Assembly (NCBI RefSeq): GCF_001426345.1
Contig: NZ_LMEM01000001.1
Coordinates: 706,264-770,263, forward strand
DNA: 64,000 bases
Direction of reading: 5' to 3'
From: Devosia sp. Root436
GTDB lineage: Bacteria; Pseudomonadota; Alphaproteobacteria; Rhizobiales; Devosiaceae
Of this stretch, positions 1 to 64,000 are shown piece after piece. Position 1 is the first letter of the stretch, and the number at the start of each line of letters is the position of its first letter. A program made the position numbers and the translations under genes. The notes under the pieces are model-generated. The model was not told the origin of the DNA. It did not search any database and saw only the letters and a list, made by a program, of their open reading frames with translations.

Positions 1-158
1 AGCGGGTGACGGTGGTCTCGACGCTCACCAGCGCGACGCCGATGATCTCGGACGACCTGCGGCGGCAGGCGGATTTCTTCATCGATGTGGCGGACCTGGC
101 CAAGACGGTGGGAAGGCCACCGAGCACGCGGCCGGTGGTGGCGCCGGTCGAGGAATAG
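1..158 (+). CDS. C-terminal fragment of a NYN-domain (LabA/DUF88-like) protein, partial
   Basis: The frame is open from the window edge to a TAG at 156-158 and encodes about 51 residues. The tail contains the stretch MISDDLRRQADFF followed by IDVADL. I associate this pattern with the C-terminus of NYN-domain proteins (PIN-like putative RNases) that sit beside smpB in Hyphomicrobiales. The catalytic part lies outside the window, so the family call rests on the tail and on synteny. The gene converges on smpB, with a palindromic repeat between the two stop codons. Confidence 0.55.
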   Translation, partial: RVTVVSTLTSATPMISDDLRRQADFFIDVADLAKTVGRPPSTRPVVAPVEE

Positions 159-168
159 GGCTCCGCCC

Positions 169-300
169 GTGCCACGCCCTCGTGGTTCGAGGCTCGCTAC
201 GCTCGCACCTCACCATGAGGGCTACTGGGAACTCGATGTATCATCAGCCCTCATGGTGAGGTGCGCTTCTTCAGCGCCTCGAACCACGAGGGCGTGGCAC
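169..300. repeat. 132-bp nested palindromic element, copy 1
   Basis: The element has perfect 24-bp terminal inverted repeats: GTGCCACGCCCTCGTGG plus TTCGAGG on the left, and its reverse complement on the right. Inside is a second inverted pair (CACCTCACCATGAGGGCT against AGCCCTCATGGTGAGGTG). Related copies lie at 16368-16499 and 32427-32559. This copy is inverted relative to those two. It fills the space between the convergent NYN gene and smpB, and its last base is the first base of the smpB stop codon as read on the + strand. No coding capacity is apparent. Confidence 0.9.
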
Positions 301-797
301 TAGCCCCGCCCGCCTTCCTTCATGATGCGGGATTTGTCGCGGTTCCAGTCGCGGTCGCGCTCGGTGGCGCGCTTGTCGTAGTTCTTCTTACCCTTGCCGA
401 CGCCGATCAGCACCTTGGCGCGGCCCTGGTCGTTGAAGAACAGTTTCAGCGGCACGATGGTATTGCCGGCGCGAGCGACTTCCTGGTCGAGATGGGCCAG
501 TTGTTTCTTCGATACCAGGAGTTTGCGCGGGCGGCGTTCTTCGTGGTTGAAGCGGTTGGCCTGCAGATATTCGGGGATATGTGCATTGATGAGCCACAGC
601 TCGCCCCGTTCGGGGGAGGCGTAGGATTCGGTGATCTGCGCCTTGCCGAGACGCAACGACTTGACCTCGGTGCCGGTCAGCACCAGGCCCGCCTCCATAG
701 TCTCGCCGATCTCGTAGTCATAGCGCGATCGGCGGTTTTCAGCCACGAGACCGTGGCTGATGATGCCGTTCTTCGCTTTGTCGTTCTTGGGGGCCAT
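300..797 (-). CDS. smpB: SsrA-binding protein SmpB
   Basis: This is a full-length (165 aa) SmpB, the cytoplasmic partner of tmRNA in rescue of stalled ribosomes. Visible family features are the N-terminal [21 protein letters not shown] segment, the [14 protein letters not shown] motif and [10 protein letters not shown], which build the tmRNA-binding barrel. The basic C-terminal tail ([16 protein letters not shown] followed by NRDKSRIMK) inserts into the mRNA channel. The usual DKR(x)xxKxRDW-type tail is intact. It lies downstream of dapA on the same strand, the order common in Hyphomicrobiales, but a palindromic repeat separates the two genes. Confidence 0.98.
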
Positions 798-856
798 ATC
801 CGTTATCTAGTCGCCGCCGCTGCAATTTACCACTGTCTCACTCCCCCTTCACCCGA

Positions 857-924
857 GTCATTCCCGCGAAAGCGGGAATCTCACTTCATCCGGCAAGGGA
901 GATTCCCGCTTTCGCGGGAATGAC
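857..924. repeat. Palindromic repeat with ATTCCCGCGAAAGCGGGAAT arms
   Basis: A 24-bp segment at 857-880 recurs as its exact reverse complement at 901-924. Each arm is itself a palindrome centred on CGCGAAAGCG. The structure can form one long hairpin or two short ones. It fills the smpB-dapA gap and resembles extragenic palindromic repeats that are abundant in proteobacterial genomes. It may act as a transcript end or an mRNA-stabilising hairpin downstream of dapA. Confidence 0.85.
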
Positions 925-949
925 CCCGTGGAACAAGGATACGGGCGTT

Positions 950-1825
950 CTACAGCAATCCGGCATGCCGCATTGCAAAGTCCACGGCCTGTTCGGTTTC
1001 CCTGGCAACCGGCACCAGCGGCAGGCGCAACTCGTTGGCGCAGCGGTTGAGGCGGCTGGCGGCATATTTCACCGCGGTCGGATTGGGCTCCATGAACAGG
1101 TTCTTGTGCAGGTGCACCAGCTTGTCCTGCACAAGCAGCGCGCCCTTGAAGTCCCCCGCAAGCGACAATTCCTGCATCTGCGAGCACAGGCGCGGCGCGA
1201 TGTTGGAGGTGACCGAAATGCAGCCATGGCCGCCATGGGCGTTGAAGGCAAGCGCGGTAATGTCCTCGCCCGAGAGCAGAATGAAATCCTTACCCAGCTT
1301 GTCGCGCTGCAGGCTCGCCCGGCCCAGATCGGCCGTCGCGTCCTTGACGCCGATAATATTGGCATGGGCGTCGCGCAGGCGGGCGATGGTATCGATGGTG
1401 AGATCGACCACGGTGCGGCCGGGGACGCTGTAGAGGATGACCGGGATGCCCACCGCCCTGGCCACCGCGGAGAAATGCTGGAACATGCCCTCCTGGTTGG
1501 GCTTGTTGTAATAGGGCACGATGGAAAGCACGGCGTCGGCACCGGCCTTTTCGGCGAACCTGGCCAATTCCACGGCCTCGGCAGTGGAATTGGACCCCGC
1601 CCCGGCAATCACCGGCACGCGCTTGTTGGCGACCTCGATGGCGATTTCCACCACGCGGCGGTGTTCTTCGTGGCTGACGGTGGGGCTTTCGCCCGTGGTG
1701 CCGACCGGCACCAGGCCATGCGTGCCCTCGGCAATCTGCCAATCGACAAAGCTGGCGAAGGCTTTCTCATCGACATTCCCGTTACGCATGGGAGTGATGA
1801 GCGCCGTAATCGATCCTCGCAGCAT
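950..1825 (-). CDS. dapA: 4-hydroxy-tetrahydrodipicolinate synthase
   Basis: This 291-residue protein catalyses condensation of pyruvate with aspartate semialdehyde, the first committed step of lysine and meso-diaminopimelate synthesis. Family signatures include [10 protein letters not shown] at 42-51, YYNKP at 105-109, the LYSVPGR segment with Tyr132 and Arg137, and the Schiff-base lysine Lys161 in GVKDATA. The length is normal for the class I aldolase family. It is transcribed away from the lytic transglycosylase gene. Its product feeds the peptidoglycan peptide, which fits the cell-wall theme of the window. Confidence 0.96.
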
Positions 1826-2078
1826 TTGTCGAGATGTCCTTGGTTTTGGGTGCCACAGTTCAGCCGTGGCGGGATGGTAGGGACGGCCTTGGTGGCGGCC
1901 GGCTTTGCGTGGCGCACCATACTTTCACTTGGCTGCCACGACAACGTTTTCGTTGGCGGCGGCCAGCAGGGATCGTCGGCGCGGCAACCCGGTGTTTACC
2001 CGAATGGGGTAAGGATGGGTTAACCGCAAGGATGGGGGCTCCTTGCTGGAAACGTATTGCGTACCGGCAGGACACCAG

Positions 2079-4103
2079 ATGAAGCGGCAGTTCAGCGCCG
2101 GCCTCATCGCGGCGGTTTTGGGTCTGGCGAGCTTTGCCCCCCTCTTCCTAGCGAAGGCCAATGACGGGATCGACAGGACCATCACCGGTTCGGTGCGGGT
2201 CGATGCCGGCACCCCGGCGGGTGATGCAAGGGGGTCGGCTGCGTTCCGCGCCGCGCTCGATGTGTTGCTGGGCGGCGATCCGGTGGCGGCCTATGCGCAG
2301 GCGCGCCGCCTGCCCGACGATGTCGAGCGCCGGACGATCCAGTGGGCCGCGATCTATTTCAATGCCGGCAAGATCGACTACCCTTCCATCCAGAGCTTTG
2401 CCGCCGACGCGCCGGATTTTGCCCCCGCCAGCATCTATCGCACCCGGATCGAGCAATCGCTGGCCAGGGCCGAGCCTGGCGCGGCCGATGTCGTGGCGGC
2501 CCTGGGCGGCGCCATGCCCAATACGATCGACGGGCAGATCATGCTGGCAGAAGCCTATCTGGCGCAGGGCGAAACCAGCCGCGCCACCAGCATCGCCAGG
2601 AGCCTGTGGATCGACAATTTCCTCACCGAGACGCAGGAAGCCACGGTCATCGACAAGTTGGGCAGTCTCTTTGATCGCGATGCCCATTGGGCGCGGGCCA
2701 TGCACCTGATGATGCACGACCGGGCGCGGGGCAGCGAGCGATTGCTGCCCTATCTCTCCGAGGCGCAGAAGTCGCTGGTGGTGGCGCGGGCGGCGGTGTC
2801 GCGCAACGATGCCGATGCCAAGGCGCTGCTCGACAAGGTCGATCCCGCCATGCAGGCCAACCCGGTCTTCATCTTCTCGCGTGCGCAGCGGGCGCGGCAG
2901 TTTGAATTGTGGGAGAGCGCGGTGGACTGGCTGGCCAGGGCGCCGGATGCGGTGCCCGATGCCGAAGAGTGGTGGTATGAGCGGCGGACGCTGCTGCGCA
3001 AGCTGCTCGATATCGGCCAGCCGGGCCTCGCCTATCGCGCAGCGGCCGACTACAACAAGGGGCCCGAGGGACGGCTGGTGGAGGCCCATTTCCACGCCGG
3101 CTGGATCGCCCTGTCCTTCCTCGACGATGCCGGCGGCGCCAAGGCGCATTTCACCGCCATGGCCGCGCTTTCGACCCTGCCGGACAGCGTGACCCAGGCC
3201 AATTACTGGCTGGCGCGGGCCAATATCAAGCTGGGCGACACCGCAGCGGCGCACGCCGCCTTCGAGGCGGCAGCGCAGTATGGCAATGTCTATTATGGCC
3301 AACTGGCGCGAGCCGAACTGGGCCGGGCGGCCGTCGATCTCCGCCCCCTGCCCGACTGGCGGCAGAGCCAGGCGCTGTTCGACGGCAACCCCATCGTGCG
3401 GGCGGTTCGTCTGCTCACGGCCAATGGCCAGGCCGGCATGGCGGTGCCGCTGCTGCGCAATTTCAGCAACGGGCTGAGTGCTGGCGGGGACATGCTGCTG
3501 GCGGCGCGGCTGGCGCAGGAAATCGGCGCGCAACATGTGGCTATCGCCATTGCCAACACCGCCGATCAGCGCGGCACACCGCTCGACCTGTTCAGCTTCC
3601 CCAAGGACGGATTGCCCTCCGACGCGCAACTGGCGGCCGACCGGGCCGCCGTCTATGCCATCGCCCGACAGGAATCGATGTTCCAGGTCGATGCCGTCTC
3701 CTCAGCCGGAGCTCGTGGGCTGATGCAGCTGATGCCGGGTACGGCGCAGGATGTGGCGCGCAAGGTGGGCGTCGACTATTCGGCCAGCAGGCTGGTGAGC
3801 GATGGCGCCTATAATGCGCTGCTGGGCTCGACCTATCTCGGCGCACAGCTCGACCGTTATGACGGCTCGCTGGTGCTGGCGGCAGCGGCCTATAATGCCG
3901 GGCCGGGCAATGCCGACAAATGGATCAACGCCTATGGCGATCCGCGTGCCGACAATGTCGATCCGGTGATCTGGGTCGAGCTGATCCCGTTCCAGGAGAC
4001 GCGAACCTATGTGAAGCGGGTGCTGGGCAATTACCTGGTCTATCGCCAGCGGCTGGGCGACAGCCCGGTGACGCTGCAGCAGGCCTTGCGGACGATACGG
4101 TAG
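2079..4103 (+). CDS. Soluble lytic murein transglycosylase (SLT family)
   Basis: This 674-residue secreted protein starts at the ATG at 2079, which gives a clean signal peptide (MKRQFSAGLIAAVLGLASF then an AKA cleavage region). A TTG 12 codons upstream is less likely. Most of the protein is an alpha-helical superhelical domain of Slt70 type. The C-terminal goose-lysozyme-like domain begins near residue 525 with AIARQES, where Glu532 is the predicted catalytic acid, followed by GARGLMQLMPGTA and AAAAYNAGPGN. Enzymes of this family cut glycan strands to release 1,6-anhydro-muropeptides, the substrates used by the NagZ and AnmK encoded further along the window. Confidence 0.93.
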   Translation: MKRQFSAGLIAAVLGLASFAPLFLAKANDGIDRTITGSVRVDAGTPAGDARGSAAFRAALDVLLGGDPVAAYAQARRLPDDVERRTIQWAAIYFNAGKIDYPSIQSFAADAPDFAPASIYRTRIEQSLARAEPGAADVVAALGGAMPNTIDGQIMLAEAYLAQGETSRATSIARSLWIDNFLTETQEATVIDKLGSLFDRDAHWARAMHLMMHDRARGSERLLPYLSEAQKSLVVARAAVSRNDADAKALLDKVDPAMQANPVFIFSRAQRARQFELWESAVDWLARAPDAVPDAEEWWYERRTLLRKLLDIGQPGLAYRAAADYNKGPEGRLVEAHFHAGWIALSFLDDAGGAKAHFTAMAALSTLPDSVTQANYWLARANIKLGDTAAAHAAFEAAAQYGNVYYGQLARAELGRAAVDLRPLPDWRQSQALFDGNPIVRAVRLLTANGQAGMAVPLLRNFSNGLSAGGDMLLAARLAQEIGAQHVAIAIANTADQRGTPLDLFSFPKDGLPSDAQLAADRAAVYAIARQESMFQVDAVSSAGARGLMQLMPGTAQDVARKVGVDYSASRLVSDGAYNALLGSTYLGAQLDRYDGSLVLAAAAYNAGPGNADKWINAYGDPRADNVDPVIWVELIPFQETRTYVKRVLGNYLVYRQRLGDSPVTLQQALRTIR

Positions 4104-4158
4104 GCCTGTTCAAAACCGATCCCGAATAGCGGGTTGCCCAACCTTGGAGAGGTGTGCC

Positions 4159-4264
4159 CTTTGCCCTCCCTCCCCCTTTAGGAGAGGGATCGAGGGAGGG
4201 GGTCCATCGGTGGACCACGGAACCACCCCCTCCCCGGCCCTCCCCTCAAGGGGGAGGGAGGGCA
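4159..4264. repeat. C-rich intergenic palindromic repeat
   Basis: A CCCTCCC-rich left part and a GGGGGAGGGAGGGC right part surround the motif GTCCATCGGTGGAC. The segment folds on itself and lies between the lytic transglycosylase and the alpha/beta hydrolase gene. Similar C-rich and G-rich palindromes recur near 25.2, 31.3, 50.4, 55.8 and 62.9 kb. Confidence 0.7.
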
Positions 4265-4351
4265 AAAGCCAGAAACTCTGCATGCCAACAAGCTGCTCTG
4301 CTCAGAATCCTGTCCCAAAAGCGCTTGAGATATCGCGGTGCCTGCCCCTAA

Positions 4352-5293
4352 ATGGCGACCATGCCGCGCACCGTCCCAACCGATCACCCCGCCTTCGCGC
4401 CCCTGCCCGCGACCCATGTGGTGCTTGCCGGGGGCGTTCGTGCCGCCGTGCATGTGTCCGGGCAATTGTCGGGCCGGCGGCTGCCGGTGATCTGCATTCC
4501 GGGCTACCAGCGCAATATGAGCGACTTCACCGAATTCGCGGCCTATTTCCGCCGGGTGGGCGGCGGGGACTGGCCGGTGGTGCTGCTCGATCTGCCGGGA
4601 CGTGGCCGCGCCGATGACCGGAAAAGGTCCGGTGACTATGGCTCGCTGGCCGATGCAGTCGATGTGGCTTCAGTGCTGGCGGCTTTGGGGATTGGGCGGG
4701 TCATCGTGCTGGGCCAGGGGCATGGCGGTCAGGTCGCCATGACGCTGGCGGCGCGACACCCGCTGCTGATCGTCGGCACTATACTGCTCGATTCCGGGCC
4801 GGTGACGGATTCGCGCGGCATCGTGCGGCTGCGCAGTAACCTGGCGCATGTCGAGGCGCTGCGCGGCGCCAAGGCGGTGACAGCAGGCTTCCGGCGCATC
4901 CTGGGCGGAGATTATCCGGGCCTGCCCGATGACCGGCTCGACACCCTGATCGGCCGCAACCATTTCATCGACCGGCGCGGCCGTGCCCGCCCGCTCTATG
5001 ACCAGCGACTGATCGACGCGCTGGCGAGCATCAATTTCGACGATGTGCTTATGGCGCAATGGCCGATGTTCGACGCGCTGACCTGCGCACCGCTGATGCT
5101 GCTGCGCACGCAGCTGACCGATCAGCTGCGGCGCGAAACCTTCGACGAAATGACCCGCCGCCGCCCCGATGCGGTGGCCCTCACCATTGCCGGCCAGGGC
5201 TCCCCGGCTCTGTTCGACCAGCGCGAGGAAATCGAGGCAGTGGCCGAGTTCGTCCTGCAGACCAGCGCGCGGGCGCTGGGACGGGCAGCGTAG
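4352..5293 (+). CDS. Alpha/beta hydrolase fold protein lacking the canonical nucleophile serine
   Basis: The 313-residue protein has the alpha/beta hydrolase pattern: VICIPGYQRNMSDF as the oxyanion loop, VVLLDLPGRGRAD after strand 4, and a nucleophile-elbow region. The elbow reads LGQGHGGQVAM, so the residue where GxSxG enzymes carry Ser is Gly (DNA ctg ggc cag ggg cat ggc ggt). A TILLDSGP segment follows. The protein is either non-hydrolytic or uses another residue. There is no signal peptide. No strong Shine-Dalgarno is seen, and the second Met at 4361 is an alternative start. Substrate unknown. Confidence 0.7.
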   Translation: MATMPRTVPTDHPAFAPLPATHVVLAGGVRAAVHVSGQLSGRRLPVICIPGYQRNMSDFTEFAAYFRRVGGGDWPVVLLDLPGRGRADDRKRSGDYGSLADAVDVASVLAALGIGRVIVLGQGHGGQVAMTLAARHPLLIVGTILLDSGPVTDSRGIVRLRSNLAHVEALRGAKAVTAGFRRILGGDYPGLPDDRLDTLIGRNHFIDRRGRARPLYDQRLIDALASINFDDVLMAQWPMFDALTCAPLMLLRTQLTDQLRRETFDEMTRRRPDAVALTIAGQGSPALFDQREEIEAVAEFVLQTSARALGRAA

Positions 5294-5325
5294 AAGGCCG
5301 ATCTCCTCTGACCTAACGGGTGACT

Positions 5326-5916
5326 CTAGGCGCTGACCCCGACCTTGCCGAGGTCCACGGCCTGCTCTACCCAGCGCTCGCGGCGGATGCGGCCCTTGAA
5401 GGCCAGTTGCGCCTCGACCCAGTCGATATTGGCCTTGCTCCAACCGGCGATCTGATCGATGTGGAAAACACCCAAGGCATGAAGCGATGCTTCAATTTTC
5501 GGGCCGATTCCCTTGATCTGCTTGAGATTGTCCGCGCCCCCACTGCGTGGAGCGGTCAGGGTCGCAGGCTTAGGATCGGCCGACTTCGTCTTGCCGCGCG
5601 GCGTGGCCGGTGGCTTGATGGCAGGTTTTTCAGGCGCCGCTTTCCGGGCAATGGCCGCTGCCGGCTGCATGGGTCTGGCGGGTGGTGGCGGCGGCCTGAC
5701 CGGCAAGTCCTCGACGCTGGCGGCAAGGCGCGCCGCCGGGCTGCGCGAGCGCCGGGGCTCGGGCGGAGCGGCAACAGCCTCGAGGGCAGGCACGACCCGC
5801 CGCGTGCCGCGTGCGGCATGGAGTATGCGGCGGGTGGCATAGCCGGCCATGCAGCCGAACAAATAGGCTGCCAGCAGCAGCAGTCCTGTTTCGACGATAT
5901 GGGCCAGGTTGGTCAC
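5326..5916 (-). CDS. Membrane-anchored helix-hairpin-helix protein
   Basis: The 196-residue protein probably starts at the GTG at 5916, 7 bp after the stop of a small membrane-protein gene. The longest open frame reaches 6006 but would overlap that gene. Residues about 5-25 form one transmembrane helix (VETGLLLLAAYLFGCMAGYA). A long Pro/Ala/Lys-rich linker follows. The C-terminal 70 residues carry a helix-hairpin-helix motif (NLKQIKGIGPKIEASLHALG, then FHIDQIAGWS), as in flap-endonuclease-like or NADH-dehydrogenase-subunit-E-like bacterial proteins. Such domains bind DNA or mediate protein contacts; the function here is unknown. It is the last gene of the OmpA-like operon. Confidence 0.7.
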   Translation of the reverse strand: MTNLAHIVETGLLLLAAYLFGCMAGYATRRILHAARGTRRVVPALEAVAAPPEPRRSRSPAARLAASVEDLPVRPPPPPARPMQPAAAIARKAAPEKPAIKPPATPRGKTKSADPKPATLTAPRSGGADNLKQIKGIGPKIEASLHALGVFHIDQIAGWSKANIDWVEAQLAFKGRIRRERWVEQAVDLGKVGVSA

Positions 5917-5923
5917 GCTGGCC

Positions 5924-6037
5924 TCACGACTTTGGTGGCGCAAAGCTGCGCCAGCCGACGACAAGGCCGATGAGCCCCGCCCCCGCCAGATAGGGCCAGT
6001 AAACACCCAGCAGATAGAACAGCGAATTCCAGGTCAT
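5924..6037 (-). CDS. 37-residue single-pass membrane protein
   Basis: This small reading frame (ATG at 6037, TGA at 5924-5926) encodes 37 residues starting MTWNSLFYLLGVYWPYL. It has one hydrophobic span rich in Gly, Leu and Val, then a short basic tail ending FAPPKS. A GGAGG sequence lies 5 bp upstream of the ATG. It sits 13 bp after the OmpA-like stop and its stop is 7 bp before the helix-hairpin-helix GTG start, so the three form an operon. The spacing, Shine-Dalgarno and clean membrane segment support a real gene. No family recognised. Confidence 0.7.
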   Translation of the reverse strand: MTWNSLFYLLGVYWPYLAGAGLIGLVVGWRSFAPPKS

Positions 6038-6050
6038 CGCCTCCGCCGCG

Positions 6051-9000
6051 TCAATAATGCTCCGGCTGCACAGTCACCACGATGCGCCGGTTGAGCCGTT
6101 TCCCCTGCGCCGTATCATTGTCCGCAATGGGTGCGGTTTCGCCATAGCCGACCGCATAGAGCCGCGCCGGCGTGACACCGCGCGATACCAGCGCATTGAC
6201 CACGGCCTCGGCGCGCGCCACCGACAGCGCCAGGTTGAGGGCCTCGTCGCCATCGGCGTCGGTATGGCCCTCGATATGCACAACCGCATCGGGACAGGCT
6301 TTCAGATCCAGCACCAGTTCATCCAGCGCCGCATCGGACCCGGCGGCGATCAGGGCCGCTCCCGACTGGAACAGGATGGAATTGCGGGCCGAGAACTCGG
6401 CGATGGGCGCAGCGCAGGCCGATATATCGACCGAAATCGGCTCAACCGGTTCCGCCGGCGGGGGCGGCGCAGGCTCAGGGGGTGGCGGCGGCAGGTCGAT
6501 AGCGGTCGTCCAGACCGCCTCGCCCGGATCGGCAGCAATCGCCGCCAGCACCGCCTCGCGCGCACCGGCATCGGCGGCGACGCCCCGCAGGGACCATTGG
6601 CCTCTGGTGAAGTCGAGCTGCCCTTCGGAGAGGTATAACAATGCCCGCAGGCCAGTTTCGGCACTGGGAAGGAAGGTCTCGGGCGCACCATCGGCCACCG
6701 AAAGCGCCGCGACATCGCCATCGCTGATGGCGGCAAAGTAGCGCAAAGCCGGGTCGGACGGCACCTGCCCGCTCAGAATGACGGCATCCGCAGCGCGACG
6801 CACCGAGAAGGCGTAGTCCGGATTTACCGCCACTGGTTCGGGCTCCGCAGCGGGTTCGGGTTCCACGGCAGGCTCAGGCGCTACGGCAGGTTCGGGTTCA
6901 ACGACCGCCTCTGCCGTCGGCGCGACAGCAGGTTCGGGCGCGGTCAGCGCGAGGGTCCAGCCCGCGGGCGGCGTGGTCGCCGCGGCAATGGCGGCATCGA
7001 TCGCAGCCGCGGCATCGGGGCCGGCCAGCGTGCCGCTGACCGTCCAGGCTGCGCCGTCGAAGCTCACGCTGCCGTCGGAAAGGGCCGCCAGCGCGCCGAG
7101 GGCGGCCAGCAGGTCATCGGCAAATCCCGGCGGCGCCGTGGGGTCGATGGTCGTCTCGTCGCTGACTTCGCCCCCTGCCCGCACCACCAGAAATCGCTGC
7201 AGCGACCGGACCGGCACGCGACCGGTGAAGGTCATCGCGCCGTCGGCCGCCTTGGTCGCCGACCATATATAAGATGTGGTGGCCACCGGCTCGGGCGCCG
7301 GCGCCGTGATGGCGACGGACCAGCCGCTGCTGTCGGTTGCGGCGGCCAGCGCCGCCAGCACAGCATCGCGCTGGGCCTCCGACGCGGCGCGGCCACTGAG
7401 CGACCAGCCCGAGCCGTCGAAGCCGATTTCGCCTTCTTCAAGCGCCAGTACCGCGTCGAGCCCGGCCGTGGCTGCGGCCACGAAATCGTCCGGCGCGCCC
7501 AGGCCCAGTTCGGTGGCATCGGCAACGGATTCGCCTGCGTGAACAGCGAGATAGCTCTTGAAGCTCTGGCTGGGCACATGCCCCATCAGGCTGACGCCAT
7601 CGCCCGTCCGCGTGGCCGACCAGGTATAGGGCGCGATCTGCGGAACGTCTGGCGGCGGCTGGGCGACTGCCATGGACCAGCCGGCAGAAGCCAATTGCCG
7701 CGCGACGAAATCGGCCTCGATGGCGCCTTTGTCGATCGCCGAATTGGCCGTGCCGGTCACCGTCCAGCCCAGGCCGTCATAGGCCACGCTGCCGTCGCGC
7801 AGCCAGTGCAGCAGGCCAATGGCGGTTTCGGCAGACGCCACGAAGCCGTTCGGCTCGCCGGAGGCGTAAGTCATTGATTCCATTGCGCCTGCTCCCGCAA
7901 TAGCGAGCAATGCCGCCTCATCAGCGGCATTGGGAACAAGGCCGGAAAGGGCGATGGCGGCCGCATCCTTGGTCGCGGTCCATTGGTAGGCACTGGCGCG
8001 CGGGGCCAGAATTTCGGCCCGCGCCAGCACCAGGCCCTGCGGAGCCCCCGCCGCCACCATGGCCAGCAGCGCATCATAGTCGGCGCCGGACCGGGCCGTG
8101 CCGGCAAGGGTCAGCACATTGTCGCGCAGGGCGATGCGCCCTTCGCTCATCAGTTCGAGCGCGTCGAGGCCGAAATCGGCGCCCGACCGGTAGCGCTCGG
8201 GCGTGCCCCGGCCCAGCTTGAGGTAGCTGGTATCGGCGCCGTCGCGCTGGCCGAAAGCCTCGCGCGTGGCTTCGTCGGGCACATAGCCGTCGAACACCAC
8301 GACGCCGCCGGCCTGGCGCGTCGCGCTCATCCAGTAATCGTCGATCCGCGGCGGTTCGAGCACCACGATGGTTCCCGATGGTTCCAGCGTATCGACGATG
8401 CCCTGCGCGATCTCGAGCGTCGCAGGTGCCCCGGCAAGGGTGCTCTGGCCGTCGGTGATACTGGCCGTGCCATATTCGAGACGTGCCAGCTGCTCGATAA
8501 GGCTTTGGGAAAGGTCAGCAAAACCAGTGGGTTCGCCCGATCCCAGCGCCAATCCGGTGGCGACCTGCGCGCCGGCAACATCAGCCGTGCGGTAGCGCTC
8601 GGCCAGGGCGTCATCGGGCACGAAGCCGGAAATATCGATGCGCTTGCCATCGAAGCTGGCATTCCACCGATAGGGCGACACCAGCGCCGGGACGATATTG
8701 ACGTCGCCCAGGGTGACGCCCGCCGGAGCCCCCGCGCGCATGACGATCAGCAGGTCGCGAAAAGCGCGCTCGGACTTGGCCCGGCCATCAAGGCTGACCG
8801 TCAGGTCGGACAGCACGGCTTCGCCCTGGTCGAAATATTGCAGCTGGTCGATGGCAAATTCGGCCCCGGACACCCAGATGCGGCGATCCGGCATGCCCGA
8901 CCGCAGGTCCAGGCCGGCCTGCTCCAGCCCCGCAAGCGTCAACAGGCGCTGCCGTGTCGTGTCATCCGGCACGGCGCCCGAAAGGTCGAGAACACCCTGG

Positions 9001-9323
9001 TCGATACTCGCCACCAGCGCATAGGGTCGCGCCATCGGCGCCAGTGTCACCTCCGATGTGACCGAGCGGACGCCGGCAAGCGCGGAAAGCCGCGCCACCG
9101 CGGAGTGGAGGCGCACCTGATCGGTGGTGGTGCCCATCAATTTCAGATCGCGGGCATCGAGCGATAATTCGGCCCAATCATAGCCGCCGGCGGCCATGGC
9201 CGCAGCGCTGCGCTGCGCCAGGTCATCGGCAATATAAGTCGATGTCATCGCCAGGCACAAAGTCGTGCCGCCCAGGACTGTGGCAAGTCCCGGCACGACC
9301 CACTTGAGGAGGTCCCTGATCAT
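6051..9323 (-). CDS. Large OmpA-family protein with seven BON-like repeats
   Basis: The ATG at 9323 gives 1090 residues and an N-terminal membrane anchor (about residues 8-28). Seven repeats of about 115 residues begin near 101, 218, 330, 446, 566, 685 and 837. Each opens with a Y-W-S-A-T-like strand followed by SGxVP, which resembles BON-type modules. A PEPAVEPEP-type linker lies at about 805-835 and a polyproline stretch near 945. Residues about 972-1090 are an OmpA peptidoglycan-binding domain, with IEGHTDADG, NLALSVARA and RLNRR. The protein would span the periplasm and grip peptidoglycan. It is first in an operon with two small membrane proteins. Confidence 0.85.
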   Translation of the reverse strand: MIRDLLKWVVPGLATVLGGTTLCLAMTSTYIADDLAQRSAAAMAAGGYDWAELSLDARDLKLMGTTTDQVRLHSAVARLSALAGVRSVTSEVTLAPMARPYALVASIDQGVLDLSGAVPDDTTRQRLLTLAGLEQAGLDLRSGMPDRRIWVSGAEFAIDQLQYFDQGEAVLSDLTVSLDGRAKSERAFRDLLIVMRAGAPAGVTLGDVNIVPALVSPYRWNASFDGKRIDISGFVPDDALAERYRTADVAGAQVATGLALGSGEPTGFADLSQSLIEQLARLEYGTASITDGQSTLAGAPATLEIAQGIVDTLEPSGTIVVLEPPRIDDYWMSATRQAGGVVVFDGYVPDEATREAFGQRDGADTSYLKLGRGTPERYRSGADFGLDALELMSEGRIALRDNVLTLAGTARSGADYDALLAMVAAGAPQGLVLARAEILAPRASAYQWTATKDAAAIALSGLVPNAADEAALLAIAGAGAMESMTYASGEPNGFVASAETAIGLLHWLRDGSVAYDGLGWTVTGTANSAIDKGAIEADFVARQLASAGWSMAVAQPPPDVPQIAPYTWSATRTGDGVSLMGHVPSQSFKSYLAVHAGESVADATELGLGAPDDFVAAATAGLDAVLALEEGEIGFDGSGWSLSGRAASEAQRDAVLAALAAATDSSGWSVAITAPAPEPVATTSYIWSATKAADGAMTFTGRVPVRSLQRFLVVRAGGEVSDETTIDPTAPPGFADDLLAALGALAALSDGSVSFDGAAWTVSGTLAGPDAAAAIDAAIAAATTPPAGWTLALTAPEPAVAPTAEAVVEPEPAVAPEPAVEPEPAAEPEPVAVNPDYAFSVRRAADAVILSGQVPSDPALRYFAAISDGDVAALSVADGAPETFLPSAETGLRALLYLSEGQLDFTRGQWSLRGVAADAGAREAVLAAIAADPGEAVWTTAIDLPPPPPEPAPPPPAEPVEPISVDISACAAPIAEFSARNSILFQSGAALIAAGSDAALDELVLDLKACPDAVVHIEGHTDADGDEALNLALSVARAEAVVNALVSRGVTPARLYAVGYGETAPIADNDTAQGKRLNRRIVVTVQPEHY

Positions 9324-9501
9324 TCCCGTTCCAGTGAAAGTCCGCAATCGAGGTGCAAGGCTAGTGGATTCGGTGATTAGCGAATAGCCAATAGCGCACA
9401 ACATACGGGGAATACGGATGTCTTGCAGCGCAACTGCAGGGCTTTCAGGTCAAGCCCGGGACGATGATCGAGGGGCGGAAACCCCCGCCACCCAAAAGCA
9501 G

Positions 9502-9527
9502 AAAGGCCCGGCGTGAGCCGGGCCTTT
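9502..9527 (-). terminator. Rho-independent terminator of the porin gene
   Basis: AAAGGCCCGGC and GCCGGGCCTTT form a perfect 11-bp stem with a 4-nt loop, 25 bp past the porin stop. On the minus strand the stem is followed by a T-rich tract (TTTCTGCTTTT). This is the clearest terminator in the window. Confidence 0.88.
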
Positions 9528-9551
9528 CCGTAAGCCAGAGTAATCCGAGGA

Positions 9552-10895
9552 TTACTGGAAGGCCTTGGCAGCCTTGAAGGTGACCTTGTAAGCGCCGTTC
9601 TGCTGAACGGTGGCGCCAACCGACGACGAGAAGCCGCCGCCCGGGGTCCAGGCCAGTTCGGCCTTGCCGTAGAAGTCCGACGAGAAGGCCGGAGCGGCCG
9701 GAGCCGGGGTCAGGCCATAGACGCCGATTTCGGTGGTCAGCTTGACGGTTTCGGTGAGCGAAGCGATCAACTGAGCAGCGATCTGGTAGCCATCGGCAAC
9801 GCCAGCGGTACCGTCGTTGAAGTAACGACCGCCGATGTTGATTTCGATGCCGTCAGCAACGGTGGCACCGAACGATGCGCCGAAGCCGTAGTCGGTGTCG
9901 AGAGCACCGCCGCCGGCAGCAACGCCACCAGAAGCTTCACCCGACAGGGCGACCTTGAACATGTCGAACTTGGCTTCGCCGGTAACCAGGGCGTTCCAGT
10001 AGGACGAGTTGCCGCCCGGAGCGTATGCGCCGCCGGCACCCAGAGCAGCGCGGAGCTTGAACTGGTCGAACGTGCCGGTGAAGCCGGCGTGGATCGCATA
10101 GTTGTCGTCGGTGGTCTGAACGCCATCGAGCAGGCCGCCAACGGCGCCGCTGATGTGAGCAGTGATGCCCGAACCCGAATAATCGAGAACGCCGACCAGG
10201 GTACCGGCGGTGGAGCCGGTCAGGTCGAGGGCTTCAAGACCGATCTTGGCGATCAGGCCTTCGCCAACGTTGCTCCAGAGCTGGATGACGTGGCCACCAG
10301 TCTTCGGGGCACCCTTGGAGACGCCAGCGTCAACAGCCGACGAGATGAACAGGCCGGTGAAGTTGAACGGCTCGTCGTCGCCGTCGTTGAAGATCGAACC
10401 CTTCTTACCAGCGGCGAGAACGGTGCTGTCGCCAACCGACACCCAGGCTTCCTGGAAGCGGAGAGCGTGCGCGTCGCCATCAACGCCGACGATGGCGTTT
10501 TCGACCTTGGTGTAGTCGCGCTGGCGCAGAACGATCGTGGTGCTGGCAGGACCGAAGTCGCTGCTGGCGGTGCCGACGAACTTCAGCCAGGTCTCGACCT
10601 TGGAAGCCCAATCGTTGTCGGAAGCGGGAGCCAGGGCGCTCGGGACGTCGATGTTACGGACGCCGAACTGCGTGGTGGCGATAGCCTGCTTGCCGTCGTA
10701 GTTGCCCCAGTTGAATTCATACGTCACCTTGCCCGAGATCTGCAGGCAGTTGGTGTCGGACGAGATCGTCAGGCCCGACAGGCCCAGCTCGTCGCAAACG
10801 TCGAGCGAGGTGAGGACGCCCAGATCGGCAGCGAAGCCAGCGGTCGAGAGACCGGCGGCAGCAACAGAACCGAGGATAAGGCTCTTGAGTTTCAT
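9552..10895 (-). CDS. Outer-membrane porin (alphaproteobacterial Porin_2-like)
   Basis: The ATG at 10895 follows GGAGGT at good spacing and opens with a classic signal peptide (MKLKSLILGSVAAAGLSTAG ending FAA). The 447-residue precursor is rich in Gly, Ala, Asn and alternating hydrophobic residues typical of a beta barrel. The mature N-terminus carries two cysteines (VCDELGL and TNCLQISGKV), a pattern seen in rhizobial Porin_2 proteins. An upstream in-frame GTG at 10919 would add 8 residues before the Shine-Dalgarno and is not used here. It presumably provides general diffusion of small solutes, feeding the many ABC importers nearby. It is monocistronic with its own terminator. Confidence 0.88.
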   Translation of the reverse strand: MKLKSLILGSVAAAGLSTAGFAADLGVLTSLDVCDELGLSGLTISSDTNCLQISGKVTYEFNWGNYDGKQAIATTQFGVRNIDVPSALAPASDNDWASKVETWLKFVGTASSDFGPASTTIVLRQRDYTKVENAIVGVDGDAHALRFQEAWVSVGDSTVLAAGKKGSIFNDGDDEPFNFTGLFISSAVDAGVSKGAPKTGGHVIQLWSNVGEGLIAKIGLEALDLTGSTAGTLVGVLDYSGSGITAHISGAVGGLLDGVQTTDDNYAIHAGFTGTFDQFKLRAALGAGGAYAPGGNSSYWNALVTGEAKFDMFKVALSGEASGGVAAGGGALDTDYGFGASFGATVADGIEINIGGRYFNDGTAGVADGYQIAAQLIASLTETVKLTTEIGVYGLTPAPAAPAFSSDFYGKAELAWTPGGGFSSSVGATVQQNGAYKVTFKAAKAFQ

Positions 10896-11342
10896 TAGTT
10901 GACCTCCAAAGTCAGTCATTCTTGTGCCGGTTGCCCGGCGGTTTGTCGTAACGCGACCACACTATTCGTGGTGCAGTGTGTTGCCGTCGCGCTGCGACCG
11001 ACAAACGATCCCATGCATGGATTCGCAAGACCCACTCTACGCATGACGGAAAATGACGCAATCGCGCAAAAGCCGTTTTGCCGGGCGCGCAACATGGTTG
11101 GGAACCGGATGTTGCAGATTCAGCACACAGATGGAAACGACCTGTTAACCCGGTTAAACGAACCGTTAAAATTGCCTTGTTTTGAGGGACTTGTAGACCG
11201 CGACGCCGTTTTTTGCGGCCTGACACGCGTTCATATGGTGCGATCGGACCTGCCATGGACGTAGCGGCGATGCGGCGAGATAGTGCCGGAAATCCGGAAT
11301 CAAGGGGGCAGGCGAATCCGCCCTGCCACAATTGGAGCGAAC
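10896..11342. other. 447-bp gap between divergent porin and SDR genes
   Basis: No gene is supported in this stretch. It must hold the porin promoter and a long 5' leader on the minus strand. AT-rich blocks occur at 11142-11175, including three TTAA motifs at 11145, 11154 and 11166 with spacings of 5 and 8 bp. The Shine-Dalgarno of the SDR gene (GGAG) lies just before 11343. I could not assign a specific operator. Confidence 0.5.
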
Positions 11343-12086
11343 ATGCAGAGGCAGAACAAGGTTGCGGTTATCACCGGAGGAAGCTCCGGCATCGGCCGGG
11401 CGGCGGCTCTCGGATTCGCCGCCGCAGGGTATGACGTGGCCCTATGCGGGCGACGCGCCGAGGCGCTGCGTGCGGTCGCGGCCGAGACCGGGGGCCACTG
11501 GGGCGAATGCGACGTGACCGACCCGGCGGCGGTGGCGCATTTCTTCACCGGGGTCAGAGAGGCCTATGGCCGGGTCGACGTGGTCTTCAACAATGCCGGC
11601 CGCTCCGCGCCGGCCACCTCGTTCGGCGATATCGACGTCGTCACCTGGCGGGAGATGGTCGACACCAATCTCAACGGCGCCTTCTACGTGGCGCGCGAGG
11701 CCTTCCGCGCCATGCGCGACCAGCATCCGCAGGGTGGCCGCATCATCAACAATGGCTCGATTTCGGCCCAGGTGCCCAGGCCGGGCGCCGCGCCTTATAC
11801 GGCGACCAAGCATGCGATCAGCGGGCTGACCCGGTCGATCTCGCTGGACGGGCGGGCTTTCAGCATCGCCTGCGGGCAGATCGATATCGGCAATACGGCC
11901 ACCGACATGACCAGCCGCATGAGCAGCGGCGCGCTGCAGGCCAATGGCACGATGATGCCGGAGCCGACATTCGACGTGAAGCATGTGGTCGATGCCCTGC
12001 TCTACATGGCCGGGCTGCCGCTCTCGGCCAATGTGCAGTTCATGACGGTGATGGCGACGACCATGCCCTATATCGGGCGAGGCTAG
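11343..12086 (+). CDS. Short-chain dehydrogenase/reductase
   Basis: The 247-residue protein starts at the ATG at 11343, preceded by GGAG. It shows the Rossmann motif TGGSSGIG at the N-terminus, the NNAG motif, a conserved NLNGAF segment, and the catalytic Ser with YTATK (Tyr-xxx-Lys) following NGSISAQVP. It is a classical NAD(P)-dependent SDR of normal length. The substrate cannot be read from sequence. It is monocistronic and converges on nagA. Confidence 0.9.
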
Positions 12087-12116
12087 GGCGGCCGCCATTC
12101 ACTGATGCTGGCCTGC

Positions 12117-12193
12117 AAACGGCGATCTCCTCCGCTTCCGGTGCTCACGTACTGATGTACGTTGCGCGCCGGTTCTCGGAGTTCACCGTTTTC
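12117..12193. terminator. Large imperfect inverted repeat between convergent genes
   Basis: The left half (AAACGGCGATCTCC onward) pairs imperfectly with the right half (GGAGTTCACCGTTTTC at its end) around the perfect centre ACGTAC-TGAT-GTACGT. The stem is over 30 bp with mismatches and lies between the SDR and nagA stops. It could be a bidirectional terminator or an extragenic palindromic repeat. Confidence 0.65.
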
Positions 12194-12196
12194 GGC

Positions 12197-13387
12197 TCAG
12201 CCTGAGTGACCGGCATTGGCCCTAGTTCTGGCGCTCCACACCTCCGCGCCCGCAATCCAGGTCGCCCGCACCTGCCGCGCATCCGACAGATGCACGAAGC
12301 TTGCCACAGCGCCTGGCCGCAAATGTCCGAACTCCCCTTCAATGCCCATGGCCTCCGCGGGGTAGAGCGAGGCCATGCGCACCGCTTCCTCGAAGGGCAG
12401 GCCGATCCTGCGGTGCATGAAGGCAACAGCGTCGATCATGTCGAGGTCGGCGCCGGCCAGCGTCCCGTCGGCGAGGCGCAGCGCGCCGTCGGCGCGGGTG
12501 ATGGTGCGGCCGTTGAGGGTGAGCGTCTTGAGATCGGTGCCGGTCTGCGACATGGCGTCGGTGACGAGAAAGATATGCCCTCCGCCCGATTTGGCGCGCA
12601 GCGCGATCTGTATGGAAGCCGGATGGACATGGATGCCATCGGCGATGAGGCCCGCATTGACGCCCTCCGTCGTCAGCACCGCGCCAACCACCCCCGGCTC
12701 GCGGTTGCCGAGTTGGCTCATGGCGTTGAACAGATGCGTTGCCATGCTGGCGCCGGCGGCAAAGGCGGCGCCAGCCGTGGTCGCATCGGCCTCGGAATGG
12801 CCGAGGCTGACAATGATGCCGGCCGCGGCGAGGGCCGCGATCTGGCCGGGAGTGACGGTTTCGGCCGCGACAGTGCAGAGCAGGTTGGGCAGGTCGGCGC
12901 GTGCCGCGATGAGCCGGGCCAGGTCGTCTCCATCCATCGGGCGGATCAGCGCGGGATCATGCGTGCCCTTGCGGGCCAGCGAAAGATGCGGCCCCTCCAG
13001 GTGCAGGCCGATGAAGCCGGGCACACCCTGCTCGGCCGCCGCCTTGCCGGCGGCCATCGCCGCGACATTGACCGCGACCGTATCGGTGATCAGCGTCGGC
13101 AGCAAAGCCGTGGTGCCGAACTGGGCATGGGCGGCGCAGATGGTGCGGATGGCGTCCACGCTCGGATCGTTGTTGAACAGCACGCCGCCGCCGCCATTGA
13201 CCTGCAGGTCGATGAAGCCGGGCACCAGCATTCCGCCATCGAGGCCAACACGCTCGGCGTTGGTGGGAACCGCGCTCGCCGCGACGATGCCCGAGACATG
13301 GCCGAACTCCACCAGCAGCGCGGCATCGTCATGCCAGCGATGGCCGTCGAAAATGCGGGCGCCTGAAATGGCGCTGAGGTCGCTCAT
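12197..13387 (-). CDS. nagA: N-acetylglucosamine-6-phosphate deacetylase
   Basis: The 396-residue amidohydrolase converts GlcNAc-6-phosphate to glucosamine-6-phosphate and acetate. The metal and catalytic residues of the family are visible: HLEGPH with Glu131, GHSEAD with His197, THLFNAM with His218 and TDAM with Asp277. The N-terminal PGFIDLQVNG is also conserved. Its ATG overlaps the TGA of the SIS-domain gene (ATGA), so the two are translationally coupled in a gntR-nagB-II-nagA operon. The product links GlcNAc-6-phosphate made by MurQ or a kinase to central metabolism. Confidence 0.95.
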   Translation of the reverse strand: MSDLSAISGARIFDGHRWHDDAALLVEFGHVSGIVAASAVPTNAERVGLDGGMLVPGFIDLQVNGGGGVLFNNDPSVDAIRTICAAHAQFGTTALLPTLITDTVAVNVAAMAAGKAAAEQGVPGFIGLHLEGPHLSLARKGTHDPALIRPMDGDDLARLIAARADLPNLLCTVAAETVTPGQIAALAAAGIIVSLGHSEADATTAGAAFAAGASMATHLFNAMSQLGNREPGVVGAVLTTEGVNAGLIADGIHVHPASIQIALRAKSGGGHIFLVTDAMSQTGTDLKTLTLNGRTITRADGALRLADGTLAGADLDMIDAVAFMHRRIGLPFEEAVRMASLYPAEAMGIEGEFGHLRPGAVASFVHLSDARQVRATWIAGAEVWSARTRANAGHSG

Positions 13388-14418
13388 ATCGTTTCCGTGA
13401 CCTTCTTGAGCGCAGGCGGCACGTCGGGATTGAGGCCGCGATGGCGCGACAGTGCTTCGACGAAGCCATAGAAGGAGACGATGAGTGCCAGCGGATCGGT
13501 GATCGGGTGGCCGGTTGCGGCGAAGGGCAAGGCCCTGGCGGCGCCGGGACGGCTGCTGGTGAGGAAGGCCAGCGCACCCTGCCCGGCCAGCTTGTGCGCC
13601 ATGTCGGCCACCGAGGCTTCGGCCGCATCGCGCGCGGCGAGGCCCAGCACGGGATAGCCCTCGGTCACGATGGCGACCGGGCCGTGCATCACTTCGGCGG
13701 CGCTATAGGATTCGGCCTGGATGTTGCAGGTTTCCTTGAACTTGAGCGCCGCCTCGTTGGCGATGGCGAAGCCGGGACCGCGGCCGAGCACATAAAGCGC
13801 ATTATGGCCGTCGAGCGCCCCGATCATCTCGGACCAGTCGCAGGCGACGGCCCTGGCGAGGGATTCGGGCAGCGCATTCACCGCGGCATTGAGCGCATCG
13901 TCGCCGCTCCAGCGGGCTATCAGCGACAATCCGGCCACCACCGAAGTCACGAAGGTCTTGGTGGCGGCGACGGATTTTTCCAACCCGGCATGCAGGTCGA
14001 TGGTGAAATCGGCCGCCTCGGCCAAGGGCGAGCCTGCCGTGTTGGTGATGGCGATGGTGGCAGCCCCCGAGCGCCGGGCCGACTGGGTCATGCCAACAAT
14101 ATCGGGCGACTTGCCCGACTGGGAAATGGCGATGGTCGCGGCGGACGCGAGTTTCAGATCCTTGCCATAGATGGAGGCGACGGAGGGGCCGATGGAGGCC
14201 ACCGGAAGGCCCAGAGTCAGCTCGATGGCATATTTGAGGTAGGAACAGGCGTGGTCGGACGAACCGCGGGCGACCGTTGCGACCAGCACGGGATTGCGCT
14301 CGCGCAAGGCGGCTGCCGCTGCATCGAGCACCGGCCCGCTTTGCTCGAGGAAACCGGCAACGACGCCGGGAATGGCCTCGACTTCATTTCGCATATGGGT
14401 CTGGTTCGACAAAGTCAC
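13384..14418 (-). CDS. SIS-domain glucosamine-6-phosphate deaminase (NagB-II type)
   Basis: The 344-residue protein has two SIS domains resembling the isomerase half of GlmS but no glutaminase half. The segment ALKFKETCNIQAESYSAAEV, followed by MHGPVAI, includes Glu229, Glu236 and His245, matching the GlmS sugar-phosphate active site. Members in nag operons act as the non-orthologous deaminase NagB-II, making fructose-6-phosphate and ammonia. It sits between gntR and nagA with ATGA overlaps on both sides, and no classical nagB is visible in the window. An AgaS-like role is the alternative. Confidence 0.85.
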   Translation of the reverse strand: MTLSNQTHMRNEVEAIPGVVAGFLEQSGPVLDAAAAALRERNPVLVATVARGSSDHACSYLKYAIELTLGLPVASIGPSVASIYGKDLKLASAATIAISQSGKSPDIVGMTQSARRSGAATIAITNTAGSPLAEAADFTIDLHAGLEKSVAATKTFVTSVVAGLSLIARWSGDDALNAAVNALPESLARAVACDWSEMIGALDGHNALYVLGRGPGFAIANEAALKFKETCNIQAESYSAAEVMHGPVAIVTEGYPVLGLAARDAAEASVADMAHKLAGQGALAFLTSSRPGAARALPFAATGHPITDPLALIVSFYGFVEALSRHRGLNPDVPPALKKVTETI

Positions 14419-15203
14419 GTCTTGGAGCCTCCGGATACTGGAGAATCGCCGATCCGCAGTTCGGCGACGAAGTCATAGGTGTCGCCCCGATAAATGGAGC
14501 GGGTGAATTCGATGACCCGCCCGGAGGCGAGGTAGGAGGTGCGCTCGATATTGAGCCCGGCCGAGCCGGACGGCACCTGCAGCAGATGGGCATCCTCATC
14601 ATCCAGGTTGGCGGCGCGGATGCGCTGGATGGCACGGATCGGCCGGTTGCCGGATTTGTCGAGATGCTTGTAGAGGCTGTCGCCGATACTGGCCGGATCG
14701 GGCAGCACCCGCGCCGAGAGGCTGGCGCGCTCGATGGCCAGCGGCGTATCGCCGGTCAGGCGCAGGCGCGAAATGCGCGCCACCTGCTCGCCCGAGGAAA
14801 GACCCAGGATCACGGTTTCTTCCGGCGAGGGCAGGTAAAGCCCGCGATCGAGCCATTCGGCCCGCACCGCCATGCCGCGCCGCGCCATATCTTCGGTGAA
14901 GGAGGTGAGTTGCGACAGCGACTGTTCCACGCGCTGGGTCTGCGGCGCGACGAAGGTGCCTGAGCCGTGCCGCTGCACCAGCACGCCGTCCTTGACCAGT
15001 TGCAGCACCGCCTTGCGCACGGTCACGCGCGAGACGTCGACCTTGGTGGCCAGATCCCGCTCCGAGGGCAGCGCGTCGCCGGGATTGATGGCGCCGCTAT
15101 GGATGGCATCCTCGATCCAGCGCTTGAGCTGGAGATAGAGCGGCCCACCCGATTGCAGCACCACGGGGCCATCGGCAAAGAAACTGTTCGACACGTCGGT
15201 CAC
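14415..15203 (-). CDS. GntR-family (HutC/NagR-type) transcriptional regulator
   Basis: The 262-residue repressor-type protein has an N-terminal winged helix (PLYLQLKRWIEDAIHSGAI, PSERDLATKVDVSRVTVRKA, GSGTFV) and a C-terminal UTRA ligand domain ending in a sugar-phosphate-type pocket (IEFTRSIYRGDTYDF). It is the first gene of the operon with nagB-II and nagA and diverges from a murQ-family gene. By analogy with NagR/DasR it should respond to glucosamine-6-phosphate or GlcNAc-6-phosphate; that is inference. Confidence 0.9.
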   Translation of the reverse strand: MTDVSNSFFADGPVVLQSGGPLYLQLKRWIEDAIHSGAINPGDALPSERDLATKVDVSRVTVRKAVLQLVKDGVLVQRHGSGTFVAPQTQRVEQSLSQLTSFTEDMARRGMAVRAEWLDRGLYLPSPEETVILGLSSGEQVARISRLRLTGDTPLAIERASLSARVLPDPASIGDSLYKHLDKSGNRPIRAIQRIRAANLDDEDAHLLQVPSGSAGLNIERTSYLASGRVIEFTRSIYRGDTYDFVAELRIGDSPVSGGSKT

Positions 15204-15293
15204 TATTTCCCCCTCGCCTTGTGGCGCCCGTCATCGCGTTGCATATCACTAAAAATCCGTCGTTTGACCAGCCACGCATCCCCCCGGCGTGAT

Positions 15294-15434
15294 AATACCA
15301 ATAAAATACCATTTACCAAGCCCCAAATCGCATTTCTGCACAATCTAGGCATGGTTCTGGCGCAATTGGGGTTTTGGCGGACAATGCTCTGGTCGAGATG
15401 CCCGATTCCGGCCGTCATATAGACAAGTGGTATT
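15294..15434. promoter_or_regulatory. Possible GntR operator half-sites between gntR and murQ-like gene
   Basis: The motif AATACCA occurs as direct repeats at 15294-15300 and 15305-15311, with TTTACCA at 15312-15318. Its inverted form TGGTATT occurs at 15428-15434, inside AGTGGTATT. AGTGGTA/TACCACT resembles half-sites of HutC-type GntR regulators. The sites sit on the promoter side of both divergent genes. No full palindrome is seen. Confidence 0.35.
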
Positions 15435-15467
15435 TTTTTGGCATTATTGCGGCAACTGGAGACCGGT

Positions 15468-16364
15468 ATGAGCGCAACCCAAACCGAGATGACCCATGCA
15501 AGCGCCAGGGGCTTCGATACGCTGCCCCCACAGGATGCGCTGGCGATTCTCGCATCCGCGCAGGCCGAAGCCGCCGCCGCGGTGCAGCAGGCGGTACCCG
15601 ATATTGCCGAAGCGGCCCGGCTTGCCGCCGATTGCCTCGCTGGCGGTGGAAGGCTGGTCTATGTCGCGGCGGGCAGTTCCGGGTTGATGGCGCTGGCCGA
15701 TGCGCTCGAATTGCCCGGCACCTATGGCTTGTCCCGCGACCGCATCAAGGTCCTGCTGGCCGGCGGCATTGCGGGCCTTACCGACATGGTGGGCGGCCCG
15801 GAGGACGATGCCGATGCGGCCCGCGCCGAGATCGCGGCGGCCCATGTCGGGCCGGGCGATTGCATCATCGCCCTCACGGCCAGCGGCTATACGCCCTATC
15901 CCATGGCCGCCGTGGAAGCGGCCCGTGCCGCGGGCGCCAGAACCATCGGCATCAGCAACAACAGCGGCGCACCCATATTCGATCGCGTCGACGTCGCCAT
16001 CTGCCTGCCGACGCCGCCCGAAGTGATTGCGGGCTCGACTCGCATGGGCGCAGGCACCGCCCAGAAGATCGCGCTCAACATGCTCTCCACCATGATGGCC
16101 ATCCATCTCGGCCATGTGCATGACGGCTATATGGTGAGCCTGATCGCCGACAACATGAAGCTGCGCGGCCGGGCGAGGCGCATCGTCATGGCCGTAAGCC
16201 AGGTGCCCGAGGACGAGGCCGCCGCCGCGCTGGAACAGGCCGGCGGCGCGGTGAAAACGGCGATCCTGCTGGCGGCCGGGGCCGATGGCGTAACCAGCGC
16301 GGAGCACTTGCTGGCCGCGAATGAAGGCCGGCTGCGGCCGGCGCTAAAGGCGCTGGGGCGGTGA
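15468..16364 (+). CDS. MurQ-family N-acetylmuramic acid 6-phosphate etherase, paralogue 1
   Basis: The 298-residue SIS protein starts at the ATG at 15468 after GGAG; ten in-frame codons upstream precede that Shine-Dalgarno. MurQ cleaves the lactyl ether of MurNAc-6-phosphate, giving GlcNAc-6-phosphate and D-lactate. The two catalytic glutamates are kept as Glu81 (ADALELPGTYG) and Glu112 (GPEDDAD), as is the STRMGAGTAQK phosphate-site segment. The DASE motif of canonical MurQ is changed to DALE. It diverges from the gntR-nag operon, so its product would feed nagA. A second, more canonical murQ lies at 53.8 kb, so this copy may prefer a variant substrate. Confidence 0.8.
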   Translation: MSATQTEMTHASARGFDTLPPQDALAILASAQAEAAAAVQQAVPDIAEAARLAADCLAGGGRLVYVAAGSSGLMALADALELPGTYGLSRDRIKVLLAGGIAGLTDMVGGPEDDADAARAEIAAAHVGPGDCIIALTASGYTPYPMAAVEAARAAGARTIGISNNSGAPIFDRVDVAICLPTPPEVIAGSTRMGAGTAQKIALNMLSTMMAIHLGHVHDGYMVSLIADNMKLRGRARRIVMAVSQVPEDEAAAALEQAGGAVKTAILLAAGADGVTSAEHLLAANEGRLRPALKALGR

Positions 16365-16367
16365 TCT

Positions 16368-16499
16368 TGCCACGCCCTCGTGGTTCGAGGCGCTGAAGAA
16401 GCACACCTCGCCATGAGGGCTACTTCCAACTCGGCTCCAGCAGTAGCCCTCATGGTGAGGCGGGAGCGTAGCGACCCTCGAACCACGAGGGCGTGCCAC
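16368..16499. repeat. 132-bp nested palindromic element, copy 2
   Basis: This copy has the same outer arms as copy 1 (one mismatch near the right end, GTGCCA instead of GTGGCA) and the same inner CACCTCGCCATGAGGG/CCCTCATGGTGAGG pair. It starts 4 bp after the murQ-family stop and its end contributes to the stop codon of the beta-mannosidase. It separates two convergent genes. Confidence 0.9.
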
Positions 16500-18919
16500 T
16501 ATTTAAGCTGATTGGCACACCGGAAAACCGGGCTCGCCGCCAGCATTTCCCCATCCAGTTCCACCGCACAACTCAACCGGAACACCCTGCTCTCCCCCGG
16601 CAGCAGCGTCACCAGCATCTCGTCCACGCTGGCATCGGGATGAATACGGTCGACAAACAGGCACAACTCCTTGAGCAGGCTGCGCGCTGTCACTGTCACC
16701 AGCCACTCCCCGCCATCCCGTGCCACGGCGATGTCGGCCAGCGGCTCGGGCAGGTCGAGGTCTATATCCTCGTTGAAATAATAGTGCGCCACGCTGTCGT
16801 GCATGGTCGCCACCAGCATTTCGTCCCGCGGATTGTCGGGCACCGCCACATCGGCCGGGATAGCCAGCGATGCGATATCCAGCCGGTCGGCGCAGAGGCG
16901 CCAATGGGTCCATTCGGCCAGAACCGTACCGTCGAAGCGGACGCGCTTCACCGTCACCGGACCACGCCAGAACAAAGTCCGCTCGTTGACCGCGAAGACC
17001 TGCAGGCCGTCATCGCGCTTCTGGATGGTCAGCAGATGCGGATGATAGGCCGCCCGCAGGGCATACCAGAGCGGCTTGAGGCGGCCGTAGCCATCGACCG
17101 CGGCCCATGAGGTCACCGGCCAGCAGTCGTTCAACTGCCAGACGATGGCGCCCATATTGATGCCGCGATGGCTGCGCCAGTGTTCCACGCCGAAGCGGAT
17201 GGCGCGGGCCTGGTTGAGCTGGGTGGCATAGTGCCAGTCGTCCATATTGGCGGGCAGCGGCAGATGCCCGGCCAGGCCGCGCAGCAGCTTGTCATTGCCT
17301 ATGGTCGCCTTCTGGTGGTGCCAGACACCGGGCGAGGTCGGCGTCATCGGCTGGTCATGCACCGATTGGGCCAGCGTCGCCCAGGTGGGCGGCGCCTGCC
17401 AGCCGAATTCAGAACAGAAGCGGGGCACGCTGCCGGCATAATGCTCGTAGCCGACGTCGTTCCACACATCCCAGACATGGGAACAGCCATGCGCCGGATC
17501 GTTGGGATGAATGTCCATCGCGCCGGAATAGGGGCTGCCGGCCCAATAGGGCCGTGTCGGATCGAGGTCTGTCACCAGGCGCGGCAGTAGGTCGAGATAA
17601 TATCCCTTGCCCCAACTGCGGCCTTCGAGCACGCCTTGCCAGCCCCAGTCGAACCAGCCCCAGATATTCTCGTTGTTGCCGTTCCACAGCACCAAGGAGG
17701 GATGAGGCATGAGGCGGACGATGTTGTCGCGCGCTTCGGCCTCGATCTCATCGGGAAGGTCACCCTCCTCGGGATAGGCTGCGCAGGCGAACAAAAAATC
17801 CTGCCAGACCAGCATGCCGGCCTCGTCGCAGGCGTCGTAGAAGGCGTCGGTTTCATAGATGCCGCCGCCCCAGACGCGCAGCATGTTGATATTGGCCGCC
17901 TTGGCCTGCGCGATCCGGGCGGCATAGCGCTCCGGCGTTACCCGCGGCAGGAAGCAATCGTCGGGGATCCAGTTGGCGCCGCAGATATAGACAGACACGT
18001 CATTGATGATGAAGGTGAAGGCGGTGCCTCTGTCGTCTTTCGATGTATCGAGCCGCAACGAGCGGAAGCCGATTTTCCTGCCCCAGGAATCGGTTACGGC
18101 GCCCGCTTCATCCAACAGTTCCACAACCAGATCGTAGAGCGGCTGGCTGCCCAGCCCATGCGGCCACCAAATGGCCGGGCCGGGCACGGCAAGATCGAGC
18201 ACCTCCCCCACTGGCAATTCAACGATCACGCCGGCCACGCTGGCGCGCAGCGTCAGCCCCTCGCCGCCCTCCACCACAACATGCACCCGCACCCGGCCGT
18301 CAGCGCCCTCAAGCGTCACTTCCGGGCGCATGCCGGCAATGCGGGCCCTGGCCCAGCTTTCGAGCCGAATCGGCTTCCAGATTCCCGCCGTGACCAGCGT
18401 CGGACCCCAGTCCCAGCCGAAATTGCAGGCCATCTTGCGCATCAGGTTGGCCGGGCCGGGATAGTTGTTGGGGCGTGGCTCGTATTGGGCGGCCAGTGCC
18501 GCGCCGCGCGTCCAGGCCGATTCGAACAGCACGGTCAGCCTGTTGGCGCCCTCGCGCAGCAGGCCCCGGACATCGAACCGGTACTCCCGGTTCATATTGG
18601 CGATTTCGCCGACAATGGCGCCATTGAGCACGATCTGCGCGAACGTATCGAGGCCGGGGCAGACCAGGTCGACATTGGCCGCGCCATCGTCGTGCCAGTC
18701 GAAATCGAGCTCATAGCGCCAGTCGCAGCGGCCCACCCAATCGACCGCGATTTCGTTGAGGTCGAGATAGGGGTCGGGGATCAGTCGCGCCGCCAGCAGG
18801 TCGGTATGGACCGTGCCGGGCACCGTGGCCGGAATGGCGTCCGGCAGGGTCGGCGCGCCAACCGGGCGGGCGCAATTCAGGGTCCAGCCCTGTTCGAGGG
18901 GCTGTCGGGACAGGGGCAT
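16499..18919 (-). CDS. Beta-mannosidase, GH2 family
   Basis: The 806-residue protein has the GH2 layout: sugar-binding domain (MACNFGWDWGPTLVTAGIW near 162-181), immunoglobulin-like domain, and TIM barrel (NMLRVWGGGIYETDAFYDAC). The acid/base is Glu417 in WNGNNENIW and the nucleophile Glu504 in FCSEFGW. The ACNFGWDWGP and WGGGIYE motifs point to beta-mannosidase rather than beta-galactosidase. No signal peptide is present, so it would act on imported oligosaccharides. It follows a small HTH gene by 23 bp. The substrate assignment is by family only. Confidence 0.88.
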   Translation of the reverse strand: MPLSRQPLEQGWTLNCARPVGAPTLPDAIPATVPGTVHTDLLAARLIPDPYLDLNEIAVDWVGRCDWRYELDFDWHDDGAANVDLVCPGLDTFAQIVLNGAIVGEIANMNREYRFDVRGLLREGANRLTVLFESAWTRGAALAAQYEPRPNNYPGPANLMRKMACNFGWDWGPTLVTAGIWKPIRLESWARARIAGMRPEVTLEGADGRVRVHVVVEGGEGLTLRASVAGVIVELPVGEVLDLAVPGPAIWWPHGLGSQPLYDLVVELLDEAGAVTDSWGRKIGFRSLRLDTSKDDRGTAFTFIINDVSVYICGANWIPDDCFLPRVTPERYAARIAQAKAANINMLRVWGGGIYETDAFYDACDEAGMLVWQDFLFACAAYPEEGDLPDEIEAEARDNIVRLMPHPSLVLWNGNNENIWGWFDWGWQGVLEGRSWGKGYYLDLLPRLVTDLDPTRPYWAGSPYSGAMDIHPNDPAHGCSHVWDVWNDVGYEHYAGSVPRFCSEFGWQAPPTWATLAQSVHDQPMTPTSPGVWHHQKATIGNDKLLRGLAGHLPLPANMDDWHYATQLNQARAIRFGVEHWRSHRGINMGAIVWQLNDCWPVTSWAAVDGYGRLKPLWYALRAAYHPHLLTIQKRDDGLQVFAVNERTLFWRGPVTVKRVRFDGTVLAEWTHWRLCADRLDIASLAIPADVAVPDNPRDEMLVATMHDSVAHYYFNEDIDLDLPEPLADIAVARDGGEWLVTVTARSLLKELCLFVDRIHPDASVDEMLVTLLPGESRVFRLSCAVELDGEMLAASPVFRCANQLK

Positions 18920-18942
18920 TTCGGGCTTTCAGTGTCGGTCGG

Positions 18943-19263
18943 TCAGTGAATGTCGTCTTCGCCGGTGGTGCCGCCTTCGCCTTCCCAGGTCTGGAGGCGC
19001 TTGACGGTCTGGCGCGGGAATTTGAGCCGCACGCCGACACCCGTTCCACCCTGTTCGGGCAGGAACAGCACGCCGGCCTCTTCCAGCGCCGTGCGGATCG
19101 CCCGCTGGCAATTGGCGTCGGGAAGCAGCGTTTCGGCCTCGAAGCGCTCGATTTCGCTGGCCGGCACGTTGGTCGCCTCGGCCAGCCCGGAGATCGACCA
19201 GCCGACCAGGGCTCGGCCGGCGCGGCTTTGCGGAGCGGTGATCGGGAGCAATGGGTCGGTCAT
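18943..19263 (-). CDS. Small XRE-like helix-turn-helix protein
   Basis: The ATG at 19263 follows AAGGAGA and gives 106 residues; a longer open frame upstream lacks a ribosome site and is Cys-rich and atypical. The central segment RALVGWSISGLAEATNVPAS followed by EIERFE fits a Cro/XRE helix-turn-helix. The C-terminal part includes LEEAGVLFLPE, commonly seen in short XRE regulators. It lies 23 bp upstream of the beta-mannosidase and may be co-transcribed with it. Target and ligand are unknown. Confidence 0.75.
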   Translation of the reverse strand: MTDPLLPITAPQSRAGRALVGWSISGLAEATNVPASEIERFEAETLLPDANCQRAIRTALEEAGVLFLPEQGGTGVGVRLKFPRQTVKRLQTWEGEGGTTGEDDIH

Positions 19264-19416
19264 GGCACATCTCCTTGGCTGGCTACAGCAAACATCGTCC
19301 GGGCCTGCCTGCCAAGCGGGGACATCGCCGCAGCATGAAAAATCGCCGCCGCAATGTCGAAAGCCGGTCCGCTCGCTCGTCGCCTCAGCGAAACTGCCAA
19401 TCAAGGAGGACTGCAA

Positions 19417-19899
19417 ATGACCAATACCCTACCCACCCAGGATACCGATCGCGACCTCGTGCTGACCCGGGTGCTCAATGCCCCGCGCGGCAAGGTGTTT
19501 CAGTGCTGGACCCAGCCTGATCTCATCAAGCAGTGGTTCGCGCCCAGGCCCTGGACCACACCCAAGGTCGAGATGGACCTGCGCCCCGGCGGCGGCAATG
19601 TCATGACCATGGCCGACGAGAACGGCACCGAATATCCCAATGCGGGCCAGTATCTGGAAATCGTGCCCAACGAGAAGCTGGTCTTCACCGATGCCTTTAC
19701 CGGCGATTGGGCGCCCTCGGCCAAGCCTTTCTTCACCGCCATCCTGACCTTCGCGGATGCCGGCGAAGGCAAGACGCGCTACACCGCCATCGCCCGCCAC
19801 TGGACCCCCGAGGATGCCGCCACCCACAAGCAAATGGGTTTTCACGAAGGCTGGGGCATGTGCGCCGCCCAGCTCGAGGAACTCGCTGCCCGCATCTAG
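19417..19899 (+). CDS. SRPBCC/AHSA1-domain protein
   Basis: The 160-residue protein starts at the ATG at 19417 behind AAGGAGG. The AHSA1-type START-like fold is recognisable from VLNAPRGKVFQCWTQPDLIK, QWFAPRPW, the GGGNVMTMADENG strand region, EIVPNEKLVFTDAF and HEGWGMCAAQLEEL at the C-terminus. These proteins carry a hydrophobic cavity; many are annotated as polyketide cyclase or Hsp90-activator-like without known ligand. It diverges from the small HTH gene. Confidence 0.85.
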   Translation: MTNTLPTQDTDRDLVLTRVLNAPRGKVFQCWTQPDLIKQWFAPRPWTTPKVEMDLRPGGGNVMTMADENGTEYPNAGQYLEIVPNEKLVFTDAFTGDWAPSAKPFFTAILTFADAGEGKTRYTAIARHWTPEDAATHKQMGFHEGWGMCAAQLEELAARI

Positions 19900-19925
19900 G
19901 GCCGTGCGCCACGCTTCCGCCCGCC

Positions 19926-19956
19926 GTTGCGCCCCGGACCTGACCCGGGGCGCAAC
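19926..19956. terminator. Hairpin downstream of the SRPBCC gene
   Basis: GTTGCGCCCCGG and CCGGGGCGCAAC form a perfect 12-bp stem with a 7-nt loop, 27 bp after the stop codon. No T-run follows on the + strand, so it may be a Rho-assisted end or an extragenic palindrome. Confidence 0.6.
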
Positions 19957-20239
19957 CATCATAATGGAACAAACATTGCAAATTTGGAACGTGGCATAGA
20001 CTTCGTTCGAAACTGGTCGTTCGCCGCTCCGAACTGCGCAAACCGATCAATTCCACATCCGGAACCAGGCATCGCGGCATCGATATCGGATAGGCGCAAT
20101 GGCTGTATCCGGCACTCCGCCGACGGGCCGCAACGGGTCAATATTGCGTTACGTATTCTGGAATATCCTTATTTATTTCAATCCTATAATCCAAATTTGA
20201 CGCAATGTCGTTCTCCGTCGGAACGGGCCACGGACGCCA

Positions 20240-20268
20240 CTGTTACACATCTGTCGCAGAGCTGTGAT
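20240..20268 (+). promoter_or_regulatory. Pho box: three 11-bp direct repeats
   Basis: CTGTTAC-ACAT-CTGTCGC-AGAG-CTGTGAT shows three 7-bp units separated by exactly 4 bp, the architecture of PhoB-binding sites (consensus close to CTGTCAT). It lies in the 541-bp gap 19900-20440, 172 bp upstream of an ABC importer and phosphodiesterase operon, and no other gene starts between. The rest of that gap is AT-rich, holds the hairpin at 19926-19956, and shows no supported gene. Confidence 0.7.
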
Positions 20269-20440
20269 TTCTACGTCTGGATCGTCGCGTCACCGATCTG
20301 CGGGTTTCCGCTTGCATAATTTTCCGGCCGGTAGTTAGCTTTCGGGCGGGAGAGGTCGACGCAAGATCGATGAAACCTACGGGCGGAACTGACCGCCTTG
20401 TGGAACATCCGTTCCAATGAACGGACTTTGGGAGATTACA

Positions 20441-21589
20441 ATGAAACGGCGTGATTTCATGCTCGCTGCCGGCACGGCTGCCGGCGCCCTGATGCTGCCC
20501 CGCATGGCTTTTGCCGCACCGGGCGTCATCGACGTCTATTTCAGCTCGGACCAGAACGTCATCGACTTCTGGACCAATGTGGTGAAGCCGAAATTCGAGG
20601 CCGCCAATGCCGGCGTGACACTCAACCTGGTTGACGGTGGCGACGGCCCCGGCGTCGCGGCGATTGGCGACCGTGCCATGGCCGCCCTGGCCAGCGGCGC
20701 CGATCCGCAGGCCGACCTGTTCGAAGGCTTCGATACGCGCGTCACCGTCGATGGCATCGCCAAGGGCCTTTATGTCGACTTCGAGACGGCTGGCCTCAGC
20801 AACTATTCCAAGGTCAATCCGCTGGCCTTCGATATTCCGACCAACCTGCCCTATCGTGGCTCGCAGGTGCTGCTGGCCTATGACACCACCAAGCTCGATC
20901 CGGCCAATGTGCCCAAGACCTGGGCGGACCTGGTTACCTGGATCAAGGCAAACCCCGGCCAGTTCATCTACAACCGTCCCAACAAGGGCGGTTCGGGCGG
21001 CAATTTCGTGCGCCGCGCCATCTACGAGGCCAATGGGCAGGATCCGGCGGCCTTTACCGTCGACAACTACACCGCCGAAGCCGGCGAAACGATGCTGACG
21101 CCGGCCTGGGACATCCTGATGGACCTGGCGCCCTCGCTGTTCGATGGCGGCGCCTATACGTCGGGCAATACCCAGTCGCTGCAACTGCTCGGCCAGTCGG
21201 CCGTGACGATGATCCCGGCCTGGTCCGACCAGGCGCTGTCGGCCATCGCCCAGGGCGTGCTGCCGGAAACCACCGGCCTCGTGCAACTCCAGGATCTGGG
21301 CCTGCCGGGCGGCTTCACCAAACTGGCCGTGCTCAGCAACGGCGCCAACAAGGATGCCGCGCTCAAGCTCGCCGACTTCCTCCTCACCGAGGAAATCCAG
21401 TCGGCCGTGCTCACCGAACTGGGCGGCTTCCCGGGCGTATCGTGGGATTATATCTCGCCTGAACTGCGCGAGAAATTCGCCGACCTCATCCCGCAGTCCA
21501 TCCCCAATTTCCCCAGCGGGGATTGGGAAAAGGCCATCAACGATGGCTGGTATCGCGCCGTGGCGCCCAACGTGGACCCGGCTTCGTGA
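20441..21589 (+). CDS. ABC importer substrate-binding protein (Tat-type signal)
   Basis: The ATG at 20441 follows GGGAG and begins MKRRDFMLAAGTAAG, a twin-arginine-like signal ending MAFAAP. The 382-residue protein belongs to the iron/polyamine/2-aminoethylphosphonate-type extracellular solute-binding group (DVYFSSDQNVIDFW, then YNRPNKGGSGGNF). Its GTGA overlap with the next permease starts a five-gene operon ending in a glycerophosphodiester phosphodiesterase. With the upstream Pho box, a phosphorus-containing ligand such as a glycerophosphodiester or phosphonate is the likeliest cargo, but this is inferred from context. Confidence 0.82.
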   Translation: MKRRDFMLAAGTAAGALMLPRMAFAAPGVIDVYFSSDQNVIDFWTNVVKPKFEAANAGVTLNLVDGGDGPGVAAIGDRAMAALASGADPQADLFEGFDTRVTVDGIAKGLYVDFETAGLSNYSKVNPLAFDIPTNLPYRGSQVLLAYDTTKLDPANVPKTWADLVTWIKANPGQFIYNRPNKGGSGGNFVRRAIYEANGQDPAAFTVDNYTAEAGETMLTPAWDILMDLAPSLFDGGAYTSGNTQSLQLLGQSAVTMIPAWSDQALSAIAQGVLPETTGLVQLQDLGLPGGFTKLAVLSNGANKDAALKLADFLLTEEIQSAVLTELGGFPGVSWDYISPELREKFADLIPQSIPNFPSGDWEKAINDGWYRAVAPNVDPAS

Positions 21590-22464
21590 CCGTATCAGAC
21601 GCGGGCCAGCCAGTGCTCGCCGCACCAGAAAGCAGGAGGCCCATCGGCCTCCTGCTCGTTGCCGTTCCGGTATTGCTGGTGATCTGGCTCATCATCTGGC
21701 CGATCATCTCGGCCATCATCCAGACGCTGTGGATGCGGCTGCCCGAGGGCGGCGACACCTTCTCGCTCGAGACCTACCGCTTCTTCTTCTCGGACGGCTA
21801 TAGCCTGTCCAACCTGTCGCTCACGCTGTGGACGACGGGGGTCTGCGCCATCCTGCTGCTGGTTGTCTGCCTGCCGATCGCGCTCTATCTGCGCTTTTCG
21901 GACAGCAGGATCGCCGCCTATGTACAGGGCCTGGCCATCTTCCCGATGTTCGTGCCCTCGATCATCCTCAGCTTCGCCTTCATCCGCGTCCTGGGGCCGA
22001 ACGGCACCGTCGACCTGCTGCTCAATGCCATGAGCCTGCCCAAGATCCGCTCGCCCTACCTGACCCCCTGGGGGCCGGTGATCGGGCTGGTCTGGGACAA
22101 TATCCCGCTGACCGTACTGATCCTGCTGTCGGGGCTGGGCAATGTTTCCAACCAGGCCATCGAGGCAGCGCGCGATGTCGGCGCCGGCCGTTTCGCCCTG
22201 CTCTGGCACATCATCCTGCCGCGCATTTCCAATTCGGTCCTGGTGGCCATCTCCTTCGCCGTTCTCGGCATTTTCTCGGCCTTCACCCTGCCCTATGTGC
22301 TGGGACCGGCGGCGCCGGAAATGATGGGGCCGTTCATGCAGCGCACCTTCCGCGAACTCTACGAACCGCGGACGGCCATCACCCAAGCGGTCATCACCTT
22401 CGGGTTCTGCATCGTGTTCGGGCTCTTCTATGTGCGCTCCGTCGCCAAGAACAGGACACCCTGA
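21586..22464 (+). CDS. ABC importer permease
   Basis: The GTG at 21586 overlaps the stop of the binding protein (GTGA) and gives 292 residues with about six membrane segments. The cytoplasmic coupling loop is seen at SNQAIEAARDVGAGRFALLW (EAA-like motif with invariant Gly). It belongs to the PotB/ThiP-like binding-protein-dependent permeases. A longer open frame starting at 21523 would run deep into the binding-protein gene and is rejected. Confidence 0.88.
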   Translation: MTVSDAGQPVLAAPESRRPIGLLLVAVPVLLVIWLIIWPIISAIIQTLWMRLPEGGDTFSLETYRFFFSDGYSLSNLSLTLWTTGVCAILLLVVCLPIALYLRFSDSRIAAYVQGLAIFPMFVPSIILSFAFIRVLGPNGTVDLLLNAMSLPKIRSPYLTPWGPVIGLVWDNIPLTVLILLSGLGNVSNQAIEAARDVGAGRFALLWHIILPRISNSVLVAISFAVLGIFSAFTLPYVLGPAAPEMMGPFMQRTFRELYEPRTAITQAVITFGFCIVFGLFYVRSVAKNRTP

Positions 22465-22465
22465 A

Positions 22466-23287
22466 ATGGCCGCCACGCTCATACGCCGCCCAGTAGACTG
22501 GACCGGCATCGTCTTCGCCGTCGTGCTGACGCTGGTCATCGTGTTTCCCCTGATCGTGGTGGGAACCTGGGCCTTCACCAATGTCTGGCGCTTCCCCGCG
22601 GTGATCCCGCAGGAGTTCGGCCTCAAATTCTGGAACCAGACGCTGGCGCGCGCCGATGTCTGGGGTTCGATCACCATGAGCCTGACGCTGGCGACGACGG
22701 TGACGGGGCTCTCCGCCCTCATCTGCCTGCCGGCCGCCTATGCCTTCGCCCGGCTCGATTTTCCGGGGCGGGACATATTGTTCTTCTCGTTCCTGGCCGG
22801 GCATGCCTTCCCCAAATTCGGCCTGCTGGTCGCCATTGCCGGGATTTTCCTGCAGCTCAATCTCATCGGCACCTTCTGGGGCGTGGTGCTGATCCAACTG
22901 GTGGGCACGCTGCTGTTCATGATCTGGATTCCGGTGGCCGCCTTCCAGTCGGTCGACCGGCGCATGGAAGAGGCGGCGCGCGATGTGGGCGCCGGACCGT
23001 TCCGCGTTTTCTGGTCGATCACCCTGCCCCAGGCCGGGCCGACCATTGCCGCCGCCATCCTGCTCAGCTTCGTCGGCACCTTCTACGAAACCGAGGGCGC
23101 CTGGCTGATCGGCGCACCGCAGGTGCGTACGCTGCCGGTGCTGATGATCTCCTTCATCAACAACCAGCCGGTCATCCAGTATGGCGCGGTGCTGTCGGTG
23201 CTGCTCTGGGTGCCCAGCTTCATCGCCCTGCTATTCGCCCGCCGGGTCGTCAATTCGGGTTCGTTCGCCCGCGGCTTCGGGGGCTAG
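22466..23287 (+). CDS. ABC importer permease
   Basis: This 273-residue permease starts 1 bp after the previous stop. It has about six transmembrane helices and the coupling motif MEEAARDVGAGPFRVFWSIT. It is PotC-like and pairs with the preceding permease as the membrane heterodimer. The FLAGHAFPKFGL segment and the C-terminal VLSVLLWVPSFIALLF helix are typical. The ATPase gene follows after 9 bp. Confidence 0.88.
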   Translation: MAATLIRRPVDWTGIVFAVVLTLVIVFPLIVVGTWAFTNVWRFPAVIPQEFGLKFWNQTLARADVWGSITMSLTLATTVTGLSALICLPAAYAFARLDFPGRDILFFSFLAGHAFPKFGLLVAIAGIFLQLNLIGTFWGVVLIQLVGTLLFMIWIPVAAFQSVDRRMEEAARDVGAGPFRVFWSITLPQAGPTIAAAILLSFVGTFYETEGAWLIGAPQVRTLPVLMISFINNQPVIQYGAVLSVLLWVPSFIALLFARRVVNSGSFARGFGG

Positions 23288-23296
23288 GAAAAACGC

Positions 23297-24337
23297 ATGT
23301 CCGTTCTCAAGATCAAAGACGTTTCCAAGATTTTCGCCAGCGGCCAGGTCCGTGCGGTGGACAATTTCTCCCTCGAGGTGGCCGATGGCGAGCTGGTCTG
23401 CCTGCTTGGCCCGTCGGGCTCGGGCAAGTCCACCCTGCTCCGCATGGTGGGCGGCTTCGAGCGCCCGACCAGTGGCGTCATGACCATCGACGGCGAGGAC
23501 ATCACCCATGTTCCGCCCGAGAAGCGTCCCACCGGCATGGTGTTCCAGAGCCATGCGCTGTGGACGCATATGAACGTGTTCAAGAACCTCGCCTTCGGCC
23601 TCAAGCTGCGCAAGGTTGCTCCGGACGAGATCAAGCGCCGCGTCGATGCCGTACTCGACCTGGTGGGCCTCAACGGCTATGGCACGCGCCATGTCGCCAA
23701 GCTGTCCGGCGGGCAGCAACAGCGCGTGGCGCTGGCGCGCTCGCTGGTGCTGGAACCCAAAATCCTGCTGCTCGACGAACCCTTTGCCAGCCTCGACCAG
23801 CATCTGCGCGAGCGGCTGCGCGAGGAAGTGCGCGATATCCAGCAGCGGCTCAAGATTACCACTCTGTTCGTAACGCATGGCCAGGACGAGGCCTTGTCGA
23901 TGGCCGACCGCATCGTGGTCATGCGCGACGGGAGGACCGAGCAGATCGACCGCCCTGAGGTGATCTATCGCGAACCGCAGACGCCCTTCGTCGCCGGCTT
24001 CATCGGCACGATGAACCTCATCGAGGGCAATGTCGCCAACGGCATGTTCAGCAAGGCGGGCTATTCGACGCCCCTGCCGGTCAGCGATGGCCCGGCTATC
24101 CTGGCCATCCGTCCCGAGGCACTGGACCTGGCGGTTACCGGCGAGGGCAGCCAGGGCAAGGTGCATCGCGTCACCGACTATGGCACGCATGGGCTGGTGG
24201 ATCTCGAACTCAACGATGCCACCCGCATCAAGGCGATGGTGCCCCATCCCGACCTGTTCAAGGCCGGCCAGACGGTTACGCTGACGCCAAAGGCCATTGC
24301 CGCCTATCGCGATGGCGTGGTGATCCACCGGGCATGA
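23297..24337 (+). CDS. ABC importer ATP-binding protein
   Basis: The 346-residue ATPase carries Walker A GPSGSGKST, Q-loop FQSHALW, signature LSGGQQQR, Walker B ILLLDEP and switch His in FVTHGQDEA. A C-terminal TOBE/OB regulatory domain (LAIRPEALDL) marks it as PotA/FbpC/UgpC-like. It drives the two preceding permeases. Its stop overlaps the start of the phosphodiesterase gene (ATGA), which ties catabolism of the cargo to uptake. Confidence 0.93.
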   Translation: MSVLKIKDVSKIFASGQVRAVDNFSLEVADGELVCLLGPSGSGKSTLLRMVGGFERPTSGVMTIDGEDITHVPPEKRPTGMVFQSHALWTHMNVFKNLAFGLKLRKVAPDEIKRRVDAVLDLVGLNGYGTRHVAKLSGGQQQRVALARSLVLEPKILLLDEPFASLDQHLRERLREEVRDIQQRLKITTLFVTHGQDEALSMADRIVVMRDGRTEQIDRPEVIYREPQTPFVAGFIGTMNLIEGNVANGMFSKAGYSTPLPVSDGPAILAIRPEALDLAVTGEGSQGKVHRVTDYGTHGLVDLELNDATRIKAMVPHPDLFKAGQTVTLTPKAIAAYRDGVVIHRA

Positions 24338-25167
24338 CCGACCCCATCTGCATCACCCGCCAGGGCCACCGCACCTGGCTCAAATGGCATCGCGGCCGCC
24401 GCAAGGCGTCCGACCCGGTATTCACCGGTGCGCGCATCCTCGAGGCCATGCGGCTGGGTGCCAGCGTCGAGGTCGACCTGGTGGTCACATCGGACAAGGG
24501 CATGGCAGTGCTGCATGACAAGACCCTCGACCGCGAAACCACCGGGCGGGGTGCGGTTGCCACGACAGCCGATGCGGTGATCCGAGACCTCCACCTGCGC
24601 GGCAACGACGGCGCACCGATCGCCGACAAGGTCATGCTGCTCGACGACCTCTGCGCCCTGATGGCCCAGGGCGAGGTGCATCCCGATGCGCTGCTGCAGC
24701 TCGACTACAAGGAGGACGAGACCGTTCTCGACACCGCCGCTATCGAAAATTTCGCCCGCGCCACCCGGCCGGTTGCCGGAAACATGATCGTCTCCTCCGG
24801 CTCGGCTGCGGCGGTCAAGCTGTTGACGGAGGCCGTACCCGGCATGCGCAGCGGCTATGACGCCAGCGACGAGCAGCGCTTCAAGGCGGCTTTGGCCGGC
24901 GGGACGCTGCAAGGCTTTGTCGATGACTCCGTCGCCGCCCTCGAAGGCACCGACATGATCTATCTCTACTGGGAAATCGTCACCCAGGCGGCCAATGCCG
25001 GTTTCGACATGGTCGAGGCCTACCACAGACACGGCAAGCGCATCGACGCCTGGACCATCCGCGAGGCGAGTGCAGAAATGCGCCCCCATGTTCAGCACCT
25101 GCTGGACCTGCGAGTCGACCAGATCACCACGGATGACCCGGAGGGGTTGCTGGCGCTGATGGGGTAG
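24334..25167 (+). CDS. Glycerophosphodiester phosphodiesterase family protein
   Basis: The 277-residue protein belongs to the GDPD TIM-barrel family. Core motifs are visible: HRGRR at the N-terminus, GASVEVDLVVTSDKGMAVLHD with the metal-binding E-x-D, the catalytic His in LHD, and LDRETTGRG. There is no signal peptide, so it would cleave imported glycerophosphodiesters in the cytoplasm to glycerol-3-phosphate and an alcohol. It is the last gene of an ABC importer operon with a Pho box, implying phosphorus scavenging. Confidence 0.88.
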   Translation: MTDPICITRQGHRTWLKWHRGRRKASDPVFTGARILEAMRLGASVEVDLVVTSDKGMAVLHDKTLDRETTGRGAVATTADAVIRDLHLRGNDGAPIADKVMLLDDLCALMAQGEVHPDALLQLDYKEDETVLDTAAIENFARATRPVAGNMIVSSGSAAAVKLLTEAVPGMRSGYDASDEQRFKAALAGGTLQGFVDDSVAALEGTDMIYLYWEIVTQAANAGFDMVEAYHRHGKRIDAWTIREASAEMRPHVQHLLDLRVDQITTDDPEGLLALMG

Positions 25168-25179
25168 AGCGGGAATGGA

Positions 25180-25340
25180 GCCCCCCCTCGCCCCTTGTGG
25201 GAGAGGGGGTAATTTCATCGTTCAGAGGAAATTGCGGGTGAGGGGTCCTGCGACCTCCCCATGTTTCTATGCTGGTGGATAGCGCAGAACCCCTCATCCG
25301 CCCTTCGGGCACCTTCTCCCTCAAGGGGAGAGGGGAATCC
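25180..25340. repeat. C-rich intergenic palindromic repeat
   Basis: CCCCTCGCC- and GGGAGAGGGG-type arms flank inner arms GGGTGAGGGGTCC and AACCCCTCATCC, ending in CTCCCTCAAGGGGAGAGG. It fills the gap between the convergent phosphodiesterase and inositol-monophosphatase genes and probably works as a two-sided transcript end. Confidence 0.7.
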
Positions 25341-25365
25341 GTGAGCATGGCGAGACCGTGCTCCC

Positions 25366-26169
25366 TTACTTCGGCTCTTTCCGCGGCACGTCCTTGAGCT
25401 TGTCCAGCAAATACGCATGCGTCGCCTTGTTGGCGACCAGCAGCGTGCCGGTGCGTTCGTAGATGTCAGGGCCACGGCCCCACCAGTCGGTGACCACACC
25501 GCCGGCTTCCTGCACCAGCAAAATTCCGGCTGCCGTATCGACGAAGCCGGTTTCCTCGTAATATCCGGTCAGCCGGCCCATCGCGACATAGGCGCAGCTA
25601 TTGGCGGCGCTGCCGACGACGCGGACGGCGCCGATGGGGGCCCGGATAGTGTCGAGACGCTCATAGGCGCCCGGATAGAGCTGCAGGCCCGGGGTGGGCA
25701 GGCCGGTACCCACGTTGAACAGGCCAATATCGGCCTGTTCGCTCACCTTGAGCCGTTCCCCGTTCATGAAGGCGCCCTGCCCCGGAATGGCGGTGAACAT
25801 CTCGTCGGCGGGCGGATTGTAGAGCACCGCGCAGACCGTCTCGTTGCCGCGGCGCAGCGCGATGGAGATGGTGTAGTGCATGCCATTGATGAAATTGGTC
25901 GTGCCGTCGATAGGGTCGACCAGCCAGCGATGTTCGTTATCGGTGTCGACCGGGGCGAATTCCTCCCCGGTGAAGCTCCAGTCCGGATAGCGTTCGAACA
26001 GGAATTTGCGGATCAGCAGCTCGCTTTCCTTGTCGGCTTCGGAGACGAAGTCTGCCGGCCCCTTGATGCCGATTTCGAGGTCGCGGAAGCGCTTGAAATA
26101 GCCCAGCGTCAGGGCTCCGGCTTCGCGGGCGACAGCAACCATGTCCGCGAGGACAGCATCGTAGTTCAT
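25366..26169 (-). CDS. Inositol monophosphatase family protein
   Basis: The 267-residue phosphatase shows the Li-sensitive superfamily motifs: GEE at 68-70, WLVDPIDGTTNF at 82-93 with metal ligands Asp85 and Asp88, and FVDTAAGILLVQEAGG near the C-terminus. It could act on inositol-1-phosphate, 3'-phosphoadenosine nucleotides or sugar phosphates; sequence does not decide. It starts 14 bp after the Na/Pi cotransporter stop and is probably in one operon with it. Confidence 0.9.
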   Translation of the reverse strand: MNYDAVLADMVAVAREAGALTLGYFKRFRDLEIGIKGPADFVSEADKESELLIRKFLFERYPDWSFTGEEFAPVDTDNEHRWLVDPIDGTTNFINGMHYTISIALRRGNETVCAVLYNPPADEMFTAIPGQGAFMNGERLKVSEQADIGLFNVGTGLPTPGLQLYPGAYERLDTIRAPIGAVRVVGSAANSCAYVAMGRLTGYYEETGFVDTAAGILLVQEAGGVVTDWWGRGPDIYERTGTLLVANKATHAYLLDKLKDVPRKEPK

Positions 26170-26183
26170 GGGAAACTCCGCAA

Positions 26184-27857
26184 TTACTCAGAGGCCGTCT
26201 TCGGTTCGAGCACGGCATTGGGGCGCAGGCGGCTCTCGTCGAGCTCACCCTTGGTTTCGAGGATGGGATAGGCGACCGAGGCCAGGTGCGCGGTGATGCG
26301 CTTGAGGTCGCGCAGGATGTCGAGATGCAGCGAGCTGGTTTCGACCGAAGCCGGCACGCGCTCGCGCACGCGCTGGATATGCTTGCTGGCCGAGCGGGCC
26401 TCGAGCCGGCGCACATCGACCTTGGCGGCGACCAGTTGCCGTGCCAGTTGCGGATCGCGGGTCATGAACACGGTCTGGCTCAGCTGCATGTTGAGAATAG
26501 TCTTTTCATAGAGCGCGACGATTTCGGCCAGGCCATCGGCCGAAAATCTCAGTTGCCGCTTGGCGATCTTGCCGGCAACGTCGCAGAGCCCGCTTTCGAC
26601 GATATCGCCTACATGCTCCAGGTTGATGGCAAAGCTCATGATTTCCGCGGAACGCCGGGCATCGTCCTCGTCCAGCTCGGTCTGGTCGAGCCGGGTCAGG
26701 TATAGCTTGATGGCCTGGTTGAACGCATCGACGTCGTCATCGAGCAGCGACACCGTGCTGCGCGTGGCGGGGCCCGGCTTGCGCAGGGCATCGAGGCTCC
26801 CTTCCAGCATGCGCAGCACGATATCGCTGACCCGCAGCGTCTCGCGTTCTGCCGCGGCCAGCGCAATGGTAGGCGTGTCGAGCACGGTATCGTCGAGATA
26901 GCGCGTGCCGCGCTCCGGCGTGGCGGGCTTCGGGATGGCCAGGGAAGCCAGCTTGCCGATCGGCCCGAGCAGCGGCAGGAACAGCCCCAGCAGCGCCAGG
27001 TTGAAGCCGATATGGGCGGCAATGGTCAGGTCGTCGGTGTCCGGCAGGACAGTCTGCAGCAGCGCGGCCGCCGGCACGGCGAAGCTGGTCAGCACGATGG
27101 CGCCGATGGCGCGGACGACCAGATTGGCCAGCGTCAGCCGGCGCGCTTCGGTGCCTTCGCGCAGCGTCGCCAGCAGCGGCGGAATGGCACCGCCGAGATT
27201 GGCGCCCGCCACCAGCGTCACCGCCAGCGGCGGCGGCACGATGCCCGCCGAGGCCAGCAAGGCAACGAACAGCACGACGGCCAGGCTCGACGAGGAAACG
27301 AAAGCCAGGACCGCCGCCAGGATCAGCGCGAAGGCCGGCGCGTCGCTTAACCCCGAGAGAATGGCGACCATCACCTCGGATTCGCGCAGCGGGTCGGTGA
27401 CATTGCCGACCAGTTGCAGCGCCAGCAGCATCAGGCCGAGGCCGAGAACGGCGCGGCCCATGCCCTTGCCGCGCGCATATTTGCTCAGCGAAAACAGCGT
27501 GACGCCAACCAGGATCATGGCCGAGGCGAACCAGTGCACATCGAGCGACAGGATCACCGCCGCTATGGACGTACCCACATTGGCCCCCAGCATCACCGCC
27601 TGGGCCATGCGCGGCTTGATCGCCCCATTGGAGGCAAAGCTCGCCGTGATGACCGCCGTGGCGGTGGAGGATTGCAACGCCAGCGTCGCCACGATGCCGG
27701 ACAGAACGGCCGAGAAGCGATTGCCCGTGCCCTTGGCGATCCACAGGCGCAACGATGCCCCGAACGCCCGCATGACGCCGGTCTTGATCATCCGCAGCCC
27801 CCAGAGCAGCAGAGCCCCGGCGCCAAGCAGGTTGATCAACTGAATCGTAGAATGCAT
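26184..27857 (-). CDS. Na+/phosphate cotransporter with PhoU-like domain
   Basis: The 557-residue protein has a NptA/YjbB-type membrane part with two Na_Pi_cotrans repeats. The first contains QSSTATAVITASFASNGAI, with the QSSTA signature. The second contains VASSGxxP-like FVSSSSLAVVLFVALLASAG. The C-terminal 200 residues form helical PhoU-like hairpins (ISFAINLEHVGDIVESGL-type segment). It would move phosphate across the inner membrane, in YjbB mainly outward. A PHO-like double repeat lies just upstream of its ATG. Confidence 0.9.
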   Translation of the reverse strand: MHSTIQLINLLGAGALLLWGLRMIKTGVMRAFGASLRLWIAKGTGNRFSAVLSGIVATLALQSSTATAVITASFASNGAIKPRMAQAVMLGANVGTSIAAVILSLDVHWFASAMILVGVTLFSLSKYARGKGMGRAVLGLGLMLLALQLVGNVTDPLRESEVMVAILSGLSDAPAFALILAAVLAFVSSSSLAVVLFVALLASAGIVPPPLAVTLVAGANLGGAIPPLLATLREGTEARRLTLANLVVRAIGAIVLTSFAVPAAALLQTVLPDTDDLTIAAHIGFNLALLGLFLPLLGPIGKLASLAIPKPATPERGTRYLDDTVLDTPTIALAAAERETLRVSDIVLRMLEGSLDALRKPGPATRSTVSLLDDDVDAFNQAIKLYLTRLDQTELDEDDARRSAEIMSFAINLEHVGDIVESGLCDVAGKIAKRQLRFSADGLAEIVALYEKTILNMQLSQTVFMTRDPQLARQLVAAKVDVRRLEARSASKHIQRVRERVPASVETSSLHLDILRDLKRITAHLASVAYPILETKGELDESRLRPNAVLEPKTASE

Positions 27858-27867
27858 GTTCCCTTAC

Positions 27868-27885
27868 CGGACAGATTTAGAACAG
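27868..27885 (-). promoter_or_regulatory. Weak PHO-like repeat upstream of the Na/Pi cotransporter
   Basis: On the minus strand the sequence reads CTGTTCT-AAAT-CTGTCCG, two 7-bp units with the 4-bp spacing of a Pho box. It ends only about 10 bp before the ATG, too close for a usual promoter element, so it may be chance. Confidence 0.3.
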
Positions 27886-27921
27886 GCATTGTACGCCAGT
27901 TCACGAGTCTGTCGAATGATT

Positions 27922-30003
27922 TTAGGCGCCAACCAGTTCCGGTTGTCCAGTAACCGTGCGCAACCTCAATTCATCCGCCCGGATGCAGGCGAAACGATGG
28001 TCCGCGGTGCCTTCGAGGGGCGGCATAACCGCGCGGCAGGCGGGTTGGGCATATTGGCAGCGATCGGCAAAGCTGCAGCCGACAAGCTGCTGGCTGGGGT
28101 CCGGCACATGGCCGCCGAGGCGGATGCGGTCCCTGGGCTTGCTGACGCCGCGGCCCGGAATGGCCGCCAGCAGGGCCTCGGTGTAGGGATGGCGCGGATT
28201 GCGGAAAATGGCTTCGGTGCTGCCGATCTCGACGATCCGCCCGGCATACATCACCGCCACGCGGTCGCTGATATTGGCGATGACGCCGAGGTCGTGGCTG
28301 ACGAAGAGATAGGTCAGCCCCATCTCCGCCTGCAGGGACTTCATCATGTTGATGATCTGGGTCTGCACGGACACATCGAGCGCCGACACCGCCTCGTCGG
28401 CAATCACCAGCCGCGGGTCCGATGCCAAAGCTCGGGCAATGGCGATGCGCTGGCGCTGGCCGCCGGAAAAGGCATGCGGATAGCGCTCGGCATAATCCGG
28501 GCTCAGCCCGACTTTCGACAGCAGCGCCTGCACCTTCGCTTCGATCTCGCCGGCGCTGAACCGGCTGTTGACCTGCAGCACCTCCCCTATGATGTCGCGC
28601 ACCCGCATACGCGGATTGAGCGAACCGGTCGGGTCCTGGAAGATCATGCGGATATCGGTGCGCAGGCGTTTTGCCGTGGCGCCCCGTGCGGTGAGCAGGT
28701 CCGCCGGCTCGTGCTCGCCATCGGCAAAGCGGATGGCGCCGCCATCGGCGCGATGCAGTCCGACAATGGTCTGGCCGAGCGTGGACTTGCCGCAGCCGCT
28801 CTCGCCCACCAGCCCCAGCGTTTCACCGGGATAGATATCGAGCGAGATATCGTTGACCGCCCGCACCGCCCCCGTCTGGCGCTGGAAAAATCCCGAGCGG
28901 ATGGGGAAATGCTTGTGCAGGTCGCGCACGCTGAGCAGCGGTTCCATGCTCTCGGCGCGCCGCTCCGCGGGCGCAACGGCCGCCGGGGTGCGCGTCGCAT
29001 GTTTGTCGATCTTTGCCGCCTGCGGACCATAGGCATGGCAGGCGACCATGTGGTCATTGCCAAGCTCGGTCTCCAGCACCGAAATCATGTTGCAGAAGCC
29101 GGCCACCGCCCATTCGCAGCGCGGATGAAACGAACATCCCGTCGGCCGCAGAGCCGGCGGCGGCACCATGCCCGGAATAGCCTTGAGCGGCGCCTTGAAA
29201 TCCCCGTCGAGCCGCGGCATCGAGGCGAGCAGCCCGCGTGTATAGGGGTGCCTGGGATGCTCCAGCACCTCCTTCACCGGCCCGCGCTCGACGATCTTGC
29301 CGAGATACATCACCGCCACCTCGTCGGCGATTTCGGCCACCACGCCGAGATCGTGGGTGATGAACAGCACCGCCATGCCGCTGTCGCGCTGCAATTGTGC
29401 CAGCAGGTCGAGAATATTGGCCTGCGTGGTCACATCCAACGCCGTGGTCGGCTCGTCCGCGATCAGCAGGCGCGGCTGGTTGATCAGCGCCATGGCGATC
29501 ATCGCTCGCTGCCGCTGCCCGCCCGAGAGCTGGAACGTATAGCTGTCATAGCGCCGTTCCGGGTCGGGCATGCCGACCTGTTCGAGCATGCGAATACCCT
29601 CGGCCCGCGCCTCCTTCTCGCTCATCTTGCGGTGCAGGGTCAGCGCTTCGCTGATCTGGTTGCCGATGGTGTAGAGCGGCGAGAGAAAGCTCATCGGCTC
29701 CTGGTGGATCATGGCGATATCGGCGCCACGCACATGGCGCATTACTGGACTGGTCGGCTTGGTGGCCGCAATATCGAGCACAGCGCCATTGGCCTGGCGC
29801 AGGTTGATCGCCCCGCCCGAAACCCTTCCTGGATGGTCGATGACCTGCAGGATCGCCTTGGCCGTCACCGACTTGCCACAGCCGCTCTCGCCCACCAGGC
29901 ACAGCGTCTTGCCGGCGGGAATATCGAGGTCGAGCCCGGTCACCACGTCCACCGAATGGGCGAAGGTGATGGTGAGGTCGCGGATTTCTACCAGATTGTC
30001 CAT
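27922..30003 (-). CDS. Fused double ABC ATPase of a Dpp-type importer
   Basis: The 693-residue protein fuses the DppD-like and DppF-like ATPases. Domain 1 has GESGCGKS near residue 39, LSGGQRQR and [12 protein letters not shown]. Domain 2 starts near 350 with [20 protein letters not shown] and [12 protein letters not shown]. Each half ends in an oligopeptide-type tail ([19 protein letters not shown]). It is the last gene of an operon with two permeases and a binding protein. Fused ATPases of this kind are common in Hyphomicrobiales for peptide or oligosaccharide import. Confidence 0.93.
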
Positions 30004-30008
30004 CAGCC

Positions 30009-31157
30009 TCAGTCCGAATAGGGGTCGGCCGCGTCGCGCAGACCGTCACCGAGGAAGTTGAGCGCCAGCACGGCGATGACCACCGCCCCGCCCGGCAGCA
30101 GCAGCCAGGGCGCGGAAGCAATGGTGCGCACATTCTGCGCCTCCTGCAGCAGCACGCCCCAGCTGACGATGGGCGTCCTCAGCCCGATGCCGAGGTAGCT
30201 CAGCGCCGTCTCGGCCAGGATCATGCCGGGAATGGCCAGCGACACCGTGGCGATGATGTGGCTGAGGAAGCTCGGCAGCATGTGCCGGAAGATGATGCGC
30301 ACCGGCCCGCAGCCATCGAGCCGCGCCGCCTTGACGAAATCCTCGCTGCGCATGGCCAGGAACCGGCCGCGCACCACGCGCGCCAGGCTGGTCCAGCCCA
30401 GCACCGACAGGATGATGGTGATGAGGAAATAGACCTGCAATGGCGGCACCGATTGCGGAATGGCCGCTGCCAGCCCGATCCACAGCGGAATCGCGGGCAC
30501 CGACTGGATGAATTCGATGAAGCGCTGGATGAGGTTGTCCACCACGCCGCCGAACAGCCCGGAAATACCGCCTATCAGGATGCCGAAGACCAGGCTGAGC
30601 GCCACCCCGATCAGCCCGATGGTCATGGAAATGCGGGTGCCGTAGATGGTGCGGCTGAGAATGTCGCGGCCCAACCGGTCGGCCCCGGCCAGGAAGAAGG
30701 GCTGGCCCGCCTCGACCGCGCCGAACAGGTGCCGGTCGGTCGGGATCAGCCCGAGCAGCCGGTAGGGCTCGCCCTGCACGAAGAAGCCGATGGGAATGAC
30801 GGTTTCCGGATCGGGGACAAACAGGCGCCGGCCCGAATTGTAGTCGATCTCGGTCTTGTAGGCAGTGACATGGGGCAGGAAACGCCAGCCCTCGCCGTCA
30901 TCGCGTCCCCACTGGATCGCCTGGGGCGGCGCATAGCTGTAGCTCGGATTATAGGCCTCCAGCGTCACCGGCGCGAGGAATTCAGGGATCAGCGCCACGA
31001 TATAGGCCAGGATAACCACGATGCCGCCGGCAACGCCCAGCCTGTGGCGCAGGAATTTCTGCCAGACCAGGGCCCAGTGCCCGTCATAGCCGCGCCCGCG
31101 CTGGTGAACGGCGGCGATAGGAGCGACCTGTCCGGTGGTTTCGTCGAAGGTGCTCAT
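30009..31157 (-). CDS. Dpp-type ABC permease (DppC-like), extended
   Basis: The ATG at 31157 follows GGGAGC and gives 382 residues, longer than the usual 280-300. The extra length is a periplasmic segment of about 100 residues after the first helix (residues about 60-155), as in YejE-like and rhizobial oligosaccharide permeases. Family motifs are GADRLGRDILSRTIYG and RGRFLAMRSEDFVKAARLDG, the coupling loop. The gene precedes the fused ATPase by 5 bp. Confidence 0.88.
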   Translation of the reverse strand: MSTFDETTGQVAPIAAVHQRGRGYDGHWALVWQKFLRHRLGVAGGIVVILAYIVALIPEFLAPVTLEAYNPSYSYAPPQAIQWGRDDGEGWRFLPHVTAYKTEIDYNSGRRLFVPDPETVIPIGFFVQGEPYRLLGLIPTDRHLFGAVEAGQPFFLAGADRLGRDILSRTIYGTRISMTIGLIGVALSLVFGILIGGISGLFGGVVDNLIQRFIEFIQSVPAIPLWIGLAAAIPQSVPPLQVYFLITIILSVLGWTSLARVVRGRFLAMRSEDFVKAARLDGCGPVRIIFRHMLPSFLSHIIATVSLAIPGMILAETALSYLGIGLRTPIVSWGVLLQEAQNVRTIASAPWLLLPGGAVVIAVLALNFLGDGLRDAADPYSD

Positions 31158-31189
31158 GGACGGGCTCCCGACACTTGAGCACTTTGGGA

Positions 31190-31378
31190 GCACGCCACCC
31201 CCTCCCTAGCTGCGCTAGGGCTCTTCGAGCCAAGCTTCGCTACCCTCCCCTCAAGGGGGAGGCTGAAATCGGGGCTAGGGCACCATCTTACCAAACCCGC
31301 AGGGTTCACCTCCCCCCTTGAGGGGGAGGCAAGCAGAGCTTGGCGCGCAGCGCCTGGCGGCGCTAGGAGGGGGGTATG
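31190..31378. repeat. C-rich palindromic repeat inside the importer operon
   Basis: Repeated CCCTCCCCTCAAGGGGGAGG-like palindromes (near 31246-31263 and 31311-31331) and a CCTAGCTGCGCTAGG stem lie between the two permease genes. It sits within an operon and may set different mRNA levels for its two halves. Confidence 0.7.
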
Positions 31379-31414
31379 CTTCCGCATATTCGATGGAACA
31401 ATCGTCATCCGCCC

Positions 31415-32407
31415 CTACCCCTGCTGATACCGGATACGCGGGTCGAGCCAGGCCAGCAGCAGGTCGCTCAGCAATGTCCCGATCACGACCAGCACGCTCA
31501 GCATCAGAATGAAGCTGGCGGCCATATACATGTCCTGGGTACGCAGCGCGTCGAGCAGCAGCGGCCCGGTGGTCTGCAGCCCCATGACGATGGCGACGAT
31601 GGTGCCGCCCGAGACGATCTCGACGAAAATGTCGTTCTGCCCGGAAACGAACGGGTTGAGCGCGTGGCGCACAGGGTACTTCATCAGCAGCCCGAACTCG
31701 CCCTTGCCCTTGGCGCGGGCCGCCGTGACGTAGGGCTTGTGCAATTCGTCCATCAGGTTGGCGCGGATGACGCGAATGACGCTGGCCGTGCCGGCCGTGC
31801 CGAGCACGATCATCGGCAGCCAGAGGTGATTGAGCAGGTCCAGCACCCGGTCCCAGCTCCACGGCGCCTCGAGATATTCGGGCGAGAACAGCCCGCCGAC
31901 ATTCATGCCGAACCAGGCGAAGGCCACATACATCACCGCCAGCGCCAGGAGGAAATTGGGGATGGCCAGGCCGAGGAAACCGAGGAAGGTCGCCAGGTAA
32001 TCGCCGGCCGAATAGCGGCGCACCGCCGAATAGATGCCGATGGGAATAGCCACGACCCAGATGAACAGCAGGCTGGCCACTGACAGCACCACGGTCAGGC
32101 CCAGCCGCGGCCAGATGACATCTTTGACCGGCAGGTTGAACGAGAAGGAATAGCCGAAGTCACCGCGCGTCAGCACGCCGGTTATCCAGTTCCAGTATTG
32201 CACCATGATCGGCAGATCGAGCCCATAGGCCCGGCGCATCGCGTCCTGTTCGGCTATGGGCATGATGTCGCCCTGGGCCGCGCGCAATTCGGCTGTGCGG
32301 GTCACGAAGTCGCCGGGCGGAATGGCGATGACGAGGAAGGAGATGAGCGAGACCGCGATCAGCGCGGGGATCACATAGATGATCCGGCGCAGCATGAATG
32401 ATCCCAT
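31415..32407 (-). CDS. Dpp-type ABC permease (DppB-like)
   Basis: The 330-residue permease begins MLRRIIYVIPALIAVSLISF, the typical first helix, followed by a periplasmic loop with GDFVTRTAELRAAQG. About six helices are present, with the coupling motif NLMDELHKPYVTAARAKGKG and the C-terminal LLLAWLDPRIRYQ. It pairs with the DppC-like permease downstream. Confidence 0.92.
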   Translation of the reverse strand: MGSFMLRRIIYVIPALIAVSLISFLVIAIPPGDFVTRTAELRAAQGDIMPIAEQDAMRRAYGLDLPIMVQYWNWITGVLTRGDFGYSFSFNLPVKDVIWPRLGLTVVLSVASLLFIWVVAIPIGIYSAVRRYSAGDYLATFLGFLGLAIPNFLLALAVMYVAFAWFGMNVGGLFSPEYLEAPWSWDRVLDLLNHLWLPMIVLGTAGTASVIRVIRANLMDELHKPYVTAARAKGKGEFGLLMKYPVRHALNPFVSGQNDIFVEIVSGGTIVAIVMGLQTTGPLLLDALRTQDMYMAASFILMLSVLVVIGTLLSDLLLAWLDPRIRYQQG

Positions 32408-32426
32408 GGTCGGTCTCCTTTGCTTT

Positions 32427-32559
32427 GTGCCACGCCCTCGTGGTTCGAGGCGCTGAAGAAGCGCACCTCACCATGAGCGCTACTCTTGGCGCTGTGCCCC
32501 AGTAGCCCTCGTGGTGAGGCGGGAGCTCTTGCGACCCTCGAACCACGAGGGCGTGGCAC
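32427..32559. repeat. 132-bp nested palindromic element, copy 3
   Basis: Outer arms match copy 1 (GTGCCACGCCCTCGTGG onward, and CGAACCACGAGGGCGTGGCAC at the right end). The inner arms carry single-base changes (ATGAGCGCTACT against AGTAGCCCTCGTGG). It lies between the importer binding-protein gene and the first permease. Confidence 0.9.
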
Positions 32560-32578
32560 GTGCGGCAATTGGAAAATA

Positions 32579-32642
32579 GCCGGCTCCGCAGATGGGAATG
32601 AACGGAGCCGGCCAGGATGGATGGCCCTTGGCGGGGCCATCC
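32579..32642 (-). terminator. Tandem hairpins after the importer binding-protein gene
   Basis: Two stems follow the stop at 32657 on the minus strand. The first is GGATGGCCC/GGGCCATCC (32619-32642). The second is GCCGGCTCCG/CGGAGCCGGC (32579-32612), followed by TATTTTCC. Together they probably end most transcripts and leave reduced read-through into the permeases. Confidence 0.7.
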
Positions 32643-32656
32643 GGCTCTGGGAGAGC

Positions 32657-34651
32657 TTACTCCTTGAAGAAGAAAGTGGCGAAGTTGGCCGGGGCCGGGC
32701 CGGGATAGAGCCAGCCTTCGATCAGCTCGGCCGGCACGTTGTGCAGGTCGTTCTTGACCGAGCGGTAGTAGCCCGCCGGGTTGGCGATGCCGATGGTGAG
32801 GAATTCCTCGGCCAGCAGGTCGGTGAATTCATTCATCAGTTTGGTCTGTTCCTCGCCCACCGTGGTCGGGATAGTGGAACGCAGCTCATAGAGGCGCTGC
32901 ACATTGGCCGGTGGCTCGACCGGTGACCAGCCTTCGGGGAGCTCGGCGTCCGGGTTGAGACGCTTGATGTCCCAGGCAGCCCAGCCAGACCAGTTGCCGA
33001 GCGACCAGTAGCCGTAGTCGTTCATGAAACGGCCGAGATTGAGCAACGGCAACTGGCCACAGCCATTCTCACCCACCCACACGGCAGCGTCGGCATCGGG
33101 CTTGGCGCGGGCGTTCCCGAACAGTTCATCCGAGTGGTAGTTGACCGTCACGTCGAGCCCGGCCTCTTTCCAGGTGCGCTCGATGAGCTGGAAGGCGTCG
33201 ACCGTATCGGGCTTGAAGTCGGCATTGATCTCGACCGAGAACTTGAACGGCTTTCCGTCCGGCCCGACACGCACGCCATCGGCGTTCATCGGGATGATCT
33301 TGTCGAGGTGTTCCGCCGCGGCGGCCAAGTCGAAGTCGGTGAATTCCTTGGCCAGCTTCTCGTTGTAGAACGGCGAGTTCGGCAGCGGCGCCGGCTGGAA
33401 GGGCTCACCCTGGCCCAGATAGATGGTATCGATGATTTCCTGGCGGTTGATGGCCAGGGACACGCCGGCCCGGAAGTCCTTGGAACCAAAGACCTCGGCC
33501 TTGACCGGATCGGGATGGTTCACCGAAAAGCCCAGGACGGCTGTGTTGTAGTCGCAGCTCGTTGCCGGAACCAGGTGGTAGTCGCCCGCTTGCTGGTTGT
33601 CGAAGAACACGGCGCGGTTCTGCGGCGTCGACACGTTGCGCGGCGACATGGTGATCTGGCCCTGGATGGCCTGCAGGAGCGTGACTTCAGGGTCGGCGGC
33701 CACGGTCCAGACACGCTCGTCGATATAGGGGAGCTGCTGGCACGAAGGATCGACGGCGAAGTAATATGGATTGCGAACAAAGGTTACGCGCTCCTTGCCC
33801 AGGATGGAGTCGGTGCCGATCCAGGCCTGGATCGAGGGGCGCTTGGGATCGTTGAACTGGGCGGGGTCGTTGTAGGAGCCGACATTGCCCTTCCACCAGG
33901 CGGCGTAGTCGGTAGCGTTCACGGCGGCCATCATTTCGGCGACACCGTCCGGGTTCAGGTCGATATCGAACTGCTCCATGTAGTGCTTGGGGAACTGCAC
34001 CGCGCGCTGCCCATAGGGGCCGGCCATGTTCTGCAGGAACAGCCCGTTCGGCTGGTCATAGGCGAAGGTCACGGTGTAGTCGTCGACCTTGGTGACGGTG
34101 GGCACGGCGCCATTGTTCTTGAGTTCGGCACGCGGTCCGCCGGTCATGACCTTGGGATTGTTCTCGACCCGCTCCCACCAGAAGATGATGTCGTCGGCGG
34201 TGAAGGGCTGGCCATCGGACCATTTCATGCCTTCGCGCAGGTGGAAGGTATAGCTTTTGGCATCCTCGCTGATGTCCCAGCTCTTGGCGATGCCGGGCAC
34301 CACTTCGGAGCCATCGACGCTCCAGCGCACCAGCGGCTCATAGCCGAACTGGCGGATATCGGCGATATTGCCGCCGCCCCAGCTGTCGATGAACTGGCCG
34401 CCATAGACGCCGATTTCCTCGGCCGGCTGAATGACCAAAGGCTCGAGCGGCAGGCGCTCGGCTACATCGGGCAGCGTGCCGGCATCCACCATTTCCTTGA
34501 GCTGCGGGGCTTCCGTATAGCCGCTTGCGCAGGCATTTGCCGCGTCCTGGGCCTGAGCCGGCACGACGACGGTGCCCGACATGGCCGTTGCACTGAGCAG
34601 CACCGACGTTGTCGCCAGTAGCCGCGTTAGGCCGAAACGATCCTTCTGCAT
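32657..34651 (-). CDS. Family-5 (Dpp/Opp-type) ABC substrate-binding protein
   Basis: The ATG at 34651 follows a GGGAGG ribosome site and gives a 664-residue precursor with a long signal peptide ending VVPAQAQ. SBP_bac_5 features include SWDISEDAKSYTFHLREGMK, WSDGQPFTADDIIFWWERV and SKDFRAGVSLAINRQEI. It is longer than peptide-binding DppA (about 535) and resembles the oversized rhizobial oligosaccharide or glycoside binders, so the cargo may be a sugar oligomer. It is the first gene of the operon and diverges from lacI. Confidence 0.9.
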   Translation of the reverse strand: MQKDRFGLTRLLATTSVLLSATAMSGTVVVPAQAQDAANACASGYTEAPQLKEMVDAGTLPDVAERLPLEPLVIQPAEEIGVYGGQFIDSWGGGNIADIRQFGYEPLVRWSVDGSEVVPGIAKSWDISEDAKSYTFHLREGMKWSDGQPFTADDIIFWWERVENNPKVMTGGPRAELKNNGAVPTVTKVDDYTVTFAYDQPNGLFLQNMAGPYGQRAVQFPKHYMEQFDIDLNPDGVAEMMAAVNATDYAAWWKGNVGSYNDPAQFNDPKRPSIQAWIGTDSILGKERVTFVRNPYYFAVDPSCQQLPYIDERVWTVAADPEVTLLQAIQGQITMSPRNVSTPQNRAVFFDNQQAGDYHLVPATSCDYNTAVLGFSVNHPDPVKAEVFGSKDFRAGVSLAINRQEIIDTIYLGQGEPFQPAPLPNSPFYNEKLAKEFTDFDLAAAAEHLDKIIPMNADGVRVGPDGKPFKFSVEINADFKPDTVDAFQLIERTWKEAGLDVTVNYHSDELFGNARAKPDADAAVWVGENGCGQLPLLNLGRFMNDYGYWSLGNWSGWAAWDIKRLNPDAELPEGWSPVEPPANVQRLYELRSTIPTTVGEEQTKLMNEFTDLLAEEFLTIGIANPAGYYRSVKNDLHNVPAELIEGWLYPGPAPANFATFFFKE

Positions 34652-34778
34652 ATGCTTCCCTCCCACGAAATGATTGTTCGTCACATCCTCCGAGGTCCGG
34701 CCGGTGGGTTTGAGCCGGAAGCCTCACTTCCAAGGGTGCTTTTGCACCTCGTAACTAGTCCCCACGCTTATCGGTTGG

Positions 34779-34827
34779 ATGACGGTATATTGTAAACGTT
34801 TTCAAAACAAGATATGAAAACCGTCAT
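34779..34827. promoter_or_regulatory. LacI-type operator between importer and lacI
   Basis: TGTAAACGTTTTCA at 34791-34804 has the CG-centred form of LacI-family operators. It is bracketed by a larger inverted repeat, ATGACGGT (34780-34787) and ACCGTCAT (34820-34827). A near-identical site in inverse orientation (13 of 14 bases) lies at 36060-36073. The location between divergent genes suits control of both the importer and lacI. Confidence 0.75.
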
Positions 34828-34899
34828 GGCTGGAACGGTGAAAAACCCCTAGCCTGCAAGCTGCTTATCGACCCTTACGAGACTCCAAAGGTTAACAGT

Positions 34900-35928
34900 G
34901 TGGTAACAATTAAGGACGTGGCGCGGCTGGCAAATGTGTCGATCGCGACCGTTTCGCGGGTGGTCAACAATTACGCGCATGTGCGGCCAGCGGTGCGCGA
35001 GGCGGTGACCAAGGCCATTGCGGAACTGGGCTATCGGCCCAATGGGCTGGCCAGTTCGTTCCGCACCCAGCAGTCCAATATCGTCGGCGTATTGCTGCGC
35101 CAGCAGCGCACACCGTTCAGCAGCGCCTTGGCCTATGCTATTGAAAACACGATGTTCGACCAGGGCTATCGTGTGCTGCTCTGCTCGACCAATGGCGATG
35201 CCGACCGCGAGGAGGCCTATCTCAACACCATGCTGGAGATGCGAGTGCAGGGCGTCATCATCCGCCCGTCGGCCGCCACGGCGCGCACCGTCAAGCAGGT
35301 CAACATGCTGCGCGACCGGGGCATTGCGGTCTCCTTCGTCGATATGAAGCCCAAGATTGCCGCGATCAGTTCGGTGGTCTGCGACAACTTTTCCGGCGGC
35401 TATCAAGGCATGCGCCACCTGATCGAGCTGGGCCACCGCCGCATTGGCGTGGTCGCCGGCAGCGTGGCGCAGAAGGGTGGCGCGGCCGATGTCGGCAGCG
35501 AGCGCGTGCGCGGTATTCGCCAGGCGGCCGAAGATCTCGCTACGGATGTGGAGATCGTCTATTCGGCCGCGTTCGATACGGCCAGCTTCGAAATCGGCCG
35601 CGAGGTCGGGGAGGCCTTGATCTCAGGAAGTCCAGGCCTCACGGCCATATTCGCCACTACCGACATGCTGGCTTTGGGCGTTATGCACGCAGCCCACGCG
35701 CGCGATCTCGACCTGCCGCGCGACCTGTCGATCCTGGGTTATGACGGTATCATGGAATCGGCGGTGACCTTTCCCACACTCTCCACCATCGCCCAGCCGA
35801 TCCACGAAATGGGGCAGATCGCCGCCACCACGCTGATCGACCACATGCGCGGCATCAGCAAGTCGCCGCGCCAGGTGGTGCTGGAAAACACCCTGATCCA
35901 GCGCGCCTCCACCGTCCCCCTGCCCTGA
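34900..35928 (+). CDS. LacI-family transcriptional regulator
   Basis: The 342-residue regulator starts with a GTG at 34900. Its N-terminal helix-turn-helix reads VTIKDVARLANVSIATVSRV and the hinge region LGYRPNGLASS. The periplasmic-binding-protein-like core follows (GVIIRP, IELGHRRIGVVAG, GYDGIMESAVTFPTLSTIAQP). It diverges from the Dpp-type importer, whose operator lies between them, so it probably represses the importer until a sugar-type ligand is present. It is followed by a HAD-fusion gene with a similar operator. Confidence 0.93.
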   Translation: MVTIKDVARLANVSIATVSRVVNNYAHVRPAVREAVTKAIAELGYRPNGLASSFRTQQSNIVGVLLRQQRTPFSSALAYAIENTMFDQGYRVLLCSTNGDADREEAYLNTMLEMRVQGVIIRPSAATARTVKQVNMLRDRGIAVSFVDMKPKIAAISSVVCDNFSGGYQGMRHLIELGHRRIGVVAGSVAQKGGAADVGSERVRGIRQAAEDLATDVEIVYSAAFDTASFEIGREVGEALISGSPGLTAIFATTDMLALGVMHAAHARDLDLPRDLSILGYDGIMESAVTFPTLSTIAQPIHEMGQIAATTLIDHMRGISKSPRQVVLENTLIQRASTVPLP

Positions 35929-36059
35929 TTTATCCCCGCAGGCACGGCAAGGGGCATGATCGGGAGAAGCCGCGGGCATGCCGGCTGTTTTCCGGCTGGA
36001 TGCCTGCGCTTTTCTTCTCGTCGTAAATTTACCTTCGGAGGCGGCTTGCGGTATGAACC

Positions 36060-36073
36060 TGAAAACGATTACA
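36060..36073. promoter_or_regulatory. Second LacI-type operator upstream of the HAD-fusion gene
   Basis: TGAAAACGATTACA is the reverse complement of TGTAATCGTTTTCA, differing at one base from the operator at 34791-34804. It lies 40 bp before the chosen ATG at 36113. It would fall within the coding sequence if an upstream ATG at 36053 were used, which argues for the later start. Confidence 0.7.
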
Positions 36074-36112
36074 AGATTGGAGACTATTATTTCAGGTGCC
36101 GAGGAAGCCTCC

Positions 36113-37357
36113 ATGCCGCAATCAACCCGACCCGCAACAAGCGCGGAAATCGACCTGGCGCGGCGCCTGGCGCCGGTCGTCCGGTTTTGCGACAACGAGC
36201 CGTTCCTGCCCTCCCGGGTTGGCGTGACGGTGCTGGACACCCCTGCCCGCTCGCCCTCGACGGGTATTCCCATCGTCTTCGAAGCCGGGGTCGCCAAGGT
36301 CATCGAATATGCCATCTGGTGGGACTGGGACATCCAGCACCTCTATGAACTCGAGCATATCTGGCTCAAGCTCGATGCTGATGACAGCGTGGTGGCGGTC
36401 GAAGCCAGCGCCCATGGCGGCAAGCTCGCCATGCAACTGCCCGGCGGCGCGCTACCGCTGGAAGAAGGGCGGGTGACGCTGGTATCGACGCCGGGCAAGC
36501 ATGCCTTCACGGCCACAGCCGACGCGCAGGCACAGGACGCCGAGCTCACCGTGGTTTCCTGCCAGGAACTGGCGGGACGCGCCGGCATTCTCATCAACGA
36601 CATGTTCCGCGCCGCGCTGACCGAGGTGATGGCGGAGGACCATCGCGCCGTCAAACGCTACCTGCAGGCGCGAGCCTTCCTGCCCGCCTTCGATTTCGGC
36701 CAGCGTTTCGCGCTGTCCAGCATCGAATTCATGAGCTGGGAAGCCCTCGCCGCCTGGATTCCCGGTCGCGTCAAGGCCGTGCTCGCCGAAGTCCGGCAGG
36801 AGCAACCCCTGCTCAAGGCGGTGTTCCTCGACAGCGGCGACACACTGGTCAACGAGGACAGCGAAAAATTCGATGCCGACGGCTATGTGATCGAAGCAGG
36901 CCTTATTCCCGGCGCGCTGGAAATGGTGCGATCCCTGACGAAGGAAGGCTACCGGCTGGCGCTGGTCGCCGACGGGCGGGTGCGCAGCTTCGACACCGTG
37001 CTGGGCGGCCACGGCATTGCGCCGCACTTTCACGCCCAGGTGATTTCCGAGTCCGAAGGATGCTCCAAGCCGGACCCGCGCATGTTCCAGAAAGCGATGA
37101 GTTCGCTGGGCCTGACGGCGGGGGACGCGGAAACCATCGTCATGGTGGGCAACCACCTCGAACGCGATATCGGTGGCGCCAATAATCTGGGCATTATCAG
37201 CATCTGGCAGAGCTGGTCCAGGAAGCGGACCCATATTCCGGCCGACCCCATCGAAGTGCCGCGCTATACCATTCGCTCGCCGGGCGAACTGCCGGGCCTG
37301 CTGGCCGATATCGAGCGGCAGATGGCGCGGGCGAAGTCCAACCCCACACCCGGCTGA
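36113..37357 (+). CDS. HAD-superfamily hydrolase fused to an N-terminal domain of unknown role
   Basis: The ATG at 36113 follows GAGGAAG and gives 414 residues. Residues about 1-230 form a domain with VRFCDNEPFLPSRVGVTVLD and WWDWDIQHLYELEHIWLKLD; this faintly resembles Vps62/DUF946-like proteins, a low-confidence match. Residues from about 245 are a HAD phosphatase: VFLDSGDTLV (nucleophile Asp, but Gly where many HADs have the second Asp), CSKPDPRMF with the conserved Lys, and VMVGNHLERDIGGANNLG. It probably belongs to the LacI regulon and may process the imported substrate. Confidence 0.72.
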   Translation: MPQSTRPATSAEIDLARRLAPVVRFCDNEPFLPSRVGVTVLDTPARSPSTGIPIVFEAGVAKVIEYAIWWDWDIQHLYELEHIWLKLDADDSVVAVEASAHGGKLAMQLPGGALPLEEGRVTLVSTPGKHAFTATADAQAQDAELTVVSCQELAGRAGILINDMFRAALTEVMAEDHRAVKRYLQARAFLPAFDFGQRFALSSIEFMSWEALAAWIPGRVKAVLAEVRQEQPLLKAVFLDSGDTLVNEDSEKFDADGYVIEAGLIPGALEMVRSLTKEGYRLALVADGRVRSFDTVLGGHGIAPHFHAQVISESEGCSKPDPRMFQKAMSSLGLTAGDAETIVMVGNHLERDIGGANNLGIISIWQSWSRKRTHIPADPIEVPRYTIRSPGELPGLLADIERQMARAKSNPTPG

Positions 37358-37401
37358 GCCGCTTTCCCCTGCCGATCCCGGCTTGACGGCGCAGGGCATT
37401 T

Positions 37402-37416
37402 GTTCCCTTTATGTTC
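37402..37416 (+). promoter_or_regulatory. LexA (SOS) box upstream of dinB
   Basis: GTTC-CCTTTAT-GTTC matches exactly the alphaproteobacterial LexA site GTTC-N7-GTTC. It lies 23 bp before the dinB ATG, where bound repressor would block the promoter or early transcription. Confidence 0.8.
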
Positions 37417-37439
37417 TACTCAATGGAACAGGTGCAGGG

Positions 37440-38684
37440 ATGGATGCCGCGACGATCCTTCATGCCGATCTCGACGCCTTCTATGCGTCGGTCGAGCAGA
37501 TGCTCGACCCTGCCTTGCGCGGCAAGCCGATTGCCGTGGGCGGTGGCGTGGTGCTTGCCGCTTCTTACGAGGCAAAGGCGTTTGGCGTGCGCGGTGGCAT
37601 GCCCGGGCGGCGGGCGCGGGAACTCTGCCCGCAATTGCTGTTCGTCGGCGGTCATTTCAGCGAATATCAACGGCTCGGCGACGCGGCCATCGCCATTCTC
37701 GGCGACTATACGCCGCTGGTGGAGCGCATCTCGATCGACGAGGCTTTTGCCGATGTCGCGGGCACGGCGCATCTGTTCGGTGCGCCGATCGATATCGCCC
37801 AGACCATAAGGCGGCGCGTGCGGGAGGAAATCGGCCTGCCCATTTCGGTGGGCGTGGCGCGCACCAAGCACCTGGCCAAGATCGGCTCGCAAGTGGCCAA
37901 GCCCGACGGACTGGTGCTGATCGATCCGGCGCACGAGCTGGAATTCCTGCATGACCTGCCAGTCGAGCTGATGTGGGGCGTGGGGCCGGTGACCAATGCA
38001 AAACTGGCCGAGGCCGGAATCCGCACCATAGGGCAGCTGGCGGAGATGCCGGGGCAATCGCTGCAGCGGCTGATAGGCCAGGCGGCGGGGCAGAGGCTGG
38101 CGGCCCTGGCCTGGAACCGCGATCCGCGCGTGATCGAGACGCATCGCCGCGCCCGCTCGGCCGGGGCGCAATCGGCGCTGGGCCGCAAGCCATTCAGCGA
38201 GCATGTGTTTCGCCCGACGCTGCGGCTGCTGGCGGACCGCATCGGCTCGCGCCTGCGCAACAAGTCCCTGTCCGGCCGAACGATAACGGTGCGGGTGCGC
38301 TTTGCCGACCTGCGCGCGGTGACCCGCTCGATCACCCTGCCCGCGGCCGTGGCGGCAACGACCATTCTAGCCGAGGTCGCGGAAGACCTGGTGTGCGGCG
38401 TGCGGCAGGATTATCCGCGCGAAGGCACCATTTCGCTGCTGGCCATTTCGGTATCGCATCTGGCGCCGGCCGCGGGGCTGCAACTGGAATTCGGTCTCGG
38501 CCTCGCCGATGAACCGCGCCGTCCCGGCGCGAAAACCGGCGCCGCGCGCTGGCAGGCCGACCGGGCAATGGACGCGGTGCGCGGGCGCTTTGGCTGGGAG
38601 GCGATCGGCTATGGGTCGGTGGTGCTGGAAGCGCCGCGCGCAGTGCCGGACGCCTTCCGCGAACTGGCGGAGAAGGAGCTCTGA
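37440..38684 (+). CDS. dinB: DNA polymerase IV (Y-family translesion polymerase)
   Basis: The ATG at 37440 gives 414 residues with Y-family motifs: ILHADLDAFYASVEQ with metal-binding Asp10, YEAKAFGVRGGMPGR, SIDEAFADV with Asp100 and Glu101, and SVGVARTKHLAKIGSQVAKP. Helix-hairpin-helix LMWGVGPVTNAKLAEAGI and the little-finger domain (RTITVRVRFADLR) follow. A long upstream extension of the frame overlaps the HAD gene and is rejected. It bypasses DNA lesions and should be SOS-induced through the adjacent LexA box. Confidence 0.95.
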   Translation: MDAATILHADLDAFYASVEQMLDPALRGKPIAVGGGVVLAASYEAKAFGVRGGMPGRRARELCPQLLFVGGHFSEYQRLGDAAIAILGDYTPLVERISIDEAFADVAGTAHLFGAPIDIAQTIRRRVREEIGLPISVGVARTKHLAKIGSQVAKPDGLVLIDPAHELEFLHDLPVELMWGVGPVTNAKLAEAGIRTIGQLAEMPGQSLQRLIGQAAGQRLAALAWNRDPRVIETHRRARSAGAQSALGRKPFSEHVFRPTLRLLADRIGSRLRNKSLSGRTITVRVRFADLRAVTRSITLPAAVAATTILAEVAEDLVCGVRQDYPREGTISLLAISVSHLAPAAGLQLEFGLGLADEPRRPGAKTGAARWQADRAMDAVRGRFGWEAIGYGSVVLEAPRAVPDAFRELAEKEL

Positions 38685-38901
38685 ACATCGGGGAAAATGC
38701 AATCCAAATGCAGACCAGTGTAGTACCACTCTCGACATCGGCCATGGATCGCTTAAGCTCGATATCAGACAGCCCCGACCGCGGCGGGCATCTGGGATAC
38801 GTGCTGCTGCCGCATGCAGAAAACGGGGAGAAGTCTGGCGGCTCAGGGTCATCGAAGTGCGGCCTGGCGCCCGAAAAACAGGCACTTCCAAGGGGAAGAG
38901 A

Positions 38902-40416
38902 ATGCAGATGAAATTCACCCGAACCGTTCTTGCCGGCATGGCGGCGATGCTGCTTTCAACGGCGCTGGCGCTGCCGGCGCAGGCCGCCGAGCTGCGCATG
39001 GCATGGTCGCAGGATGCCACCGGTCTCGACCCGCATACGCAGACCGCGTTTTCCTCGCTGCGCCTGCTGGAACTCATCTATGAGCCGCTGGTGCGGCTCG
39101 ACGCCAAGCTCGATGTCGTACCGGCTGTGGCCGAATCCTGGAGCTTTTCCGACGACGGCCTGACGCTGACCTTCAAGATCGACGCCAATGCCAAGTTCAG
39201 CGATGGCGCGGCGGTCACCTCGGAAGACGTCAAGGCCTCGTTCGAACGCCTGCTCGACGAAGCGACCGCGGCCGCGGCGCGGTCCAACTTCCTGTCGATT
39301 TCCGCGATCGAGGCCCCCGATCCGGCCACGGTGGTTTTCACCCTGTCGCAGCCGGATGCGCCGATCCTGGTGGCCATGGCCACCATCAATGCCGCCGTCG
39401 TGCCGGCCAAGGCCATTGCCGATGGCTCCATCGCCACGGCGACGCTGGGCTCAGGCCCCTTCGTGCTGGACCAGTGGGATCCCAATGCAAAGGAAGTGCT
39501 GAGCGTCAACCCGAACTGGGCCGGTGGCGATATCGCCTATGACGGCATCACCATTTCGGTGCTGCCGGACGAAACGGCCATCCTGGCTTCGCTGCGCGCC
39601 GGCCAGACCGATTTTGCCCTGCTCAACGATCCGCTGGTGGCGACACTGGTGCCCAATGAGCCCAATCTGCAGCTCAACGCGGTTCCGGGCCTCGCCTATA
39701 ACGTGCTGCAGCTCAATCCGTCGCGGGCGCCGATGGACAATCTCAAGCTGCGCCAGGCCATATCCTGCGCGGTGGACCGCCAGGACATTCTCGATACCGC
39801 GCTGGTGGGCGAAGGCAAGGTGACGGGGCCGCTGACCATGCCCGCCTATGCCAGCGACCCCTCGACGCTGTTCTGCTATGAGCAGGACCTCGAAAAGGCC
39901 AAGGCGCTGATGGCGGAATCCGGCGTGGACGGCTTTACCGCCAAGGTCATCGCCGCAACGGGCGAACCGCCGGTTGCCTCGGCCGAGGCGCAGGTGCTGC
40001 AGAGCCAGTTGGCCGAAATCGGTATCACGCTCGAAATCGAGCTGATGGAGCTCAACGTCTATGTCGACCGCTGGCTGGCCGGCGACTTCGACATGGCCGT
40101 GGCCCTCAATGGCGGCCGGCCCGACCCCTATCCGATGTATAACCGCTACTTCACCAAGGAGGGCAACCTGGTCAAGGTATCGAACTTCACCGATGACGAG
40201 ATCGACAGCCTGCTGCAGCAGGGCCGGGTCGAAACCGACATCGCCAAGCGCAAGGAAATCTTCCAGAAGTTCGAGGCCCGGCTGGCCGAGCTTTCGCCCT
40301 GGATATGGCTCTCCACGTCGAACCTCTACACGGCGCAGCTCAAGACCGTGTCCGGCTTCGAATCGTCGGCCACCGGCACGCTTTTCGGCGTAACCAAGAT
40401 CACGCTGGCCCAATAA
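38902..40416 (+). CDS. Family-5 ABC substrate-binding protein of the anmK operon
   Basis: The ATG at 38902 follows AGGGGAAGAG and opens a signal peptide (MQMKFTRTVLAGMAAMLLST, cleavage near AQAA). The 504-residue precursor has the SBP_bac_5 pattern: WSQDATGLDPHTQTAFSS, IYEPLVRLD, AVAESWSFSDDGLTLTFKI and NLKLRQAISCAVDRQDI. It heads a six-gene operon with two permeases, a fused ATPase, a serine hydrolase and AnmK, so the ligand is plausibly an anhydromuropeptide or another peptidoglycan fragment. That assignment is contextual. The 217-bp upstream gap has no recognised gene. Confidence 0.9.
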   Translation: MQMKFTRTVLAGMAAMLLSTALALPAQAAELRMAWSQDATGLDPHTQTAFSSLRLLELIYEPLVRLDAKLDVVPAVAESWSFSDDGLTLTFKIDANAKFSDGAAVTSEDVKASFERLLDEATAAAARSNFLSISAIEAPDPATVVFTLSQPDAPILVAMATINAAVVPAKAIADGSIATATLGSGPFVLDQWDPNAKEVLSVNPNWAGGDIAYDGITISVLPDETAILASLRAGQTDFALLNDPLVATLVPNEPNLQLNAVPGLAYNVLQLNPSRAPMDNLKLRQAISCAVDRQDILDTALVGEGKVTGPLTMPAYASDPSTLFCYEQDLEKAKALMAESGVDGFTAKVIAATGEPPVASAEAQVLQSQLAEIGITLEIELMELNVYVDRWLAGDFDMAVALNGGRPDPYPMYNRYFTKEGNLVKVSNFTDDEIDSLLQQGRVETDIAKRKEIFQKFEARLAELSPWIWLSTSNLYTAQLKTVSGFESSATGTLFGVTKITLAQ

Positions 40417-40423
40417 GCCAATC

Positions 40424-40443
40424 GGGCGGGCCACGGCCCGCCC
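40424..40443 (+). terminator. Hairpin between binding-protein and permease genes
   Basis: GGGCGGGCC and GGCCCGCCC form a perfect 9-bp inverted repeat 7 bp after the binding-protein stop. There is no T-run. Hairpins in this position often stabilise the upstream transcript and let the binding protein be made in excess. Confidence 0.55.
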
Positions 40444-40465
40444 ACCCACAAATCGGGCGGGATTC

Positions 40466-41425
40466 ATGAACTACCTGGCGCGGCGGCTGCTGACTTTCCC
40501 GCTGATCCTGCTCGGCGTTTCGCTGCTGGTGTTTTTCTCGATCAGGATGATCCCTGGCGACGCAATCACCGCCATGCTCGGCACCGAGGCGGGATTGCTT
40601 ACGCCGGTGCAGCGGCAAGCGCTTGCGGCCTATTTCGGCATCGACCAGCCGGTCGTGGTGCAATATGGCCGCTGGCTCGCCGGGCTGCTGCAGGGGGACC
40701 TGGGCATTTCGGTCACCTATGGCAAGCCGGTGCTCACGGTCATCCTCGAACGCTTCCCGCTGACGCTGGAACTGGCGCTGCTCGCCATGGTCATCGCGCT
40801 GGGTATCGGCGTTCCCGCCGGCGTGCTGGCGGCAACCAACAATGAGCGGTCGACCGACGTCGTGGTGCGCATCCTGGCCATGCTGGGCCAATCGACGCCG
40901 GGCTTCGTGGTCGGGCTCGTCATCATCTACGTGCTGTCGGTCTATTTCGGCTTCGTCCCGGCCATGGGCAGTTTTACCCCGCTCTGGACCGATCCGCTGG
41001 CCAATCTCGGCCAGTTGATCTTTCCCGCGGTGACGCTGGGCTTTGCCTTTGCCGCCTCGGTGACCCGCATTTCGCGCTCGGCCATGCTCGACGTGCTGAG
41101 CGACGACTATATCCGCACCGCGCGGGCCAAGGGTGTGCCGGGGCGCAGCGTGGTGTGGCATCACGCGCTGCCCAATGCGCTTATCCCCGTGGTGACGCTG
41201 AGCGGGGTCGAATTCGGCTATCTGCTGGGTGGGGCCGTCATCGTCGAGCAGATTTTCGCGCTGCCGGGGCTGGGGCGGCTGACGCTCGATGCCATCGGGC
41301 AGCGCGACTATGCGCTGGTGCAGGGCTGCGTGCTGTTCGTCGCCTTCAATTTCCTCATCGTCAACCTGCTGGTCGACCTGGCCTATGCCGCGCTCGACCC
41401 GCGCATCCGGCTGGGTGCGCGCTGA
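40466..41425 (+). CDS. Dpp-type ABC permease (DppB-like)
   Basis: The 319-residue permease begins MNYLARRLLTFPLILLGVSL and shows DppB features: FFSIRMIPGDAITAMLG, YFGIDQPVVVQYGRWLAGLL, GDLGISVTYGKPV, the coupling motif DDYIRTARAKGVPGR, and PGLGRLTLDAIGQRDYALVQG. About six transmembrane helices are present. The stop overlaps the next start (TGATG). Confidence 0.94.
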   Translation: MNYLARRLLTFPLILLGVSLLVFFSIRMIPGDAITAMLGTEAGLLTPVQRQALAAYFGIDQPVVVQYGRWLAGLLQGDLGISVTYGKPVLTVILERFPLTLELALLAMVIALGIGVPAGVLAATNNERSTDVVVRILAMLGQSTPGFVVGLVIIYVLSVYFGFVPAMGSFTPLWTDPLANLGQLIFPAVTLGFAFAASVTRISRSAMLDVLSDDYIRTARAKGVPGRSVVWHHALPNALIPVVTLSGVEFGYLLGGAVIVEQIFALPGLGRLTLDAIGQRDYALVQGCVLFVAFNFLIVNLLVDLAYAALDPRIRLGAR

Positions 41426-42264
41426 TGCGGATCGTCAGGGACATCGCCGCTCATCCGACCGGCCGGGTGGGTGCTGCCATCATCCTGCTCTATCTGCTGC
41501 TGGCGCTGTGCGGCGCGCTCGGCCTGACGCCGCATGACCCGCTCCAGCAATTCCGCATCGACCGGCTGCAGGCGCCCAGCGCGACCTACTGGATGGGTAC
41601 CGACCTGTTCGGCCGCGACACCGCGAGCCGGCTGATGATCGGCATCGGCCATTCCTTCATCATCGCTTTCGCTTCAGTGGGGCTGGCAACGCTGTTCGGG
41701 ACACTGATCGGGCTGCTGGCCGGGTGGTGGGGCGGGCTGGCCGACGGACTGTTCATGCGTGCCATGGACGTATTGCTGGCCTTTCCGGCGATCCTGCTGG
41801 CGCTGCTCATTATCGCCGTTACCGGCCCCGGCACCTTCACCAGCATCGCGGCCATCGCCATCGTCTATACGCCGATTTTCGCGCGGGTGGTGCGCGGGCC
41901 GACGCTGTCACTCAAGCGGCGCGACTTTGTCGACGCGGCGCGGACCTTCGGCAGTTCGCAGCGCTATATTCTCAGCCGCCACCTGCTGCTCAACCTGGTG
42001 GCGCCGCTGACCGTGCAGGTGACGCTGGCGCTGGCCTGGGCGCTGCTGACCGAGGCCGGGCTGAGCTTTCTGGGGCTGGGCACGCAGCCCCCGGCCCCGT
42101 CGCTGGGGCTGATGATGAGCGAGGCGCGCAACCTCATGCAGCAGGCGCCGTGGCTGCTGGTGTTTCCGGGGCTCACCATCATGCTCGGCATCCTGGGCTT
42201 TAACCTCTGCGGCGATGCCCTGCGCGATATTCTCGACCCGCGAACCCAGCGGAGGACGGCATGA
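41425..42264 (+). CDS. Dpp-type ABC permease (DppC-like)
   Basis: The ATG at 41425 overlaps the previous stop and gives 279 residues; a longer upstream frame is an overlap artefact. The DppC motifs are [16 protein letters not shown], the coupling loop [20 protein letters not shown] and [21 protein letters not shown]. The next gene starts within its stop codon (ATGA). Confidence 0.94.
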
Positions 42265-43991
42265 GCCCGCTGCTGTCGGTGCGCGACCTGACGGTCGCCT
42301 TTGGCAAGGATGCCAGTGAGCCGGTGGTCAGGGGCGTGAGCTTTGAGCTCAATCCCGGCGAAACGCTGGCCATCGTGGGCGAGAGCGGGTCCGGAAAGTC
42401 GGTCACAGCGCTGTCGATCAACCGGCTGGTGGATTTCGGCGGGGGTCGCATCGTGGGTGGGTCCATGCGCCTGACCCGGCCGGACGGGGCAGTACTCGAG
42501 CTGTCGCAGGCCGAGGAGAGGACGCTGGTGGACATACGCGGCAGGGAGATCGGCATGATCTTTCAGGAGCCGATGACCTCGCTCAATCCGGTCCATACGG
42601 TAGGGGCGCAGATCGAGGAGGCGTTCCGGCTGCATCGGGGGCTGGTGGGCCAGGCGGCCCGGCAGGCGGCAAGGGAGGCGCTGGACCGGGTGCGGATTGC
42701 GGATGCGGAGCAGCGCCTGCGCTATTATCCGCACCAGCTTTCGGGCGGCATGCGGCAGCGCGTGATGATCGCCATGGCGCTGGCGGGCAATCCGCGCCTG
42801 CTGATCGCGGACGAGCCGACGACGGCGCTCGACGTGACGGTGCAGGCGCAGATCATGGCGCTGCTGGCCGAACTCCGGGCCGAAACCGGCATGGCGATGA
42901 TCTTCATCACCCACGATATCGGCCTTGTCGCCGGCATAGCCGATCACGTGCTGGTGATGCAGAACGGGGTGGCGGTGGAACAGGGCCGGCTCGATGCCGT
43001 TCTCGACGCGCCGCAGCATGACTATACGCAACACCTGCTGAATGCGGTGCCCCATTTCAGCGGCGGCCGGGCCGTGCGCGCTGATGGCGCACGAGCCGAA
43101 GGCGGCGAGCGGCCGATGGTGGCGGTCAAGGATCTCGTGGTCCGGTTTCCGGTGGGCCGGGGGCTGTTTGCCCGTAATGCCGGGGCGGTTCATGCCGTCG
43201 AAGGCGTGGACTTTGACCTCGTGCAGGGCGAGACGCTGGCCATCGTGGGAGAAAGCGGGTCGGGCAAATCCACCACTGCACGGGCCATTCTCGGGCTGGT
43301 CGAGGCCACGCGCGGCACCGTGGACGCCGCCAGCGGACAGGGCGGGCGACCAATACAGATGGTGTTCCAGGACCCGTTTGCCTCGCTCAATCCGCGGCTC
43401 GATGTGGAGAGCCTGCTGGCCGAACCGGCGATAGCGGCGGGGCGGCGTATTGATGCGGCGTTGCGGGAGCGCATGGGCTTCCTGCTGGAAAAGGTGGGCC
43501 TGCCGGCCAATTGCCTGGTGCGCTACCCGCATCAGTTTTCGGGCGGACAGCGGCAGCGGCTCTGCATCGCGCGGGCGCTGATGCTCAACCCCGACGTGGT
43601 GGTGCTGGACGAGGCGGTGTCGGCGCTCGATGTTTCGGTGCAGGCCAAGGTGCTCGACCTGCTGATCGATCTGCAGCGTGAGTTCGGGCTCGCCTATTTG
43701 TTCATTTCGCATGACATGGCGGTGGTCGAGCGCATCGCGCACCGCGTGGCGGTGATGTATGCCGGCCAGATTGTGGAAATCGGCGGTGCCGGCGCGGTGC
43801 TGTCGCGGCCGCGGCACAGCTATACGAGGCGCCTCATTGCCGCCGTGCCGGGCATGGACCGCCGCCGCCAGCGCTATGATGTCGATACGACCCCGGTCCC
43901 CTCGCTGGTCCGGCCCAGGGGCTACGAGCCGCCGCAGGCCGACTGGATCGAGGCCGGGCCCGATCATCTTGTTCGCATGGAGACAGCATGA
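42261..43991 (+). CDS. Fused double ABC ATPase of the anmK operon importer
   Basis: The 576-residue protein contains two ATPase domains. The first has [27 protein letters not shown] and [13 protein letters not shown]. The second begins near 290 with [28 protein letters not shown] and [13 protein letters not shown]. Both carry the THD or SHD switch region. It energises the two preceding permeases. Its stop overlaps the serine-hydrolase ATG. Confidence 0.94.
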
Positions 43992-44989
43992 CTCTCGAAG
44001 TCACCTTCGATCGCGCCTTTGCGCCGCTGGCCGAGGCGGTGGGTGCCGGTCGCATTCCCGGCGGGGTGCTGGGCATTGTGGATGCGTCGGGGCAGCGGGT
44101 GACGCGGGCCATCGGCGAGGCGCAGCGTGTGCCGCTGGTCAGGCCGATGAGCGAGGCGACCTGGTTCGACCTGGCGTCGCTGACCAAGGTGCTGTTCACG
44201 ACGCCGCGTATTCTGGCGCTGGCCGAGGCGGGAAGGATCGATCTCGATGCGCCGCTGATCAGCGCCATCCCCGATTTCGCGCAGTACAATCCCGACAATT
44301 GGCAGCGAAAAATCACGTTCCGCCAATGCCTTGGCCATCAGACGCCGTTTCCGGGGGTGTTTCCGCTCTATACCTATGGCACCGACCCGAACCAGTTGCG
44401 GCATTTCGTGCTGCAGAATGACTGGCGGGCGGGGCCGGCGGTGTATTCGGACATCAATTTCATCCTGCTCGGCATCGCCATCGAGCGGCTGGAGGGGCGG
44501 ACGATCAGAGAAATCGAGCCAGGGCAAGGGTTAGCCTGGGGTGCCGACCCGGCACAGGCGGCAGCAACCGAAAGCGATCCGTGGCGGGGCCGGATGCTGT
44601 GCGGCGAGGTTCATGACGAGAATTGCGCGGCGCTGCAGGGGTCGGGCCATGCGGGGCTTTTCGGCACCGTTTCGGCGGTACTCGAATTCGCATCTGGGGT
44701 GCTTGACGCTAGCAGACTGTCAGCATTTGACGTCACCCTCATGCGAAAAGCGCTGAGCGCGCGCCGCACCCATGGCTGGGAGCGGCCCTATGAGGGATGG
44801 TCGGGCGGCGAGCATTGTTCACCCGAAACCATCGGCCATACCGGGTTCACCGGAACGGGATTGTGGATCGACTTTGCTCATGGCCATGCCTGGACGCTGC
44901 TGACCAATCGCGTGCACCCGACACGGCATTTCGACAGCGGCATCTTTGCCCTGCGGCGCGCCGTGGGCGACGCCATCAACACGAATTGA
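43988..44989 (+). CDS. Cytoplasmic beta-lactamase-family serine hydrolase
   Basis: The 333-residue protein has the serine beta-lactamase/DD-peptidase triad of motifs: Ser64-x-x-Lys67 in SLTK, Tyr153-Ser-Asp in YSDINF, and HTG at 284-286 in place of KTG. It lacks a signal peptide, unlike true class C lactamases, so it should act inside the cell, perhaps as a peptidase or esterase on imported muropeptides. It is translationally coupled to the ABC ATPase and precedes anmK by 9 bp, which supports a role in peptidoglycan recycling. Confidence 0.85.
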
Positions 44990-44998
44990 GGACTGAGC

Positions 44999-46117
44999 AT
45001 GGAGCCGATCTGGACGATTGGGCTGATGACCGGAACGGTGCTGGACGGCAATATCGACATTGCCATGGTCAAGACGGATGGGGAGACCATAGCGAGCTTC
45101 GGCCCCTATACGCTGGCGCCCTATAGCGGAGAGGTGCGGGCCCTGCTGGAAGAGACCCTGGCACAGGCGCGCAAATGGAACTTCGAGGGGCCGGAACCGG
45201 ACATTTTCGGCCGGGCGGAAGAGGCGCTGACGCAGGCGCAATCGGAGGCGGTGCGCAGCTTCGTCGCGGCGTCGGGCATGCAGATGAGCGATATCGGGGC
45301 GGTGGGCTTTCATGGCCAGTCGGTGTTGCACCGAGCGCCGCAGCCGGGGCGTATCGGCGACACGCGGCAATTGGGCGATGGCGCCTTGATGCATGAGATG
45401 CTGGGAACGCGCGTGGTGCATGACTTCCGCACGGCAGACGTGCGGGCCGGCGGCCAGGGCGCGCCATTGGCGGCGGCCTATCACCGGGCGCTGCTGCGGC
45501 GGCTCGGCAGCGTCGATGGCGATACGGCGGTGCTCAATCTCGGTGGCGTGGCCAATGTGACATGGTGGGATGGTGCCGACCGGCTCATTGCCTTCGATAC
45601 CGGGCCGGCCAATGCGCCGATCAACGATTTCGTCAAGGCGCATGGCCGGGGCGAGATGGACCGCGATGGCGCCATCGCGGCGCGGGGCGTGGTGGATGAG
45701 GTGCGGCTGCATGACTTGCTGAAACATCCCTATCTCTCGGCACCCTCCCCTAAATCGCTGGATCGGTTTGATTTTTCCGCGAGCATGGCCGATGGGCTCG
45801 ACCTCGAGACCGGGGCGGCTACGCTGACGGCCTTTACGGCGAGCGCCGTGGGCAAGGCGCTGGACCTGTTGCCGCAACGACCGACGCGGCTGATCGTATC
45901 GGGCGGGGGACGGCATAATCCGACGCTGATGCGGATGCTGGGCGAGCGGGCGGGCGTGGCGGCGGTGGATGCGGATAGAGTCGGCTGGCGCGGTGATGCC
46001 ATCGAGGCGGAGTGTTTTGCTTTTCTGGCGGCGCGGGTGTTGCGGGGATTGCCGATCAGTTTTCCGACGACGACGGGGGTGCCGGCGCCGATGACGGGTG
46101 GGAAGATTGCGGGGTAG
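44999..46117 (+). CDS. anmK: Anhydro-N-acetylmuramic acid kinase
   Basis: The 372-residue kinase opens anhydroMurNAc while phosphorylating it, giving MurNAc-6-phosphate for MurQ. Family features are [17 protein letters not shown] (the MSGTSLDGVD motif in its alphaproteobacterial form), [43 protein letters not shown] and [12 protein letters not shown]. It is the last gene of the importer operon. AnhydroMurNAc arises from lytic transglycosylases such as the one at 2.1 kb. Confidence 0.96.
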
Positions 46118-46208
46118 GCGCCCGCCTCGACCACTGAGCGGCTCTTCCCCTTTGACGCAGGGCTATCGCATATGGAGTGGAGCCGAAAGTCACCCTGAGG
46201 AGAGAGGG

Positions 46209-46300
46209 AGCCCACGCTCGGTGGGCTGATGGAGCTGGTCCGTCATTCGATATCGATGGCCAACCGCCCCCCACCTTGATCCCTCCCCGCAAGGGGGGAG
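46209..46300. terminator. Hairpins between the two convergent recycling operons
   Basis: AGCCCAC-GCTCG-GTGGGCT (46209-46227) and a CTCCCC/GGGGAG stem (46283-46300) lie in the gap after anmK and the GNAT gene. They are likely two-sided transcript ends. Confidence 0.55.
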
Positions 46301-46320
46301 TCGACTGCGGCATCCCTGCC

Positions 46321-46737
46321 TTACAATGCTTTCTGCAGAAACGTCCGGGTGCGGCCTTTGGGGAAGTTGGGGAGGCTGCCGAAGGGGGTGTAGCCGGCGC
46401 GCTGGTAGACGGTGAGGGCGAGGGGATTGAAGGTGTCGATCCAGGCGCCGTGGCAGCCGCGGTGGCGGGCTTCGGTTTCGGCCATGTCGAGCAGGCGGGC
46501 GGCCCAGCCCTGGCCGCGTTGGGATTCGGCCAGCCAGAGCCATTGGATGTAGAGCCAGCCCCAGGCGGTGTAGCCGGAGAGGCCGCCGAGGATGGTGCCG
46601 GCTTCATCGCGCAGCAGGACGGCGAGCGGCTGGCGGTTGGAAGGACCGACGTCGCTGTCGTTGAAGGCGGTCAGGCTGTCGCCGATGGTGGCGAGGTCTG
46701 CCGGGGTGGGATTGGCGGTGAGGGTGAGGGTCGGCAT
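46321..46737 (-). CDS. GNAT-family N-acetyltransferase
   Basis: The ATG at 46737 gives 138 residues and follows the ABC ATPase stop by 5 bp. The acetyl-CoA-binding motif is seen at LAESQRGQGWAARLLDMAE, after YIQWLWL, and the C-terminal AWIDTFNPLALTVYQRAGYTPFG is typical of small-molecule GNATs. The frame extends far upstream without a start signal, so the shorter form is chosen. Substrate unknown; as last gene of a peptidoglycan-recycling operon it may acetylate an amino sugar or amino acid. Confidence 0.85.
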   Translation of the reverse strand: MPTLTLTANPTPADLATIGDSLTAFNDSDVGPSNRQPLAVLLRDEAGTILGGLSGYTAWGWLYIQWLWLAESQRGQGWAARLLDMAETEARHRGCHGAWIDTFNPLALTVYQRAGYTPFGSLPNFPKGRTRTFLQKAL

Positions 46738-46742
46738 GTGAT

Positions 46743-47651
46743 CTACGGAATCGGGCGGATGAAATGGTTTTCGGCCACCTGCTGAATCTCGGGCTGTGGC
46801 AGCGCCGATTGGCGGCGGATGGTTTCGATGCGGCTCAACTCGCTGTCGGGCGGGGTTTCGGCGAAGGGGCGGTCGGGGTCGGGCACGGCCGAGAGCAGCA
46901 GGCGGGTATAAGGGTGGCGGGGATCGCCCAGCACGCTTTCCATGGCGCCCCATTCGACGATCTGGCCGGCATACATGACCATGATGTCCTCGGCCACATA
47001 GCGGGCGGTGGCGATATCGTGGGTGATATAGAGCAAAGCCAGGCCGAGTTCGGCCTTCATGTCGTTGAGCAGGTTGAGGATGCCCAGTCGCACGGAGACG
47101 TCGAGCATCGAGGTCGGCTCGTCGGCCACGATGACCTGCGGATTGACTGCCAAGGCGCGGGCGATGGAAATGCGCTGGCGCTGGCCGCCGGACAGTTCAT
47201 GCGGATACTTGGCCATCACCAGAGCCGGATCGAGCTTGACCCGCGCCAGCAGTTCTTCGATGGCGGCCGTCCGCCCTGCCCCGTCAAGGCGCGGCTGATG
47301 CAGCCGTAGCGGGCGCTCCAGGTGATAGCGGACGGTATGGACCGGGTTCAGCGATGAAAACGGGTCCTGAAACACCATCTGCACCGAGGCGCGATAGGCC
47401 TTGAGGGCCTTGGCGTCGCCCTTGCCCAGCGGCGTGCCGCGGAACAGCAACTGGCCTGCATCGGGCTGGTATTCGCGCATGATGAGCCGGGCCGCGGTGG
47501 TCTTGCCGGAGCCGGACTCGCCCACCAGCGCCAGGGTGCGGCCGGGATGGAGGGCGAAGGAGACCGAGCGTGCAGCGTAGACCGGCCGGTCGGCATGACC
47601 GAAGACTTTGGAGACATTGTCGAGGGCCAGAATGGGCGAGGCCTGGATCAT
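46743..47651 (-). CDS. Dpp-type ABC ATPase (DppF-like)
   Basis: The ATG at 47651 follows AGGAGAG and overlaps the preceding ATPase stop, giving 302 residues. It has [41 protein letters not shown] and ITHDIATARYVAEDIMVMYAG. In contrast to the two other Dpp-type importers in this window, the two ATPases here are separate genes. Confidence 0.93.
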   Translation of the reverse strand: MIQASPILALDNVSKVFGHADRPVYAARSVSFALHPGRTLALVGESGSGKTTAARLIMREYQPDAGQLLFRGTPLGKGDAKALKAYRASVQMVFQDPFSSLNPVHTVRYHLERPLRLHQPRLDGAGRTAAIEELLARVKLDPALVMAKYPHELSGGQRQRISIARALAVNPQVIVADEPTSMLDVSVRLGILNLLNDMKAELGLALLYITHDIATARYVAEDIMVMYAGQIVEWGAMESVLGDPRHPYTRLLLSAVPDPDRPFAETPPDSELSRIETIRRQSALPQPEIQQVAENHFIRPIP

Positions 47652-48466
47652 GGGGCGCTCTCCTGGCGGATTTGTGCGCCATGCAGCTTGGGCATAGAGG
47701 CCCAGAGACGCCGCGTATAGTCGTGCCGGGGATCGGTATAGATGGTGCGGGCCTGGTTGACCTCGACCAGTTCGCCTTCGAGCATGATGCCGATGCGATC
47801 GCTGACCTGCACCATCAGGCCCAGATCGTGGGTGATGAACAGGACCGAGAAGCCCAGTTCCTTGCGCAGCTTGTCGATGCGCTGCAGGATTTCGCGCTGC
47901 ACCACCACGTCGAGCGCGGTGGTGGGCTCGTCCATGATCAGCAGCTTGGGGTTGAGGGCCAGGCAGATGGCGATGACGACGCGCTGGCGCATGCCGCCCG
48001 AGCATTGATGCGGATAGGACGTGAGCCGGTCGGGCGAGATGTCGACCAGCTTGAGCAGTTCGGCGGCGCGGGCGCGGGCGGCTTCACGGGTGATTTTGCC
48101 ATGGGCCCGCAGCACGTCATAGAACTGCTCCTCGACGGTCAGCACCGGATTGAGCGAGTTCATGGCGCTCTGGAACACCATGGCGACTTCGCGCCAGCGA
48201 AAGCGGCGCAACTCCTCATCATCGAGTGCAAGCACGTCGCGTCCGCCGACCAGTATCTGGCTGCCGGTGCGGATCAGCGCCGGGGGACGATGCAGGCGGC
48301 TGACGGCGAAGGCGATGGTGCTCTTGCCGCAGCCGGATTCGCCGGCCAGCCCGAAGAATTCGCCGGGGGCGATATCGAAGCTGACATTTCTCACGGCGTG
48401 AAAATCGGTGTCGGACCCGACATAGTCGATATTGAGACTGCGGATGGAGAGGACCGGATCGCTCAC
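47648..48466 (-). CDS. Dpp-type ABC ATPase (DppD-like)
   Basis: The GTG at 48466 overlaps the permease stop (GTGA) and follows GGGGAGGG; it yields 272 residues. Motifs are [41 protein letters not shown] and FITHDLGLMVQVSDRIGIM. Cys replaces the first Leu/Ser of the signature in CSGGMRQR, a mild variation. It partners the DppF-like ATPase. Confidence 0.93.
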   Translation of the reverse strand: MSDPVLSIRSLNIDYVGSDTDFHAVRNVSFDIAPGEFFGLAGESGCGKSTIAFAVSRLHRPPALIRTGSQILVGGRDVLALDDEELRRFRWREVAMVFQSAMNSLNPVLTVEEQFYDVLRAHGKITREAARARAAELLKLVDISPDRLTSYPHQCSGGMRQRVVIAICLALNPKLLIMDEPTTALDVVVQREILQRIDKLRKELGFSVLFITHDLGLMVQVSDRIGIMLEGELVEVNQARTIYTDPRHDYTRRLWASMPKLHGAQIRQESAP

Positions 48467-49350
48467 AGCTTGCCCTCCCCGAGGCGGACCATGCGGGTCC
48501 AGCGGTTCAGCATGCCGCCGGTGCGGAGGCGCGGATTGGCGATTTCGTCGATGGCGAAGTTGATGAGTGCCAGGCCGAGGCCGAGCAGCGCCAGCGCGAT
48601 GCAGGGCGACAGCAGATCCCACCAGGCGCCGACCGACAGGGCCGAGGCATTCTGGGCATTGTAGAGCATGATGCCCCAGGAGACGGTGTTGGGATCGCCC
48701 AGGCCGAGGAATTCCAGCGTCGCCTCGGTGATGACGGCGAAGATGACGCTGCCGATGAAATTGATGCCGACGATGGAAATGAGGTTGGGAAAAATCTCGA
48801 AGGCCATGATGCGCCAGCCGGGTTCGCCCAGCATTTCGGCGGATTTGACGAAATCGCGCTGGCGGATGGAGAGCGTTTCCGAGCGGGTGACGCGCACGCC
48901 CCAGGCCCAGGAGGTGAAGCCGAGAATGATGGCGATGACCAGGGGGCTCGCCTGGCCGATAAAGGCGGCCAACACCAGCAGCAGCGGCAGGTTTGGCACC
49001 ACCAGCACCATATTGGTGAAGAAGTTGATGACCTCGTCGACCACCCCACCCTTGTAGCCGGCGATGATGCCGAGGACGGTGCCGATGACGGTGATGAGGA
49101 GGCCCGCGCCGAAGCCGACGGCCAGCGAGACGCGGGCGCCATGAACCAGGCGCGAGAAAACGTCATGGCCGATGCGGGTGGTGCCCAGCCAATGCTCCCA
49201 GGATGGGGGCTGATGCGGGCGGCCGACGCGCTTGACCGGGCTGTATTCGGTCAGCAGCGGGGCGAAGATGGCCACGAGGATGACCAGGATGAGGATGGCG
49301 AGGCCGATCAGGGCCTTGCGATTATGCAGCAATTGATTGAGCAGCTTCAT
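48463..49350 (-). CDS. Dpp-type ABC permease (DppC-like)
   Basis: The 295-residue permease begins with NRKALIGLAILILVILVAIF as first helix. It shows GTTRIGHDVFSRLVHGAR, the coupling loop SIRQRDFVKSAEMLGEPGW and EATLEFLGLGDPNTVSWGIM. The C-terminal helix contains LALLGLGLALINFAIDEI. It lies 3 bp after the DppB-like gene. Confidence 0.93.
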   Translation of the reverse strand: MKLLNQLLHNRKALIGLAILILVILVAIFAPLLTEYSPVKRVGRPHQPPSWEHWLGTTRIGHDVFSRLVHGARVSLAVGFGAGLLITVIGTVLGIIAGYKGGVVDEVINFFTNMVLVVPNLPLLLVLAAFIGQASPLVIAIILGFTSWAWGVRVTRSETLSIRQRDFVKSAEMLGEPGWRIMAFEIFPNLISIVGINFIGSVIFAVITEATLEFLGLGDPNTVSWGIMLYNAQNASALSVGAWWDLLSPCIALALLGLGLALINFAIDEIANPRLRTGGMLNRWTRMVRLGEGKL

Positions 49351-49353
49351 CGA

Positions 49354-50331
49354 TCAGGCCCCCTTGAGGCGCGGATCGAGCAGGACATAGCTCAGATCTA
49401 CGGCAAAGTTTGAAATGAGCATGGCGGCGGTCATGATCAGCAACTGGCCCTGGATGACCGGATAGTCGCGGGCGAGTATGGCCTGGTAGAGCGTGTTGCC
49501 GAGGCCGGGATAGTTGAACACAACCTCGGTCACCAGCGAGCCGCCCAGGATGGTGCCGACGGCGATGGCGAGGCTCGATACGGTGGGCAGCAGGGCATTG
49601 CGCGCCGCATACCATAGCATGACGTTGCTGTCGGTCAGGCCCTTGGCGCGGCCCATGACGATATAGTCCTCGCCGAGCAGGTTGATCATGTTGTTGCGCA
49701 TGGTCACGGCAAAGCCACCGGTCAGCACGATGACCAGGGTCAGCATGGGCAAGGCGCCGTGATAGAGCACGCTGGATATGTAGGTCCAGTCGAGGCCCGG
49801 ATCGAGCATGGGATCGGCGGCGTAGCCATTGGGGAACCAGCCCAGGGTATAGCCGAAAACGAAGAGCACGATCAGCGACACCACCACGGCGGGGACCGAA
49901 CTCGAAAAGATGGCGGCCAGCGACACGACGGAGTCGAACAGGGTGGCGCGGCGCCAGGCGGCCATGACGCCGAGGAAGGAGCCGAGGGTGAAGCTGATGA
50001 GGGTGGCGAGGCCCACCAGGCCCACGGTCCAGATCAGCGCCCGGCCCAGCAGGTCGGTGACCGGAAGGGGGAAATACTTGATGGAGCGGCCCAGATCGCC
50101 GGTGAAGACGCTCTTGAGGTAGGACAGATATTGCTCGTGCAGCGGCGCGTCGATGAAGCCGAAGGTCAGCTTGAGGGCGTTGAGATTGTCCAGCGACAGC
50201 TCCGAGCCGGCGCTGGCGAACATGATCTCGATGGGGTCGCCCGGCATCAGGCGGGGCAGGAAGAAGTTGATGGTGGCGGCGGCGATGAAAGCCGCGAGGT
50301 AGAATGCCAGGCGCCGCAGCAGAAAGGCCAT
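49354..50331 (-). CDS. Dpp-type ABC permease (DppB-like)
   Basis: The ATG at 50331 follows AAAGGAAC and gives 325 residues; a longer frame runs through a palindromic repeat and is rejected. Motifs include NFFLPRLMPGDPIEIMFA, GDLGRSIKYFPLPV, coupling segment EDYIVMGRAKGLTDSNVMLW and PGLGNTLYQAILARDYPVIQG. About six helices. Confidence 0.93.
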   Translation of the reverse strand: MAFLLRRLAFYLAAFIAAATINFFLPRLMPGDPIEIMFASAGSELSLDNLNALKLTFGFIDAPLHEQYLSYLKSVFTGDLGRSIKYFPLPVTDLLGRALIWTVGLVGLATLISFTLGSFLGVMAAWRRATLFDSVVSLAAIFSSSVPAVVVSLIVLFVFGYTLGWFPNGYAADPMLDPGLDWTYISSVLYHGALPMLTLVIVLTGGFAVTMRNNMINLLGEDYIVMGRAKGLTDSNVMLWYAARNALLPTVSSLAIAVGTILGGSLVTEVVFNYPGLGNTLYQAILARDYPVIQGQLLIMTAAMLISNFAVDLSYVLLDPRLKGA

Positions 50332-50377
50332 GGTGATGTGTTCCTTTCCTGGGTCTGTGGGGACCACTGAGCGGGGG

Positions 50378-50553
50378 CTCCCTCTCCCCTCGAGGGGAGA
50401 GGGTGGGGTGAGGGGTTCAGTGCGGGTGGAGGCAACAGCGCCTGCCGCGACGCTGAACCCCTCACCCGACCCTTCGGGTCGACCTCTCCCCTCAGGGGAG
50501 AGGTGACTTCGGCTCCACTCCACAGACGCTACCCTCCCCGCGAGGGGGAGGGT
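50378..50553. repeat. C-rich intergenic palindromic repeat inside the nagZ operon
   Basis: CCCTCTCCCC/GGGGAGAGGG (50380-50402) is followed by GAGGGGTTCAG and its partner CTGAACCCCTC. Then come CCCGACCCTTCGGGTCG and CTCTCCCCTCAGGGGAGAG. A second hairpin ACCCTCCCC/GGGGAGGGT lies at 50531-50553. The same pattern recurs almost base for base at 62.8-62.95 kb. It lies between the binding-protein gene and permeases. Confidence 0.8.
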
Positions 50554-50574
50554 GACGACTGCGTGCTTCGAAGC

Positions 50575-52230
50575 TTATTCTACCGGATCGAGGTCCAGCA
50601 ACTGGAGCAGGCGGGCCGGGTTGGCGTTGGAGACGACGGGGGAGTATTTCGGGTCGTCGGCATCGGCCCAGCCGGTGAAGCGGGTGGTGTTGTATTCGTA
50701 GAAGCTGGGGCTGTTATAGACCGGGATGACCGGCATGGCCTCGGCGACGATGAGCTGGATCTTGTCCATGATCGCCTTCTGCTCGGCCGGGTCCTTGATC
50801 TGCGAATACTGGTCGAGCAGGTCCATCACCTCGGCATTTTCCCAATGCGGGGCGGTGAAGCGGCTCTTGCCGAAATCGTCCGGATTGAACGAACGGCGGT
50901 AGGGGAAGTAGGGGTCGGCCGCCGAAGCCAGGGCGTTCAGCGTCATCGAATACTTGCCCTCGATCAGGTCCGAGGTCCAGACGGCGGCTTCCGGGGTGCT
51001 CATCTTCACGTTGATGCCGGCCTCGGTCAGGCTTTCCATGGTGATTTGGACCGCGTCGATCCAGTCGGTCCAGCCATTGGGCACTTCGATGTCGATGGCG
51101 ATCGGGGTGCCGTCGGGATTGTCGCGGAAGCCATCGCCGTCAGCATCGACATAGCCGGCCGCATCGAGCGCGGCGACGCCGGCTTCGAGGTCGAACTTGC
51201 CGTATTGACCGTATTGGGTGGCGACTTCGGGATTGGCGAAGGACTTGTAGAGCTCGCCCAGCATGGAGGGATCGTCGTTGATCAGCGGATAGCCGTAGCC
51301 GGCGATATCGATGATGGTCTGGCGATCCACCAGCATGGAGAGGGCGCGGCGGAAGTTGACGTCGGTGAACGCCTTGCGGTTGTTCTCGTCGGGCGTGACC
51401 ATGCTGAGCTGGAAGGACACCAGGCTCGACGGGGTGAACCAGTACTTGTGGTGTTCGGGGTCCTTGGCGACGAAGGTGTTGTCGATGTCGGGGATGAAGC
51501 TGGTCGCCCAATCGAGCGTGCCATCGGCCAGGGCCGCGAGCACCTGCGGGTTGTCGGCGAGCTGGGGCAGACGCATGCAGTCGACCTTGAGATTGTCCGC
51601 ATCCCAGTAATTGGGGTTGCGGCACTGCTCGTAGACCTGCGGGGTGAAGCGGGTGATTTCGGTGAGCGGGCCGGAGCCCACCGGATTTTCGTTGGCGAAG
51701 GTCACCGGGTCGGCGATATCGGCCCAGACATGCTCGGGGACGATGGGCATGCCGACGATGGTGTTGGCGATCAGCGAGTTGGGCTCGTTGAGGTTGAAAC
51801 GCACCGTGCGGTCATCGACCTTTTCGACCGATGCCAGCAAAGCCGAAACCGAGATGAAATCGAGGGCCGGGAACTGCTTGATGTAGTCGTAGGTGAAGAC
51901 GACGTCGTCAGCGGTCAGCGCTTCGCCATCCGACCATTTGAGGCCATCGCGCAGGGTGAAGGTGATCGACTTGAGGTCGTCGGCCAGTTCGAAGCTCTCG
52001 GCCAGGCGGAAATGGGGCTGGTTGCCCTTGAGGCGGTTGAACACCACCAGCGGCTCATAGATGAAATCGAGGGTAGTGGCGCGGGCCGAGGTCTGGCCGA
52101 ACGGGTTGAAATTGCGCACATAGGTCGTGGTCTGTTCGGAGCTGGCCGTCAGCACCGCCTGGGCGCTGGCCGGGGCCACCGAGGCCAGTAATGCGGCGGA
52201 AACGGCCGCGATCAGCGAAGTTCTAAGCAT
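50575..52230 (-). CDS. Family-5 ABC substrate-binding protein of the nagZ-murQ operon
   Basis: The 551-residue precursor opens with a signal peptide (MLRTSLIAAVSAALLASVAP, cleavage after SAQA). SBP_bac_5 features include YEPLVVFNRLKG, LKSITFTLRDGLKWSDGEAL, TADDVVFTYDY and VNFRRALSMLVDRQTI. It follows nagZ and murQ in one operon. Ligand candidates are muropeptides, GlcNAc-anhydroMurNAc or free amino sugars; the operon partners, not the sequence, suggest this. Confidence 0.92.
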   Translation of the reverse strand: MLRTSLIAAVSAALLASVAPASAQAVLTASSEQTTTYVRNFNPFGQTSARATTLDFIYEPLVVFNRLKGNQPHFRLAESFELADDLKSITFTLRDGLKWSDGEALTADDVVFTYDYIKQFPALDFISVSALLASVEKVDDRTVRFNLNEPNSLIANTIVGMPIVPEHVWADIADPVTFANENPVGSGPLTEITRFTPQVYEQCRNPNYWDADNLKVDCMRLPQLADNPQVLAALADGTLDWATSFIPDIDNTFVAKDPEHHKYWFTPSSLVSFQLSMVTPDENNRKAFTDVNFRRALSMLVDRQTIIDIAGYGYPLINDDPSMLGELYKSFANPEVATQYGQYGKFDLEAGVAALDAAGYVDADGDGFRDNPDGTPIAIDIEVPNGWTDWIDAVQITMESLTEAGINVKMSTPEAAVWTSDLIEGKYSMTLNALASAADPYFPYRRSFNPDDFGKSRFTAPHWENAEVMDLLDQYSQIKDPAEQKAIMDKIQLIVAEAMPVIPVYNSPSFYEYNTTRFTGWADADDPKYSPVVSNANPARLLQLLDLDPVE

Positions 52231-52263
52231 TCCAGTTTTCTCCTCTGTTATTGCGGCCGCGCA

Positions 52264-53283
52264 TCACGCGAAGCCGTTCTCCCTGAAAATCTGTTCCACT
52301 TCGGCATGGAGCGCCTTGACGTCCACCCTGGCGGTGCCGAGCCGCGCCTGGGCCCGGGCGATGCGGCCGAGGCTTTCCTCGGTCAACGGCCGCGCTGCAT
52401 GTGCCGCGGCCAGGCTCGCGGCAAGATCGCCCTGGCTGTGCAGGGCAATGTCGTAGCCGGCATCGAGTGCGGCGCGCACGCGCTCCGGCCAGGTGCCTTT
52501 CAGCGCCTCCATGGTGAGGCAATCGGTGATCAGCACGCCGTCGTAGCCGAGGTCGCGGCGGATGAGATCACAGACCGATGGCGACACGGAGGCCGGGCGC
52601 TCGGGATCGATGCGGGTGAAGATCAGATGCGCCACCATGGCCCAGGGCGCGTCGCGGAGCGCGATGAAGGGGCGGAAATCGGTGTGCAGCATGTCCTCGA
52701 TGGAGGCGTCCACCACAGGGCAATCGAAATGCGGATCGACGGTGACGCGGCCATAGCCGGGGATGTGCTTCATGATCGGCATTTCGCCGGTTTCGAGCAT
52801 GGCGTCGATGACCACGCGGCCCATGGCGATGACGAGATCGGGATCGTCGCCGAAGGCGCGCTGGCCGATGACGTCATGGGTGCCTGAACGGGCGAGGTCG
52901 ACTACGGGTGTCGTGCCGCTGCCGATGGTCAGCTCGGCCATCATCGAGCCCATGGCCAGGGTCGAGAGGCGCAGGGCGCGCTTGCCCAGTTCGATGTCCT
53001 TGCGGGCCAGGGCGCCGAAACTGCCGAGATTGCGGAAGGATGGCCAATTGCCATTGTCGAGCCGCTGCACGCGGCCGCCCTCCTGGTCGATATAGACCGG
53101 GGCATCGTCACGACCCACCGCCTCGCGGAACTGGGCGCAGAGGCGCCGGACCTGGTCGGGATTGTCGATATTGCGGCGGAAGAGAAAGAGACCGAACGGG
53201 TTCACCTCGCGGAAGAAGGCTATTTCGGAGGCCGACAACTGGTAGCCCGGCATGCCGACAAAGAGGGCCAGTGGCGTGGTCAT
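52264..53283 (-). CDS. nagZ: Beta-N-acetylhexosaminidase, GH3 NagZ type
   Basis: The ATG at 53283 overlaps the GNAT stop (TGATG) and gives 339 residues. NagZ removes GlcNAc from GlcNAc-anhydroMurNAc peptides in the cytoplasm. Motifs are IDQEGGRVQRL at 65-75, KHIPGYG at 172-178 (usually KHFPGHG), the acid/base pair Asp183-Pro-His185 (usually D-S-H) and the nucleophile Asp254 in GVLITDCLTMEA. There is no signal peptide. The longer upstream frame lies within GNAT and is rejected. Confidence 0.93.
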   Translation of the reverse strand: MTTPLALFVGMPGYQLSASEIAFFREVNPFGLFLFRRNIDNPDQVRRLCAQFREAVGRDDAPVYIDQEGGRVQRLDNGNWPSFRNLGSFGALARKDIELGKRALRLSTLAMGSMMAELTIGSGTTPVVDLARSGTHDVIGQRAFGDDPDLVIAMGRVVIDAMLETGEMPIMKHIPGYGRVTVDPHFDCPVVDASIEDMLHTDFRPFIALRDAPWAMVAHLIFTRIDPERPASVSPSVCDLIRRDLGYDGVLITDCLTMEALKGTWPERVRAALDAGYDIALHSQGDLAASLAAAHAARPLTEESLGRIARAQARLGTARVDVKALHAEVEQIFRENGFA

Positions 53284-53768
53284 CACCCGGCTGCTCCCGG
53301 CTTGATGCGCAGCAGGCCCTGATAGATATCCTCGTTGTCGGAGGGGATGGGCATGGCGCCGGCAGCCTTGACGTAGAAGTCGACCGGACCGGCAGAGCCG
53401 ATGACGGCATAGGCATAGCCCTGGGCCTTCATGGCGACGAGGGCGCGATGGAACAGCGCCAGGCCGATGCCCCTGCCCCGCTGACTCTCGGCAACGCCGG
53501 TAGGACCGAAGAAGCCGCGGGCGGTGGCGTCGTAGCAGGCAAAGCCGACCAGTTGGCCATCGACCACGGCGATGAGGCAACCGGGCGGCTGATGGGCCAT
53601 GGCGGCGCCGACTTCGCTGACCCAGTATTCGCTGAAATGGGTGCGAACCCAGTCCTTGACAATGTGCTGCTCGGGCGGCAGGGCGACGCGGATCACGGCC
53701 TCGACGGCTTCGGCGCGCTGGCGCAGGTCGTCCAGCTTGCGGCTATAGAGATTGACCAGCAGGTCCAT
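53283..53768 (-). CDS. GNAT-family N-acetyltransferase in the murQ-nagZ operon
   Basis: The 161-residue protein shows the acetyl-CoA pyrophosphate loop SQRGRGIGLALFHRAL, the preceding VVDGQLVGFACYD strand and a C-terminal SAGPVDFYVKAAGA segment. It lies 8 bp after murQ and is coupled to nagZ. Its substrate is unknown. A plausible inference is acetylation of a glucosamine-type or de-N-acetylated muropeptide, which would let NagZ and MurQ use it. Confidence 0.88.
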   Translation of the reverse strand: MDLLVNLYSRKLDDLRQRAEAVEAVIRVALPPEQHIVKDWVRTHFSEYWVSEVGAAMAHQPPGCLIAVVDGQLVGFACYDATARGFFGPTGVAESQRGRGIGLALFHRALVAMKAQGYAYAVIGSAGPVDFYVKAAGAMPIPSDNEDIYQGLLRIKPGAAG

Positions 53769-53776
53769 GATGGCCC

Positions 53777-54712
53777 CTAGCTCGCCGCGCGCGGCTGATG
53801 CTGCGCGGCGGCGCGGCGCAGGAAGCCGTCGGCTTCGACCAGCGCCAGTTCGCCGGCGCGGGCGTCGAGACCGGTCAAGGCCATGAGGATGGCGAGCTTC
53901 ACGTTGTTGTTGCTTTCGGCGAGATAGTGCTCGGCCTCGTCGGCGGTGCAGCCGGTGACTTCGACCAGGATGCGGGTGGCGCGGGCGGCCAGCTTTTCGT
54001 TGCTCACCGACAGGTCAACCATGAGGTTTTCATAGGACTTGCCGATGCGGATCATGCTGGCGGTGGTCAGCATGTTGAGCACCAGCTTCTGTGCGGTGCC
54101 GGACTTGAGGCGGGTGGAGCCGGTAAGGGCTTCGGGGCCGACCACCGGGGAAATGGCGATATCGGCCATGCGGGCGATGGCCGAATCCGGATTGCAGGAC
54201 AGGGCTACGGTGACGGCGCCGATGCCTGCGGCATAGTCGAGGCCGCCGATGACATAGGGCGTGCGGCCGCTCACGGCGATGCCGACCACGACATCCTTTG
54301 CGGACAGGCCGATCTTTTCCAGGTCGCGGCGCCCTTCCCCGCGGTCATCCTCGGCGCCTTCGATGGGATGACGCAGGGCGCGATCACCACCGGCGATCAG
54401 GCCGATCACCATGCCCTCGGGCACGCCGAAGGTCGGCGGACATTCGGAGGCATCGAGCACGCCGAGACGCCCGCTGGTGCCGGCCCCCATATAGACCAGC
54501 CGGCCACCGGCCTTGAAGGCGTCCACGACCTTGTCGACGGCGGCGGCGATGTGGGGGAGTTCCTGCTGGACGGCACCGGCGACCTGCGCGTCCTCGGCAT
54601 TCATGGCGCCAAGAATCTGCTGGGTCGACATGAGGTCGATCTGCACGGTGGCGGGGTTTCTGGCTTCCGAGACCAGTTGCCCCAGCTCGGCCATCAGCAC
54701 GCTCTTTGCCAT
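53777..54712 (-). CDS. murQ: N-acetylmuramic acid 6-phosphate etherase
   Basis: The ATG at 54712 follows GAGGGAC and yields 311 residues; a GTG four codons earlier is less likely. The protein converts MurNAc-6-phosphate to GlcNAc-6-phosphate and D-lactate. Canonical motifs are [20 protein letters not shown] with Glu90, [11 protein letters not shown] with Glu121, and SGRTPYV. The [17 protein letters not shown] segment is also present. It is first in an operon with a GNAT, nagZ and an ABC importer, and diverges from an rpiR regulator. Confidence 0.96.
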
Positions 54713-54739
54713 CGTGTCCCTCACTCGAATTCTGCCGGG

Positions 54740-54768
54740 ATGCTAGGAGCGATTATTCCTCAAGTCAA
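54740..54768 (-). promoter_or_regulatory. Predicted sigma-70 promoter of the murQ operon
   Basis: On the minus strand TTGACT (54768-54763), a 17-bp spacer and TAGCAT (54745-54740) form a good promoter. The -10 lies 27 bp before the murQ ATG. The RpiR-type palindrome at 54777-54791 is just upstream of the -35. Confidence 0.6.
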
Positions 54769-54776
54769 CGAAGTGT

Positions 54777-54791
54777 GGAATATTGTATTCC
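54777..54791. promoter_or_regulatory. RpiR operator, site 1 (GGAAT-N5-ATTCC)
   Basis: GGAATATTGTATTCC is a perfect palindrome apart from its centre, located between divergent murQ and rpiR. A second site with the same arms and spacing lies at 55938-55956 upstream of the sugar ABC operon. Confidence 0.75.
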
Positions 54792-54913
54792 TAATTAGAT
54801 CCGCCTGTGCACAATGAGCAGGACGCGACAGCAAGCGGTCCATTGCCATCGAGGGGGCACGGAATTAGTGGTGCGACCCGTCGGGCCGGTTGCCGACGCT
54901 CAAGGGAGAAGGC

Positions 54914-55762
54914 ATGTCGATACTCAAGGCTCTCAGCGCGCAACTCGATTCCCTGACCGCGGCCGACCGGCAGATCGCGCAATTCATCATCGACCACCCC
55001 AATGAGATGCTCGCCATGTCCTCGGCGGCGCTGGCGGAAGCGACGGGACGCAGCCAATCGAGCGTAGTGAAATTCAGCCAGAAGCTGGGGTATGGCGGCT
55101 ATCAGCAGCTCAAGCTGGCGGTGAACAAGGCCAAGGCGCTGGAATGGCAGGCCCCCGGCGGGGTGATCCACGGTACGATCGACGCCAGCGACAGCTACAT
55201 GACCATCCTGCAGAAGCTGATCGGCAGCAAGCTGCTCTCGATGCGCGAGACTTCGGCTGCCAACTATGAGCATACGATCGACGCGGCCCTGGAGGCGCTG
55301 GGAAATGCTCGCAAAATCCAGCTCGCCGGGGTCGGCGCATCCTCGCTGGTGGCGCGGGATTTTTCCTACAAGCTGCTGAAACTTGGGCGCTCGGTGCTGA
55401 TGGACAGCGACAGCCATATCCAGATCGCCAATGCTTCGGCGCTGAACGGACAGGATACGCTGCTGGCGCTGTCGCATTCGGGCCGGAGCCTTGAAACGCT
55501 GCGCATCGCCGAAGTCGCCAAACGGCGGGGCGCCAAGGTGATTTCGGTCACCGGGCTGCAACCCAATCCGCTGCTCGACGTGGCCGATATCCACCTGTTC
55601 ACAGTTGCCGACGAGGAAAGGGTCCGCTCCTCGGCCATCACCTCGCGCGATGCGCAGTTGATGCTGATGGACATGCTGTTCATCCTGCTGGTGCGACAGC
55701 AGGTCGATGCGCATGACTATGTCCACAACAGCGAAAGCGCCGTGACGGTGCTGAAGGCGTGA
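54914..55762 (+). CDS. RpiR/MurR-family transcriptional regulator
   Basis: The ATG at 54914 follows GGGAGAAGG and gives 282 residues. The N-terminal RpiR helix-turn-helix is seen in SLTAADRQIAQFIIDHPNE, then ALAEATGRSQSSVVKFSQKLG. The C-terminal SIS domain (IQLAGVGASSLVARDFSYKL, LSHSGRSLETLRIAEVAKRR) binds a sugar phosphate. As in E. coli MurR, which senses MurNAc-6-phosphate, the ligand is probably MurNAc-6-phosphate or GlcNAc-6-phosphate. It sits between the murQ and nanE operons, both of which carry the same palindrome. Confidence 0.92.
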   Translation: MSILKALSAQLDSLTAADRQIAQFIIDHPNEMLAMSSAALAEATGRSQSSVVKFSQKLGYGGYQQLKLAVNKAKALEWQAPGGVIHGTIDASDSYMTILQKLIGSKLLSMRETSAANYEHTIDAALEALGNARKIQLAGVGASSLVARDFSYKLLKLGRSVLMDSDSHIQIANASALNGQDTLLALSHSGRSLETLRIAEVAKRRGAKVISVTGLQPNPLLDVADIHLFTVADEERVRSSAITSRDAQLMLMDMLFILLVRQQVDAHDYVHNSESAVTVLKA

Positions 55763-55769
55763 AGGTCTG

Positions 55770-55868
55770 AAGAGGCCGGGGTGAGAGGTCAGGCTCCTCG
55801 GCAGGAGCCGCGGCGCTGAACCCCTCACCCGGCGCTGCGCGCCGACCTCTCCCCTCAGGGGCGAGGTG
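55770..55868. repeat. C-rich intergenic palindromic repeat
   Basis: GGGGTGAGAGGTC, a GAGGCTCC/GGAGCC-like stem, GCTGAACCCCTCACCC, GGCGCTGCGCGCC and CTCTCCCCTCAGGGGCGAG follow each other after the rpiR stop. It matches the family seen at 50.4 and 62.9 kb and probably ends rpiR transcription. Confidence 0.7.
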
Positions 55869-55921
55869 GTTTGCGCTCCACGCCCTATGCGGGCGCCCGA
55901 CGAACTTGTAATATTCTATTC

Positions 55922-55956
55922 TTGACAGGCGTCCATTTTGGAATTCAGTATTCCAA
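55922..55956 (+). promoter_or_regulatory. Promoter with RpiR operator, site 2
   Basis: TTGACA (55922-55927) is a consensus -35. The palindrome TTGGAAT-TCAGT-ATTCCAA (55938-55956) covers the expected -10 region, an arrangement typical of repression. The arms extend those of site 1 by two bases on each side. The ABC operon begins at 56031. Confidence 0.7.
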
Positions 55957-56030
55957 TCGTCGGTCGCATACCTGGGAGAGGCGTGCCCGCGCTGGCGCGA
56001 CGCCCCATCGGCGGCGGCCAAGGAGGAAAC

Positions 56031-57104
56031 TTGGCTCAACTGTCACTCCGCGGCATCAAGAAGCGCTTCCGGAATACCGAGGTGCTGCACGGCATCGACC
56101 TCGAAATCGGGGATCGGGAATTCGTGGTGTTCGTGGGGCCGTCCGGCTGCGGCAAGTCGACCCTGTTGCGGTTGATCGCCGGGCTCGACCCGATGACGGA
56201 TGGCGAATTCCTGCTCAATGGCCGGCGCATGAACGAAGTGCCGCCATCGCGGCGCGGCATCGCCATGGTGTTCCAGTCCTACGCGCTCTATCCGCATATG
56301 GATGTCTACGAAAACATGGCCTTTGGCGCGCGCCTGATGGGGCTCGACAAGGCCGAGGTGGAGCGGCGCATCGCCGAGACGACGCGGATGCTGCGGCTGG
56401 AGGAATTGCTGCAGCGCAAGCCGCGCGAATTGTCGGGCGGCCAGCGGCAGCGCGTGGCCATCGGCCGGGCGCTGGTGCGCAAGCCCGAAGTGTTCCTGCT
56501 CGACGAGCCGCTTTCCAATCTCGACGCGGCCTTGCGCTCGGAAGTGCGGCTGGAGATTGCCAGGCTGCATCACGATATCGGCGGCACCATGATCTATGTC
56601 ACGCATGACCAGGTCGAGGCCATGACGCTGGCCGACAAGATCGTGGTGATGAATGCCGGGCGCATCGAGCAGGTCGGCTCGCCGCGCGAACTCTACGAGA
56701 CGCCGGCCAATACCTTCGTCGCCACCTTTATCGGCTCGCCGCGCATGACGCTGCTCGATGTGACGCGGGATGGCGAGCGGCTGGTGATGGCGGATGGTGG
56801 CAGTATCGCGGTGGGCGCCCTGCCCGCAGGTTCGGCCTTCAGGCTCGGCCTGCGCTCCGATGCAGTCAGGCTGGCCAGGGGCCAGGGCGACGGCTTTGCC
56901 GGGCAGGTCGTCTATACCGAATACCTGGGCGACAATGCCTATGTCTATGTGCGCCTCGCCGACGGCACGCTGCTGGCCGCGCGCACCGCCCCCAATGACA
57001 GTTTCGCACCCGATGAACCGGTGACCGTCCGCGTCGATCCGGGCTCGGTGCATTTCTTTTCCGCCGAGGATGGCCGGCGGCTGACGCAACAAGCGGCAGA
57101 ATAA
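56031..57104 (+). CDS. Sugar ABC importer ATP-binding protein (UgpC/MsmX-like)
   Basis: A TTG at 56031 directly behind AGGAGG is the best start and yields 357 residues; the longer frame crosses the operator. Motifs are [48 protein letters not shown] and [12 protein letters not shown]. The C-terminal TOBE domain includes [12 protein letters not shown] and [12 protein letters not shown]. It is a CUT1-class sugar ATPase and first gene of a six-gene operon ending with nanE and a sugar kinase. Confidence 0.93.
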
Positions 57105-57134
57105 GTCCATGCCAGATAAAAGAGAGGGAGAAAA

Positions 57135-58376
57135 ATGAATACCAATCTCATCCGCATCGGCGCAGCCCTGGGGGCCGTGCTCGTCGCCGCCCCGGCGCTC
57201 GCCCAGGACCTGACATTCTGGAGCTGGCGCCAGGAAGACCGCGCCGCCTATGAACAGTTCATCGATACGTTCGAGGCGGCCAATCCTGGCATTACGGTGA
57301 AGTTCGAGACCTTCGAAGCGGCCAATTACAACACCATCCTGTCGACGGCTTTGGCCGGCGGCGTCGGCCCCGACGTGATGATGGTGCGCGCCTATGGCGG
57401 GCTCGAAAACGTGGCTTCGGCCGGGTATCTCGAGCCGCTCACCACTGAATCGGTGCCGGCGCTGGCCGAGTTTGCGGCCCCGGCCGTGGCGGCGGAGTCG
57501 ATGCGCTCGGACGGCAAGATCTATGCCGTGCCGTTTGCCAGCCAGACCCAGTTGGTCATCTACAACAAGGCCATTTTCGACGCCAATGGCCTCAGCGAAC
57601 CGCAGAGCTGGGATGAGCTGGTTGCCGCAAGCCAGACGCTCAAGGATGCCGGCGTGATCCCCTTTGCCAACGGCACCGCGACTGCCTGGCAGAACGAGAC
57701 CGTGACCTTCGGGCTCGGTTCCTCGCTGATGGGCAAGGGGTTTTATGACGAGCTGATGGCCGGCACCGCCGACTTTACCGATGCACGGTTCACCGACGCC
57801 CTGGCTGCGGTCAACGCGGTGGCGCAGGACTACTTCCCCGATGGCTTTATCGGCCTCGACTACCCTTCCGCCCAGCAGTTGTTCAGCTCGGGCATGGCCG
57901 GCATGTTCATCGGCGGCTCCTATGAGATGGCGACGTTCAAGGCGCAGAATCCGGATATCGAGCTGGGCGTGTTCGCCGCGCCGGGCAAGACCGCCGAGGA
58001 TGCCAAGCTGGTCGGGCTCTATTTCGACGGCGGCTATGCGGCCAATGCGGCCGGCGCCAACAAGGAAGCCTCGATCAAGTTCCTCAACTATCTCGCCAGC
58101 AAGGAATTCGGCCAGGCCTTCGCCAATACGCTGAGCAATATCTCGACCGTTCCGGGCGTCAGCTTCGACAATCCCCTGCTGGCCGAGGTCAACGAGCTCA
58201 ACCAGTCCTCGATCCCCTATCTGATGCTGGCGCATTTCCGCTATGGCGAGCCCTCCGGCTCGGTGCTGATCCAGAGCGAGATGCAGAAGCTGTTCGCGGG
58301 CGAAACCACGCCCGAAGCGATCGGCGAGGCGCTGACCACCGGCCTGGCGGCCTGGTACGAGCCTTTCCAGAACTAA
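57135..58376 (+). CDS. CUT1-type sugar-binding protein
   Basis: The 413-residue precursor has a signal peptide (MNTNLIRIGAALGAVLVAAP, cleavage at ALAQ) and the SBP_bac_1 pattern LTFWSWRQEDRAAYEQFIDTF, GPDVMMVRAYGG and YAVPFASQTQLVIYNKAIFD. It binds the cargo of the following permeases. Neighbouring nanE and kinase genes suggest N-acetylmannosamine, N-acetylglucosamine or N-acetylmuramic acid. A Shine-Dalgarno GAGGGAG precedes the ATG. Confidence 0.92.
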   Translation: MNTNLIRIGAALGAVLVAAPALAQDLTFWSWRQEDRAAYEQFIDTFEAANPGITVKFETFEAANYNTILSTALAGGVGPDVMMVRAYGGLENVASAGYLEPLTTESVPALAEFAAPAVAAESMRSDGKIYAVPFASQTQLVIYNKAIFDANGLSEPQSWDELVAASQTLKDAGVIPFANGTATAWQNETVTFGLGSSLMGKGFYDELMAGTADFTDARFTDALAAVNAVAQDYFPDGFIGLDYPSAQQLFSSGMAGMFIGGSYEMATFKAQNPDIELGVFAAPGKTAEDAKLVGLYFDGGYAANAAGANKEASIKFLNYLASKEFGQAFANTLSNISTVPGVSFDNPLLAEVNELNQSSIPYLMLAHFRYGEPSGSVLIQSEMQKLFAGETTPEAIGEALTTGLAAWYEPFQN

Positions 58377-58394
58377 GCCTGCCCTCCCGGCGGC

Positions 58395-58421
58395 ACCCCT
58401 CCCCTGTCCCGGGGGAGGGGT
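58395..58421 (+). terminator. Hairpin between sugar-binding protein and permease genes
   Basis: ACCCCTCCCC and GGGGAGGGGT form a perfect 10-bp stem with a 7-nt loop 18 bp after the binding-protein stop, followed by ATTTCTC. It could attenuate or stabilise the upstream transcript so the binding protein is made in excess. Confidence 0.6.
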
Positions 58422-58446
58422 ATTTCTCGCGAAGAGAGCGAACCCA

Positions 58447-59367
58447 ATGCCCCACCTTCGGATGACCGGCCGAGGCCTCTGGATCACCGCCCTCATCGTG
58501 CCGCCGCTGGCGTTCGTGGCGGTGTTCATCGTCTACCCGATCCTGTCGGCCTTCGCCTATGCCTTCTTCGACTGGCAGGGGCTGCGCCGGGGCGAGTTCG
58601 TCGGCTTCGACAATTTCTTCACGGTGCTGTTCGTCGAGCCCTACCGGAGCTGGACCATCAACGCCTTCAGCCACAATATCATGGTGTTCTTCGCGCTGAT
58701 GGTGCTGCAGAACGGACTGGGCTTCATCCTGGCCTATGCCTTGTGGCGGGAATTGCCGGGCGCGCGCTTCCATCGCGTGGCCGTGTTCCTGCCCGTGGTG
58801 CTGTCCACCATCATCGTGGCCTATCTGTTCAAGCTGTTCCTGCATCCGCTGTTCGGGGTGGTCAATGTCAGCCTCAAGGGCATCGGGCTCGGCTGGCTGG
58901 CCCAGCCGTGGCTGGGGCAGAGCGACACGGCGCTATGGTCGCTGATCGCCGCGCAATCCTGGCATATGGTGGGGTTTCCGACCCTGGTATTCCTGGCCGG
59001 CATGCAGCGCATTCCGGGGGAAATCCTCGACGCGGTACGTATGGAAACCCAGAGCGAATGGGTCAAAATCTCCAGGATCGTCTGGCCGCTCGTGGCGCCC
59101 AGCGCCACCATCGTCTTCACGCTGCTGTTCGTGGGGGCGTTCAACTGGTTCGAGCTGCCCTATATCATGGCCGGGCTCGATGGCTCGCCATTCGGCTCGA
59201 CTGACGTGCTGGGGCTCTATTTCTACCGCACCGCCTTTGGCAACGTCTCGTCCGGCCAGCAGGATTTCGGCCTCGGCAGCGCGCTGGCTGTGCTGATCTT
59301 CGTGTTCATCGCCCTCATCGCCGGCATCATCACGGTGCGGCTGCGCGCCAGGGAGATCCAGCTGTGA
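58447..59367 (+). CDS. CUT1-type sugar ABC permease
   Basis: The 306-residue permease has about six helices, starting ITALIVPPLAFVAVFIVYPI. It carries the coupling motif EILDAVRMETQSEWVKISRI, and its LEEA-like region follows MQRIPG. It is MalF/UgpA-like. Its stop overlaps the GTG of the next permease. Confidence 0.93.
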   Translation: MPHLRMTGRGLWITALIVPPLAFVAVFIVYPILSAFAYAFFDWQGLRRGEFVGFDNFFTVLFVEPYRSWTINAFSHNIMVFFALMVLQNGLGFILAYALWRELPGARFHRVAVFLPVVLSTIIVAYLFKLFLHPLFGVVNVSLKGIGLGWLAQPWLGQSDTALWSLIAAQSWHMVGFPTLVFLAGMQRIPGEILDAVRMETQSEWVKISRIVWPLVAPSATIVFTLLFVGAFNWFELPYIMAGLDGSPFGSTDVLGLYFYRTAFGNVSSGQQDFGLGSALAVLIFVFIALIAGIITVRLRAREIQL

Positions 59368-60227
59368 GCGCCGCCGGCACAATCGACTATGATCGCCGGG
59401 GACTGCTCGGCACGCTGGGCCGGGACGGGCTGCTGCAGATCATCCTCATCGCCAACACCATCCTGATGCTGGCGCCCATCGTCATCATGGTATTCTCGGC
59501 GTTCAAGACGACGCCGCAAATCTTCCAGTCGCCGTTTGGGATTCCCGATTTCGGCCAGGTGGCGAACTTCGCCAAAATCTGGACGCAGACCAATTTCCTG
59601 CGCTACCTGTTGAACTCGTTCTTCGTCACCGGCGCCTCGATGGTGCTGATCCTGACGCTGGGCACCATGGCCGCCTATGCCATCGGGCGCTACCAGTTCA
59701 GCGGGGCGAGCTTCATCCTGATGTTCTTCCTCGCCGGGCTGACGCTGCCGCTCAAGCTGGCCATCATCCCGCTGTTCATGCTGATGCGGGATCTGTCCAT
59801 CCTCAACAATCAGCTGTCGCTGATCTTTGTCTATACGGCGATGGGCCTGCCGACGACGGTCTTCATCATGACCGGCTTCATCCGCACGCTGCCCAGCGAG
59901 CTGGAAGATGCGGCGCGGATGGATGGCGCCAGCGAAGCGCGCATCATGTGGTCGATCATGCTGCCGCTGGTGCGGCCGGCCATGGTGATTGCCGGCATCC
60001 AGAACGTGGTGCCAATCTGGAACGATTTCTTCTTCCCGCTGGTCTTCATCCAGAACGACGACCTCAAGACCCTGCCCCAGGGCCTCACCACCTTCATGGG
60101 GGAATATACCACCGACTGGGGCGTGCTGTTCTCGGGGCTGACGCTGTCGGCCGCGCCCATCGTGGTGCTGTATATCGTGCTGTCGCGGCAGTTCATCGCC
60201 GGCATGACATCGGGAGCGGTGAAATGA
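59364..60227 (+). CDS. CUT1-type sugar ABC permease
   Basis: The 287-residue permease starts at a GTG in GTGA overlap with its partner. It is MalG/UgpE-like: about six helices and the coupling motif SELEDAARMDGASEARIMWS, with the C-terminal LSRQFIAGMTSGAVK typical of the family. Its last codons overlap the nanE start (ATGA). Confidence 0.93.
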   Translation: MSAAGTIDYDRRGLLGTLGRDGLLQIILIANTILMLAPIVIMVFSAFKTTPQIFQSPFGIPDFGQVANFAKIWTQTNFLRYLLNSFFVTGASMVLILTLGTMAAYAIGRYQFSGASFILMFFLAGLTLPLKLAIIPLFMLMRDLSILNNQLSLIFVYTAMGLPTTVFIMTGFIRTLPSELEDAARMDGASEARIMWSIMLPLVRPAMVIAGIQNVVPIWNDFFFPLVFIQNDDLKTLPQGLTTFMGEYTTDWGVLFSGLTLSAAPIVVLYIVLSRQFIAGMTSGAVK

Positions 60228-60889
60228 AGCTGACGCGCGGCCTCATCGTTTCCTGCCAGGCGCGGGCCGACAATCCGCTGCACGGCCCCCAATTCATGGG
60301 CGCCATGGCGCTGGCGGCGCGTGACGGCGGGGCGGTGGCCATTCGCGCCAACGGCCCGGAGGACATTGTTGCGGTCCGGGCGGCGGGCCTGCCGGTCATC
60401 GGCATCCACAAGGTGTTTTCCGACCGCTACCCGGTCTATATTACGCCCCACTTCGCCGCCGCCGCGGCAATCGTCGCGGCCGGCGCGACCATCGTGGCGC
60501 TCGATTGCACCAATCGCCCACGCGACGGGGAGGCCCCTGCCGTGCTGGTGCGCCGCATTCGCGAAGAACTGGGCGCCGAGGTCTTTGCCGATATCTCCAC
60601 GGTTGACGAAGGGCTGGCCGCCGCCGATCTTGGCGCAACCTATGTGGCGACGACGCTTTCGGGCTATACCGAGGCCACCCAACCCAAACCCGCGGAGCCG
60701 GACCTGGCCTTGCTCGAAACGCTCGCTGCGCGGCTGTCCGTGCCGGTTGTCGCCGAAGGCCGCTATAACACGCCGGCTCTGGTGCGGCGGGGTTTCGAGG
60801 CCGGGGCGCATGCCGTGGTCGTCGGCACGATGATCACCAATCCGCGCGAAATCACCCGCCTGTTCGTGGGTGAAGGCGTGCCCCGTTGA
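60224..60889 (+). CDS. nanE: N-acylglucosamine-6-phosphate 2-epimerase
   Basis: The 221-residue TIM-barrel protein interconverts N-acetylmannosamine-6-phosphate and GlcNAc-6-phosphate. NanE motifs are LIVSCQARADNPLHGPQFM, GIHKVFSDRYPVYITP with the active-site Lys, VALDCTNRPRDG, and VVAEGRYNTP with the catalytic Glu. The ATG at 60224 overlaps the permease stop. Its product joins the NagA pathway. No sialate lyase is seen in the window. Confidence 0.94.
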   Translation: MKLTRGLIVSCQARADNPLHGPQFMGAMALAARDGGAVAIRANGPEDIVAVRAAGLPVIGIHKVFSDRYPVYITPHFAAAAAIVAAGATIVALDCTNRPRDGEAPAVLVRRIREELGAEVFADISTVDEGLAAADLGATYVATTLSGYTEATQPKPAEPDLALLETLAARLSVPVVAEGRYNTPALVRRGFEAGAHAVVVGTMITNPREITRLFVGEGVPR

Positions 60890-61830
60890 GGGTGACCGCG
60901 CAACTGGGAATCGATGTGGGCGGGACGGCCAGCCGCTGGGTGGCCTGTGACGGCCAGGGCACCATCCTGGCCCGCGGCAAGGCGGCGGGGGCGACCGCCC
61001 ATGTGTTCAACCCTGCGGAGAAAGAGCGGCTGCTGGCGGCACTGGCCAGTATCGCGGGAGCGCTTGATGAGGCGGGCCTGGCCGCGGGCAGTATCGTGGC
61101 GGGGCTGACCGGCTATGGGGCCGCCGTAGCCGGCGATATCGAAGCCCTGCTCGGCCAGGTATTCGGCACCGCGGCGGACGATATCGTCGTCACCGACGAT
61201 ATCGTGCTGGCCTATATGGCCAATTTCGCTCCCGGCGAGGGCCACCTGGTATCGGCCGGAACCGGATCGATCGGGCTCCATATCGGCGAGGGCGGCGACT
61301 ATGTGCGCGTCGGCGGGCGCGGCATTCTCATCGACGATGCCGGCTCGGGAAGCTGGATCGCGTTGCGGGCGCTGGACCTTGTCTATCGCGCGCTCGACCA
61401 TTCCGGCTCGTTCGCCGCCGTGGCCGGGCTGGCGCAGCAGCTGTTCGCGGAAATCGGCGGCGATGCGTGGCACGACACCCGCCAGTTCATCTATGCCGGC
61501 GACCGGGGCCGCATCGGCTCGCTCGCCGTGGCCGTGGCGCGCGCCGCCGAGGCGGGAGACGCCGTCGCGGTCTCCATCCTGCGCGAGGCCGGCGCCGAAC
61601 TGGCAGAGCTGGCCAAGGCACTGATCGCCCGCGCCGGCAGCCGGCCAATCGGGTTCACGGGCGGGGTGCTTGCCCTGCACCCGCTGATCGTCGAGGCGAT
61701 AAGGGAACACCTAGCCGGCCACGATGTCCGCCTGGTTGGGGCAGATGCCGCCCTTGCCGCGGCACGGCTCCAGACTGTCGGAAATGCAGGCTGGCGCCAG
61801 ATTCTGGCTGCACGATCATCGATCGCCTGA
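60886..61830 (+). CDS. BadF/BadG-family amino-sugar kinase
   Basis: The 314-residue kinase starts with a TTG overlapping the nanE stop (TTGA); a GTG at 60892 is an alternative. It has the ASKHA fold: phosphate loop GIDVGGTASRWVA, TDDIVLAYMANF, and SAGTGSIG with the adenosine-site GFTGGVLALHP. This family includes eukaryotic-type GlcNAc kinase and clostridial MurK, which phosphorylates MurNAc and GlcNAc. With nanE and a sugar importer it probably phosphorylates imported ManNAc, GlcNAc or MurNAc. Confidence 0.87.
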   Translation: MRVTAQLGIDVGGTASRWVACDGQGTILARGKAAGATAHVFNPAEKERLLAALASIAGALDEAGLAAGSIVAGLTGYGAAVAGDIEALLGQVFGTAADDIVVTDDIVLAYMANFAPGEGHLVSAGTGSIGLHIGEGGDYVRVGGRGILIDDAGSGSWIALRALDLVYRALDHSGSFAAVAGLAQQLFAEIGGDAWHDTRQFIYAGDRGRIGSLAVAVARAAEAGDAVAVSILREAGAELAELAKALIARAGSRPIGFTGGVLALHPLIVEAIREHLAGHDVRLVGADAALAAARLQTVGNAGWRQILAARSSIA

Positions 61831-61850
61831 TCTTCGCGAGTATTGGGGAA

Positions 61851-61943
61851 TGGCGGAGAGGATGGGATTCGAACCCACGAGACAGTTCATCACCATCTGC
61901 GCCCTTAGCAGGGGCGTGCCTTCGACCACTCGGCCACCTCTCC
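61851..61943 (-). tRNA. tRNA-Ser (GCU anticodon)
   Basis: The minus strand reads GGAGAGGTGGCCGAGTGG at the 5' end, pairs CGGAGAGG-like acceptor bases at the 3' end and encodes CCA. The anticodon GCT lies at 61909-61907 in the loop CTGCTAA. The long variable arm and T-loop GGTTCGAATCC mark a class II serine tRNA reading AGC/AGU. Confidence 0.95.
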
Positions 61944-62036
61944 GGCAGGGGGTGGATAGCGGGCGGGGGGTGGGATGGCAAGCGGTTTTTGGCGCGGCGC
62001 GGGTTGCGGCGCGATTGTTGCGGTATTTGCTTTATG

Positions 62037-62160
62037 GCCGCCATGAATGGCGGCTAAAGCCGTGTCGCGACCTTTCAGATTCGCTCAAAACGCTTTAGCT
62101 CTTGACGTTGCGCATGTCTTTGTCCCGAAACCGGTGCCCACTTTGGGGAGACATGCTCTA
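62037..62160. repeat. Intergenic palindromes, rhizobial repeat type
   Basis: GCCGCCAT-GA-ATGGCGGC at 62037-62054 is a perfect hairpin. Downstream, GCATGTCT (62112-62119) and AGACATGC (62149-62156) flank a GAAACCGGTGCCCACTTT core that resembles a repeat widespread in Hyphomicrobiales genomes. The gap 61944-62212 contains nothing else I can support. Confidence 0.5.
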
Positions 62161-62212
62161 GATCGTGTGGCGCGGCGAATCGCGATTGGTGCTCGGGCGG
62201 CGGGTGGAACGC

Positions 62213-62737
62213 ATGGCAAACGGCGGCTTGAGGCTTTGGGTCGGGACGGGCGTGATGCTGGCCGGCATGGCGGGTGCGTGGGCCCAGGAGCCCTTTGTGC
62301 CCGCCCCCAACCGCGTGCTCGACCCGATCGAAGGCAACTGGCAGACGCTTGAACTGTCGGAAATCACCATCGCGCTGTGCCTCGACGGCTTTTGCGGGAC
62401 ACTGAGCAAGATCGTGGTGCCGCGCGAGGGGCTGACGGAAGAAGAATATGCCGCTGCGCTGGCAATGCCGCCCGAAAGCTATACCGATATCCGCAACCCC
62501 GACCCCACCTTGCGCGGCCGGCCGATGCTGGGGCTGCAGATATTGACGTTGCTGCCCAGCGCCAAGCCCAATGTCTATGATGGGGAAATCTACAATCCCG
62601 AGGACGGCAATACCTATTCGGGCTATGTCGAAATGCTGGGGCCCGACCTGATCCGGCTCAATGGCTGTGTGCTCTATAACATCATCTGTCAGGGGCAGGA
62701 CTGGGTCCGGGTGATCCCCGTGGTCGAGGGACAGTAG
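62213..62737 (+). CDS. DUF2147-family exported protein
   Basis: The ATG at 62213 opens a signal peptide (MANGGLRLWVGTGVMLAGMA, cleavage near AWAQ); an upstream ATG would mask it. The 174-residue protein matches the DUF2147 pattern: EGNWQT, ITIALCLDGFCGTLSKI with two Cys, LRGRPMLGLQIL, GEIYNPEDGNTYSGYVEMLG and LNGCVLYNIICQGQDWVRV. Family function is unknown, probably periplasmic or lipid-binding beta-barrel-like. It stands alone between repeats. Confidence 0.88.
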   Translation: MANGGLRLWVGTGVMLAGMAGAWAQEPFVPAPNRVLDPIEGNWQTLELSEITIALCLDGFCGTLSKIVVPREGLTEEEYAAALAMPPESYTDIRNPDPTLRGRPMLGLQILTLLPSAKPNVYDGEIYNPEDGNTYSGYVEMLGPDLIRLNGCVLYNIICQGQDWVRVIPVVEGQ

Positions 62738-62751
62738 GCCGGTGCTCGTGG

Positions 62752-62960
62752 CACCCCCACCCTCATTCCCTCCCCCTGTCAGACAGGGCCATCGCCCTGT
62801 TGCAACAGTCCCACCGAGCGTGGGCTCCCTCTCCCCTGAGGGGAGAGGGTGGGGCGAGGGGTTCAGTGCTGGTGAAATGCACGGTGCCCGACGTAGCGCT
62901 GAACCCCTCACCCGACCCTTCGGGTCGACCTCTCCCCTCAGGGGAGAGGTGACTCCGTAC
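62752..62960. repeat. C-rich intergenic palindromic repeat
   Basis: CAGGGCGATGGCCCTG-like bases precede CCCTCTCCCCTGAGGGGAG, GAGGGGTTCAG with its partner CTGAACCCCTC, CCCGACCCTTCGGGTCG and CTCTCCCCTCAGGGGAGAG. The order and spacing match 50378-50513 closely. It separates convergent DUF2147 and glutathione-transferase genes. Confidence 0.8.
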
Positions 62961-63014
62961 CCACTCGATATGCGATAGCCCTGCCACGGCGGGCGGGGCG
63001 GCGGTCGTCCGGTC

Positions 63015-63713
63015 TCAGCGCTGGTTGAACAGGACCTTTTGGGCGTCCTTGTCCTTGGAGAGGTCGGCCGAGGGGGTGTCCTTGCCCCAGGCGAGGCCGC
63101 TGGCGACGGCGGGGCGCGCGGCGAGGCGATCGAGCCAGGCCTTTACATTGGGGAAATCGGCGATGTCCTGGCCCTGGCGTTGCCAGCCCTGGGCCCAGCC
63201 GATGGAGGCGATATCGGCGATGGAATAATCGCCGGCGACATAGTCGCGGCCTTCAAGCTGCTTGTCGAGAACGCCATAGAGGCGGTGGGTTTCATCGATA
63301 TAGCGCTTGGTCGCATAGGGGATGCGCTCGGGGGCGTAGATGGCGAAATGGTGGTTCTGGCCGAGCATGGGGCCGAAGCCGCCGACCTGCCAGAACAGCC
63401 ATTCATCGACCTTGACCTGCTGGCGCGGATCGGTGGGGTAGAACTGGCCGAATTTCAGGCCGAGATATTTGAGGATGGCGCCGGATTCGAAGATGGAGAT
63501 CGGCGCGCCGCCAGGCCCCTCGGGGTCGACGATGGCGGGAATCTTGTTGTTGGGCGAAATGGCGAGGAATTCGGGCTTGAACTGGTCGCCCTTGCCGATA
63601 TCGACGCGGTGATAAATCCACGGAACGCCAAGCTCTTCGAGCATGATATGGACTTTCTGCCCGTTTGGGGTGGGCAGGGAATAGGCCTCGATCGGCTTGG
63701 TCTGGATGGTCAT
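63015..63713 (-). CDS. Glutathione S-transferase, YfcG/YghU-like
   Basis: The ATG at 63713 gives 232 residues (an upstream in-frame ATG at 63725 is possible). The N-terminal thioredoxin-like domain has IEAYSLPTPNGQKVHIMLEE, LAISPNNKIPAIVD and the glutathione-binding SIFESGAILKYL. The helical domain includes WLFWQVGGFGPMLGQNHHF and DYSIADIASIGWAQGW. The TPNGQKV motif with Thr/Asn rather than Tyr/Ser fits the nu-class disulfide-bond reductases YfcG and YghU. Confidence 0.9.
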   Translation of the reverse strand: MTIQTKPIEAYSLPTPNGQKVHIMLEELGVPWIYHRVDIGKGDQFKPEFLAISPNNKIPAIVDPEGPGGAPISIFESGAILKYLGLKFGQFYPTDPRQQVKVDEWLFWQVGGFGPMLGQNHHFAIYAPERIPYATKRYIDETHRLYGVLDKQLEGRDYVAGDYSIADIASIGWAQGWQRQGQDIADFPNVKAWLDRLAARPAVASGLAWGKDTPSADLSKDKDAQKVLFNQR

Positions 63714-63813
63714 TGCCGGTTCCATTGGTGTTGATGCTGCACCATATATCGGCGTTTTACGATGCAAGGCAAGGCGACTTGCGGTCGCCCTGCCCCGCCG
63801 TTGGCCGTCACGG

Positions 63814-64000
63814 TCAGGCCCGCCGCAGGATCATCTGCGGATTGCCGTTGCCGCGCATGGCGCTGGAAATGCCGTGGACATCCACGGTGGACACCACGCG
63901 ATGGCGCAGGGCCGCGAACATGAAGGTCGGCGTGACATTGACCGGTTTATCGAACTGGATGGTCACGGTGTAGCTCTGCATGTTGCCCAGGAGCTGGACG
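63814..64000 (-). CDS. C-terminal fragment of an unrecognised protein, partial
   Basis: The frame is open from the window edge to a TGA at 63816-63814 and encodes about 62 residues (VQLLGNMQSYTVTIQFDKPV at the start, ISSAMRGNGNPQMILRRA at the end). Codon usage fits the neighbours. I do not recognise the family, and most of the gene lies outside the window. Confidence 0.5.
   Translation of the reverse strand, partial: VQLLGNMQSYTVTIQFDKPVNVTPTFMFAALRHRVVSTVDVHGISSAMRGNGNPQMILRRA

Follow-up and report, generated by a model that had tools for sequence, protein, structure and literature searches.

Which cargo do two ABC importers of Dpp architecture carry when they lie among genes for peptidoglycan-sugar enzymes in Devosia sp. 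Root436? An initial annotation had read about 50 kb of the window, the whole 64,000-nucleotide stretch analysed here, as one recycling island in which the two importers may be dedicated to different peptidoglycan fragments. This interpretation is supported in part: both importers are tied to peptidoglycan-sugar enzymes, but the Dpp-type label is wrong for the nagZ-linked one, and the enzymes point to catabolism rather than recycling. With a probability slightly better than even (about 0.52), the region is a MurNAc-catabolism set beside a MurR-like gene with two ABC importers in the place of MurP, and the importer served by the binding protein SBPnz likely imports GlcNAc-(anhydro)MurNAc, a cargo that we infer.

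Organization of the locus

All genes named in the initial annotation give HMM matches in the window, and the importers are present, but the 50 kb do not form one unit. An amino-sugar block (12197..16364) lies about 22 kb away from the remainder, and between the two are a GH2 enzyme, another importer, GDPD, a phosphatase, a Na/Pi transporter, a third Dpp-type importer and a Y-family polymerase. This separate block, assigned by HMM, comprises nagA (12197-13387), a gene for a SIS-type, NagB-II-like deaminase (13384-14418; 302 bits, cut-off 430) and gntR (14415-15203) on the minus strand, and murQ1 (15438-16364) on the plus strand. The MurQ-family protein MurQ1 reaches 323 bits in subfamily NF003915 (cut-off 168) and 223 in equivalog TIGR00274 (cut-off 302). 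The block would supply the lower pathway and lies outside the importer module.

The core block (38.9-61.8 kb) encodes the two Dpp-architecture importers, MurQ, AnmK, a NagZ-type GH3 enzyme, a GNAT acetyltransferase, a YfeW/PBP4B-like serine hydrolase and a MurR-like RpiR regulator. Intergenic spacing within both importer runs is -4 to +49 bp, which fits operons; the exception is 243 bp between the nagZ-linked binding protein and its permease. The product of murQ2 (53777..54724, minus strand), a MurNAc-6-P etherase, passes the TIGR00274 cut-off (403 bits versus 302), is 53% identical to E. coli MurQ and retains the positions of Glu83 and Glu114, which we take to be catalytic. There are three MurQ-family matches genome-wide, and the two listed, both strong, fall inside the window. 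The NagZ-type GH3 enzyme NagZ2 (52264..53283, minus strand; 339 aa) is just short of the NF003740 cut-off (190 bits versus 207) and 36% identical to E. coli NagZ; its KHxPGxG loop keeps D-x-H, and GHG is changed to GYG. AnmK (44999..46117, plus strand; NF007141, 486 bits, cut-off 352) is the single match in the genome. Two genes of this block had been overlooked. One, between nagZ2 and murQ2, encodes the GNAT (53283..53768, minus strand; Pfam Acetyltransf_1, 34.2 bits), which adjoins GH3 in 26 of 32 GH3-linked loci. The other encodes the S12 serine hydrolase (43988..44989, plus strand), which scores 60.6 bits in NCBIfam PBP4B (cut-off 385), is 28% identical to E. coli YfeW (E 5e-20) and has SxxK, YSD, SGHAGLF and GHTG in common with it. 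Judged by eye, NagZ2 and the S12 hydrolase have no signal sequence.

The single sugar importer that had been reported is found at 55.9-60.2 kb on the plus strand: an ATPase, called msmX here (55938..57104; ABC_tran and TOBE_2), an SBP_bac_1 binding protein (57135..58376) and two BPD_transp_1 permeases (58447-59367 and 59364-60227). The top PDB match of this binding protein reaches 96 bits, and the chitin-sugar binders NagB2 and NagB1 reach 85 and 77 bits. On the same strand are nanE for ManNAc-6-P epimerase (60224..60889; Pfam NanE, 167 bits) and the gene of a BadF-type, GlcNAc-kinase-like kinase (60886..61830; NF046058 NagK, 76 bits, cut-off 370).

The two importers and their binding proteins

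The nagZ-linked importer is encoded on the minus strand by SBPnz (50575..52230), permeases B (49354..50331; BPD_transp_1) and C (48463..49350; BPD_transp_1 and OppC_N) and ATPases D (47648..48466, start approximate) and F (46743..47651), both with ABC_tran and oligo_HPY. The anmK-linked importer, on the plus strand, consists of SBPanmK (38902..40416; start MQMKFT), permeases B (40466..41425) and C (41425..42264; start MRIVRD), both BPD_transp_1, and a fused double ATPase (42261..43991) with two ABC_tran stretches. By eye, both binding proteins carry a signal sequence. The description of two Dpp-type importers adjoining anmK and nagZ-murQ is thus right for the architecture but wrong for the nagZ-linked binding protein, which is no dipeptide binder: SBPnz groups with the Vibrio chitooligosaccharide-binding proteins VcCBP/VhCBP of cluster C-IV (521 bits, about 45% identity along the full length), and its top ten Foldseek matches are likewise of this family (45-47% identity). 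Its likely cargo is therefore a disaccharide, not a peptide. The sequence of SBPanmK stays generic, with an SBP_bac_5 match (Pfam, 285 bits) and nearest solved relatives at no more than 173 bits (PDB 5u4o, 172.6 bits).

In the numbering used here (VhCBP numbering is +1), all 35 complete binding proteins of the GH3-linked clade keep Glu9, Asn203, Ser220, Phe221, Trp362, Asp364 and Arg435. In the same 35, Asn408 is replaced by Ala or Ser, Phe410 by a non-aromatic residue and Trp512 by Ser or Thr, with Asn, Arg, Lys or Val at position 513. SBPnz thus keeps the contacts of GlcNAc site 1 and the Arg that reads the N-acetyl group, whereas three contacts that would reach the O3 region and the ring of the second sugar are gone. 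MurNAc carries a lactyl group on O3. In VhCBP, Arg436 and Phe437 recognise the N-acetyl group; a water takes up O3 of the second GlcNAc in N409A, and W513A loses the stacking on the ring of that sugar (PMC8449061). The chitobiose Kd changes from 0.03 to 0.45 (N409A), 0.40 (F411A) and 36.8 uM (W513A), that is, single losses weaken affinity about 15-, 13- and 1200-fold, and the three variants still take chitobiose and were crystallised with it (PMC8449061).

A sister clade, linked to GH20 in place of GH3, is seen in the SBP-BCDF-GNAT-GH20 set of Rhizobium. Its proteins have Ser or Ala at 408 (42/42), Ala or Pro at 410 (40/42) and His at 512 (42/42); the losses are not, on alignment, peculiar to the GH3 clade, which argues against the peptidoglycan-disaccharide reading. 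Arg435 is gone in 40/42 and position 513 is Asp or Glu in 42/42; the GH3 clade is set apart from this one solely by its retained Arg435/Phe436 and a non-acidic residue at 513. The GH20 partner points to chitin sugars. Directly preceding the 408 position in SBPnz is an invariant Asn that could compensate.

Conservation and regulation

The coupling between importers and enzymes recurs across 136 Devosiaceae genomes, and comparison of neighbourhoods, co-occurrence and a common palindrome support it more strongly than a single window can. In Devosia sp. Leaf420, rpiR stands beside murQ2-nagZ2-SBPnz-B-C-D-F-S12-anmK on one strand, with gaps of about 11 bp between murQ2 and nagZ2, 15 bp before S12 and 10 bp before anmK. 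Two other loci (L228 and L235) have an rpiR-like gene beside murQ2-SBPanmK-B-C-DF-S12-anmK. GH3-clade SBPnz is present in 54 of the 136 genomes, and AnmK accompanies it in 53/54 versus 28/82 of the others; the figures are 40/41 versus 16/34 within the genus and 13/13 versus 12/48 in other Devosiaceae genera. As a control, two paralogous clades in genomes without the GH3-clade protein occur with AnmK in 7/16 and 3/8. When GH3-clade genomes are included, the 36-42% paralogue clade tracks AnmK (30/35, p 1.5e-4) and the 48-52% clade shows no association (20/29, p 0.17), Fisher values that overstate significance because the genomes are kin to one another. At the order level AnmK is present in 355/397 genomes, so that co-occurrence is uninformative there. 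SBPanmK or its 34-39% clade lies at most 12 kb from AnmK in 67/81 genomes. Of 55 Devosiaceae SBPnz places, 23 have no strong murQ at up to 5 kb and no anmK at up to 25 kb. For Rhizobium, Phyllobacterium, Thalassospira, Martelella and Aurantimonas, tblastn detected no murQ or anmK in the examined flanks of the same module, GNAT-GH3-SBP-BCDF.

The RpiR/SIS regulator (54890..55762, plus strand; Pfam HTH_6 and SIS), divergent from murQ2, is MurR-like (36% identity to E. coli MurR, E 2.8e-47). Two palindromes are putative RpiR operators, GGAATATTGTATTCC in the rpiR/murQ2 gap (54777..54791, exact match) and GGAATTCAGTATTCC where the sugar-importer genes begin (55940..55954). Because the latter falls within the longest msmX ORF, msmX probably starts farther downstream. 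Many relatives have the motif upstream of murQ2 or nagZ2, and GGAATN5ATTCC has 37 exact sites versus 0.40 expected in a 1.02 Mb sample that consists of loci picked for these genes and represents some genomes twice. It occurs at five nagZ2-SBPnz loci that are not linked to murQ2 (L039, L040, L041, L046, L054) and also at the murQ2-rpiR-msmX loci of those genomes (L241-L244, L246), paired as the same genome by coordinates. The exact palindrome is upstream in only 14/28 nagZ2-SBPnz loci, and none was detected at those SBPanmK genes that were mapped.

AmpG and Yej systems

The absence of the MFS permease AmpG, which likely has the same task, GlcNAc-anhMurNAc import, holds genome-wide (best match 19.5 bits versus 350). 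The initial annotation had also allowed that YejABEF elsewhere might account for uptake. A yejBEF operon does exist, on contig C9, but its binding protein is YejA-like (52% identical to S. meliloti YejA), and neither a YepA-like nor a second YejA-type protein was found in the genome. In A. tumefaciens, a yejA mutant showed wild-type behaviour, and the muropeptide-binding protein was YepA (PMC9790009). Agrobacterium YejBEF-YepA resembles the SBPnz system in being an SBP_bac_5-class importer that serves the turnover of peptidoglycan where AmpG is lacking, but SBPnz is of another subfamily and yejBEF-YejA is a separate system in Devosia.

Which cargo?

Among the closest known arrangements is E. 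coli murR beside murQ-murP-yfeW, where a single gene run likewise combines a regulator of the MurR type with MurQ, a transporter and a hydrolase of the YfeW/PBP4B kind. In Devosia, however, the transporter is an ABC importer rather than the PTS MurP, a NagZ-type enzyme, GNAT and AnmK are added, and the hydrolase, by eye, has no signal sequence. In the proposed scheme, lytic enzymes would release GlcNAc-(anh)MurNAc, and SBPnz would deliver this disaccharide for transport by permeases B and C with ATPases D and F. Sugars that have lost acetyl groups may be re-acetylated by GNAT, and NagZ2 would cleave the disaccharide. The BadF-type kinase would then give GlcNAc-6-P and AnmK MurNAc-6-P, which MurQ2 would convert into GlcNAc-6-P and lactate, and NagA and the NagB-II-like enzyme would lead to fructose-6-P. 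Repression by RpiR would be relieved by MurNAc-6-P. The weakest point is the cargo of the SBPanmK importer: in the murQ2-SBP-BC-DF-S12-anmK arrangement this importer stands in MurP's place, and it may carry (anhydro)MurNAc or its short peptides. MurQ, NagA and the NagB-II-like enzyme lead to fructose-6-phosphate and so to catabolism rather than recycling; no AmgK/MurU pair turned up, murU itself being outside the search.

It is possible, though doubtful, that SBPnz imports chitobiose or chitosan oligosaccharides, with GNAT acetylating glucosamine ends for GH3 cutting and murQ and anmK as neighbours that merely share amino-sugar catabolism. The closest characterised relatives are Vibrio (GlcNAc)n-binding proteins, the GH20- and GNAT-coupled sister clade of Rhizobium and others has the 408/410/512 losses in common, a fungal GH3 enzyme fused to a glucosamine-acetylating GNAT has been described (PMC4680927), and the VhCBP variants do retain chitobiose. 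Against this stand the affinity cost of each lost contact, the presence of AnmK with nearly every GH3-clade protein when paralogues in genomes without that clade do not track it, the single Leaf420 run with murQ, the yfeW-like gene and anmK, and the palindrome common to nagZ2-SBPnz loci and murQ2.

Transport of whole anhydromuropeptides, disaccharide plus stem peptide, by SBPnz as a stand-in for YepA is unlikely. The genome has one Amidase_2 protein, an AmpD-family amidase (C2) that would then strip the peptide, neither AmpG nor a second YejA/YepA-type protein was found, SBPnz contacts are lost on the side expected for a lactyl-peptide, and the peptidase-like S12 protein travels with anmK; yet the closest relatives of SBPnz bind sugars without peptide, YejA-YejBEF could serve, and the nagZ-linked run of the window encodes nothing peptide-specific. 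That both importers take unrelated peptides or sugars, grouped by shared ancestry of one Devosia island, is very improbable: such importers are many in this genome (20 SBP_bac_5 matches) and the compared genomes are kin, but the parts have been repeatedly rearranged and still recur together, unlinked copies keep the palindrome, and the genus and the other genera each show the co-occurrence on their own. If the reading as import of GlcNAc-(anhydro)MurNAc is true, a relative of chitin-sugar carriers would have been rewired for cell-wall sugars in AmpG-less Devosia.

Gene content of the window

The genome that carries the window, on its contig 1, measures 3.9 Mb and is 99.97% complete; Devosia sp. 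Root635 is its closest named relative (99% identity in the nagZ-linked binding protein). Family searches recovered the genes named in the initial annotation. Its list was incomplete, lacking a gene for a GNAT that separates nagZ from murQ and the gene of an S12 serine hydrolase between an importer ATPase gene and anmK. The proposal of one 50-kb island was dropped, because the nagA-nagB-gntR-murQ1 block is about 22 kb of other genes away from the rest, and the unrelated genes between the blocks rule out a single unit.

AnmK passes the curated equivalog NF007141 (486 bits, cut-off 352), and MurQ2, the MurQ encoded beside nagZ2, passes TIGR00274 (403 bits, cut-off 302). MurQ1 fails TIGR00274 (223 vs. 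302 bits) but passes the subfamily model NF003915 (323 vs. 168 bits). The S12 hydrolase has PBP4B as its best curated relative, at 60.6 bits and under the cut-off of that model, and its best match among solved structures reached 34 bits. The pairing of GNAT and NagZ is said to have been the subject of work by Reith and Mayer in 2011. A second GNAT gene is found at 46321-46740 (minus strand); in many Devosia loci it adjoins anmK or sits between both importers. The NagZ loop has the form KHFPGHG...DSH and holds the Asp-His catalytic pair. NagZ2 is called NagZ-type here because it falls under the cut-off of the NagZ equivalog NF003740 (190 vs. 207 bits), and its catalytic loop KHIPGYGRVTVDPH retains both D and H; a His/Asp catalytic dyad is described in PMC4680927. 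The genome has four GH3 matches in all, and the one outside the window nearest NagZ in length has, by eye, a signal-like N-terminus.

Some other genes of the window are worth recording. A 686-aa protein encoded at 2043-4103 (plus strand), about 41 kb from anmK, carries a lytic transglycosylase SLT domain, an enzyme type that produces anhydromuropeptides. A 1117-aa protein at 6051-9404 (minus strand) ends in an OmpA domain and matches BON weakly, with no family assigned to its large middle. The SBP_bac_8/SBP_bac_1-type importer at 20417-24337 (plus strand) is followed by a glycerophosphodiesterase gene at 24334-25167 and is possibly for glycerophosphodiesters.

Family placement of the binding proteins

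The solute-binding protein linked to nagZ2 (SBPnz; 50575..52230, minus strand), encoded with permeases B and C and ATPases D and F, scored 521 bits against VcCBP and VhCBP, chitooligosaccharide-binding proteins of Vibrio, in an alignment that spans residues 31-550 of its 551. In the same search, chains labelled DppA or dipeptide-binding protein reached at most 40 bits, and DppE 55. Thus, the label "Dpp-type" given initially to this importer describes a gene layout and not a cargo, and as a family name it does not hold. The AlphaFold model of SBPnz has a pLDDT of only 68, and its fold matches repeat the sequence result. For the binding protein linked to anmK (SBPanmK; 38902..40416, plus strand), encoded with B, C and a fused DF ATPase, sequence comparison did not narrow the cargo, and the mean pLDDT of the model was 60.

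Relatives of SBPnz occur elsewhere. A second member of its family, 39% identical to SBPnz, is encoded on contig 13 of the same genome (38445-40100) and falls outside the GH3 clade, that is, the SBPnz-type proteins linked to a GH3 gene. A distant relative is encoded on Vibrio coralliilyticus plasmid p319 together with a porin and enzymes of families GH16 and GH3, a neighbourhood that suggests glucan as a cargo of some members of this family. A third importer with Dpp/Opp layout, at 27922-34684 (minus strand), lies alongside a LacI-type gene (34900-35928, plus strand). It was ruled out as a member of the module, since its 675-aa binding protein is nearest SPH1118 (292 bits), which is named pectin-binding; from this match it is possibly an importer of oligogalacturonides.

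Gene order in relatives and in Escherichia coli

In E. coli, the order is murR | murQ-murP-yfeW. In the window it is rpiR | murQ2-GNAT-nagZ2-SBPnz-B-C-D-F, on which the run SBPanmK-B-C-DF-S12-anmK converges. RpiR is 36% identical to MurR, MurQ2 53% to MurQ and NagZ2 36% to NagZ; the S12 hydrolase shares 28% identity with YfeW, and the serine-hydrolase motifs of the two align. Devosia sp. Leaf420 has a single run of murQ2, nagZ2, SBPnz, permeases, ATPases, S12 and anmK with a divergent rpiR, and its junctions are short (about 11 bp for murQ2-nagZ2, 15 for ATPase-S12 and 10 for S12-anmK). Two other loci (L228 and L235) have murQ2-SBPanmK-B-C-DF-S12-anmK after a divergent rpiR-like gene, an order also found in Devosia sp. 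Root413D1. Thus, both importers occur, in relatives, at the place of MurP; in the position of that PTS permease, these runs hold ABC importer genes. Other arrangements of the module genes are common among relatives. Four loci (L219, L220, L223 and L224) cluster S12-anmK with a MurQ relative (about 40% identity), the msmX-SBP-nanE-badF sugar importer and a member of the 34-39% SBPanmK clade; in them, the binding-protein genes are divergent from the ATPase genes.

Co-occurrence with AnmK

AnmK was found in 82 of 136 Devosiaceae genomes, 81 of them over the cut-off; in 67 of the 81, SBPanmK or a member of its 34-39% clade is encoded no more than 12 kb from anmK. For these counts, 81 of 83 AnmK matches were used (one match below the cut-off and the second of two fragments from a single genome were excluded), as were 81 of 82 SBPanmK matches (one second fragment excluded) and 55 SBPnz matches of at least 66% identity, one piece being kept per split gene. 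A GH3-clade SBPnz is present in 54 genomes and AnmK accompanies it in 53, the exception being a 62%-complete genome; among genomes without it, AnmK is present in 28 of 82. The contrast holds in the genus of the window (40/41 vs. 16/34) and in the other genera (13/13 vs. 12/48). The P values, 7e-16 overall and 3e-7 and 8e-7 for genus and other genera apart, are only a guide because the genomes are related.

Two paralogue clades from the binding-protein family of SBPnz served as controls, compared first across all genomes. That of 48-52% identity (29 genomes) has no link with AnmK (20/29, p 0.17), and that of 36-42% (35 genomes) has one (30/35, p 1.5e-4). Where the GH3 clade is lacking, AnmK accompanies the first in 7 of 16 genomes and the second in 3 of 8, so the link of the 36-42% clade comes with the GH3 clade. 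At the level of the order, AnmK is present in 355 of 397 genomes, which leaves the test powerless there, and this comparison was dropped as support.

Proximity was scored at the 55 SBPnz places, with murQ counted among the matches listed (at least 96 of them at 340 bits or more). A strong murQ lies within 5 kb in at least 27, anmK lies within 25 kb in 26, and either is present in at least 32 and neither in 23, again among the matches listed for murQ. The initial claim that importers are coupled to peptidoglycan-sugar enzymes is therefore real, given the recurring gene order and the co-occurrence of AnmK with SBPnz. The interpretation attached to it was half right.

Sister clades and the binding pocket

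Sister importers were surveyed in 84 loci, the best 80 genome matches and four plasmid matches. A GH3 gene stands just upstream of the binding-protein gene in 32, a GH20 gene is present in 42 (downstream of the ATPases in 40), and 10 have neither hydrolase in the stretch examined. GNAT accompanies 26 of the 32 GH3-linked and 34 of the 42 GH20-linked loci. In a tree built by a quick method, a single branch (SH-aLRT 94) separates the GH3-linked binding proteins from the GH20-linked ones.

In the mutant study of VhCBP (PMC8449061), the non-reducing GlcNAc is held by Trp363, Glu10, Asn204 and Ser221, and two hydrogen bonds come from Asp365. Asn409 forms a bond with the second sugar, whose O3 is taken up by water in N409A; Trp513 lies stacked against the ring of that sugar and contacts the N-acetyl group of the first. 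The study gives a chitobiose Kd of 0.03 uM, rising to 0.45 in N409A, 0.40 in F411A and 36.8 uM in W513A, mutants that still crystallised with chitobiose (PMC8449061). Asn204, Trp363, Asp365 and Trp513 are reported there as completely conserved in cluster C-IV (PMC8449061); SBPnz keeps the first three and has Ser for Trp513.

Chitobiose-touching residues were taken from the part of PMC10667598 that describes VcCBP, whose numbering (one less than in VhCBP) is used below, and read off an alignment that is gapless near them. Counted were 35 complete GH3-clade proteins (two of 37, being incomplete, were excluded) and 42 GH20-linked ones. All 35 GH3-clade proteins have Glu9, Asn203, Ser220, Phe221, Trp362, Asp364 and Arg435. 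At 408 they have Ala (29) or Ser (6), at 410 no aromatic residue in any of them, at 436 Phe (29) or Thr (6), at 512 Ser (34) or Thr (1), and at 513 one of Asn, Arg, Lys and Val. The GH20-linked proteins have Ser or Ala at 408, Ala or Pro (40) or Phe (2) at 410, Thr (38), Arg (2), Ser (1) or Val (1) at 435, His at 512 in all 42, and Asp (41) or Glu (1) at 513. The losses at 408, 410 and 512 are thus common to both clades and were rejected as a mark of the GH3 clade, which is set apart from the GH20 clade by the kept Arg435 (mostly Phe436 too), a small residue at 512 and a non-acidic 513.

MurNAc is GlcNAc with a lactyl ether on O3 that bears a carboxylate. GlcNAc-(anh)MurNAc would fit a pocket that still reads GlcNAc and its N-acetyl group, leaves O3 and the ring face open and lacks an acid at 513. 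Deacetylated chitin sugars would fit one that has lost the N-acetyl reader and carries an acid at 513. The serious rival is that SBPnz imports chitin sugars: the losses at 408, 410 and 512 recur in the GH20-linked clade, which lowers the odds of an importer for GlcNAc-(anh)MurNAc and raises those of a chitin-sugar one, and the residue immediately preceding 408, an invariant Asn, could compensate. We consider a chitin-sugar cargo less likely than GlcNAc-(anh)MurNAc. The best reading of these comparisons is that SBPnz serves an importer for GlcNAc-(anh)MurNAc in a murR-murQ-yfeW-type set, with a probability of roughly 0.5; on this reading, a chitin-sugar carrier has moved into this gene set and has probably changed its cargo.

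A shared palindrome

The palindrome GGAATATTGTATTCC lies within the gap between rpiR and murQ2, and GGAATTCAGTATTCC at the start of the sugar-importer genes. The form GGAATN5ATTCC occurs at 37 sites in loci that total 1.02 Mb and come almost entirely from Devosiaceae, where base composition alone predicts 0.40. The loci were chosen for these genes and some genomes appear twice among them (L056 and L237, among others), so that the sites are not all independent. Mapped sites stand before murQ2, beside rpiR, before msmX, the sugar-importer ATPase gene, or before the GNAT-nagZ2-SBPnz genes, and an exact site lies within 450 bp upstream in 14 of 28 nagZ2-SBPnz loci. Five loci (L039, L040, L041, L046 and L054) have nagZ2-SBPnz apart from murQ2 with the site still upstream, and the murQ2-rpiR-msmX loci of the same genomes, matched by coordinates (L241-L244 and L246), also carry it. 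Among the mapped sites none was found at SBPanmK genes; several SBPanmK genes without the palindrome have a second rpiR-like gene beside them. In operons of the murR-murQ-murP-yfeW type, the regulator binds an intergenic site and MurNAc-6-P relieves this binding; here the conserved palindrome is a putative site for RpiR.

Known uptake and reuse routes

The absence of AmpG noted for the window extends to the whole genome (best TIGR00901 match 19.5 bits, cut-off 350), which has one AmpD-family amidase. A genome search for yejABEF, named initially for Agrobacterium, and for yepA found YejA-YejBEF on contig 9 and, among 20 SBP_bac_5 matches, no second YejA-type binding protein. The contig 9 operon, yejB-yejE-yejF-SBP, encodes proteins of 55-57% identity to E. 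coli YejB, E and F, together with a binding protein that shares 52% identity with S. meliloti YejA (structure 7z8e). Among 20 SBP_bac_5 matches in the genome, only this protein takes a YejA-like place (362 bits to E. coli YejA, the next 67); neither SBPanmK (67 bits) nor SBPnz (58 bits) is closely similar to YejA. In A. tumefaciens, according to PMC9790009, a yejA mutant was wild type-like and YepA did the work.

AmgK encoded next to a nucleotidyltransferase represents the rebuilding route of A. tumefaciens. Six APH matches were found in the genome and, by eye, none had a nucleotidyltransferase neighbour within 1.5-kb flanks; peptidoglycan sugars are therefore probably burnt.

Proposed pathway and its meaning

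In the pathway we propose, SBPnz-BCDF would import GlcNAc-(anh)MurNAc and NagZ2 would cleave it. The BadF-type kinase would phosphorylate GlcNAc and AnmK anhMurNAc, MurQ2 would lead to GlcNAc-6-P, from which NagA and the NagB-II-like deaminase would yield fructose-6-P. Under the same palindrome, the sugar importer encoded with NanE and a kinase may take up a sugar that belongs to this pathway, and the SBPanmK importer with S12 and AnmK may take (anh)MurNAc or its short peptides.

According to PMC9790009, AmpG is mostly lacking from Rhizobiales and Rhodobacterales, for which one alternative importer of muropeptides has been described. Besides YejBEF-YepA, a limited literature search found no description of an ABC importer for GlcNAc-(anh)MurNAc or MurNAc. 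It is tentative, at a little under even odds, that an ABC importer derived from a chitobiose carrier, with a second-sugar site open at O3 and ring face and the N-acetyl reader kept, is the first dedicated GlcNAc-(anhydro)MurNAc importer, standing in Devosia at the MurP position of a murR-murQ-yfeW-type regulon that took in nagZ and anmK. The prediction on the cargo of SBPnz is at residue level and cheap to test. If true, it would mean that carriers of chitin sugars can be redirected to MurNAc, and that peptidoglycan sugars are burnt via MurQ and not rebuilt via AmgK/MurU. There would then be a second, sugar-level route, and peptidoglycan uptake in Rhizobiales and Rhodobacterales would be modular.
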